From contig REEW01000112.1 of NCBI GenBank assembly GCA_007694885.1, forward strand, positions 1 through 41,458: 41,458 nucleotides of DNA, given 5' to 3'. This DNA is from Wenzhouxiangella sp. (lineage in GTDB: Bacteria; Pseudomonadota; Gammaproteobacteria; Xanthomonadales; Wenzhouxiangellaceae). Shown here in pieces: positions 1 to 41,458 of this stretch (position 1 is its first letter; every line of letters starts with the position of its first letter). The notes under the pieces are model-generated. The model searched no databases and had not been told where the DNA came from. It was given only the letters and a program-made list of their open reading frames with translations. The translations under genes and the position numbers were made by a program.

Positions 1-2
1 CC

Positions 3-134
3 AGGGAAACGAACTGGTATGCGCTGATCAACTTTTTCATGCCGGTATTTTACGCCGTGACCGAACGCCGGCGCCGCCGGCGACCGGTCTGGAACGGTCG
101 GGAGCGCGAGGACTGCCGCGATCCTTGCTCTTGA
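3..134 (+). CDS. C-terminal end of an unidentified protein (partial)
   Basis: An open frame enters from the left edge and runs 43 codons to a TGA at 132-134. The visible tail has an aromatic and hydrophobic stretch (NWYALINFFMPVFYAV) followed by a run of six arginines and a charged, Cys-containing end. This looks like a last membrane-associated segment with a basic cytoplasmic tail. I do not recognise the family from so short a piece. The rpsB promoter overlaps its last codons, so the gene is upstream of, and probably separate from, the rpsB operon. It could be a chance open frame, but the other two forward frames look less protein-like. Confidence 0.35.
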   Translation, partial: RETNWYALINFFMPVFYAVTERRRRRRPVWNGREREDCRDPCS

Positions 135-154
135 CTCGCACCTCGGGCTATACT
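125..154 (+). promoter_or_regulatory. Sigma-70-type promoter for rpsB-tsf
   Basis: A TTGCTC -35 at 125-130 and a TATACT -10 at 149-154 are separated by 18 bp. Transcription would start near 161, giving a leader of about 240 nt before rpsB. This is the best promoter-like match upstream of the translation block. Confidence 0.5.
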
Positions 155-160
155 TGATCG

Positions 161-392
161 GATTTATCGGCGCCCTGGGCGCTGATGAACACCAAAAACA
201 CACGCTGATCGACACATGCTGCGGGGTTGCCCGCGTTCTTCCCGGAATCGGAGTTCCGGCCCGGAAAGAACGTCATGGTTCGCGGTCATGGGATCGGCGG
301 AGGCTTAAACCCCGGACAATGTGCGCTTTACCGTTGCTGCGAGCTGACCGCAAACAGGATCGCTGCCACCGCGCCTTGTCCACCCGACAATG
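161..392 (+). promoter_or_regulatory. Structured rpsB leader, candidate S2 autoregulatory RNA
   Basis: The long untranslated leader holds two clear foldbacks. One at 167-185 pairs TCGGCGCCC with GGGCGCTGA (one G-U pair) close to the expected 5' end. The second, 235-271, has an outer stem GTTCTT/AAGAAC and an inner stem CCGGAA/TTCCGG. Gammaproteobacterial rpsB leaders are known to bind S2 for feedback control. Assigning that role to these hairpins is inference. Confidence 0.4.
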
Positions 393-404
393 AAGGAAAC
401 TGCA

Positions 405-1514
405 ATGCCCAACGTCACCATGCGCCAGATGCTTGAAGCCGGCGTGCACTTTGGTCACCAGACCCGCTACTGGAACCCCAAGATGGAACCCTACATCTTC
501 GGCGCCCGGGGCAAGATCCACATCATCAACCTGGAAGAATCCCTGCCGCTGCTGAAGGAATCCCTGGATTTCATCAGCCGCCTGGCCAGCCGTCGCGGCA
601 CGATCATGTTCGTCGGCACCAAGCGCGCTGCCAGCCAGGCCGTTGCCGAAGAGGCCGCGCGCTGCAACAGCCCCTTCGTCTCGCACCGCTGGCTCGGCGG
701 CATGCTGACCAACTTCCGCACCGTGCGTCAGTCCATCAACCGGCTCAAGGAACTCGAGCAGATGGAAACCGACGGCAGTTTCGAGCGCCTGGTGAAAAAG
801 GAAGTCCTGCAACTGACCCGCGAGCGCGACAAGCTCGAGCGCAGCCTCGGCGGGATCAAGGACATGAACGGCCTGCCCGATGCCATGTTCGTCATCGACG
901 TCGGCCATGAATCGATCGCCATCGCCGAAGCCCGCAAGCTCAAGATCCCGGTGATCGCCGTGGTCGACACCAACCATTCGCCGACCAACATCGATTACGT
1001 GATCCCGGGCAACGATGATGCGATCCGCGCCATCCGCCTCTATACCCAGCTGGCCGCAGACGCCATTCTGGAAGGTCGCGCCTCGGCGCCGACGCCGGCC
1101 GGTGACGCCGACGAGTTCGTCGAGCTCGACGCCGACGGCAATCCGGTCGAGTCTACTTCCTCAGACAAACCGGCGCGCAAGAGCGCCTCCAAGGTCTCGA
1201 AAAAGACGGCGCGCAAGACGGCCACGGCCAAGCCGGCAGAAACCGAGCCGGCAGAACCGGAGCCGGCGGAAACCGCTGAAGCCGCACCGGCGGGCGCCGA
1301 AGCAGCCGCCGAGATCGTGCCCGAGCAGGCATCCGAGGCTGTACCGGAACCCGAGGAAGCGGCCGCCGAAGTCGCGGCTGAACAGGCGCCTGAGCCCGAG
1401 AAAAAAGACGAACCGGCTGCCGCCGAGGACGCACCGCCCAAGACCGCCAAGAAGAAGACTTCCAAGAAAAAGGCCGTCAAGAAGGCAGCAGTCAGCAAGG
1501 ACGAAGAGGCCTGA
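405..1514 (+). CDS. rpsB: 30S ribosomal protein S2 with a long acidic/basic C-terminal tail
   Basis: S2 is a small-subunit protein that helps hold S1 on the 30S particle. The S2 core covers about residues 1-228 ([22 protein letters not shown] near the start, then [10 protein letters not shown] and [11 protein letters not shown]). I place the start at ATG 405, preceded by AAGGA at 393-397 with a 7-nt gap. An in-frame ATG at 390 would overlap that ribosome site. The product is 369 residues against about 240 for typical S2. The extra ~140 residues are low-complexity, rich in Ala, Glu, Pro and Lys, ending in a Lys-rich block ([17 protein letters not shown]) and DEEA. tsf follows after 50 bp, the usual partner. 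Confidence 0.97.
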
Positions 1515-1564
1515 GCGCAACGCCTGCGCCTCAGCCCAGACCGACAAGCAAGGAACTGAAACCG

Positions 1565-2434
1565 ATGAGCATTACTGCAGCACAAGTCAAGGAACTCCGC
1601 GAGCGCACCGGCGCCGGCATGATGGAGTGCAAGAAAGCCCTGGTCGAGACCGCCGGCGACATGGAAGCGGCCGTCGAGCACCTGCGCAAATCCGGCCTGG
1701 CCAAGGCCGACAAGAAGTCCGGCCGGGTGGCCGCCGAAGGCGCTGTCATCCAGGCCGGAGACAGCAGCCATTCCGTTCTCGTCGAAATCAATTGCGAAAC
1801 GGACTTCGTGGCCAAGGACGAAAACTTCCGCTTATTTGCCGAAGAAGTCGCCACCCTGGCCCTGGGCACCGACGACATCGAAGCGCTGGCAGCGGCCGGC
1901 ATGAGCAACGGCCAGAGCGTTGAAGACACCCGTCAGCAGCTCGTGGCCAAGCTCGGCGAGAACATTCAGGTCCGGCGCCTGGCCCACCTGAAGGTTGATG
2001 CGGGCGTGGTCGCCAGCTACATCCACGGCGGGCGCATCGGTGTCCTCGTGGCCGTCAGCGGCAACGACGAAGAACTGGCCCGGGACATCGCCATGCACGT
2101 GGCCGCCCTCAACCCGGCTTATCGCGACGTGGCCGACGTTCCACCAGAAGCCGTGGCAAAAGAGAAGGACATCCTGATCGCCCAGGCCGCCGACAGCGGC
2201 AAACCACCGGAAATCATCGAAAAAATGGTCGCCGGGCGGCTGAAAAAGCATCTCGCCGAGATCACCCTGACCGGGCAGCCGTTCGTCAAGGACGGCGATG
2301 TGACCGTGGGCAAACTCCTCAAGGACAAAGGCGTCGAAATCCTGGGCTTCATCCGGCTCGAAGTCGGTGAAGGCATCGAGAAGGAAGAAAGCGACTTTGC
2401 CGCCGAGGTCATGCAGCAGGCGCGCGGCGGCTGA
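1565..2434 (+). CDS. tsf: Elongation factor Ts
   Basis: EF-Ts is the guanine nucleotide exchange factor that regenerates EF-Tu-GTP from EF-Tu-GDP in the cytoplasm. The 289-residue product has the usual length. It opens with the UBA-like N-terminal domain ([24 protein letters not shown]), followed by the core signature [29 protein letters not shown] precedes the ATG. It lies 50 bp after rpsB and is probably cotranscribed with it. A perfect hairpin follows the stop codon before pyrH. Confidence 0.98.
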
Positions 2435-2443
2435 AGCCTAACT

Positions 2444-2467
2444 GCAACGCCGGATTCCCGGCGTTGC
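2444..2467 (+). promoter_or_regulatory. Perfect 10-bp hairpin between tsf and pyrH
   Basis: GCAACGCCGG and CCGGCGTTGC form a perfect stem with a 4-nt loop (ATTC). No T-run follows; instead a GGGGGAGA ribosome site for pyrH starts immediately. It is therefore more likely an attenuator, an RNA processing or stability element, or a translational control of pyrH than a full terminator. Confidence 0.45.
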
Positions 2468-2486
2468 CGGGGGGAGACAACAGGCA

Positions 2487-3203
2487 ATGAGCACGTCGAC
2501 ACCGATCAAGCGAATCCTGCTCAAGCTCAGCGGCGAGGCGCTGCTGGGCGAGCTGGACTATGGAATCGACCCCAAGATCAGTTCACGCATCGCCAGCGAA
2601 GTCGCGGGAGTGGTCGATGCCGGGGTCGAAATCGGCATCGTGATCGGCGGCGGCAACATCTTCCGCGGCAAGGGGCTGGCCGCTTCCGGCATCGATCGGG
2701 TGACCGGAGATCACATGGGCATGCTCGCCACGGTCATGAATGCCCTGGCGCTGCAGGACGCCCTGGAACGGGCCGGCGTGACCACCCGGGTCATGTCGGC
2801 GGTATCCGTGCGCGAAGTCTGCGAAGACTACATCCGGCGGCGCGCCATACGCCACCTGCAAAAAAGCAGGGCGGTGATTTTTGCCGCCGGCACCGGCAAC
2901 CCGTTTTTCACCACCGATACCGCGGCCAGCCTGCGCGCCATCGAGATCGGTGCTGACCTGATGATCAAGGCCACCAAGGTCGACGGCATCTACACTGCCG
3001 ACCCGGTCGCCAACCCGGACGCGCGCCGCTACGACCATATCAGCTACGACGAAGTCATCGAGGGCAAGCTCCAGGTCATGGACACCAATGCCATCGTGCT
3101 GTGCCGGGATCAGTCCATGCCGATCCGGATCGTCAATTTGTATCGGGCCGGTGAGTTGCAGCGCCTGATCGCCGGCGAAAACGTCGGCACGCTGGTCAGC
3201 TGA
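2487..3203 (+). CDS. pyrH: Uridylate kinase (UMP kinase)
   Basis: PyrH phosphorylates UMP to UDP, an essential step of pyrimidine nucleotide synthesis. It is a cytoplasmic hexamer of the amino-acid-kinase fold. The 238 residues match the family length. Visible motifs are the N-terminal [13 protein letters not shown], the glycine loop [27 protein letters not shown], and [12 protein letters not shown] with [14 protein letters not shown] strong purine-rich ribosome site (GGGGGAGA) lies upstream. It is the third gene of the conserved rpsB-tsf-pyrH-frr order. Confidence 0.97.
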
Positions 3204-3244
3204 ACGCCGCCGGGCCGAACCCTGCAGCCGAGGCCAAGCCGCAT

Positions 3245-3287
3245 TACAATCCAGTTCTGCCGTCAGTTGTTTCGACTCCCGAGAGTC
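3245..3287 (+). promoter_or_regulatory. pyrH-frr intergenic: -10-like box and small hairpin
   Basis: The 97-bp gap before frr contains TACAAT at 3245-3250, a good -10 without a convincing -35. It also has a GACTC-CCGA-GAGTC hairpin at 3274-3287, a few bases before the frr ribosome site (GAGGAAG, 3291-3297). A weak internal promoter for frr-uppS-cdsA is possible but not established. Confidence 0.25.
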
Positions 3288-3300
3288 ATCGAGGAAGATC

Positions 3301-3858
3301 ATGCTCAACGAGATCAAGCAAGAAGCCGAATCGCGCATGTCCAAGAGCGTGTCGGTGCTCCAGGCCGAACTGGCCAAGATCCGGACCGGCCGCGCCCATC
3401 CCAGCCTGCTCGAACACATCACCGTCGACTTCTACGGCTCGGAAGTGCCGCTCAACCAGGCGGCCAACATCAATGCCGAGGACGCTCGCACCCTGAGCGT
3501 GGTGCCATTCGACAAGTCCATGGTCGGCAAGATCGAAAAGGCCATCATGACCTCGGACCTGGGACTGAACCCGAACACCGCCGGGGTCAACATCCGCGTG
3601 CCCCTGCCGGCGCTGACCGAGGAACGCCGGGCCGACCTGGCCAAGGTGGTCCACCACGAAGGCGAGAACGCAAAGGTCGCCATCCGCAACATCCGGCGCG
3701 ACGCCAACCATCAGCTCAAGGAATTCCAGAAGGAAAAGGAGCTGACCGAAGACGACGTGCGCCGCGGCGAGACAATGGTCCAGCAGCTGACCGACAAGTT
3801 CACCGGACGGGTGGATGAACTGGTCGGAATCAAGGAAAAGGAGCTGATGGAGATCTGA
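3301..3858 (+). CDS. frr: Ribosome recycling factor
   Basis: RRF splits the post-termination ribosome together with EF-G. The 185 residues match the family exactly. The N-terminal helix ([37 protein letters not shown]) carries the RTGRA segment. The beta-rich middle domain and the C-terminal helices ([16 protein letters not shown]) follow. The ribosome site GAGGAAG precedes the ATG. uppS starts 3 bp after the stop, so the two are translationally close; dxr, which lies at this spot in Escherichia coli, is absent. Confidence 0.98.
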
Positions 3859-3861
3859 CTG

Positions 3862-4590
3862 ATGGCAGATCCCGCCACTCTTCCGCAGCACATTGCCATC
3901 GTCATGGACGGCAACGGTCGCTGGGCCATGCAGCGCGGAAAACCACGTTCCCACGGCCATCAGGCCGGCAGCGATGCGCTCAAACGGACCATCGAGGCGG
4001 CCATGCGCCGGGAAATCCCGATTCTCACCGTGTTCGCCTTTTCCTGTGAAAACTGGCGTCGGCCCCGCAGCGAAGTACGCAAACTGCTCGACCTGTTCCT
4101 CAAGGCGCTGAACAAGGAAGTGCGCGAACTCGACGAGCACGGCGTGCGGATCAACTTCATCGGTGACCGGTCCGTGTTCAACCGGGCCCTGCGAGAAGGC
4201 ATGGCCCTGGCCGAACAACGCACCTGTGACAACAATCGCCTGCAGCTCAATGTCGCGGTCAACTACAGTGGCCGGACCGACATCGTTGCTGCAGCCCGGC
4301 GAATCGCCGCGGCCGCCGCCACCGGCAACCTGGCCGCCGAGGATTTGACCGAGGAGCGTCTCAACGAAGAACTGACCCTGGCCCATCTGCCCGCCCCCGA
4401 CCTGTTCATCCGCACCGGCGGCGAAAAGCGCCTGTCCAATTTCCTGCTCTGGCAGATCGCCTACACCGAACTGTATTTTTCCGAAGTGCTCTGGCCCGAC
4501 TTCGGCGCCGAACCGCTGGATGAAGCCCTGGCCGACTTTGCCGGCCGGGAGCGCCGTTTCGGCGGCCTGAGTCAAGCCCGCAGTGCTTAA
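3862..4590 (+). CDS. uppS: Undecaprenyl diphosphate synthase (cis-prenyltransferase)
   Basis: UppS condenses eight isopentenyl diphosphates onto farnesyl diphosphate to give the C55 carrier lipid for peptidoglycan and O-antigen. The 242-residue protein shows the catalytic MDGNGRWA motif near residue 16, FAFSCENWRRP, and the substrate-binding RTGGEKRLSNFLLWQ with AYTELYF near the end. It begins 3 bp after frr and overlaps cdsA by 8 bp. Its allylic substrate could come from the ispA product at 28.4 kb. Confidence 0.97.
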   Translation: MADPATLPQHIAIVMDGNGRWAMQRGKPRSHGHQAGSDALKRTIEAAMRREIPILTVFAFSCENWRRPRSEVRKLLDLFLKALNKEVRELDEHGVRINFIGDRSVFNRALREGMALAEQRTCDNNRLQLNVAVNYSGRTDIVAAARRIAAAAATGNLAAEDLTEERLNEELTLAHLPAPDLFIRTGGEKRLSNFLLWQIAYTELYFSEVLWPDFGAEPLDEALADFAGRERRFGGLSQARSA

Positions 4591-5386
4591 AACGCGGTTT
4601 CTCACCGCGCTGGTCATGGCCGTGATCGGCCTTGGCATCCTGTTTGTCAGCCCGCCACCCGTGTTCGCCGCCCTGGCCGGTATCGTCCTGCTGGGTCTGG
4701 GCGGTCGCGAGGCCGGTCGCCTGGCCGGGCTCGAACCGGAACAGTGGGCCGCCTGGGCCTTCACCGCAGCGATGCTGCTGGTCGGTCTTGCCGTATACCT
4801 GCTTCGCACCCCGGCCACCACCACGACCCTGCTGGTGCTCGGAGCGGTGCTGTGGCTGGCCCTGCTGTGCTGGCTGGGCCGACCGCAATTCGGGGCCCGG
4901 CTGTGGCTGTTGAAGCTGCTGGCGCTGGCCGGCATCCTGATCTGCGCCTGGCTGGCCCTGATTACGCTGCAGGCCGCCTCACCCTGGCTGGTCCTGCTGG
5001 TCGTACTGATCATTGCCGCCGCCGATATCGGGGCCTACTTCAGCGGGCGCGCGATTGGCGGCGCCAAGCTGGCCCCCTCGATCAGCCCCGGCAAGACGCG
5101 GGCCGGAGCCATCGGCGGCCTGATGGCTGCAACCGTGATCACCGCCCTGGCCGTCACCATCCTGCCCGATGCCCCCTTCGGCCCCCTGATCGCCGGCGCG
5201 GTCGGGCTGGGGCTGGCCCTGGTGTCGATCGGCGGCGATCTGCTGATCAGCCTGCTCAAGCGCCAGCGCGGGATCAAGGACACATCCACCCTGCTGCCAG
5301 GCCATGGAGGTATTCTCGATCGCTTCGACAGCCTGGGGGCGGCTCTGCCGTTCTTCGCCCTGGCCTGGTTGTTCCTTGGCCAGTAA
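4583..5386 (+). CDS. cdsA: Phosphatidate cytidylyltransferase (CDP-diacylglycerol synthase)
   Basis: CdsA makes CDP-diacylglycerol from CTP and phosphatidic acid at the inner membrane. The product has 267 residues with about seven or eight hydrophobic segments. The C-terminal family signature is intact: SLLKRQRGIKDTSTLLPGHGG with ILDRFDS. The start is GTG 4583, inside the last codons of uppS (8-bp overlap). The 106-bp gap after it is where dxr is found in pseudomonads and xanthomonads; here it is empty of genes. Confidence 0.96.
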   Translation: MLKTRFLTALVMAVIGLGILFVSPPPVFAALAGIVLLGLGGREAGRLAGLEPEQWAAWAFTAAMLLVGLAVYLLRTPATTTTLLVLGAVLWLALLCWLGRPQFGARLWLLKLLALAGILICAWLALITLQAASPWLVLLVVLIIAAADIGAYFSGRAIGGAKLAPSISPGKTRAGAIGGLMAATVITALAVTILPDAPFGPLIAGAVGLGLALVSIGGDLLISLLKRQRGIKDTSTLLPGHGGILDRFDSLGAALPFFALAWLFLGQ

Positions 5387-5432
5387 TCGAACCAATCGAC
5401 CACAGCGTTGCCCATACAATACTGCGGTCGGA

Positions 5433-5447
5433 CGTCTGAGACAGACG
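5433..5447 (+). terminator. Short hairpin with T-rich tail between cdsA and rseP
   Basis: CGTCTG-AGA-CAGACG forms a perfect 6-bp stem with a 3-nt loop, followed by AGCCGTTTCTTT. A -10-like TACAAT lies just before it at 5415-5420. It could be a weak terminator or attenuator. The stem is short, so confidence is low. Confidence 0.3.
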
Positions 5448-5492
5448 AGCCGTTTCTTTACGCGCCCTTTTCATGGATGATCCAAGGTTTTG

Positions 5493-6863
5493 ATGGAGTT
5501 TCTCGGTCCCGTCTTCTGGTTGCTGGTTGCCCTGGGTCTGCTGGTGACCTTCCACGAGTTCGGCCACTTCTGGGTGGCCAGGCGCTGTGGTGTGCGGGTT
5601 CTGACGTTTTCGGTCGGTTTCGGCCGCGCGCTGTGGTCACGAACCGCCCGCGACGGCGTCGAATACCGGATCGCCGCCATCCCGCTGGGCGGCTATGTCC
5701 GCATGCTCGACGAGCGCGAACGCTCCGTGCCCGCAGATCAGCGCGACCAGGCCTTCAATCGCAAGCCGGTCGGGCAACGAATGGCCATCGTCGCGGCCGG
5801 GCCGGTGTTCAACCTGATTTTCGCCGTGGCCGCATTCTGGCTGATGTTCGTGGTCGGTGTACCCGAAACCCGGCCCCTACTTGGCCCGACCACCGGTCTG
5901 GCGGCCGAGGCCGGGCTGAGCGAGGGCGACATGATCACCCGCATCAACGGCCAGCGAACCGAATCCTGGACCCATGCCCTGCTCGGCCTGATGAGCCCGG
6001 CGCTGGATCGACGCAAGGTCATCGTCGAGGTCGAGAATCGGGACGGCCAGCGGCGCGAGGTCGAACTGGCCCTGGACCAGCTGGGACGCGAATTCAGCGA
6101 GGAAAGAACCCTGGAGTTCGTGGGCATGGAGCCCTGGCGCCCGGAACTGCCACCGCTGATCGGAGATGTGGCCGCCGGCTCTCCGGCCGCTGAGGCCGGC
6201 TTGCAGGCCGGCGATCGCCTGGTCCGCATCGGCGATGATGCGGTCAGCGGCTGGCGCGAAATTGCCCGCCTGATTCCCGAGCAGGCTTTCGACGCCGACG
6301 GCCAGGCGCGTTCGGTGACGCTGACCGTCGAGCGCGACGGACAACTGATCGAACACCGGATCGAACCGGAGGTTCAGCAGGGACGACCGGTCATCGGCAT
6401 CCAGGCGCCGGAGGCGGATGCGGCTGCCCGGGCCGAGATGGAGCGCGCCTTCGTGGTCCTGCGCTACGGACCGCTGGAGGCGCTTCCGCAGGCGACCAGC
6501 GAAACCTGGCGACTGACCACCGCCACCCTCGGCATCCTCGGCCGCATGATCACCGGCTCGGCCTCGCTGAGCAACCTGTCCGGGCCGATCACGATCGCCC
6601 AGATGGCCGATAGCTCGGCCAGCCTCGGGCTGACCCGTTTTCTCTTTTTCCTCGGACTGATCAGTCTTTCGCTGGCGATCATCAACCTGTTGCCGATCCC
6701 CATGCTCGACGGCGGTCACCTGATGTACTACATCGCCGAGGTGATCAAGGGCTCGCCGGTTTCGGAACAAACCCAGATCGTCGGCCAGTACATCGGCTTG
6801 ATCATGGTCTTCGGTTTGATGAGCCTGGCCATATTTAACGATATCTTACGACTGATCACCTAA
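5493..6863 (+). CDS. rseP: Site-2 intramembrane metalloprotease RseP
   Basis: RseP cuts anti-sigma factor RseA within the inner membrane after DegS, releasing the envelope-stress sigma factor, and clears signal-peptide remnants. The 456-residue protein has the zinc motif HEFGH at residues 21-25 in the first membrane helix, two central PDZ domains (repeats of GLxxGDxxxRI type near 130-160 and 230-260), and the second catalytic motif NLLPIPMLDGGHL at 398-410. ATG 5493 follows AAGG at 5484-5487. An in-frame TTG at 5490 is an alternative start. bamA follows 55 bp downstream, the conserved arrangement. Confidence 0.96.
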   Translation: MEFLGPVFWLLVALGLLVTFHEFGHFWVARRCGVRVLTFSVGFGRALWSRTARDGVEYRIAAIPLGGYVRMLDERERSVPADQRDQAFNRKPVGQRMAIVAAGPVFNLIFAVAAFWLMFVVGVPETRPLLGPTTGLAAEAGLSEGDMITRINGQRTESWTHALLGLMSPALDRRKVIVEVENRDGQRREVELALDQLGREFSEERTLEFVGMEPWRPELPPLIGDVAAGSPAAEAGLQAGDRLVRIGDDAVSGWREIARLIPEQAFDADGQARSVTLTVERDGQLIEHRIEPEVQQGRPVIGIQAPEADAAARAEMERAFVVLRYGPLEALPQATSETWRLTTATLGILGRMITGSASLSNLSGPITIAQMADSSASLGLTRFLFFLGLISLSLAIINLLPIPMLDGGHLMYYIAEVIKGSPVSEQTQIVGQYIGLIMVFGLMSLAIFNDILRLIT

Positions 6864-6918
6864 ACTGCGGCGCCCTGTCCTGGGGGTCAATGCAAGGATC
6901 TGGAACGGAACGTATTTC

Positions 6919-9348
6919 ATGAAACAAATTTGTCTTCTGCTCATTCTGCTACTCGCCGCCGGCCACGCCTTCGGTGAAAGCTTCCGGATCGCGGATATCC
7001 GCGTGGAGGGCCTGCAGAGAATCTCCGAGGGCAACGTATTCAGCTTCATCCCGGTCGAAGTCGGCGACACCATGACCCCGTCGCTGACCCGGAGCACCAT
7101 TCGCGATCTCTATCGCACCGGGTTTTTCGACGATATCGCGCTCAGCCACGAGCAGGGCACCCTGATCATCACGGTCGAGGAGCGCCCGGCAATCGCCTCG
7201 ATCAGCATCAGCGGCAACCGCCAGTTGAAGACCGATGACCTGATGCCCGCGCTGGCCGCGATCGGCATTGCCGAGGGCGAAATCTTCGATCAGCTCAGCC
7301 TCGACCGGGTCCGCCAGGAACTGGTTCGCCAGTACTTCGGCCGCGGCTACTACGGCGTCAGTGTCGACACCCGCGTCGGCAGCCTGGCCCGCAACCGGGT
7401 CAGCCTGGTGATCGTGATCGAGGAAGGCGATCAGGCGCGCATCCGCCACATCAATATCGTCGGCAATGAAAGTTTCAGCGAGTCAGAGCTTCGATCGGAA
7501 TTCGAATCGCACACCACCCGCGGCCTGTTCTTCTGGCGCGGCCGCAACCAGTACACGCGCGAAAAGCTCTCCGGCGATCTCGAGGCACTGCGCTCGTTTT
7601 ACCTGGACCGGGGCTTCATCGATTTCGCCATCGAATCGACCCAGGTCTCGATCAGCCCGGACAAGCAAGACATCTTCATCACCGCCAATATTCGAGAAGG
7701 CGAAGTCTTCACAGTCAGCGACGTCACCCTCACCGGCGAGTTGATCCTGGCTGAATCCACCCTGCGCCAGCTGATCGCGACCGAAGCCGGCACGCGCTTC
7801 TCGCGCCGCGAGGTCGAGCAGAGCGTGGACAACATCTCGGCGATTCTGGCCAACATCGGCTACGCCTTCGCCAACGTCAATCCGGTCCCGCGCGTCGACC
7901 GGGACACCCAGGAAGTCGAAATCAATTTCTTCATCGAACCGGGCAAACGGGTCTATGTCCGCCGGATCGAGTTCCAGGGCAATACCCAGACCAAGGACGA
8001 GGTTCTGCGTCGCGAGATGCGCCAGTTCGAAGGCGGCTGGTTCTCGCAGTCCGCCCTGGACCGCTCCCGTATGCGAATCCAGAGACTGGGCTTTTTCGAA
8101 AACGTCAACATCGAAACCAACCCGGTCGACGGAACCGAGGATCAGATCGACATCGTGGTCAGCGTCGAAGAGCAGCCATCGGGCAGCTTCCAGGTCGGTC
8201 TGGGCTACTCCCAGATCCAGGGACTGATCGCCTCGATCTCGATCGACCAGGACAATTTCCTCGGATCCGGGCGCCGGTTCGGGTTCTCGGTCAGCCGCAG
8301 CCGGATCCTGACCCAGGTCGGGGTCAGCTACACCAATCCTTTCTACACCGACGATGGCGTCTCGCGCGGGTTTTTCCTGCGCTACACCGAATTCGATCAG
8401 GGGCGGGCCAATATTTCCTCGTTCTCGACCAGCCAGGCCGCCGCCGGCGTGAACTATGGCTTCCCGATCACCGAGCTCAGTTTTCTACGCTTCGGCGGCT
8501 CGGCCCAGCGTGTGGACATCAATCTACCCGGCGTTCTCGTACCCGAAGATCCGCAAGATCCGGACAGCCCAATCGTGGTCCGCATCCCTGCCGACCGCCC
8601 TCTGGCCATCTCGCTGGACGAGGACGGCGACGGTTTCCTGTCGCGTCGGGAACGGCGCATCACGACCTACCGGCTCGATGCGACCTGGTCGCGTGACAAT
8701 CGCAATCACTTCCTCAACCCGACCCGCGGCTCACTCAACCGACTCAACGCCGAAATAGCGCTACCTGGCAGCTCGCGTGAGTTCTACAAGTTGAGCTATC
8801 GCGGTCGCAAGTTCTGGCCGATCGGTCAGCGCATGGCCTTCAGCGTACGCGGCGATGTGTCCTATGGCGACTCCTACGACAGCTACGACTCCGACCTGGG
8901 CCTGGAACCGGTCGAACCGGTGCGCGTGGCCGGTAACTGCCAGCTCGACGAAATCGTGACCCTCGACAAGGGCCTGCCTTTCTACGAGCATTTCTTCGGT
9001 GGCGGCGTGTCCGACATTCGCGGCTTCGACGACAACTCGCTCGGGCCGAAAGATCAGTTCTGCCGTTCGGTCGGCGGCGACTTCAAGCTCGTCCTGGGGA
9101 CCGAGCTGGCCTTCCCGATTCCGTTCGTGGAGGCCCGCGGCACGCGCCTGGCGTGGTTCGTCGATGTCGGAAACGTGTTCCAGGACATTGACGCCTTCGA
9201 TACCGATCTGCTGCGCGCCTCGACCGGCATTTCGCTGACCTGGCAGGCACCGATCGGACCGATCATCATCAACCTGGCCACCCCGCTGCGCAAGCGCGAC
9301 GGTGACGACACCCAGGCCCTGCAGTTCACCTTCGGTCAGGTTTTCTAG
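6919..9348 (+). CDS. bamA: Outer-membrane assembly factor BamA
   Basis: BamA is the essential Omp85 barrel that inserts outer-membrane proteins. The 809-residue product begins with a signal peptide (MKQICLLLILLLAAGHAFG). About five POTRA domains follow to around residue 420, then a 16-strand barrel ending in the terminal aromatic FGQVF. The loop-6 motif is DIRGF, the usual VRGF with Ile for Val. Two cysteines flank this region (GNCQLDE and QFCRSVG) and may form an extracellular disulphide. It sits between rseP and skp, as in most gammaproteobacteria; bamD lies in another operon at 27.5 kb. Confidence 0.97.
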   Translation: MKQICLLLILLLAAGHAFGESFRIADIRVEGLQRISEGNVFSFIPVEVGDTMTPSLTRSTIRDLYRTGFFDDIALSHEQGTLIITVEERPAIASISISGNRQLKTDDLMPALAAIGIAEGEIFDQLSLDRVRQELVRQYFGRGYYGVSVDTRVGSLARNRVSLVIVIEEGDQARIRHINIVGNESFSESELRSEFESHTTRGLFFWRGRNQYTREKLSGDLEALRSFYLDRGFIDFAIESTQVSISPDKQDIFITANIREGEVFTVSDVTLTGELILAESTLRQLIATEAGTRFSRREVEQSVDNISAILANIGYAFANVNPVPRVDRDTQEVEINFFIEPGKRVYVRRIEFQGNTQTKDEVLRREMRQFEGGWFSQSALDRSRMRIQRLGFFENVNIETNPVDGTEDQIDIVVSVEEQPSGSFQVGLGYSQIQGLIASISIDQDNFLGSGRRFGFSVSRSRILTQVGVSYTNPFYTDDGVSRGFFLRYTEFDQGRANISSFSTSQAAAGVNYGFPITELSFLRFGGSAQRVDINLPGVLVPEDPQDPDSPIVVRIPADRPLAISLDEDGDGFLSRRERRITTYRLDATWSRDNRNHFLNPTRGSLNRLNAEIALPGSSREFYKLSYRGRKFWPIGQRMAFSVRGDVSYGDSYDSYDSDLGLEPVEPVRVAGNCQLDEIVTLDKGLPFYEHFFGGGVSDIRGFDDNSLGPKDQFCRSVGGDFKLVLGTELAFPIPFVEARGTRLAWFVDVGNVFQDIDAFDTDLLRASTGISLTWQAPIGPIIINLATPLRKRDGDDTQALQFTFGQVF

Positions 9349-9372
9349 GGTCCGATGGTGTAAATTGATGCG

Positions 9373-9945
9373 ATGCCGGGCCCGACTCATGCCAAGCTGA
9401 CCGCGCCGTCCAAGGGGTCCTGGGCAGCTGCAGTGCTGCTACTTGCCACCTTCGGCCTCGTCCTGGTCACCGACTCAGCCACCGCCGACACGACTCGTAT
9501 CGGCTACGTGGACATGAAGCGTCTGTTCGATTCGGCACCCCAGGTCGTTGCAGCCAGGGAGGCGCTGGACCGGGAATTCCGGCCCCGCAACGAAACCCTG
9601 ATCGCCGACGAATCGCGCCTGCAGGAGATGCAGGAGTCGCTGGCCGACAACCCGGACCTGAGTCCTGAGGATCGCTTCGAGCTCGAACGCGAGGTTCGCA
9701 ACCTGCGCCGATCCATCGACCGGCGCAGGGAAGACATGCGCGAAGAACTGCGGTTCCGGACCAGCACCGCGACCAAGGCGCTGGAAGAAACCATCGAAGT
9801 CGCCGTTCGCCAGGTTGCAGAGCAACGCGGCTACGACCTGATCCTGACCAGCCCGGTCGCCTATGCCGCTCCGGGCATTGACATCACCGACCGCATTCTC
9901 GAGTGGCTGGCCGACGACTTCTCTTCCCGCAACAACACCCCCTGA
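9373..9945 (+). CDS. skp: Periplasmic chaperone Skp/OmpH
   Basis: Skp is a trimeric periplasmic chaperone that holds unfolded outer-membrane proteins on their way to the Bam complex. The 190-residue product has an N-terminal signal or anchor segment (WAAAVLLLATFGLVLV, residues about 17-32, processed near TATADT-like residues). The family start TRIGYVDMKRLFDSAPQ follows, then a long charged coiled-coil (residues about 60-150) and a return strand GYDLILTSPVAY. The N-terminal extension before the hydrophobic core is longer than usual, so the start may be further in. bamA lies 24 bp upstream and lpxD 5 bp downstream. Confidence 0.9.
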   Translation: MPGPTHAKLTAPSKGSWAAAVLLLATFGLVLVTDSATADTTRIGYVDMKRLFDSAPQVVAAREALDREFRPRNETLIADESRLQEMQESLADNPDLSPEDRFELEREVRNLRRSIDRRREDMREELRFRTSTATKALEETIEVAVRQVAEQRGYDLILTSPVAYAAPGIDITDRILEWLADDFSSRNNTP

Positions 9946-9950
9946 CCCGG

Positions 9951-11003
9951 ATGACCCAGGTGCCGAACCGAAGCTATCGTCTGCGCGAACTGGCCGCCGA
10001 ACTCGGCCTGAATCACCGCGGCGACGACAGCGCCCGAATCAGCGGAGTCGGCACGCTCTCCCGGGCCGGCCCGAACGACGCCAGCTTCCTGGCCAACCCG
10101 GCCTATCGCGATGAGCTCGAGCACACCCGGGCGGCCGTGGTGGTGATGACGGCAAAGGCAGCCGAGTCCTACGCCGGAAATGCCCTGATCAGCGCCAACC
10201 CCTACGCCGACTGGGCCCGTCTGATCGAGCACCTGAGCCCGCCGCCACCGCACCAGCCGGGCATCCACGCCAGTGCCGTGGTGGCCGATACTGCCGGCAT
10301 CGCCGAGAGCGCCTCGATCGGCCCCCAGGCCAGTATCGGGGCCGGCGCCCGGATCGGTGAGCGGGTTCGCATCGGGCCGGGCTGCGTGATCGACGACGAG
10401 GTCGTGATCGGGGATGACAGCCTGGTTGTCGCTCGCGTCTACATCGGCGGGCGGGCCAGGCTGGGTCAGCGCGTCATTGTTCATCCGGGCGTGGTCATCG
10501 GCGCCGACGGCTTCGGCCTGGCCATGGATCGCGGGCAGTGGCGCAAGGTCCCGCAGGTCGGCAGCGTCCGGATCGGCGACGACTGCGAAATCGGCGCCAA
10601 CACCACCATCGACCGCGGCGCCATCGACGACACCGTGCTCGACGACGATGTGCGCATCGACAATCAGGTCCAGATTGCCCACAACGTCACGATCGGCGCA
10701 CACACCGCGATCGCCGGTTGTGTCGGCATCGCCGGTTCCACCCGGATCGGCCGCTACTGCATGATCGCCGGAGCCAGCGGCATCGGCGGGCATCTGGACA
10801 TCTGCGATTCTGTCATCATTACCGCCATGAGCACCGTGCTCGACTCCATCGACCAGCCCGGCGAGTACGGGTCCGGCATCCCGGCCCGGCCACACGGACG
10901 CTGGAAACGCCTGCTGGTTCGCCTCGGCCAGCTCGACGACTGGGCACGGCGTCTCAAACGCATCGAACAGCTCAACAAGAACAACGGATCCGCCAAGCCA
11001 TGA
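9951..11003 (+). CDS. lpxD: UDP-3-O-(3-hydroxyacyl)glucosamine N-acyltransferase
   Basis: LpxD adds the second hydroxyacyl chain in lipid A synthesis, using acyl-ACP. The 350-residue protein has the N-terminal uridine-binding domain ([13 protein letters not shown]) and then a left-handed beta-helix of hexapeptide repeats, including [17 protein letters not shown] with the catalytic-region His, and [13 protein letters not shown] chose ATG 9951, 5 bp after the skp stop; an upstream in-frame GTG at 9903 would overlap skp by 43 bp and add non-family residues. It overlaps fabZ by 4 bp (ATGA). Confidence 0.96.
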
Positions 11004-11470
11004 CCGACCCCAAAACCGTCGACATCGAGCGAATTCTCGACCTGCTCCCGCATCGCTACCCGTTCCTGCTGGTCGACCGCGTGCTCGATTACCAGTTCGA
11101 TCCGGTACCGCAGCTGCGCGCGCTGAAAAACGTGACCTTCAACGAACCGTTTTTCCAGGGCCATTTCCCCGGCCATCCGGTCATGCCCGGAGTACTCATC
11201 CTGGAGGCGATGGCCCAGGCCGCGGGATGCCTGGCCCACCTGGCCCGCGAGGCCGGCGGCTCGGCCGAAGCCTCGCTGTACTACCTGGTCAAAATCGACA
11301 AGGCGCGCTTCAGTCGCATCGTGGTACCGGGCGATCAGCTGGTCTTCGAGGTCGAGCAGAAGCGCTTGATGCGCAACATGGGAGTGTATTCGGCCCGGGC
11401 CCTGATCGACGGCCAGAGCGTGTCCAGCGCAGAGCTGTTGTGTGCGGCCAAGCCGAATCCTGCGGCATGA
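11000..11470 (+). CDS. fabZ: 3-hydroxyacyl-ACP dehydratase FabZ
   Basis: FabZ dehydrates 3-hydroxyacyl-ACP in fatty-acid elongation and competes with LpxA/LpxD for hydroxyacyl-ACP. The 156-residue hotdog-fold protein shows [15 protein letters not shown] near residue 13 and the active-site segment [22 protein letters not shown] with catalytic His and Glu. The start ATG 11000 overlaps the lpxD stop, and its own stop overlaps the lpxA ATG (ATGA, 11467-11470), so the lpxD-fabZ-lpxA genes are translationally coupled. Confidence 0.97.
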
Positions 11471-12237
11471 TCCATCCCACCGCCATCGTCGAAGAGGGTG
11501 CACGCCTGGCCACGGACGTCGAGATCGGCGCCTACAGCCTGATCGGCCCGGACGTGGAGATCGGCGCGGGTTGCCGGATCGGCCCGCACGTCGTCATCAC
11601 CGGACGCACCCGGCTGGGCCGGAACAATCGCGTTTTCCAGTTCGCCTGCATCGGCGAGGAGCCCCAGGACAAGAAGTTCGGCGGCGAGTCCTCGGCCCTG
11701 GAGATCGGCGACAACAACACCATTCGCGAATCCGTGACCATCAACCGCGGCACCGCCGAAGGCGGCGGTGTGACCCGGATCGGCGACGACAACTGGATCA
11801 TGGCGTATTGCCATATCGCCCATGACTGCCAGGTCGGCTCGCACATCGTCATGGCCAACGGCGCCACCCTGGCCGGTCACGTCGTCGTCGGCGATCACGT
11901 GATCTTTGCCGGCTACTCCGGCGCCCACCAGTTCTGCCGGATCGGCGATCATGCCTTTCTCGGCATGTACGGCGGCGTCAGCCAGGACGTGCCGGCCTAC
12001 GTCATGGTGTCCGGCCAGCCGCCGCGGCCGCGCGGGATCAACAGCGAGGGGCTGAAGCGACGCGGTTTCAGCGGCGAGCAGGTGCGCAACATCCGCGAGG
12101 CCTATCGGCTGATCTACCGCAGCGGCAAAAGCCGCGAGGAGGCGCTGGCCGAACTGGATCTGCGCCTGCCCGATCAGCCCGAACTGGCGATCATGATCGC
12201 CAGCGCGCGCGCCAGTGCGCGCGGATTGCTGCGCTAG
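11467..12237 (+). CDS. lpxA: UDP-N-acetylglucosamine acyltransferase
   Basis: LpxA performs the first step of lipid A synthesis, transferring a hydroxyacyl chain from ACP to UDP-GlcNAc. The 256-residue trimeric beta-helix protein starts [14 protein letters not shown]. It contains [25 protein letters not shown] with the catalytic-region His, [17 protein letters not shown], and the C-terminal [19 protein letters not shown] segment. The start overlaps the fabZ stop. lpxB follows 43 bp after the stop codon. Confidence 0.97.
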
Positions 12238-12280
12238 TGGGTCCGGCGTCCGCTGGCCCGCCAGAGCACCCCTGAGCGAC

Positions 12281-13441
12281 GTGGCTGAGCAGCCGCCGCT
12301 GCGCCTGGCCCTGGTCGCCGGCGAAGCCTCCGGCGACCTGCTCGCCGCAGACCTGGCCGAAGCGCTCCGGCAGCGCCATCCCGGCGTTGAACTGGCCGGT
12401 GTTGCCGGGCCGAGAATGCGCCAGGCCGGGGTCGAGCCCTGGTTCGAGGTCGAAGAATTGAGCGTCATGGGCCTGGCCGAGGTGGTTCGCCACCTGCCGC
12501 GCCTGGTCCGTCTTCGACGCGCGCTGAAACGACGCATCCTGGACTGGCCGGCGGCAGCCGTGGTCACGATCGACGCGCCGGATTTCAATCTCGGTCTGGC
12601 GCGCGGGCTGAAAGCAGCCGGCCTGCCGACCATCCACTACGTTTCACCCTCGGTCTGGGCCTGGCGCGCCGGGCGCATCCCGCGCATCGCGCGCTCGCTC
12701 GATCACTTGCTGACCCTGTTTCCCTTCGAACCCGAGTTGTATACGCCGCACGGACTTGCGGCGAGTTTCGTCGGCCACCCGCTGGCCGACGAATTGGCCG
12801 AGGGCCCCGACCGCGACTCGGCGCGCGCGGCACTGGGCCTGGACGGCTCCGCGCCGGTCATCGCCCTGTTGCCCGGCAGCCGGGACGGCGAGCTCAAACG
12901 CCACACCCGCCTGCTGGGCGAGACCGCGCGGATCCTACGGCAATCCAGACCGGATGCGCGCTTGCTGATGCTGCTGACCGGGGATCGGCATCGCGGCCTG
13001 GCCGAACAGCTGCTGGGCGGGCCGGACGGGACCGCCGGCATCCGTCTGGTTGCCGGCGCCACACGGGCCGGCCTCGAGGCCGCCGACGTGGCGGTCGCGG
13101 CCTCCGGCACGGTCACCCTGGAAGCCTTTTTGCTGGAATGCCCGCTGGTCGTGTTCTACCGCCTGGCACCGGTCACGTATCACCTGGCCCGGACGCTCAA
13201 GCTGGTGCGCTCGCGCCACGTCGCCCTGCCCAACATCCTGGCCGGCCGCGACCTGGTTCCCGAACTGCTGCAGCAAGCCGCCACACCCGGGCAGCTGGCC
13301 CGGGAAGCGCTGGCCTGGCTGGACGATGGCGAGCGCGCCGCCGCCTATCGAGTCCAATCGCGCCATTGGCGAGTGCGCCTGGCCCGCGGCGCCGGAAAGC
13401 ACGCCGCCCAGGCAATTCTGGCCGAGCTTGGCCGTGCCTGA
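12281..13441 (+). CDS. lpxB: Lipid-A-disaccharide synthase
   Basis: LpxB (GT19) joins UDP-2,3-diacylglucosamine and lipid X into the tetraacyl disaccharide at the inner-membrane face. The family N-terminus LRLALVAGEASGDLLAADL is followed by ELAGVAGPRMRQAGVE, HYVSPSVWAWR, LPGSRDGELKRH and ASGTVTLEAFLLECPLVVFYR. I chose GTG 12281, giving 386 residues, close to the E. coli length. A GTG at 12215 would overlap lpxA by 23 bp and add 22 residues outside the family; it lacks a ribosome site. The stop overlaps rnhB by 8 bp. Confidence 0.94.
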   Translation: MAEQPPLRLALVAGEASGDLLAADLAEALRQRHPGVELAGVAGPRMRQAGVEPWFEVEELSVMGLAEVVRHLPRLVRLRRALKRRILDWPAAAVVTIDAPDFNLGLARGLKAAGLPTIHYVSPSVWAWRAGRIPRIARSLDHLLTLFPFEPELYTPHGLAASFVGHPLADELAEGPDRDSARAALGLDGSAPVIALLPGSRDGELKRHTRLLGETARILRQSRPDARLLMLLTGDRHRGLAEQLLGGPDGTAGIRLVAGATRAGLEAADVAVAASGTVTLEAFLLECPLVVFYRLAPVTYHLARTLKLVRSRHVALPNILAGRDLVPELLQQAATPGQLAREALAWLDDGERAAAYRVQSRHWRVRLARGAGKHAAQAILAELGRA

Positions 13442-14036
13442 CGCCGCCTGGGAACCAGGACCGGGCCAACCCCTGATCGCCGGGGTCGATGAAGCCGGGC
13501 GCGGGCCGCTGGCCGGACCGGTCGTGGCGGCGGCGGTGATTCTGGATCCGCGCAAACCGATTCCGGGCCTGGCCGACTCCAAGACCCTCAGCGCGGCCCG
13601 GCGCACGGCCCTGGCCGAACAGATTCATGCGCGCGCCATCGCCGTGACCGTGGCCGTGGTCGGTCCGCGCGTAATCGATCGGATCAATATCCTCCAGGCC
13701 ACCCTGCAGGCCATGCGCGAGGCGATCGAACAACTCGCTCCTGCACCGCTGCTGGTCCGGGTCGACGGCAACCACGCCCCGTCCGTCCATCTCCCGGTCC
13801 AGACGGTGATCGGAGGCGACCGCAGCGATCGGGCGATCGCCGCGGCCAGCATCATCGCCAAGACCCATCGCGACGCGCTCATGCTCGAGCTGCACGCGCA
13901 GTTCCCGGACTACGGTTTCGACCGCCACAAGGGTTACCCGACCGCCGCGCACCTCGATGCCCTGCAACGGCTGGGCCCGACTGTCGCGCACAGGCAAAGT
14001 TTCCGGCCGGTGGTGCAGAGCCGGCTGTTCGACTGA
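13434..14036 (+). CDS. rnhB: Ribonuclease HII
   Basis: RNase HII nicks at ribonucleotides in DNA and degrades RNA in RNA-DNA hybrids. The 200-residue protein has the catalytic GVDEAGRGPLAGPVVAAAV near residue 18, SKTLSAARR, the Asp in LLVRVDGNH, and AAASIIAKTHRDALM with HKGYPTAAH. The start is GTG 13434, within the last codons of lpxB. In E. coli dnaE comes next; here the gene ends one base from the stop of a convergent acylphosphatase. Confidence 0.96.
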   Translation: MPDAAWEPGPGQPLIAGVDEAGRGPLAGPVVAAAVILDPRKPIPGLADSKTLSAARRTALAEQIHARAIAVTVAVVGPRVIDRINILQATLQAMREAIEQLAPAPLLVRVDGNHAPSVHLPVQTVIGGDRSDRAIAAASIIAKTHRDALMLELHAQFPDYGFDRHKGYPTAAHLDALQRLGPTVAHRQSFRPVVQSRLFD

Positions 14037-14044
14037 TTCAGTCG
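14030..14044. repeat. Palindrome spanning the convergent rnhB and acyP stop codons
   Basis: CGACTGA-T-TCAGTCG is a perfect 7-bp inverted repeat around a single base (14037). Each arm carries one of the two TGA stop codons. A loop of one base cannot form a normal hairpin, and no T-run follows, so a terminator role is doubtful. Confidence 0.4.
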
Positions 14045-14322
14045 GTCTGAAAGCCCGACTCGACGATGTCCGAGGGGTCGACCCCGAACCCTTCGACCGA
14101 GTCGACGCGAGCCGCCGTCGGGCCCTTGTGGAGCCAGGCTTCGAGCCGTTCCAGGGCCTCGGCCGGGCCACGCGCGGCAACCTCTACCCGCCCGTCCGAA
14201 AGATTGGTCGCCGAGCCGGTCAGTCCAAGCCGCTCGGCCTGGCGGCGCGTGGACGCGCGAAAAAAAACCCCCTGGACGCGTCCGGAGATCAACCAGCGCC
14301 GCCCCTCAACGGCCGTGCTCAT
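14038..14322 (-). CDS. acyP: Acylphosphatase
   Basis: Acylphosphatases hydrolyse carboxyl-phosphate bonds in small cytoplasmic molecules. The 94-residue product is the normal family size and has the signature GRVQGVFFR (catalytic Arg22), with the second motif GSATNLSDGRVEV carrying the catalytic Asn40. ATG 14322 is the likely start; a TTG one codon earlier is also possible. It overlaps the end of tlpA by 17 bp, so it is the last gene of a yihY-tlpA-acyP operon. Confidence 0.93.
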   Translation of the reverse strand: MSTAVEGRRWLISGRVQGVFFRASTRRQAERLGLTGSATNLSDGRVEVAARGPAEALERLEAWLHKGPTAARVDSVEGFGVDPSDIVESGFQTD

Positions 14323-14776
14323 CAATCCAGTCCGTGATCATGGTGCTGGTGATCGGCCCCAGCCAGGTATTGACGATGACCCCGCCGCGGTCGACCAGGA
14401 AGGTGGTCGGCAGCGCACGCGGCGCCCCCAGGCTTTCCGGCGGATCGAAGGTATCAACCAGCAAGATGGGGTAGCTGGCCGGGTACTGCTCGAGAAACGC
14501 AACGAAATCCTCCGGATCGGTGTCCTCGAACGCCAGGCCCAGCACGGTGATGTCGGCATGCGCATCGTGCAGGCGGGACAGGTCGGGAATTTCCTTGCGG
14601 CAGGGCGCGCACCAGGTCGCCCAGTAGTTGAGCACGACCCAGTCGCCACGATAATCGCTCAGGCGAACCGTCTCCCCGGCCAGCGACGGCAGTTCGACCT
14701 CGATCGGATCATCGGCCAGGGCCGGTCCCGCCAGCAGGCAGGCGGCCAGCAGGGCCACCAGGATAGTGGATTTCAT
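14306..14776 (-). CDS. TlpA-family periplasmic thiol-disulphide oxidoreductase
   Basis: The 156-residue product has a signal peptide (MKSTILVALLAACLLAGPALA) and a thioredoxin fold with the redox motif WATWCAPC at residues 52-59. The cis-proline loop LPTTFLVDRGG lies near 122-132. Proteins of this kind reduce disulphides in the periplasm, often for cytochrome c maturation. No cytochrome gene is adjacent here, though NrfA/NrfH at 32-34 kb would need such maturation. GGAGGAAT precedes the ATG, and the start overlaps the yihY stop (ATGA). Confidence 0.92.
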   Translation of the reverse strand: MKSTILVALLAACLLAGPALADDPIEVELPSLAGETVRLSDYRGDWVVLNYWATWCAPCRKEIPDLSRLHDAHADITVLGLAFEDTDPEDFVAFLEQYPASYPILLVDTFDPPESLGAPRALPTTFLVDRGGVIVNTWLGPITSTMITDWIDEHGR

Positions 14777-16041
14777 GATTCCTCCGGTTCAAAGGTCAAC
14801 AGTGATTTTACCGGCCGCCTCATCAGCGGAACGGCACGACCGTCGATCGACTTCAGGCCCTCGATCAGCGACCGGTCCCAGTAGCTTTCGTACGGCAGGC
14901 TGTCGATCTCGCCAACCGGCAGTATGAACGGCCCTGACCGATAGAGTTCCGCCAGGGTCAGTTCGTCGAGGTCGGCTGACAGTAACCAGTCGCCTTCATG
15001 GTCGGCCTGGATGAAGCGGGCGTCGTGAAACCAGCCGAGGATCCGTCGCAGCTGGGTGTCCGTGGCCGCTGACTCGCGACTGAGCAGGTCGCCGACCGAG
15101 AGCGCATCGCCGCGCCGCTGGGCTTGCCAGAAATGACCAAGCAGACGCATCGCCAGGAGCAGCTCGTGGCGTGGATTCCAGCGCCAGCTGGCGCGCCGGT
15201 AATTGAACGTGGTCAACGCCGCCGACACGCTCGCTCCGAGCAAGACCACCACCCAGGACAGGTAGATCCAGACCAGGAACAACGGAACGGCGGCCAGGGC
15301 TCCGTACAAGCGCTCATAGGTGGGGAAATTGGTCACGTACCAGATGAAGCCGGCCTTTGCCAATTCGAACATCAGGGCCGACAGCGCCGCTCCCACCAGG
15401 GCATGGTGCCAACGCACGCGACGGTTCGGCACAACAATGAAGACCAGGGTAAAAGCGATCAGGGCGACAATAAAGGGGGAGATCGCGAGCATGAATTCCT
15501 GGAGCACGCCGCGCACGATCTCCGGGGCCAGCAGGGGCAGCGCGGCCAGGTAGGAGGTCAGCGCCAGGCTGGCGCCGACCAGCAAAGGTCCGAGGGTCAG
15601 CACGGCCCAGTAAATCACCAGTCGGCTGGCCGGACGACGCTGGGTACGGACCCGCCAGATGCGGTTGAGGCTTTTCTCGATGGTTGCCATCAGCAGGATG
15701 GCCGTGACGATCAAAAACACCGAACCGGCGCCGGTCAAACCGGCGGTCCGCTCGACGAACTGGGTGATGTAGTCGTGGACGACGTCGCCGGCCGCGGGAA
15801 CGAAATTGGCGAAAATGTAGTCCTCGACCTCGCCGGCCCAGCGATCGAACACCGGAAAAGCCGAGACCACGCCGAAGGTCACCGCCATCAGGGGCACCAG
15901 GGCCAGCAGGCTGGTGTAGCTGAGGGCGCCGGCCGACTCGAAGCTGCGATCCTCGCGAAAATGCTGCCACAGGTGGCGACCGAAGGCCTTGAGCCAGCGC
16001 GGATCCAGCAGGGCCTCCAGCGGCGTATACGCACGGCCCAT
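14773..16041 (-). CDS. YihY-family inner-membrane protein
   Basis: This family was once called RNase BN; that assignment is not accepted and the molecular function is unsettled. The protein has about six membrane helices between residues 40 and 300. Conserved segments include SAGALSYTSLLALVPLMAVTF, VYWAVLTLGPLL-like YWAVLTLGPLLVGASLALTSY, and LYGALAAVPLFLVWIYLSWVVVLLGA. A cytoplasmic C-terminal region of about 130 residues follows. I place the start at ATG 16041 (422 residues). A start at 16113 would add 24 Lys-rich residues and overlap the divergent yfgD. A palindrome lies just upstream. Confidence 0.9.
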   Translation of the reverse strand: MGRAYTPLEALLDPRWLKAFGRHLWQHFREDRSFESAGALSYTSLLALVPLMAVTFGVVSAFPVFDRWAGEVEDYIFANFVPAAGDVVHDYITQFVERTAGLTGAGSVFLIVTAILLMATIEKSLNRIWRVRTQRRPASRLVIYWAVLTLGPLLVGASLALTSYLAALPLLAPEIVRGVLQEFMLAISPFIVALIAFTLVFIVVPNRRVRWHHALVGAALSALMFELAKAGFIWYVTNFPTYERLYGALAAVPLFLVWIYLSWVVVLLGASVSAALTTFNYRRASWRWNPRHELLLAMRLLGHFWQAQRRGDALSVGDLLSRESAATDTQLRRILGWFHDARFIQADHEGDWLLSADLDELTLAELYRSGPFILPVGEIDSLPYESYWDRSLIEGLKSIDGRAVPLMRRPVKSLLTFEPEES

Positions 16042-16048
16042 TGACAGC

Positions 16049-16063
16049 AAACGCTTAGCGTTT
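16049..16063. promoter_or_regulatory. Palindrome in the yihY-yfgD divergent gap, candidate operator
   Basis: AAACGCT-T-AGCGTTT is a perfect 7-bp inverted repeat around one base. It sits in the 58-bp space between the two divergent starts, 8 bp before the yihY ATG. This is a natural place for a dimeric regulator to control either gene. No regulator gene is nearby, and the site could be chance. Confidence 0.35.
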
Positions 16064-16099
16064 ACTCTTTCGCCTTGTTGTTTCCCGGATTTCTTTTCG

Positions 16100-16447
16100 A
16101 TGACACCCTCCATCTACCACAATCCACGCTGCTCCAAGAGCCGCCAGGCGCTCGCCCTGCTGCGCGAGCGCGGTTTCGAGCCTGACATTATCGAGTATCT
16201 CAAACAACCTCCCGAAAAAGAGCAACTGCGGGAGCTCATCGACCTGCTCGGTATTCGGCCGCGTGCGCTGCTCAGAAGCGGGGAAACGGAATACCGCCAG
16301 CTCGGCCTGGCCAATCCCGAACTCGACGACGATGCTCTTTTGCAGGCAATGTGCGAGCATCCTCGATTGATCGAACGACCGATCGTCATCCACCGACGAC
16401 AGGCCCGGATCGGACGTCCTCCCGAAACCATACTGGAAATTCTCTGA
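16100..16447 (+). CDS. yfgD: ArsC/YfgD-type arsenate-reductase-like protein
   Basis: The 115-residue protein belongs to the glutaredoxin-coupled ArsC family. It has IYHNPRCSKSRQALALLRERG at residues 5-25 with the reactive cysteine, and RPIVIHRRQARIGRPPETILEIL at the end. It resembles E. coli YfgD throughout more than plasmid ArsC, so arsenate reduction is possible but not assured. No ars operon gene is nearby. wrbA starts 2 bp after its stop, and the yfgD-wrbA-DUF2069 order suggests a housekeeping redox operon. Confidence 0.9.
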   Translation: MTPSIYHNPRCSKSRQALALLRERGFEPDIIEYLKQPPEKEQLRELIDLLGIRPRALLRSGETEYRQLGLANPELDDDALLQAMCEHPRLIERPIVIHRRQARIGRPPETILEIL

Positions 16448-16449
16448 CC

Positions 16450-17040
16450 ATGACCGAAATTCTGATTGTTTGCCATTCCGTCCACGGCAATACCCTGGCC
16501 ATGGCCAGGGAAGTCGCCCGCGGGGTCGAGTCGGTCGAACGGGCCAGCGCCCGCCTGCGCTCGGTCGCGCCGGTCACCTCGGCGATCGATCCGGTCGCCA
16601 GGGAACCGGCCACCGACGGCCCGGCCCTGGTCGATCAACGCGACCTGGAAGAATGCCACGGCCTGATCCTCGGCAGCCCGACCCGCTTCGGCAACATGGC
16701 CGCGGCACTGAAGTTCTTTCTCGACGGTACCGCCGGCGAATGGGTTTCCGGCAGCCTGGTCGGCAAGCCGGCCGGCGTGTTCACCTCCACCGGCAGCCTG
16801 CACGGTGGCCAGGAATCGACCTTGCTGAGCATGATGCTGCCGCTGCTGCATCACGGCATGGTGATCGTCGGCCTGCCCTATTCCGAACCGGCCCTGACCC
16901 AGACGCGCAGCGGCGGGACGCCGTATGGTCCCAGCCACGTGGCCGGCAAGGACAGCGACCGGGCCGTGGACGCCGACGAGGCAACCCTGTGCCGTGCGCT
17001 GGGCCGGCGCGTGGCCGAGATTGCCGGCCGGCTGGCATGA
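16450..17040 (+). CDS. wrbA: NAD(P)H:quinone oxidoreductase, WrbA family
   Basis: WrbA is an FMN flavodoxin-like enzyme that reduces quinones by two electrons, protecting against redox cycling. The 196-residue product has the phosphate loop HSVHGNTLAMA near residues 9-19, GLILGSPTRFGNMAAALKFFLDGT, and TSTGSLHGGQESTLLSMMLPLLHHGM, followed by GGTPYGPSHVAG. The start lies 2 bp after yfgD; its stop overlaps the next gene by 4 bp (ATGA). Confidence 0.94.
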   Translation: MTEILIVCHSVHGNTLAMAREVARGVESVERASARLRSVAPVTSAIDPVAREPATDGPALVDQRDLEECHGLILGSPTRFGNMAAALKFFLDGTAGEWVSGSLVGKPAGVFTSTGSLHGGQESTLLSMMLPLLHHGMVIVGLPYSEPALTQTRSGGTPYGPSHVAGKDSDRAVDADEATLCRALGRRVAEIAGRLA

Positions 17041-17375
17041 TCGGCCTGTCCTGGTGTCGCTGGTCGCTGCTGGGCCTGATCGTGCTGCAGGTGGCCTGGT
17101 TTGCCTGGCTGCACCCGTCCCAGCAGCTGGCCGTACCGGTGGTGCTGGCCCTGACCGCCGGCCCGCTGGTGCTGCTCGTGCCCTTCGTCTGGTCCCTGCG
17201 GCCGCGGCCGCTGGTCATCGCCGGGCTGGTCTTGCTGATCTATTTCTCCGTCGGCGTGATGGAGGCCTGGGCCAACCCGTCTGTGCGCGGCCTGGCCTTG
17301 CTCCAGACTGCGCTGGTACTGGCCTATTTCACGGGTCTGGCGACGATTCGGCGGAAGCCGGCGGCGGCTGAGTAA
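17037..17375 (+). CDS. DUF2069 inner-membrane protein
   Basis: A 112-residue hydrophobic protein with about four membrane segments. The DUF2069 hallmarks are visible: GPLVLLVPFVWSLRPRPLVIAGLVL, then YFSVGVMEAWANP. Its function is unknown; family members are commonly encoded directly after wrbA, as here. The start overlaps the wrbA stop by 4 bp. Its last 47 bp overlap, tail to tail, the coding end of the large exported protein on the other strand. Confidence 0.88.
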   Translation: MIGLSWCRWSLLGLIVLQVAWFAWLHPSQQLAVPVVLALTAGPLVLLVPFVWSLRPRPLVIAGLVLLIYFSVGVMEAWANPSVRGLALLQTALVLAYFTGLATIRRKPAAAE

Positions 17376-19923
17376 GCCGGCGCAGGCGGTCAATCTGGCC
17401 CAGGACAACCGCCGTCTCGGGCACGGTCTGGCCCTGTTCACGCAAAATCTCCGGCTGCTCTTCCCAGGCCGCCTGAAGCAGGCTCAGACGCTCACGCCCC
17501 TCTGCGGCCAGTTCGACCAGCGGCCGGCCGGCATCCCGGAAGCGCCGAACCTGATCCCGCCCAAGGAGACTGCGGCTGCCCGTCAGGTAACTGCGCAGGC
17601 GGACATCGTGGCGAATCAGGCGCGGATAATGGAGTTCCATGACTCTGCGCAGAAAGGCTGCATTGTCGGCAACTTCGGCCATGGCGCGCGACAGCACATC
17701 GTCTTCGTTGAACGCGAGCAGCCGGGCCGCCAGGCGCCGCTCCCGGCGCGTGACCAGGTCGTCCAGGGCGGCCTGCACGCGACCCTGCAGCGCTGTCGGG
17801 CTTCTCGTTTCCAGCGTCTCGACCCGGTCGGCGGCGAGGAACCAGTCGCGCCACTCGGCCCCGCGGTCCCAGTTCGCCGTGAGCAGGGCCTCGGCGGTCA
17901 CCGGGGTGGCGGCGAAATAGGTCAGACGGTTCGGAACCAGGCCGCGCCGGCCCGGCGGCAACTCGCTGCCCACCGGCTCTCCGGCCAGGCTCGCCGGACA
18001 GTCCAGTTCGAGTATCGATTCGCCCGCTTCGGCGAACAGGTAATGAGCGGGCTCGGCCGCGGTCAGGCGCTGGCGGAAGACCGTTTCCGGACCGCTGCCG
18101 TCGTCAAAGGTGCCGACCAGTTCGAACGACAGACGTCCGAAGTAGTTCGCCACGCGCGGATCCTGCGGTCGGGCCGAACGCATTTCGCGGTCTACCCACC
18201 GGACTGATTCGTAGCACAGACCGAGCCGTCCGATGGCGAGTTGATCGGCCAGCAGGTAGGTATTCGGGAACAAGCCCAGAAGCGCGCGACTGACCGGCAG
18301 CTCGACCCTGGCACCGCAGGTCTGGCCGCCGGTGCAAGGCTGCACGTTCAAGTCCTCCGGCCGATACACGGTCACCTGGTCGACCGAACCATCCAGGTTC
18401 ACGTCCGAACCCGGCCGCGTCGCCTCGTTCTGGAATTCGCGGTAGGCGGCATCGAGAGCAGTGCCCAGATCGGCCAGCGCCCGGGCATGAAGCAGAAGCA
18501 GGCGCGTGACCGGGTCGCGCCGTTGTCCGCCCTGTCCACTGAGGCAATCGATCCAGTCGGCCTGCTGCTCAAGCTGGGAGGTCACCCCGTCCTGGAGATC
18601 CTCCAGCGCCTCCTGCCAGCGGAGCGCGCCGAAAAACACCGGTCGCTGCGGCACCCAGGTGGCCAGGTACTGAACCAGGATGGCCGCTTCCAGCGGATTG
18701 TTCCATTCCGGCGGCTCGCAGCCGGCCTGCAGCAGCCAGTTCAGATGACCGTCGAGATAACGCGCCCGCTGCCAGCTGATCAGGCTCATTTCCCGGCGCA
18801 GAAACTCCGACGCGAAGGGCCCGGATTCACCGCCGACCAGCTCCTCGGTCGTCAACCCGTCGCGAAGCAGGGCAAACAGACGCTCGGGGCACTGCTCGAA
18901 CAACTGGCGCGGCAGGGGGCCGACCAGGTCCGGTGCAGCCTGGCACTCGTTGATCGCCTGGACCAGATGCTCCCGCACCGGCTGGTCGAGGTAAAACGAC
19001 GCATCCGGGGCGAACAGCGCCAGGCGAAAGTAAGCGTCGAGCAGGTCGAGGGCCGCTGAATCGACTTCGGGCGGCTGCTCGGCCAGGTATCGCGCGGCAT
19101 CCTGCAACTGCGCCAGCACCACAGGAAAACCCTCGTCGACGCCGCGCAGGCGGGCTTCGCCGGCCTCGGTCATCTCGGCAATCTGCTCAAGCGCCTCGAT
19201 CGGGCTGCCGTTGGCCGCGGCCAGCGTAAGCGCCTCGAGCAGGGACCACAGCGCCCGCAGCTCGTCTCCGCGCCGCCACGCGGCTTCGCTTTCGGCCGCG
19301 GCCACCCGGGCCAGGACAACAAGCCTGTCGCCGCCGTCCATCGAGTCCAGCGTGCGCACGCGTCGAACCTGCTCCCGGGCATGGGCCCGTTCCCGGTCAT
19401 CCATTTCGGCCACCAGCGCCCGCGGCCCGGCCCAGAACGCGCTGATTTCCAGATCCGGTTCCGCCACACCCGCCTCGTGCAGGCGCTGGCGCAGTTCGGC
19501 CCAGATCGGCTCGGCGCGTTGTCGGACCTGGATCGGAACCGGGTCCCGCGAAGAATCCGGACCCACGGCCGACAGCATCGACGCAGCCAGCAGGTCGCTG
19601 GTTCCCGGCGACGCCAGATCCTGATCCCGGGCCTGGACCAGCCAGCCGAGCATGCCGTCGACGCTTACCGAGTCCAGCGGACGCTGGGTCTGGGCCTGGC
19701 GCGCCAGGGTGATCGCGCGCAGATCGACCTGACGGCGCCAGTCCAGCGCATCGGTATCGACCTGGTCCAGCCACTGCGAGAGCGCCCGGGTCCGAATCAT
19801 CGCCTCTCCGGCGGTCTCCGGCAACCAGTGCAGCAGGGCGATGTCTTCATCGCTGGCCGGCGCCAGCGCCCAGCTTGCGGCCGACAGCGAAAGCCCCAGA
19901 ACGGCAAGGGTAATTTGCTTCAT
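17329..19923 (-). CDS. Large exported protein of unknown family (864 residues)
   Basis: I do not recognise this protein. ATG 19923 gives a clean signal peptide (MKQITLAVLGLSLSAASWALA, cleavage near PASDE). A further 33 in-frame codons upstream overlap the divergent asparaginase and are probably not translated. The mature protein has no other membrane segment, is Leu/Ala/Arg/Glu-rich and looks mainly helical. About eight to ten scattered cysteines include PCTGGQTC. A segment near residue 530 reads DVNLDGSVDQVTVY, like a short calcium-binding loop of dockerin or FG-GAP type. The C-terminus is Pro/Ser-rich. Periplasmic or secreted location is inferred. It is transcribed alone, and its end overlaps DUF2069. 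Confidence 0.8.
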   Translation of the reverse strand: MKQITLAVLGLSLSAASWALAPASDEDIALLHWLPETAGEAMIRTRALSQWLDQVDTDALDWRRQVDLRAITLARQAQTQRPLDSVSVDGMLGWLVQARDQDLASPGTSDLLAASMLSAVGPDSSRDPVPIQVRQRAEPIWAELRQRLHEAGVAEPDLEISAFWAGPRALVAEMDDRERAHAREQVRRVRTLDSMDGGDRLVVLARVAAAESEAAWRRGDELRALWSLLEALTLAAANGSPIEALEQIAEMTEAGEARLRGVDEGFPVVLAQLQDAARYLAEQPPEVDSAALDLLDAYFRLALFAPDASFYLDQPVREHLVQAINECQAAPDLVGPLPRQLFEQCPERLFALLRDGLTTEELVGGESGPFASEFLRREMSLISWQRARYLDGHLNWLLQAGCEPPEWNNPLEAAILVQYLATWVPQRPVFFGALRWQEALEDLQDGVTSQLEQQADWIDCLSGQGGQRRDPVTRLLLLHARALADLGTALDAAYREFQNEATRPGSDVNLDGSVDQVTVYRPEDLNVQPCTGGQTCGARVELPVSRALLGLFPNTYLLADQLAIGRLGLCYESVRWVDREMRSARPQDPRVANYFGRLSFELVGTFDDGSGPETVFRQRLTAAEPAHYLFAEAGESILELDCPASLAGEPVGSELPPGRRGLVPNRLTYFAATPVTAEALLTANWDRGAEWRDWFLAADRVETLETRSPTALQGRVQAALDDLVTRRERRLAARLLAFNEDDVLSRAMAEVADNAAFLRRVMELHYPRLIRHDVRLRSYLTGSRSLLGRDQVRRFRDAGRPLVELAAEGRERLSLLQAAWEEQPEILREQGQTVPETAVVLGQIDRLRRLTQPPPASAESSPDP

Positions 19924-19978
19924 CGCCGCTATACTACTGCACTCGCCTTGCCCCTCCCTACTCTTCACAGGCCAACGC

Positions 19979-20464
19979 TTGAACAATCTCACCATCCTGA
20001 CCACCGGCGGCACGATCGACAAGATCTATTACGACGACAAGTCGGATTACAAGATCGGCGAGCCGGAAATCGGACGAATCCTGAAAGCCATGGACGTGGC
20101 CTTCCGCTGGGAGGTTCGCGCCCTGATGCGCAAGGATTCCCTGCACATGATCGACGACGACCGCCGGCTGATCCGCCAGGCCGTTCTGGCCAGCGACGAG
20201 CGCCATTTCCTCATCACCCACGGCACCGACAGCATGACCAACACCGCCGCCGAGCTCGAAGATACCGGCGATCGGGTCATCGTCATGACCGGCGCCCTGC
20301 ATCCGGCCCGGTTCATCGATTCCGACGCGGTGTTCAACATCGGCTGCGCGATCGGCGCCGTCCAGACCCTGCCGGCGGGCGTATGGATCGTCATGAACGG
20401 CCGCATCTGGCACCCGGCCCAGGTGCGCAAGAACCGCTCGGCCAATCGCTTTGAGGCTGTTTGA
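19979..20464 (+). CDS. Single-domain asparaginase-like protein
   Basis: The 161-residue product covers only the N-terminal, catalytic domain of type I/II asparaginases. Both threonine motifs are present: ILTTGGTIDK at residues 5-14 and ITHGTDSMTNTAAEL near 79-93. The C-terminal domain, about 150 residues in full enzymes, is absent, and there is no sign of a frameshift remnant: the gene ends normally 6 bp before a repeat element. The start is TTG 19979, since no ATG or GTG sits near the family start. A TATACT (-10-like) lies at 19930-19935. Substrate is uncertain. Confidence 0.8.
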   Translation: MNNLTILTTGGTIDKIYYDDKSDYKIGEPEIGRILKAMDVAFRWEVRALMRKDSLHMIDDDRRLIRQAVLASDERHFLITHGTDSMTNTAAELEDTGDRVIVMTGALHPARFIDSDAVFNIGCAIGAVQTLPAGVWIVMNGRIWHPAQVRKNRSANRFEAV

Positions 20465-20469
20465 ATCGC

Positions 20470-20633
20470 TTTTACCGCAGATGAACGCGGATGAACGCAG
20501 ATCTGAAAAGCCCGAGTTACCGGAGTCCCCTGTTATTCCATCCCAAGGGCCATGCGGGCCGGTTTCTGGCAGGCAATCTCAAACCCCAAAGAGCCTTTCA
20601 TCCCCGTTCATCTGCGTTCATCCGCGGTTAAAA
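20470..20633. repeat. Inverted-repeat element, copy A
   Basis: About 164 bp with imperfect terminal inverted repeats of about 40 bp. Each end is built from a 10-bp tandem unit, GATGAACGCR, preceded by TTTTA(A)CCGC. The interior (20505-20590) shows no ORF of note. It sits between the convergent asparaginase and gcvT genes. Its ends match those of copy B at 23044-23205, but the interiors differ. No transposase is encoded; a non-autonomous or REP/MITE-like repeat is the best description. Confidence 0.75.
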
Positions 20634-20649
20634 TCCCCTCGCGCTCCAC

Positions 20650-21720
20650 TCAAATCTTTATCTGTCCGTTGCGGACGAAGGGTGGTTTGACGATGCGGGC
20701 GGGCAGGCGCTTGCCGCGCAGTTCGACCTCGGCCCCGGTCGCCTCGCCGGCCGGAATGCGGGCCAGGGCGATGGGGCATTCCAGGGTGGGAGAAAAACTG
20801 CCGCTGGTGACGCGACCTTCGCCTTCGGACGTGTGCACCAGCGCGCCGCTGCGCGGGATTGCACCCTTGCCCAGGACCAGGCCGACCAGGCGTTCGGGCA
20901 CCCCGACCCGGCGCTGGGCTTCGAGGGCGGCGCGGCCGATGAATTCGCGCTCCGGCGGATCGAAGGCCACCGTCCAGCCCAGGTTGGAGACCAGCGGGGT
21001 GGTGCTGGTGTCCATGTCCTGCCCGTACAGGTTCAGACCGGCCTCGAGACGCAACGAGTCCCGGGCACCCAGCCCGCAGGGCCGGACACCGGCGCCCGCC
21101 AACGCCGTCCAGAACTCGACGGCCAGGCCTGCCGGCAACAGGATTTCGAAACCGTCTTCGCCGGTATAGCCGGTCCGGGCGACGAAGTACTCGTCATGGA
21201 CGGCCACCCGGAACGGCCGGATCTCGCCCAGCGCGGCCGCGTTCAGGACCCCGATGACCCGGTCGCGGGCCTGGGGGCCCTGGACGGCAATCATGGCCAG
21301 GTCTTCGCGCTCACCGACTTCCACCTCGAAATCGCCGATCTGGTCCTGCATCCATGCCAGATCGGCCTGGCGGGTGGCCGCGTTGACCACCGTACGGTAA
21401 AAACCGTCCTCGATCCGATAGCTGATCAGATCATCGATCACCCCGCCCTGCTCGTTGAGCATGCAACCGTACAGCGCCTGGCCGTTGCTGATCCGGGCCA
21501 CGTCGTTGGCCAGCAGGCGACGCAGGTAGTCTTGTACACCCGGGCCGCGCAGATCGACCACGGTCATGTGCGAGACGTCGAACATGCCGGCCCCGGCGCG
21601 CACGGCGTGGTGCTCGTCCATCTGCGAACCGTAGTGGATCGGCAGCGACCAGCCGGCAAACTCGACCAGCTTGCCGCCGGCGTCGACATGGGTCTGGTGC
21701 AGCGGGGTGTGCAAGGCCAT
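20650..21720 (-). CDS. gcvT: Glycine cleavage system T protein (aminomethyltransferase)
   Basis: GcvT moves the methylene group of glycine, carried on GcvH, to tetrahydrofolate and releases ammonia. The 356-residue protein starts MALHTPLHQTHVDAGGKLVEFAGW. It contains MFDVSHMTVVDLRGPG, QALYGCMLNEQGGVIDDLISYR with the catalytic Asp, and GYTGEDGFEIL, ending KPPFVRNGQIKI. AGGAGCT precedes ATG 21720. It begins 2 bp after eno, so the two are cotranscribed. Its partners gcvH and gcvP are not in the window. Confidence 0.96.
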   Translation of the reverse strand: MALHTPLHQTHVDAGGKLVEFAGWSLPIHYGSQMDEHHAVRAGAGMFDVSHMTVVDLRGPGVQDYLRRLLANDVARISNGQALYGCMLNEQGGVIDDLISYRIEDGFYRTVVNAATRQADLAWMQDQIGDFEVEVGEREDLAMIAVQGPQARDRVIGVLNAAALGEIRPFRVAVHDEYFVARTGYTGEDGFEILLPAGLAVEFWTALAGAGVRPCGLGARDSLRLEAGLNLYGQDMDTSTTPLVSNLGWTVAFDPPEREFIGRAALEAQRRVGVPERLVGLVLGKGAIPRSGALVHTSEGEGRVTSGSFSPTLECPIALARIPAGEATGAEVELRGKRLPARIVKPPFVRNGQIKI

Positions 21721-21722
21721 GT

Positions 21723-26456
<4,734 letters not shown>

Positions 26457-26476
<20 letters not shown>

Positions 26477-27428
26477 GATCCGGGTCCAGGGCGGAAATCA
26501 GCGCGGCGAGGTCGTCCGGAACCGGCGCCGTGGCGACAACGGTCCGCCCGCTGTCCGGATGCGCCAGTTCGAGCCTGAGCGCGTGCAGCGCCTGGCGGGG
26601 AAATGCCAGCCAGGCCTCACGCTGGGCCGGGGTCAGGCCGGACGGCGCTGCGCTGCGACCGTAGACCGGATCGCCGACGATGGGGTGGCGCAGGTGGGCC
26701 ATGTGAACCCGGATCTGGTGGGTTCGACCGGTCTCCAGGGTCACCTCCAGCACGGTGGCGCCGGACAGTCGACGCTCGACCCGATAATGGGTGACGGCCG
26801 GGCGCCCGTCGGGCCTGACGACCTGGCGCCGCCGGTCGACCGGATGGCGCCCGATCGGGGCATCGACGCGGCCGCCGGCAATCGGCTCGCCCCAGATCAC
26901 GGCCAGGTAGCGACGGTGGATCTCGCGTTTTTTCATCGCCGCAACCAGCCGGCGGTGGCTGCCGGGGGTTCGGGCGATGACCAGGCAACCACTGGTGTCC
27001 TTGTCCAGGCGATGGACCAGCCCGGCCCGCGGCAGGTTCGCCAGGGACGGATCATGATGCAGCAAGGCGTTGACCAGGGTCCCGTCGGGATTGCCTGACC
27101 CGGGATGCACCACCAGCCCCGGGGGCTTGTTGACGATGATCAGGGCCGGATCTTCATGGATGATGTCGAGCGCGATGGCCTCGGGCTCGGGGCTGTCGCT
27201 GCGGGCCAGCAGTTCGGCGCAAAGATGAACCTCGTCGCCGGCCTGAACCGCGTGACGGGGCTTGACCGTGCGCCCGTTCAGGCGGATCTCGCCGGATCGA
27301 ATCCATGCCGCCAGGCGACTGCGCGAGAAATCCGGCCAGGACTGGGCCAGCAGCTGGTCGAGGCGCTGGCCGGCCTGTTCGGCGCCCACGGTCATGCGCT
27401 GGTTGACCGTCTCAGCCACCGCCAACAT
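26457..27428 (-). CDS. rluD: 23S rRNA pseudouridine synthase, RluD family
   Basis: RluD converts three uridines of helix 69 in 23S rRNA to pseudouridine. The 323-residue protein has an N-terminal S4 RNA-binding domain (RLDQLLAQSWPDFSRSRLAAWIRSGEIRLNG, residues about 22-52). The catalytic domain follows, with NKPPGLVVHPGSGNPDGTLVNALL and HRLDKDTSGCLVIA carrying the catalytic Asp, then ETGRTHQIRVHMAHLRHPIVGD. It is divergent from bamD across 87 bp, the same layout as in E. coli and Pseudomonas. An internal ATG 12 codons in is an alternative start. Confidence 0.95.
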
Positions 27429-27515
27429 CCGGTTGCTCGATTAACAGCACTTTACGGCGCAATCTGCGATCATGCATCCCTGTTTTCGGCAACCATTTGT
27501 ATCATCTCAGACATT

Positions 27516-28328
27516 ATGCAGAATCCATTTCACCCAGACCGCCCTCTGCGCGCCCCGCTGGCGCTCCTCCTGATTTTGACCCTTGCCCTGGCGGTCGGCT
27601 GCGGCCGCGAGACCCGCGAGGACGAACGCGGTGCCGAAGAGCTGTACGCGGAAGCCCAGCGCGCCCTCAACGCGCGCAACTTCAGCAACGCCATCGACCT
27701 GTACCGGGATCTGACAATTCGCTTTCCGTTCGGCCGTCATGCCGAACAGGCTCAGCTCGACATGGCCTATGCGATGTACCGGGCCAACCAGCCGGAGCGC
27801 GCGCTGACCACGCTGGACCGCTTCATCCGCACCTATCCGACCCATCCGAACGTGGACTACGCCTGGTACCTGAAAGGCCTGGTGCACTACGAGCAGTCCA
27901 TGGGTTTTCTGCGCCGCCTGTTCCCCGACCAGGTCGTCGACCGTGATCAGCAAAGCGCCCGCAACGCGTTCTCCGATTTCCAGGAGTTGATCCAGCGTTA
28001 CCCGCAAAGCCGCTACGTGGCCGACGCCCGGCAGCGCATGGTCTTTCTGCGCAACATCATGGCCGAATACGAAGTCGAGGTGGGCCGCTACTACTTCCGG
28101 CGCGGAGCCTACGTGGCGTCGCTGAATCGGGCCCGCTACACCATCGAGAACTTCCCCGGCGCGCCGGCCAACCTCGACGCGCTGGATTTGATGGCCCGCA
28201 CCTTCAAGCGGATGGAACTGCCCGAACTGGCCGCCGACACCCGCCAGGTCCTGGAATACAACTTCGAGGACCTGCTCGACGAAGACGAACGCGAGAGCTT
28301 CTTCCGACGCCTGTGGCCATTCGATTGA
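27516..28328 (+). CDS. bamD: Outer-membrane assembly lipoprotein BamD
   Basis: BamD is the essential lipoprotein of the Bam complex, which binds BamA and substrate C-termini. The 270-residue product has a lipoprotein signal with lipobox ALAVGC, lipidated at Cys29. TPR repeats follow (AEELYAEAQRALNARNFSNAIDLYRDL, then RFIRTYPTHPNVDYAWYLKGLVHYEQ). ATG 27516 gives the correct signal sequence. It is transcribed away from rluD, and ispA follows 27 bp downstream. Confidence 0.95.
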   Translation: MQNPFHPDRPLRAPLALLLILTLALAVGCGRETREDERGAEELYAEAQRALNARNFSNAIDLYRDLTIRFPFGRHAEQAQLDMAYAMYRANQPERALTTLDRFIRTYPTHPNVDYAWYLKGLVHYEQSMGFLRRLFPDQVVDRDQQSARNAFSDFQELIQRYPQSRYVADARQRMVFLRNIMAEYEVEVGRYYFRRGAYVASLNRARYTIENFPGAPANLDALDLMARTFKRMELPELAADTRQVLEYNFEDLLDEDERESFFRRLWPFD

Positions 28329-28355
28329 AGCGGTAGCCCCGAAACATACGCATCC

Positions 28356-29234
28356 ATGTCCTTCTCGACCCTGGTCCGGCGAGTTGAAATCGAGCTGGAA
28401 CGTCGCATCGATGCCGGCGTCGAGTCCGAAGGTCGCTTGTCCCAGGCCATGCGCTACGCGGTCTTCAACGGTGGCAAGCGCCTGCGCCCCTTGCTGGTCT
28501 ATGCCTGCGGGGAAACCCTGGGTCTGACGCTTGAGCGGCTCGACGCTCCGGCCTGCGCGGTCGAACTGATCCACTGCTATTCGCTGGTCCATGATGATTT
28601 GCCGGCCATGGACGATGACGACCTGCGCCGCGGCAGACCCACCGCCCACCTGGCGTTCGACGAGGCCACCGCCATCCTGGCCGGCGATGCGCTGCAGGCC
28701 CTGGCCTTCCAGATCCTGGCCCAGGACGGGCGCAGCGACCGCGAGCGGGCGGCGGGATGCAACATGATCTCCGAGCTGGCTTCAGCCTGTGGCGTCTCCG
28801 GAATGGCCGGAGGTCAGGCCCGGGACCTGGAACTGGAGCACAAAACCCCCGACCAGGCCACGGTCGAGACCATGTTCCGGATGAAAACCGGGGCACTGAT
28901 TCGGGCCGCGGTCATGATGCCGACCGCGCTGGCTCCCGATCTGCCGCCGGCCCAGGTCCAGGCACTGCGCGAGTTCGGCGAAGACATCGGTCTGGCCTTT
29001 CAGATTCGCGACGATCTGCTCGACGTCGAGGGCAATACCGAGATCATCGGCAAGCAGGCCGGCGCCGACCAGGCGCTGGGCAAGGCGAACTGGCCGGCGC
29101 TGTTCGGGATCGAGGGCGCGCGCCGCCGCATCATGGAACTCGACGCGCGCGCACGCGCTTCCCTGGAGCGCATTGAAGGCGATACTTCCGGCCTGCGCCG
29201 GCTGGCCGACCGGCTGCTGCACCGGGCTGCCTGA
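28356..29234 (+). CDS. ispA: Farnesyl diphosphate synthase (trans-polyprenyl synthase)
   Basis: IspA condenses IPP with DMAPP and geranyl-PP to farnesyl-PP, the precursor used by UppS. The 292-residue protein has NGGKRLRPLLVYA at residues 38-50, the first Asp-rich motif DDLPAMDDDDLRRG at 80-93, MAGGQARDLE, and the second Asp-rich motif DDLLDVEGN at 219-227. It is close in length to E. coli IspA (299). It follows bamD rather than xseB, and is followed by a convergent queC instead of dxs. Confidence 0.93.
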   Translation: MSFSTLVRRVEIELERRIDAGVESEGRLSQAMRYAVFNGGKRLRPLLVYACGETLGLTLERLDAPACAVELIHCYSLVHDDLPAMDDDDLRRGRPTAHLAFDEATAILAGDALQALAFQILAQDGRSDRERAAGCNMISELASACGVSGMAGGQARDLELEHKTPDQATVETMFRMKTGALIRAAVMMPTALAPDLPPAQVQALREFGEDIGLAFQIRDDLLDVEGNTEIIGKQAGADQALGKANWPALFGIEGARRRIMELDARARASLERIEGDTSGLRRLADRLLHRAA

Positions 29235-29248
29235 ACGACCGGCGAGCC

Positions 29249-29929
29249 TCAGGCGTAACGGGTCGGATCGGCGATTCCGGCTTCGATGAACCCCTGCCGG
29301 CGAAGCCGGCACGAGTCGCAACGGCCGCAGGCCCGCCCCTGGGCATCGGCCTGGTAACAGGATACGGTCCTCGCATAGTCCACCCCCAGATCGGTTCCAC
29401 GCCGCACGATCTCGGACTTTTTCAGGTCGATCAGCGGGGTATGGACGCGCAGCCCGCCACCCTCGACACCGGCCCGGGTGGCCAGCACGGCCAGGCTTTC
29501 AAACGCGGCGATGAATTCCGGCCGGCAGTCGGGATAGCCCGAATAATCCACGGCATTGACGCCGATGAACAGGTCTTCGGCCTCCAGCACCTCGGCATAG
29601 CCCAGCGCCAGGCTGAGCATCAGGGTGTTGCGGGCAGGGACATAGGTCACCGGAATCCCCTCGCCGGGCTCGGTCGGCACCTCGATCTCGTCGGTCAGGG
29701 CCGAACCCCCGATGGCGCGCAAGTCCACCGCGACCACCTTGTGCGAGACCGCGCCCAGGTCGCGCGACACGCGCGCGGCCGCGTCCAGTTCGGCCCGATG
29801 GCGCTGGCCGTAATCCACCGCCAGGGTGTGGCAGACAAAGCCGCCGTCCACGGCTTCGGCCAGTACCGTGGCCGAATCCAGCCCCCCCGACAGGAGCACG
29901 ACCGCGCGCCGATCCGCTGTCTCGGTCAT
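29249..29929 (-). CDS. queC: 7-cyano-7-deazaguanine synthase
   Basis: QueC converts 7-carboxy-7-deazaguanine to preQ0 with ATP and ammonia, in the queuosine pathway. The 226-residue protein has the ATP-pyrophosphatase loop [15 protein letters not shown] (residues 12-26), and a C-terminal zinc site of four cysteines (C191, C201, C204, C207). It ends 14 bp from ispA in convergent orientation. No other que gene is nearby. nnrU ends 3 bp upstream of its start. Confidence 0.96.
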
Positions 29930-29932
29930 GTG

Positions 29933-30490
29933 CTAATTGACCACCGCCACGCCGAACAGGACCGGGTGGGCAAGCAGCAGCACCACGTACAGCACCAGGC
30001 CCACGGCAATGACCACCGCGTCTTTCCAGAACGGCTGGACCTTGTTCGAAGGGCGCTCGCCGCGCACGCTGCCCAGGGCCATGGCGATCAGCGAGTACAG
30101 CCCCAGACCACCGAACAGGACAATCGCCGCCCAGTGGCCGCGCACCAGCAGATGGGCGATGGCGAACAGGACCACGCCCCACAACATCGGGTGGGCGGTC
30201 AGGCGCTTGATGTTGGTGGGCACGTAGGCGGCAACCAGCAAGACCACGGCCAGGGGCATGAGCGCGGCCGCGACTTCATGGCCGAAAACCACCGGAGCCC
30301 AGACCCATTCAGGGTCCGCCCGGCCATAGCCGAAGCCGGCCAGGACCAGGCCGATCAGCGCAATCAGCGCGTAGACGCCCTTGTACGGCCACTCGCCGAA
30401 ACGCTCCACCATGGGTTCCCGCCAGGCGCGAACGCTACCGGCCAGGTGGACGCCGATAAACAGGATCATGCCAATCACCAACCAAGCCAT
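29933..30490 (-). CDS. NnrU-family membrane protein
   Basis: The 185-residue product has about five or six membrane helices. It starts at ATG 30490 (MAWLVIGMILFIGVHLAGSVRAWRE); an upstream in-frame extension of 16 residues is not hydrophobic and lacks family character. The pattern PYKGVYALIALIGLVLAGFGYG, LTAHPMLWGVVLFAIAHLLV and VQPFWKDAVV is typical of the NnrU family, linked in Rhodobacter to nitric oxide and nitrite reduction. The exact role is not known. It lies just before queC and near mogA and nrfA. Confidence 0.85.
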   Translation of the reverse strand: MAWLVIGMILFIGVHLAGSVRAWREPMVERFGEWPYKGVYALIALIGLVLAGFGYGRADPEWVWAPVVFGHEVAAALMPLAVVLLVAAYVPTNIKRLTAHPMLWGVVLFAIAHLLVRGHWAAIVLFGGLGLYSLIAMALGSVRGERPSNKVQPFWKDAVVIAVGLVLYVVLLLAHPVLFGVAVVN

Positions 30491-30574
30491 GTGCTGCCTC
30501 TTTCGCGGAAACGGATTCGATTCAGATGCTACCGCCAAATCGGCGGCGGCGAAAGCAACCCTGCCCTTTTCCGC

Positions 30575-31162
30575 TCAGCCGCGCCGGGCCGACCTGGGCC
30601 GGAACGCCTTGCACACGTCCGGGTCGGTTTCCATGTAGGGGCCGCCGATCAGGTCGATGCAGTAAGGCACCGCGGCAAAAATGCCGTGCACCGGCGGCGA
30701 AGCGTCGGGCAGACCGGCCAGGGTTTCGGCAATGGCCTTGGGCTGGCCTGGGAGATTGATGATCAGGGCCCGGCCACGGACAACCGCAACCTGGCGCGAG
30801 AGGATGGCCGTGGGAACGAACGTCAGGCTGATCTGGCGCATCTGCTCGCCAAAGCCCGGCATGACCCGGTCGGCTACCGCCAGGGTGGCCTCGGGGGTGA
30901 GGTCACGCGGCGCCGGCCCGGTGCCGCCGGTGGTCAGGACCAGGTCACAAGCGGCCTGGTCGACCAGGTCGATCAGGGTGTCGCTGATGGTCTGCTGCTC
31001 GTCGGGAATCAGGCGCGTCTCCCAGGTCAGTGGATTGTGCAGCGCCCGCCCCAGCCAGTCCTGCAGGGCGGGAATGCCCTGGTCCTCGTACACGCCGCTG
31101 GAGGCACGGTCGCTGACCGAAACCACCCCGATTCGTACTGGTTCATGGCTTGACTCACTCAC
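30575..31162 (-). CDS. mogA: Molybdopterin adenylyltransferase (MogA)
   Basis: MogA adenylates molybdopterin before molybdenum insertion. The 195-residue product has the family length. It shows IGVVSVSDRASSGVYEDQGIPAL, the MPT-binding VLTTGGTGPAPRDLTPEAT, and LSRQVAVVRGRALIINLPGQPKAI. The related MoaB has a different sequence around these motifs, so MogA is preferred. It is 84 bp upstream of nnrU and 77 bp downstream of the gpx start-side gene. A molybdoenzyme is not in the window. Confidence 0.9.
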   Translation of the reverse strand: MSESSHEPVRIGVVSVSDRASSGVYEDQGIPALQDWLGRALHNPLTWETRLIPDEQQTISDTLIDLVDQAACDLVLTTGGTGPAPRDLTPEATLAVADRVMPGFGEQMRQISLTFVPTAILSRQVAVVRGRALIINLPGQPKAIAETLAGLPDASPPVHGIFAAVPYCIDLIGGPYMETDPDVCKAFRPRSARRG

Positions 31163-31239
31163 CGGCTGACAACGCTCCTGACGATTTTCCAGCCCGAAAG
31201 TGTGCCACAGAGAGCCTGTCCCGGGGCGACGGAACCGGG

Positions 31240-31782
31240 CTATCGGTCCAGCGCACTGACCACGGCCGACTCCAGTTCGCTGTCGAGCGGATTGACCCGC
31301 GAGCCGAAGCTGGCCAGCACTTCACCGTCGCGGCCGACCAGGTACTTGGTGAAGTTCCAGCGCGGGGCCTGTTGCGCCTCGGCCAGGGCCTGGAACAGGG
31401 CATTGGCGCCGTCCCCGCGCACGCCGCTGGTCGCGAACATGGGAAAGGTCACGCCGTAATTGATGTAGCAGACTTCGGCCGTGTCTTCCTCGTCGGCCAG
31501 TTCCTGGTTGAAGTCGTCGCTGGGAAAACCGAGAACAACCAGGCCGTCATCGCGATATTTCTGGTACAGCGCTTCAAGGTCTGAAAACTGGCCGGTGAAG
31601 CCGCAGCGGCTGGCGGTATTGACCACCAGGATCACATCCCCGGAGTAGCTCTGGCACAGGTTTTCTTCCTCGCTGCTGGCCAGCCGGCGGTGGGAAAAAT
31701 CCAGCAGGTTGTTGCAGGCGGCAAGCGCAGCTTCGCCGACGAAAGCCAGGGCCAGACCGGCCAGAACAAAACGAGTGATCAT
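31240..31782 (-). CDS. Periplasmic glutathione-peroxidase-family protein
   Basis: The 180-residue product has an N-terminal signal peptide (MITRFVLAGLALAFVGEAALA) and the GPx fold. The peroxidatic cysteine is Cys60 in NTASRCGFTGQF; it is Cys, not Sec. NYGVTFPMF and WNFTKYLV supply the family Trp and Asn. The usual FPCNQF segment reads FPSDDF, so the tetrad Gln appears to be Asp. Such enzymes often use thioredoxin-like donors rather than glutathione. ATG 31782 is chosen; a TTG 6 bp earlier is also in frame. It follows nrfH on the same strand. Confidence 0.9.
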   Translation of the reverse strand: MITRFVLAGLALAFVGEAALAACNNLLDFSHRRLASSEEENLCQSYSGDVILVVNTASRCGFTGQFSDLEALYQKYRDDGLVVLGFPSDDFNQELADEEDTAEVCYINYGVTFPMFATSGVRGDGANALFQALAEAQQAPRWNFTKYLVGRDGEVLASFGSRVNPLDSELESAVVSALDR

Positions 31783-31962
31783 CTGCAATCCTTTTCAAAA
31801 CCGTTGGTCATTGAACGGCGCGCGCGGTCAAGCGCGGGTGAAGAACGAAAAGCTTCTGGCAGAATACAGGTTCGGCAACCCCGGCTGCAGGCATCGTCCA
31901 CAGGCCACCGCAACCGGGTTCTGGCCGTCGCCTGGATTCCAGCAAAGGGTGATCCTGCCCGG

Positions 31963-32529
31963 CTATGCGTCCGGATACGGATGGGCCACGCCGAGGTGGC
32001 AATCGATGCAGGTTTCGCGCTCGTCCGGGTCGCGGTTTTTGTTCATGGTGTGCATGCCGACGGCCATGCGACTCATGTTTTCCGGCGGTGGATCGTCGTA
32101 GATCCGGCTATGGCAGTCGGTGCAGGTCGATGAATCGATCGATCGCAGGTAATCCCGGGCCAGTTCAGCCCATTCCAGGCGATGTTCTTCCAGGTGCTCC
32201 TGGGTATTGAAATCCGGCGTGGTGAGGAAACGCCACAAGTCCGGCGATACGGCGATCTTCTTGCGCAGGTAGGCGAACGACTCGCTTGGCAGGTGGCAGT
32301 CGCGGCACTCGACCTGGACGCCGGCGGCGTTGTCGCCATGCGGAGATTCTCTGACTTCAACGAGCAGGGAGTGATTGCTGTGACAGGTCATGCAGAACTC
32401 GTCGGTACTGGTGGCATGCAGCGTCGTCTGACCGACCCAGAAAGCCAAAGCGCCGAAAACCGCACCGCCGACAACCAGCGTGAAAATGGATAACCTCGCG
32501 CTGGGCCGAAAGATTTTTCGCCAGTTCAT
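31963..32529 (-). CDS. nrfH: NrfH-type tetrahaem cytochrome c (NapC/NirT family)
   Basis: NrfH takes electrons from menaquinol in the inner membrane and passes them to NrfA. The 188-residue product has one N-terminal membrane helix (about residues 14-34) and four CxxCH haem sites: CMTCH at 46-50, CRDCH at 75-79, CTDCH at 136-140 and CIDCH at 174-178. This fits the NapC/NirT/NrfH group. Assignment to NrfH rests on nrfA lying 83 bp upstream on the same strand. The order nrfA-nrfH is the reverse of the common nrfHA order. Confidence 0.9.
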   Translation of the reverse strand: MNWRKIFRPSARLSIFTLVVGGAVFGALAFWVGQTTLHATSTDEFCMTCHSNHSLLVEVRESPHGDNAAGVQVECRDCHLPSESFAYLRKKIAVSPDLWRFLTTPDFNTQEHLEEHRLEWAELARDYLRSIDSSTCTDCHSRIYDDPPPENMSRMAVGMHTMNKNRDPDERETCIDCHLGVAHPYPDA

Positions 32530-32612
32530 ATCAAGCAAACATCCCTGTCAGGAGAAAAAAGATGCACCTGCCGGACCACTCAGGCCGCCCGGCAAGCGCA
32601 GCGGATCGGCGA

Positions 32613-33911
32613 TCAGACGCCGTCGAGAACTTCCATGCCTTCCTGGATCAGCGCCTCGGCCTTGTCGAGCACGCGGTGGGCTTCGGCCCAGTTGTGGAAA
32701 CCGTTGCTGTTTTCGACCCAGATGAAATCCCAGTAGAACTGCGCTTCGCGGTGAATCTGCTGCAGGCGGGTCATGGTGATCTCGTCGACGCCGCCGTTTT
32801 CGCGCACCGCGCCCACGGCCTCGATAAAATCGGCCAACTCGGCACCAATCCGGTTCTGTTTCATGTAGACCCGGCCCTGAACACCTTCGGATCGCTCGAC
32901 AACACCTTCGACGCCCCAGTTGCTGTGACAGCCCATGCAGGTGCTCTCGACGTGGGTCAGCGGGCTGGTCCAGTGGTGCTCGGTGTATTTCTCGCCGTCG
33001 GCGCCGGTCGCTTTCGGCATATGGCAGTCCGTGCACTGCATGCCGAGCATGGAATGCACGTTGACCTCCTGGCCTTCGTGGAACAGCTCGTATTCCGGGT
33101 GCTGGATCTTGGCGACCAGGGCACCGGTCTGCGGATGCACCCACTCGTCGGAGCGACGATCGGCATCGTAGTGCTCCAGCTGGGCCTCGACGGTCAGACC
33201 GGTCGACCACGGCAACACGACCTTGCGCGTTTCGGCGTGGAAGTGATAGTTCGTATGGCACTGGGCGCAGACCAGGTCGGTCCGGCCCTCCGGATCGATG
33301 TTGGCAAAGGTGCCGTGGGCCATGCCCTCGTCGAGCCAGTCGCGCGCGTGGCGCACGGTCGCATCGTCGGCAGCGTGGCAGTCCAGGCAGCCGATGGTGT
33401 TGGTTCCGACCACCTCGGAAAACGGCATGGAGTACCAGTTATCGCCGTGGATGGCGGTCAGCTTGGTTACGTCGGTGGTCTTGCAGCCGATGCAAGAGGC
33501 TGGCCGCGTGTCCCAGTCGGGAAGGCGTTCGGTGTCAATGACGTCGTTGAGCGCGTGGTAATGGCCACGGGAGCGGTAGTAACCCTTGGAAAAAGGGAAA
33601 CCGTCGTAGTTGACGATAAGAAACGGGTACATGTCCAGGTAGTTGGACTTTTCGATCTCCATGTCCTCGGCTTCGGCCTTGCCACCGCCGCCGTAGGTCG
33701 TCTCGACCATTTCAGCCGTACGCGCCCAGCCGCCGTACTGGGCCGGAAAATAGCGCTTCCAGTTCTCGGTGACGGTGGCCTCGTCGAGGCTGTCGAAACC
33801 TTCGAACGCCTTCTTTTCGGCGTTGTTCGGACTGCCGGACACCGCAGCCACGGTCGCCAGACCCATGGACATCACGACCAGCGCAATGACGAACCAGCTT
33901 TCCCTGCGCAT
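32613..33911 (-). CDS. nrfA: Pentahaem ammonia-forming nitrite reductase NrfA
   Basis: NrfA reduces nitrite to ammonia by six electrons in the periplasm. The 432-residue product has a signal peptide (residues 1-24) and five haem sites: the catalytic Lys-ligated CIGCK at 140-144, then CLDCH at 175, CAQCH at 215, CTDCH at 293 and CMGCH at 325. Active-site Arg115 (SRGHYHALND), Tyr222 and His271 (KIQHPEYE) are present. The calcium-site Glu before that Tyr is Asn221 here, while Lys268 and Gln270 remain. A good GGAGGAGGAAG site precedes ATG 33911. It leads the nrfA-nrfH transcript. Confidence 0.94.
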   Translation of the reverse strand: MRRESWFVIALVVMSMGLATVAAVSGSPNNAEKKAFEGFDSLDEATVTENWKRYFPAQYGGWARTAEMVETTYGGGGKAEAEDMEIEKSNYLDMYPFLIVNYDGFPFSKGYYRSRGHYHALNDVIDTERLPDWDTRPASCIGCKTTDVTKLTAIHGDNWYSMPFSEVVGTNTIGCLDCHAADDATVRHARDWLDEGMAHGTFANIDPEGRTDLVCAQCHTNYHFHAETRKVVLPWSTGLTVEAQLEHYDADRRSDEWVHPQTGALVAKIQHPEYELFHEGQEVNVHSMLGMQCTDCHMPKATGADGEKYTEHHWTSPLTHVESTCMGCHSNWGVEGVVERSEGVQGRVYMKQNRIGAELADFIEAVGAVRENGGVDEITMTRLQQIHREAQFYWDFIWVENSNGFHNWAEAHRVLDKAEALIQEGMEVLDGV

Positions 33912-33995
33912 CCTGACTTCCTCCTCCACGATACAGTCAAATGTGCCGAGATCCACGGGGAACGGAATCCATGGTTCTCAGGCTTGTTGACCAGC

Positions 33996-34023
33996 ACTGT
34001 AGCAAAGATGAAGACCGTGTCAA
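33996..34023 (-). promoter_or_regulatory. Strong sigma-70 promoter for nrfA-nrfH
   Basis: On the minus strand TTGACA (34018-34023) and TACAGT (33996-34001) are 16 bp apart, near consensus. Transcription would start near 33988, about 77 nt before the nrfA ATG. I see no convincing FNR, NarL or NsrR site around it. Confidence 0.55.
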
Positions 34024-34069
34024 CGCGAGAGCAGCGTATTCATTTTTTCTAATGCAATGATTTCACGAA

Positions 34070-34091
34070 GAAAAAAAGGCCAAACAGCCTC
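34070..34091 (-). terminator. Rho-independent terminator downstream of the SRAP-quinone reductase operon
   Basis: Read on the minus strand, GAGGC-TGTTTG-GCCTT (34091-34076) makes a short stem with one G-U pair, followed by a run of seven to eight T. It would end transcripts coming from 34.3 kb, just before the nrfA promoter. The stem is weak, and it lies about 250 bp beyond the upstream stop codon. Confidence 0.45.
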
Positions 34092-34166
34092 GGACCGCTG
34101 GCGGGACAAGCCGGGGCGGCGGTAACTGTTTGCAATGAAATCCATGCCGTCTGTCCAGCCTGCGAC

Positions 34167-34322
34167 ATGATCGAGCCCCAGTTCGGCGTCCTCACCACCG
34201 CTGCCATTGCCCTGGCGCTGCTGTTTGCGTTGTGGCCACTGGTTCCGGAAGACGCCTCCATGTATCGCGCGGTGCAAAGCGAAACCCGCAGGGCCCGGCG
34301 GCTGCTGGCTCAGCAACCCTGA
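34167..34322 (+). CDS. Small putative single-pass membrane protein (51 residues)
   Basis: An ATG at 34167 opens 51 codons to TGA at 34320-34322. It encodes a polar start (MIEPQFG), one hydrophobic segment (VLTTAAIALALLFALWPLV, residues 8-26) and a basic tail (SETRRARRLLAQQP). Third codon positions are mostly G or C, as in neighbouring genes, which supports real coding. No clear ribosome site is seen. The gene fills the gap between the nrfA promoter and the convergent quinone reductase, ending 20 bp from the latter's stop. Function is unknown. Confidence 0.5.
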   Translation: MIEPQFGVLTTAAIALALLFALWPLVPEDASMYRAVQSETRRARRLLAQQP

Positions 34323-34342
34323 GCGGTCACCAGTCGGCTCGC

Positions 34343-34933
34343 TCAGATGCCACGCGCACCCAGGCGCTCGACCCGTGCCAGCCAGCGTTTGCGACCTGAA
34401 TCCTTGTTGGCTCCCGCCAGCCCGACGAAGCAGTGGCGCACCGGCGAGATGCCGACAAACTTGAGAATGTTGCGCTTGAAATAGCGATACCCGTGGGCGC
34501 GGTAGAACCAGCGATAGACAAAGCCGGGCATGCCCATGCTGACAATCACCCGGGCCGACTTGCCCTTCAGCGGCCGCACCCCGCCAGGCCCCTTGCGCGC
34601 CGCCTCGTCGAAAGCAAAACCGGGACGAAAGACCTGCTCGAGAAAACCCTTCGTCAGGGCCGGCATGGTGCCCAGCCAGACCGGGTAGACAAACACCAGG
34701 TGATCGGCGGCGCGGATCAGTTCCTGAGCCGGCAGCAGAGTATCCGGCGTTTTATCTGCACTCCATTCGGCCTCGCTGCGCAACAGCGGAAAATCGAGTT
34801 CGCCGATGCGCAGCTCGGTCACCGAATGGCCGGCAGATTCCGCACCGGCCCGATAGGCCTCGGCCAGCGCATGACAGTAGTGGCGGGCCGATTCGTCGGG
34901 ATGGCCCTGGATGATCAGAATGGAACGGGACAT
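34343..34933 (-). CDS. Flavodoxin-fold NAD(P)H:quinone oxidoreductase
   Basis: The 196-residue protein belongs to the flavodoxin_2 family (KefF, MdaB, NQO1 type), two-electron quinone or nitro reductases using FMN or FAD. Visible are ILIIQGHPDESARHYCHALAEAY at the start, and the flavin loop HLVFVYPVWLGTMPALTKGFLEQVF with GFAFDE near residues 78-110. It is distinct from wrbA at 16.5 kb. Its start overlaps the end of the SRAP gene by 19 bp, so the two are cotranscribed. Substrate not determined. Confidence 0.88.
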   Translation of the reverse strand: MSRSILIIQGHPDESARHYCHALAEAYRAGAESAGHSVTELRIGELDFPLLRSEAEWSADKTPDTLLPAQELIRAADHLVFVYPVWLGTMPALTKGFLEQVFRPGFAFDEAARKGPGGVRPLKGKSARVIVSMGMPGFVYRWFYRAHGYRYFKRNILKFVGISPVRHCFVGLAGANKDSGRKRWLARVERLGARGI

Positions 34934-35640
34934 GAACGCAAATCCTCCTCCTGGTAACCGGGATTGTTGACCCTGGTGGTCACCGGATGAGCGCGCAGGG
35001 TGTCGTCGCCGGGTGGGGCGACCAGCGCTTCGGCCGCTTCCGGAGTACTACTCAGCCAGGCCTGCCAGCCCTCGGGCGGCAGGATCACCGGCGCGCGGTG
35101 ATGGCCGATGTCGCGCAGCAAGGCGTTGGGCTCGGTGGTGACCAGGGTGAAGGACCGAAAAGGTGCTCCTCCGGGCGGCCGGGTCTCGTCCCACAACCCG
35201 GCCAGGACCAGCATCGGCGCGTCTGCCGGCAGCACCCGCCAGGGCTGTTTCGGCTTGCTCCGCTGGTCCCACTCGTAGAACCAGGAAAACGGCACCAGGC
35301 AGCGCTGGTTCCTGCGCCAGGCGTTGCGAAATGTCGGTTTCTTTGCCACCGTTTCGGAAAAGCGCTCGCCGGGCTCGGAGCGACAGTTGGCGGTGGAGAA
35401 CTTCGGCAGCTCGCCCTTGAGCCAGCCGGGCACCAGCGGCCAGACCATGCGCACCATCTCGGGCTGGCCGCTTGCCCCGGCCACGACCGCCGGCAGCTCG
35501 GTCCAGTCCACCTCGTCGCCGCGCCTGCTCGAAGGGGCGACGTTGAGCCGCCGGAAATGGCCCGGCGGCGCCTCGCCGGGAAGGTTCAGGTAGTCGTAGA
35601 CCTGCTTCCAGGAAAAGTCATGGCCGCCGCGTCCGCACAT
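34915..35640 (-). CDS. SRAP-domain (YedK/HMCES-like) abasic-site protein
   Basis: SRAP proteins form a covalent thiazolidine link to abasic sites in single-stranded DNA through the N-terminal cysteine. The 241-residue protein begins MCGRGG; Met removal would expose Cys2. Other active-site parts are LNVAPSS (Asn33), the FYEWD glutamate (Glu123) and GHHRAPVILP (His180/181). ATG 35640 is chosen because Cys must be the second residue; an ATG two codons upstream would bury it. It heads a two-gene unit with the quinone reductase. Confidence 0.92.
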   Translation of the reverse strand: MCGRGGHDFSWKQVYDYLNLPGEAPPGHFRRLNVAPSSRRGDEVDWTELPAVVAGASGQPEMVRMVWPLVPGWLKGELPKFSTANCRSEPGERFSETVAKKPTFRNAWRRNQRCLVPFSWFYEWDQRSKPKQPWRVLPADAPMLVLAGLWDETRPPGGAPFRSFTLVTTEPNALLRDIGHHRAPVILPPEGWQAWLSSTPEAAEALVAPPGDDTLRAHPVTTRVNNPGYQEEDLRSCPVPF

Positions 35641-35718
35641 GGCCAATACTCTACCGCAGGATTGGCCCTGAGCAACTGAAGGCCATTTCCCTTGCCGGGT
35701 GGGTTATTCTGTGCGGGA

Positions 35719-35805
35719 TTCCTCGGGGCGGCATTGCGCCTGAGACACCCTTGCCGGGTGAACCCGTTGAACCTGATCCGGTTAATGCCGGCGTAGGGAC
35801 AGGAA
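35719..35805 (+). promoter_or_regulatory. TPP riboswitch (THI element)
   Basis: The conserved THI core is complete: CTGAGA at 35740-35745, ACCCGTTGAACCTGATC (about 35762-35778) and CGGTTAATGCCGGCGTAGGGA (35779-35799). Outer helix P1 pairs TTCCT (35719-35723) with AGGAA (35801-35805). It lies upstream of the TonB receptor, PnuT and kinase genes, marking them as thiamine genes. High TPP should shut the operon off. A -10-like TATTCT is at 35705-35710. Confidence 0.95.
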
Positions 35806-35868
35806 CGGAAAGCTCAGGATACGGTCACCGCATTCCGCCGCTTTCTTCAGTAATCCCGCTCGCATTCC

Positions 35869-35900
35869 GGGTCTCCCCTGACTTTCTACCGGAGAGACTC
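35869..35900 (+). promoter_or_regulatory. Candidate ribosome-site sequestering hairpin of the riboswitch
   Basis: GGGTCTC (35869-35875) can pair with GAGACTC (35894-35900), with one G-U pair. The right arm overlaps the GGAGAG ribosome site (35891-35896) of the receptor ATG at 35904. This suggests control of translation initiation. Inference only. Confidence 0.35.
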
Positions 35901-35903
35901 ACA

Positions 35904-38033
35904 ATGAAATTGTTGCCCCTTGCTGCCGCCATTGCGCTGGCTGTTCCGCTGGCCGCCGCGGCTGAAACCAATTCCGACGCCGCAGACTCATTCGACACCG
36001 AGGATCGCATCCTGGTCACGGCCGATTTTCGCCAGGCCGGGCTGGGCGATCTGAGCACCAGCGCCACGGTAATCGATGCCGAGACGATCCGGCAACGCAA
36101 CGCCTCGCACCTCGACCAGATCCTGAACCTGGCTCCCAACGTCAACTTCTCCAGCGGGGCCTCCCGGGGCCGCTTTTTCCAGATTCGCGGCATCGGCGAA
36201 AGAAGCCAGTTCGTCGAGCCGGTCAACGCCTCGGTCGGGCTGGTGATCGACGGCATGGACATGAGCGGCATCGGTGGTGCCGCCACGACCCTGGACATCG
36301 AGCAAGTCGAGATCCTGCGCGGACCGCAGGGCACCCTGCTCGGCGCCAATGCACTGGCCGGGATGATCAACCTGGTCTCGGCCGGTCCGACAGAGACGTT
36401 CACCGGTCGATTCGAGACCACCCTGGCCGAATACGGCACGCGCGCCGTCGAGGGCGTGCTGTCGGGTCCGATCAGCGAGACGCTGGGCTACCGGGTCGCC
36501 TACTCCAACTACCAAAGCGACGGCTTCCAGCACAATGCCTTTCTCGGCCGCAGCGACACCGATGACCTCGACGAGCAGACCCTGCGCGCCCGCCTGCGCT
36601 GGCAGCCGCACCAGGATTTGAGGGTGGACCTGACCGCGCTGTACCTGGACATCGACAACGGTTTCGACGGCTTTTCGCTGGACAACACCCGCACCACCTT
36701 GTCCGACGAACCGGGCCATGATCGCAACGAGACCCTGGCCGCCTCGGCCCGCTTCCTGTGGCGCGCCCACCAGGCCTTCAGCGTCGAGGGACTGATCAGC
36801 CGCACCGATGCCGACACCGAATACGGCTTCGACGAGGACTGGGGTTTCGTCGGCCTGTGCGAGGCGTTCGAGTGCCTGGCCTCGGAGTACGCGTCGTTCG
36901 ACAACTACCTGCGCGACAACGACAACACCACCCTGGATCTGCGCCTGGTCTCCAATACCCTGGCCGACGAACCCGGCTGGGTCGTGGGCGCGTACTATCG
37001 CGACCAGAACCAGAATCTTCGGCGCCAGTGGACGTTTCTGGAAGAAGATTTCCTGAGCGACTTCAGCGACGAAAACCGCGCCGTGTACGGCCAGCTCGAC
37101 CTGCCGCTGGCCGAGCGCTGGCGGCTGTCGACCGGCTTGCGTTTCGAGCAGCGCGATGCCGACTATGCCGACAGCGACGGGGCGCGATTCAGTCCCGAGG
37201 AAAACATGTGGGGCGGCAAGCTGGCGCTGGAATACCGCCCGCTGGCCGGCGGCCTTTGGTACGGCTCGGTCTCGCGCGGCTACAAGGCCGGCGGGGTCAA
37301 CAGCAACTCGGCCCTGCCCGACAACCAGCGCGAGTTCGACACCGAAACCCTGTGGAACTACGAACTGGGGGTGAAAAACCGCTTCCTGCAGGGCCGCGTG
37401 GACCTGCGCGCCGCCCTGTTCTTCCAGGACCGCGAGGACGTCCAGACCCGTCAGTCACTCGTCTTGCCCATCGAGGGCGACGCCTGTCCCTGCCAGTTCA
37501 TCGACTTCACCACCAACGCCACGGCCGGGCAGAGCTACGGCCTGGAGACCGAGCTCAACTGGGAAATCAGCCCCCGGCTCGGCGCCTTCGCCAGCCTCGG
37601 CCTGCTGCGCTCGCGCTTCGACGACTTCCTGAACTTCTCGCACGTCGATGCCGACCCCGAAACCGGCCAACCGGTCGACATGGACGGTCGCGACCTGCCG
37701 CACGCGCCGCGCTACCAGTTCGCCCTGGGCGCGGTCTACCAGATCGACGATCGCTGGTTCGTGCGCCTCGAGGCCGAGGGCAAGGATTCCTTCTTCTTCT
37801 CCAGCCGGCACGAGGAGAAATCCAATGCCTACCAGTTGTTCCACGCCCGCCTGGGCTACCGTCACGGCAACTGGGATCTGTCCCTGTGGGCGCGCAACAT
37901 CACCGACAAGGACGTTCGGGTGCGCGGCTTCGGCAGCTTCGGCAACGACCCGCGCAAAGGCTACGCGGTCGAACCCTATTACCAGTTCGGCGAGCCGCGC
38001 GTGGTCGGTGTCACGGCGGCCTATGCCTTCTGA
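35904..38033 (+). CDS. TonB-dependent receptor, probably for thiamine
   Basis: The 709-residue protein has a signal peptide (MKLLPLAAAIALAVPLAAAA), a TonB box-like stretch (DRILVTADF), a plug domain (DLSTSATVIDAETIRQRNASHLDQILNLAPNV, then RGIGERSQF and VEILRGPQGTLLGANALAGMINL) and a 22-strand barrel ending in the aromatic AAYAF. GGAGAG precedes ATG 35904. The TPP riboswitch just upstream, and the PnuT and kinase genes 33 bp and more downstream, indicate thiamine or a thiamine phosphate or precursor as the ligand. That ligand is inferred from context, not from the receptor itself. Confidence 0.9.
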   Translation: MKLLPLAAAIALAVPLAAAAETNSDAADSFDTEDRILVTADFRQAGLGDLSTSATVIDAETIRQRNASHLDQILNLAPNVNFSSGASRGRFFQIRGIGERSQFVEPVNASVGLVIDGMDMSGIGGAATTLDIEQVEILRGPQGTLLGANALAGMINLVSAGPTETFTGRFETTLAEYGTRAVEGVLSGPISETLGYRVAYSNYQSDGFQHNAFLGRSDTDDLDEQTLRARLRWQPHQDLRVDLTALYLDIDNGFDGFSLDNTRTTLSDEPGHDRNETLAASARFLWRAHQAFSVEGLISRTDADTEYGFDEDWGFVGLCEAFECLASEYASFDNYLRDNDNTTLDLRLVSNTLADEPGWVVGAYYRDQNQNLRRQWTFLEEDFLSDFSDENRAVYGQLDLPLAERWRLSTGLRFEQRDADYADSDGARFSPEENMWGGKLALEYRPLAGGLWYGSVSRGYKAGGVNSNSALPDNQREFDTETLWNYELGVKNRFLQGRVDLRAALFFQDREDVQTRQSLVLPIEGDACPCQFIDFTTNATAGQSYGLETELNWEISPRLGAFASLGLLRSRFDDFLNFSHVDADPETGQPVDMDGRDLPHAPRYQFALGAVYQIDDRWFVRLEAEGKDSFFFSSRHEEKSNAYQLFHARLGYRHGNWDLSLWARNITDKDVRVRGFGSFGNDPRKGYAVEPYYQFGEPRVVGVTAAYAF

Positions 38034-38066
38034 TCGCCAAACGATGTTCTCCGGCTTGAAACGGCG

Positions 38067-38678
38067 ATGAGCGGCGAACAGCTGGCTGAAAACTGGGCGC
38101 GCCTGTCGTCCTGGGAGATGCTGGCGGTGGCCCTGGCCATCACCTACCTGCTGCTGGCCGTGCGCCAGAACCGCTGGTGCTGGGTGGCCGCGTTCGTCAG
38201 CACCGCGATCTTCACCGCCTTGTTCTGGAACGTGGAGCTGCTGATGCAGTCGGCGCTGAACGTCTACTACATGGGCATGGCAGTCTACGGCTGGTGGCAG
38301 TGGGGTCGGGGCGGCAACGGCGAACTTCCAGTCCAGCGCTGGCGCTGGCAGGGGCACGCCCTGGCGCTGGCCCTGGTGCTGGGCGCCACCGTGATCAGCG
38401 GCCACTTGCTCAGCCTGCACACCCAGGCCGCCTGGCCCTACCTGGATTCCTTCATCACCTGGGGCGCGGTCGTGACCACCTTCATGGTCGCGCGCAAGGT
38501 GCTGGAGAACTGGGCCTGGTGGATGCTGATCAACGCTCTGGCGGTGTTTTTGTTCATCGAACGCGGCATGCTCCTGACCGCCGGGCTGCACCTGAGCTAC
38601 CTGGTGATTTCGGTGTTCGGCTGGATCGGCTGGTACCGGGATTACCACAAGCTCGCGGCACAGCCGTCCGGGCGATGA
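38067..38678 (+). CDS. pnuT: PnuC-family transporter, thiamine-type (PnuT)
   Basis: The 203-residue protein has about seven membrane helices and the family motifs NVYYMGMAVYGWWQW and ENWAWWMLINALAVFLFIERG, followed by LSYLVISVFGWIGW. PnuC carries nicotinamide riboside. Family members behind TPP riboswitches are predicted thiamine carriers (PnuT) that rely on phosphorylation for trapping. The kinase-like gene that overlaps its stop by 4 bp fits this. The substrate comes from context. Confidence 0.88.
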   Translation: MSGEQLAENWARLSSWEMLAVALAITYLLLAVRQNRWCWVAAFVSTAIFTALFWNVELLMQSALNVYYMGMAVYGWWQWGRGGNGELPVQRWRWQGHALALALVLGATVISGHLLSLHTQAAWPYLDSFITWGAVVTTFMVARKVLENWAWWMLINALAVFLFIERGMLLTAGLHLSYLVISVFGWIGWYRDYHKLAAQPSGR

Positions 38679-39436
38679 TCGAGGCGGCCGACAGCCCGGC
38701 CGGCGCCGACCTGGAACAGGTGCTGGCCACCTGGCGGGACTGGCAGCTGCCGCTGCAGCAGCGCCCGCGGCCCATCGGCCCGGTGCCGGGCGGTCGCACC
38801 AACCAGAACCATCGGCTGGTCGCCCCCGGCCTGGGCCACGATCTGCTGCTGCGGCTCAACCACCCCGAACCGCAGCGGCTGGGGATTGACCGGGCGGCCG
38901 AGCGGATCGTCCTGGACCGGGTCGCCGGGCACGGCATCGGCCGGCCCGCGCTGCACTGGGACCCGGACGAGCGCTTCGTCGTGTTCGGCTACCTCGAAGC
39001 CCGACCATGGACGCGGGCCGATATGGACTGCGCCGCGCAGCGCGCCCGCCTCTGGCCGCTGATCGAACGCCTGGCCGACATCGCACCCGATCTGCCCCGG
39101 CGGCGCTACCACGCCTACCTGTGCCACTACTGGCAACAGCTCGAGCGCGCCGGCCGTGCCGATCGTCGCCTGCAACGAGCCTGGCGGGACTTCGAGCCGC
39201 GCCTGCAGGCGTTCGACCAGTCCGGCTGGCAGGCTGGCCTGGTCCACCACGACCTGGTCCCGGCCAACGTACTCGACACCGGCGACCGGCTGGTGCTGAT
39301 CGACTGGGAGTACGCCGCCATCGGCCATCCAGGCATCGATGCCTGGTCCATCGCCCCCGAGGCCTGCCGCGAGCCGTTCATTCCTGAAATGATGGGCTGG
39401 ATCAACGAGCTCTGGGAGCGCCTGGTCAAGGGCTGA
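38675..39436 (+). CDS. APH/choline-kinase-family phosphotransferase, probable thiamine kinase
   Basis: The 253-residue protein has the aminoglycoside phosphotransferase/choline kinase fold: GGRTNQNHRLV (phosphate loop region, residues 39-49), LLLRLNHPE with the likely ATP-binding residue, the catalytic LVHHDLVPANVL near 191-202, and metal-binding LIDWEYAAIGHPGIDAW. ThiK (YcfN) of E. coli, which makes thiamine monophosphate, belongs to this family. In a riboswitch-controlled operon with a thiamine receptor and PnuT, thiamine kinase is the best guess. Its start overlaps the pnuT stop (ATGA). Confidence 0.82.
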   Translation: MIEAADSPAGADLEQVLATWRDWQLPLQQRPRPIGPVPGGRTNQNHRLVAPGLGHDLLLRLNHPEPQRLGIDRAAERIVLDRVAGHGIGRPALHWDPDERFVVFGYLEARPWTRADMDCAAQRARLWPLIERLADIAPDLPRRRYHAYLCHYWQQLERAGRADRRLQRAWRDFEPRLQAFDQSGWQAGLVHHDLVPANVLDTGDRLVLIDWEYAAIGHPGIDAWSIAPEACREPFIPEMMGWINELWERLVKG

Positions 39437-39471
39437 AATCCCTGGCTCCTGCCGCAAGCGCGGGCCAGATT

Positions 39472-39484
39472 GTTATATTATAAC
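39472..39484 (+). promoter_or_regulatory. Zur-type operator overlapping the COG0523 start
   Basis: GTTATA-T-TATAAC is a perfect 6-bp inverted repeat, preceded by T, matching the core of gammaproteobacterial Zur boxes (TGTTATAnTATAACA). It ends 3 bases before the ATG at 39488. A -10 hexamer (TATATT, 39474-39479) lies within it, so Zur binding would block the promoter. Confidence 0.75.
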
Positions 39485-39487
39485 CCC

Positions 39488-40651
39488 ATGCAAACACCAT
39501 CCACCCCCAACGACCCCCGCCTGCCCGTGACCGTGATTACCGGCTTTCTCGGGTCGGGCAAGACGACGCTGCTCAATCACCTGGTCCATCAGCCGGCCAT
39601 GAGCGATTGCCTGGTTATCATCAACGAGTTCGGCGAGATCGGGCTGGACCATCAGCTGGTCAGCGAACTGCGCGACGAGACCGTGGTGGAACTGAACAGC
39701 GGCTGCCTGTGCTGCACTGTACGCGGCGACCTGGTGCGCACGCTCAAGGATGCGCGCTGGCGCTTTGCCCGCAATGGCAAGCGCTGGTTCGAACGGGTGA
39801 TCATCGAGACCACCGGCCTGGCCGACCCGGCACCCATCCTCCACACCCTGATGACCGACGGCCACGTCGCCGACCGCTACCGCCTGGACGGGCTGGTGAC
39901 CGTGGTCGACCTGGTCAACGGCCTGGAAACGCTGAACAACCACGACGAAGCGCTCAAGCAGGCGGCGATGGCCGACTGCCTGGTGCTGACCAAGGCCGAC
40001 ATGGCCAGCAAGGAACAGTCGGACGCTGTGCGCAAGCGACTGCACAGCATCAACCCGGCGGCCAGGCGCGTGGATGCCGAACATGGCGCCGTCGAACCGG
40101 ATCGGCTGGTTGGTTTCGGCCTGTACCGGGCAGAAGGCCGGACGGATCAGGTCCATCGCTGGCTACAGGCGGAAGCCTATGAACCGGCACGACTGCCGAG
40201 TGACGGTCCGCTCGAGGCTGACGCTGCCGCTGAACGTGGGCACTCGCATGCTCATGCTCACGACCATCATCATGACCATCGCCAAGACGTCAACCGCCAC
40301 GACGAGCGCATCCGAGCGCGCTGCTTTACCATCGACCGACCGATCCAAGCCGAGCGCCTGGATGCCGCGCTGGAGATGCTGCTGCGCCTGGCCGGCCAGG
40401 ATCTTCTGCGGGTCAAGGGCCTGCTCAATGTTCAGGGGATGGACAAGCCCATGGTCATCCACGGCGTCCAGCATCTGTTCCATCCGCCCGAAACCCTGCC
40501 GGCCTGGCCAGACGAAGACCGCCGCTCGCGCATCGTCTTCATCACCCGCGATCTGCCGGCAAATCTGATCGACGCCTTGATGGACGTGATGATGGAAGAC
40601 GACGACAGCGCGGCCGCGACGAACCGGCCACCGACGAGTGTGAATTCGTGA
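39488..40651 (+). CDS. COG0523 (CobW/G3E) GTPase, probable zinc metallochaperone
   Basis: The 387-residue protein has the P-loop GFLGSGKT at residues 19-26, the family metal motif GCLCC (C73, C75, C76), IETTGLADP, and LTKAD (NKxD-like) at 167-171. The His-rich segment GHSHAHAHDHHHDH is at 251-264. The CobW C-terminal domain follows (DLLRVKGLLNVQG, HGVQHLFHPP). Members with this loop and a Zur box supply zinc to enzymes under zinc starvation. ATG 39488 lies 3 bases after the Zur box, with no ribosome site, so the mRNA may be nearly leaderless. The next gene starts at its stop codon. Confidence 0.92.
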   Translation: MQTPSTPNDPRLPVTVITGFLGSGKTTLLNHLVHQPAMSDCLVIINEFGEIGLDHQLVSELRDETVVELNSGCLCCTVRGDLVRTLKDARWRFARNGKRWFERVIIETTGLADPAPILHTLMTDGHVADRYRLDGLVTVVDLVNGLETLNNHDEALKQAAMADCLVLTKADMASKEQSDAVRKRLHSINPAARRVDAEHGAVEPDRLVGFGLYRAEGRTDQVHRWLQAEAYEPARLPSDGPLEADAAAERGHSHAHAHDHHHDHRQDVNRHDERIRARCFTIDRPIQAERLDAALEMLLRLAGQDLLRVKGLLNVQGMDKPMVIHGVQHLFHPPETLPAWPDEDRRSRIVFITRDLPANLIDALMDVMMEDDDSAAATNRPPTSVNS

Positions 40652-41337
40652 TGGCCACCGCACAACCGCCGCGTCAACGGCCTCACCCGCCCGTCGAAGA
40701 GGCGGTCGTATCCGATCAGCAGGATGCGCTGCTCAGTTGGCCACTGCAACGACCCGCGCTCGCGGTCTGGCAGCGATGCCCGCCAAAGAACGTGACGGCG
40801 GCGGCGGAAAGACTGGCGGAAGTACGCCAAGCCGCCGAGTATCGATTCAACTGGCGGCCAGATACTGGCCCGATGGATTTCATCGAAGTATTTTCGAAGC
40901 TTGATCGGCACTTGTCCTTACCGGCCCTGCACGCACTGTCCGATGACGCCCACACACTGATGAACCTCGCCGCCCGACTGGCAAAATCTCTGCAGCCGGA
41001 ACTGAATGCCGATGAGCTCGGTGTTCGCATCGAACGCGTGATCGGCGATGGTTGCCGGTTGTTCCACGTCGATCGACTGAGCGCGCGCCTGATCTGCACC
41101 TGGACCGGACCGGGCACCGAATGGTTGCCCGAAGGCAGCTTCGACCGCGCCGGCCTGGGCTGCGGATGTAACGACCACGTGCTTGATCCCGACGCAAGTC
41201 GGCAAATACCCACCGGCGCCGTTGCACTCCTGCGGGGGGATCTTTGTCGCGGGCATGAGGGCGGCGGTCTGGTCCATCGCTCGCCCCCGGCGCAGGCCGG
41301 TGTGAGACGTGTTCTGATGGCGGTCGACTTTCGCTGA
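40651..41337 (+). CDS. DUF1826 protein, probable zinc-starvation partner
   Basis: The 228-residue protein matches the DUF1826 family by features such as CRLFHVDRLSARLICTWTGPGTEWLPE, RAGLGCGCN, GAVALLRGD and VHRSPP, followed by RRVLMAVDF at the end. The His, Asp and Cys residues in these motifs look like a metal or cofactor site, but no activity is known. It overlaps the COG0523 stop by one base (TGATG) and should share its Zur box. DUF1826 genes are commonly found beside COG0523 genes. Confidence 0.88.
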   Translation: MATAQPPRQRPHPPVEEAVVSDQQDALLSWPLQRPALAVWQRCPPKNVTAAAERLAEVRQAAEYRFNWRPDTGPMDFIEVFSKLDRHLSLPALHALSDDAHTLMNLAARLAKSLQPELNADELGVRIERVIGDGCRLFHVDRLSARLICTWTGPGTEWLPEGSFDRAGLGCGCNDHVLDPDASRQIPTGAVALLRGDLCRGHEGGGLVHRSPPAQAGVRRVLMAVDFR

Positions 41338-41425
41338 TCGGCAACAGAACGCCCTTGTTCAGAAGCGATGGATTTGCCGCTATGCTTGCATCCTGAATGT
41401 TTCGTTTCCCGACTGGAGTGAACCC

Positions 41426-41458
41426 ATGACCCGAACACTGTCCCTGACCGCGATGGTC
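41426..41458 (+). CDS. Start of a gene cut by the window edge
   Basis: ATG 41426 follows the ribosome site GGAGTG (41415-41420). Eleven codons are visible (MTRTLSLTAMV), consistent with the start of a signal peptide or membrane segment. The 88-bp gap before it shows no clear terminator. Nothing more can be said. Confidence 0.5.
   Translation, partial: MTRTLSLTAMV

Follow-up and report, generated by a model that had tools for sequence, protein, structure and literature searches.

Mevalonate genes, including a reductase-kinase fusion, in a genus without detectable MEP genes: the case of Wenzhouxiangella

That Wenzhouxiangella has a mevalonate pathway is already known, since a 2020 paper states that this pathway distinguishes the genus from Marinicella (PMC7691419); the passages of that paper bearing on the pathway make no mention of MEP loss, of a fusion protein or of a missing HMG-CoA synthase. 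Several described systems depart from the usual set of mevalonate enzymes. In Enterococcus faecalis, MvaE is a bifunctional protein that combines a thiolase with HMG-CoA reductase, while HmgS is absent in most of the Legionella species analysed, where its substitute has been left open (PMC13001223). In Halobacterium salinarum and Leishmania mexicana, leucine is converted to HMG-CoA in five steps and enters the mevalonate pathway from there (PMC8791446). In the literature searched, we encountered neither the MEP loss nor the reductase-kinase fusion described below.

The window analysed here is a stretch of 41,458 nucleotides from Wenzhouxiangella sp. (contig REEW01000112.1), and its genome, G000, was examined within a set of 25 genus genomes, two of family f5 and 14 that represent ten further families of the order. 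A first-pass annotation of the window had pointed to several neighbourhoods from which MEP genes appeared to be missing, and the arrangements it described hold (Table 1). The family scan confirms that the space between cdsA and rseP is empty and that eno is followed by gcvT rather than by ftsB-ispD; the flanking of ispA by queC is confirmed by the same scan, and that by bamD from reading of the DNA. For the dxr and ispDF places, the relatives also bear out the expectation that the missing genes usually stand there: dxr separates cdsA from rseP in all eight relative dxr loci read (14 genomes have a dxr match), NF008635 (cdsA) matches adjoin dxr in eight loci of order relatives, and the end of eno is present in three of four relative ispF loci read (of 14 ispF matches), where the open reading frames between eno and ispF are ftsB and ispD (names by reading). 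This placement of dxr makes the cdsA-rseP gap more than chance. The short gap between frr and uppS is equally real, but is no evidence of dxr loss by itself, because dxr sits elsewhere in those relatives. On the presumed order of events, MEP loss in an ancestor would leave clean gaps at the former dxr and ispDF places.

Table 1. Window features that bear on the missing MEP genes (position 1 is the first nucleotide of the window)
Feature	Position	Strand	Evidence and context
frr, ribosome recycling factor	3301..3858	+	TIGR00496, 217 bits, above cut-off; uppS starts 3 bp downstream
uppS, polyprenyl diphosphate synthase	3862..4590	+	TIGR00055, 271 bits, above cut-off; kept consumer of IPP
cdsA, phosphatidate cytidylyltransferase	4583..5386	+	NF008635, 132 bits, below model cut-off 385
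cdsA-rseP gap, 106 bp	5387..5492	.	dxr position in order relatives
rseP, site-2 protease	5493..6863	+	TIGR00054, 363 bits, above cut-off
rnhB	13434..14036		Family scan of window
gcvT	20650..21720	-	TIGR00528, 401 bits, above cut-off; 2 bp from eno; ftsB-ispD-ispF place in relatives
eno, enolase	21723..23015	-	TIGR01060, 651 bits
rluD			Present in window (family scan)
bamD-like lipoprotein gene, upstream of ispA	about 27516..28328	+	Identified by DNA reading alone
ispA, farnesyl diphosphate synthase	28356..29234	+	NF045485, 324 bits, above cut-off; kept consumer of IPP
queC	29249..29929	-	TIGR00364, 197 bits, above cut-off; xseB or dxs expected here by the first-pass annotation

A family search of G000 gave zero matches to dxr, ispF, ispG and ispH, and dxs, for which G000 was the sole genome searched, gave partial matches of 54 and 26 bits against a cut-off of 466. 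Because the G000 draft is 88% complete and spread over 215 contigs, its own absences would be weak without the relatives, which include a genome assembled as one contig (G018) and six genus genomes at 99% completeness. Matches to dxr, ispF and ispG are found in none of the 25 genus genomes and neither of the two f5 genomes, and ispH is above cut-off in 0/27, with two genus matches of 19 bits below it. All four genes are present in 14/14 genomes from the ten other families, where one dxr match (G040) is an 86-bit end fragment. It could be argued that the MEP genes were moved by rearrangement or are simply absent from the assembly, as dnaE is also missing beside rnhB according to the first-pass annotation, ftsB is missing beside eno, and G000 falls short of completeness. 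However, absence throughout the genus, the one-contig genome included, set against retention in every genome from the other families, leads us to reject this explanation; it is largely refuted for the four enzymes, and we regard it as very improbable. We consider it very likely that the ancestor of the Wenzhouxiangella group lost the MEP pathway and that IPP is made via the mevalonate pathway. The first-pass annotation had proposed just such a replacement, and the absence of MEP genes across the genus together with the presence of mevalonate genes supports it; the intact MEP genes elsewhere in the genome that would speak against it were found for none of five of the seven enzymes (dxs in G000 only).

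The synthase, reductase, mevalonate kinase and IPP isomerase named in that annotation were all found in G000. An operon on contig C181 (locus L024) encodes a decarboxylase, a PMK-like kinase, a reductase-kinase fusion and a type 1 IPP isomerase (TIGR02150, 161 bits, above the cut-off of 106), and tblastn recovers the arrangement histidine kinase, MDD, PMK, fusion, IDI, rho in G018, G017, G003 and G024 as well. The decarboxylase scores 261 bits against TIGR01240 (diphosphomevalonate decarboxylase; cut-off 171) and 160 bits against NF040704, below the cut-off of 475, and in a structure search it matches solved diphosphomevalonate decarboxylases; to judge from sequence, it is of the diphosphomevalonate rather than the phosphomevalonate type. 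The PMK-like protein remains below cut-off for TIGR01220 (105 bits against 166), and its best solved structure is 3k17 (1e-15). HMG-CoA reductase is found in 24/25 genus genomes, 2/2 of f5 and 1/14 of the others, the genus genome with zero match being G020 (84% complete). There are two reductase genes in G000, and a class I reductase match of at least 412 bits is additionally present in ten genus genomes. The idea that this class I enzyme accompanies loss of HMG-CoA synthase was dropped, as the two do not go together.

The fusion is 752 aa in length, with a class II HMG-CoA reductase in residues 1-387 (TIGR00532, 406 bits) and a mevalonate kinase in residues 451-725 (TIGR00549, 250 bits), both above cut-off. 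When aligned to the structure 1qax, its E83, K268, D284 and H382 fall on E83, K267, D283 and H381, which we take to be catalytic in the enzyme of Pseudomonas mevalonii. These four reductase residues, along with K453 and D589 of the kinase, are invariant in 14 diverse fusions. In the proposed route, HMG-CoA synthase would condense acetoacetyl-CoA and acetyl-CoA to HMG-CoA, which the class II reductase half of the fusion would turn into mevalonate; mevalonate may then pass within the fusion to the kinase half, which would phosphorylate it. Flux would continue through the PMK-like kinase and the diphosphomevalonate decarboxylase to IPP, the type 1 isomerase would convert IPP to DMAPP, and the IspA and UppS encoded in the window would consume these products.

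The fusion is a handy marker, as 35 of 46 other fusion-carrier genomes tested (which include G041, the same in appearance as G023) have no dxr above cut-off. The remaining 11 keep dxr; among these is Litchfieldella (L071), whose mevalonate cluster adjoins hpnH and hpnN, both above cut-off. Such genomes would fit a division in which the mevalonate cluster serves hopanoids or squalene alone and the MEP pathway serves the remainder, yet the tested MEP enzymes are all absent in the genus Wenzhouxiangella, for which we give the division hardly any credence; it may hold in the dxr-keeping carriers. Two of these carriers, G057 and G058, are the ones with a synthase match, of 27 and 29 bits where the cut-off is 25. 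An f5 gene read as squalene-synthase-like had zero family matches at E 1e-50. Our home-made gene caller chose antisense frames in some GC-rich loci (L032, L068, L086 and L092), and the gene order of these four was left out.

HMG-CoA synthase is patchier. In G000 it lies on contig C207, unlinked to the operon, with 113 bits against PF01154 (above cut-off) and 353 bits against TIGR01835 (just below the cut-off of 360), and its best structure matches are HMG-CoA synthases. No PF01154 match is found in 14/25 genus genomes, which leaves some members with an incomplete pathway as judged by standard models; among the 12 near-complete genus genomes (at least 90% completeness), six have no match. One single loss is not supported. 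On the fused-protein tree (21/25 genus genomes and the two of f5; G007, G013, G020 and G021 either lacked a usable sequence or were left out), the synthase label needs six changes, at least three of them forced by starred branches, and 73/500 shuffles did equally well; incomplete genomes are among those without the label. The synthase tree (11 genomes) recovers the same groups, with G016 as a long divergent row.

Because the six near-complete genomes without synthase all keep 3-methylcrotonyl-CoA carboxylase (MCC), leucine may supply their HMG-CoA. MCC (PF01039, 524-537 bits) is found in G000, G003, G010, G018, G019, G022 and G024; the order liuB-liuC-liuD (MCC beta, hydratase, MCC alpha) appears in the six of these loci read fully, and its start is seen in G022. 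Among solved structures, the G018 MCC beta scores 815 and 788 bits against MCC beta subunits and 501 against geranyl-CoA carboxylase. The LiuC-type hydratase has zero family match above cut-off. Upstream of the HMG-CoA lyase gene, G018 has leucine/tryptophan-dehydrogenase-like and acyl-CoA-dehydrogenase genes, both below family cut-offs. In the synthase-less relatives, leucine would thus be broken down via MCC and the LiuC-type hydratase to HMG-CoA, a route that we put forward tentatively, at a little under an even chance. Some observations count against it. MCC is present in 6/6 synthase-less and in 3/6 synthase-holding near-complete genomes (Fisher p 0.18); here G005 is scored as lacking MCC, since its sole match reaches 409 bits and belongs to a class that G013 and G022 have as a second copy. 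HMG-CoA lyase, a potential competitor for the product, is above cut-off in 37/41 genomes, and no match of more than 50 bits to LiuB, HMG-CoA lyase or thiolase is found within the 80 fusion loci. The relatives might instead hold a synthase unseen by the models, such as a FabH-like thiolase-fold enzyme that was recruited: with an E value no higher than 0.01, the synthase profile of the genus has one or more matches in 39/41 genomes, the non-synthase ones being weak (17-45 bits) and in FabH-sized frames (FabH by reading). Such weak matches are equally present in MEP-using relatives, and PF01154, which picks up archaeal synthases among the controls and, with about 60 bits, the divergent type of f5, finds nothing in the six near-complete genomes; we consider a hidden synthase possible, if rather doubtful. 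Returning to the leucine route, it could with similar hesitancy be extended to other fusion carriers: leucine would be the only HMG-CoA source for these and for synthase-less Wenzhouxiangella, and a leucine-fed supplement, e.g. for hopanoids, where the MEP pathway is kept. If it is the only source, cell-wall carrier lipid and quinones would depend on amino-acid catabolism, and all isoprenoids of the synthase-less species would hang on leucine breakdown.

The Wenzhouxiangella system resembles the classical bacterial mevalonate pathway in its steps, with the PMK-like protein as the candidate for one of them, and in its enzyme families, operon and absent MEP genes. It differs in joining class II reductase and mevalonate kinase as a single protein, in an HMG-CoA synthase that is unlinked and was not found in half of the near-complete genus genomes, and in the class I reductase match that some members add. 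As a swap of an essential pathway inside one order, it offers a clean case for what drives MEP loss. Like MvaE, the fusion is a bifunctional protein containing HMG-CoA reductase; the partner in MvaE is a thiolase, two steps upstream, whereas here it is a mevalonate kinase, the next step. The leucine shunt of H. salinarum and L. mexicana is shown by labelling, while in Wenzhouxiangella it is proposed from genes; unlike in those organisms, leucine would be the only source in the relatives in question, since no HMG-CoA synthase was found in them. The missing synthase touches the question that is open in print for Legionella, most analysed species of which likewise lack HmgS; Legionella is also without PmvK (PMC13001223), whereas Wenzhouxiangella has a PMK-like gene.

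Loss of the MEP route (dxs, dxr, ispD-H), which the first-pass annotation raised as a possibility, and its replacement by the mevalonate pathway are in our view close to certain. No match to dxr, ispG or ispF was found in the window's own genome (G000, a 2.60-Mb draft of 215 contigs, 88.3% complete, of which the window is one), in the 24 further genus genomes or in two genomes of another family of the order (f5); all three matched in every one of 14 genomes representing ten other families, the dxr match of one (G040) being an end fragment under cut-off. ispH over cut-off was likewise found in none of the genus or f5 genomes, versus 14 of 14 in the other families, with two 19-bit matches under cut-off in the genus, while a dxs search of G000 gave nothing near cut-off. 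Since one genus genome (G018) consists of one 3.84-Mb contig, assembly does not explain the absences of dxr, ispG, ispF and ispH.

A family scan confirmed the noted gene order of the window, with 3 bp between frr and uppS, 106 bp between cdsA and rseP, eno followed by gcvT, and ispA by queC. The window shows emptied places because the corresponding loci of relatives hold genes there: dxr lies between cdsA and rseP at all eight loci read in other families of the order (out of 14 matching genomes), and at three of the four ispF loci read (of 14 matches) an end of eno lies beyond ORFs reading as ftsB and ispD. The 3-bp frr-uppS gap carries no evidential weight as a sign of gene loss. ftsB, which by reading sits between eno and ispD in relatives, is absent here along with ispD-ispF.

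The suggestion that IPP is made through mevalonate also holds, with reductase, kinase, decarboxylase, isomerase and synthase genes all present in G000. HMG-CoA reductase (HMGR) was matched in 24 of 25 genus genomes, both f5 genomes and one of the 14 from the ten other families. The order of the G000 mevalonate locus on C181 recurs in G018, G017, G003 and G024. In f5, a squalene-synthase-like gene (by reading) sits between the reductase-kinase fusion and phosphomevalonate kinase (PMK) in G028, and G039 has isomerase, fusion and a gene of that kind, again by reading, before the contig ends. The HMG-CoA synthase gene of G000 is on contig C207, flanked by what read as a fumarate-reductase iron-sulfur subunit gene and tatA, and on C69 a thiolase-like gene (by reading) adjoins HMG-CoA lyase. 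G000 also encodes a 522-aa class I reductase next to a PHA-synthase gene, with a TIGR00533 score of 352 bits, under cut-off, and class I matches of at least 412 bits occur in ten genus genomes. The only HMGR-matching genome of the ten other families, G036, has a weak match (102 bits) directly adjoining an HMG-CoA lyase match, and this HMGR looks catabolic rather than biosynthetic.

Features of the mevalonate and MEP loci (L, locus read; C, contig)
Feature	Location	Position	Remark
bamD	window	before ispA	read from DNA only
ftsB place	window	21720-21723	
histidine kinase	G000:C181 (L024)	6299-7642	
diphosphomevalonate decarboxylase	G000:C181 (L024)	7687-8652	
PMK-like	G000:C181 (L024)	8653-9714	
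fusion	G000:C181 (L024)	9759-12017	
isomerase	G000:C181 (L024)	12037-12591	
response regulator	G000:C181 (L024)	after isomerase	by reading
rho	G000:C181 (L024)	past response regulator	other strand
class I reductase	G000:C89 (L023)	8785-10353	
weak HMGR match	G036:C18 (L031)	229849-231752	
divergent HMG-CoA synthase	G016 (L179)	9712-10932	
fusion without decarboxylase/PMK alongside	L089, L095, L096, L100, L101, L102, L104, L105, L109, L110, L113, L114, L116, L117, L120, L124		

The fused enzyme, of 752 aa, is a clear variant: over residues 1-387 it scores above cut-off as a class II reductase, and likewise over 451-725 as a mevalonate kinase. In named records, most of its best matches come under Wenzhouxiangella titles, part of the basis, with genome kinship, for the genus label. 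Among the best 80 of at least 305 confirmed matches, 79 loci have a frame running unbroken from reductase into kinase, and at 75 it stays open to residue 740 or beyond, with one internal stop in L103 and early ends in L094, L097, L108 and L126. Titles among these 80 include Wenzhouxiangella, Nevskia, Rhodanobacter, Marinobacter gelidimuriae, Litchfieldella, Calditrichota, candidate division KSB1 and Balneola; because many records are drafts from metagenomes, some may be wrongly binned. Putative catalytic residues are invariant in an alignment of 14 diverse copies, and mevalonate may be handed from one half to the other. In at least 16 of the best 80 loci, nothing beside the fusion matches decarboxylase or PMK above 50 bits, although the sequence extends 4 kb or further upstream; the four read (L101, L105, L120, L124) carry an acyl-CoA-synthetase-like gene upstream, by reading, and 10 of the 11 tested for dxr are without it.

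From the 80 loci, 46 carrier genomes were picked, which are related and of unstated completeness (G041 looks the same as G023). dxr is over cut-off in 11 and not in 35, one of the latter with a 21-bit fragment. Synthase, matched in 29 of the 46, occurs in 27 of 35 dxr-less versus 2 of 11 dxr-bearing carriers (Fisher p 0.0008, among related carriers), and both of these two score barely over cut-off. As a separate observation, hopanoid genes occur close to the mevalonate cassette in three lineages (L066, L069, L071). In a scan of these loci and L067, squalene-hopene cyclase is over cut-off in L066 and L069, HpnH in all three and HpnN in L071, with HpnG-like matches (L066, L071) and an HpnA-like match (L071) under cut-off; L067 has, by reading, just a short hpnH-like piece. 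dxr is present in the L071 and L067 genomes, with none over cut-off in those of L066 and L069.

PF01154 matched HMG-CoA synthase in 11 of 25 genus genomes, and a genus-built profile found the same 11 strongly. In G016 the synthase diverges far more than the genus's other ten and stands in a different gene context, as if acquired separately. Among the 12 genomes at least 90% complete, six hold a synthase (G005, G006, G012, G015, G017, G023), and PF01154 matched none in the other six (G003, G010, G018, G019, G022, G024). The only known HMG-CoA source met in these six is leucine breakdown: each has a methylcrotonyl-CoA carboxylase match of 524-537 bits, and the order liuB-liuC-liuD was read completely in five genomes, with just its start read in G022. 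That leucine alone feeds the mevalonate pathway of such synthase-less species, the bold part of this account, is a tentative proposal to which we give somewhat less than even credence. HMG-CoA lyase would compete for HMG-CoA, which counts against it. Such a carboxylase match also occurs in three of the six synthase-holding genomes, not significantly different from six of six (p 0.18), and leucine breakdown is not special to synthase-less species because it looks ancestral in the order, where 37 of 41 genomes carry a lyase match over cut-off. No liu genes lie near the fusion among the best 80 of at least 305 loci.

A literature search, with most subscription journals outside its scope, covered the fusion, leucine feeding, the lineage, pathway surveys and hopanoids; no title that it returned dealt with a reductase-kinase fusion or with a mevalonate pathway fed by leucine alone in bacteria. 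The accessible part of one study describes the mevalonate pathway as specific to Wenzhouxiangella relative to Marinicella (PMC7691419). In the main text of another, the words Wenzhouxiangella and leucine are absent, though its species table S1 may include the genus, and the portion available leaves open what substitutes for HmgS in Legionella, most analysed species of which lack that enzyme (PMC13001223). The leucine route is itself not new, since in Halobacterium salinarum and Leishmania mexicana, according to the accessible part of PMC8791446, labelling has established a shunt that leads from leucine to HMG-CoA. The available portion of PMC9636800 presents the mevalonate pathway as having its own synthase, independent of branched-chain amino-acid breakdown, a view that these synthase-less genomes would contradict.
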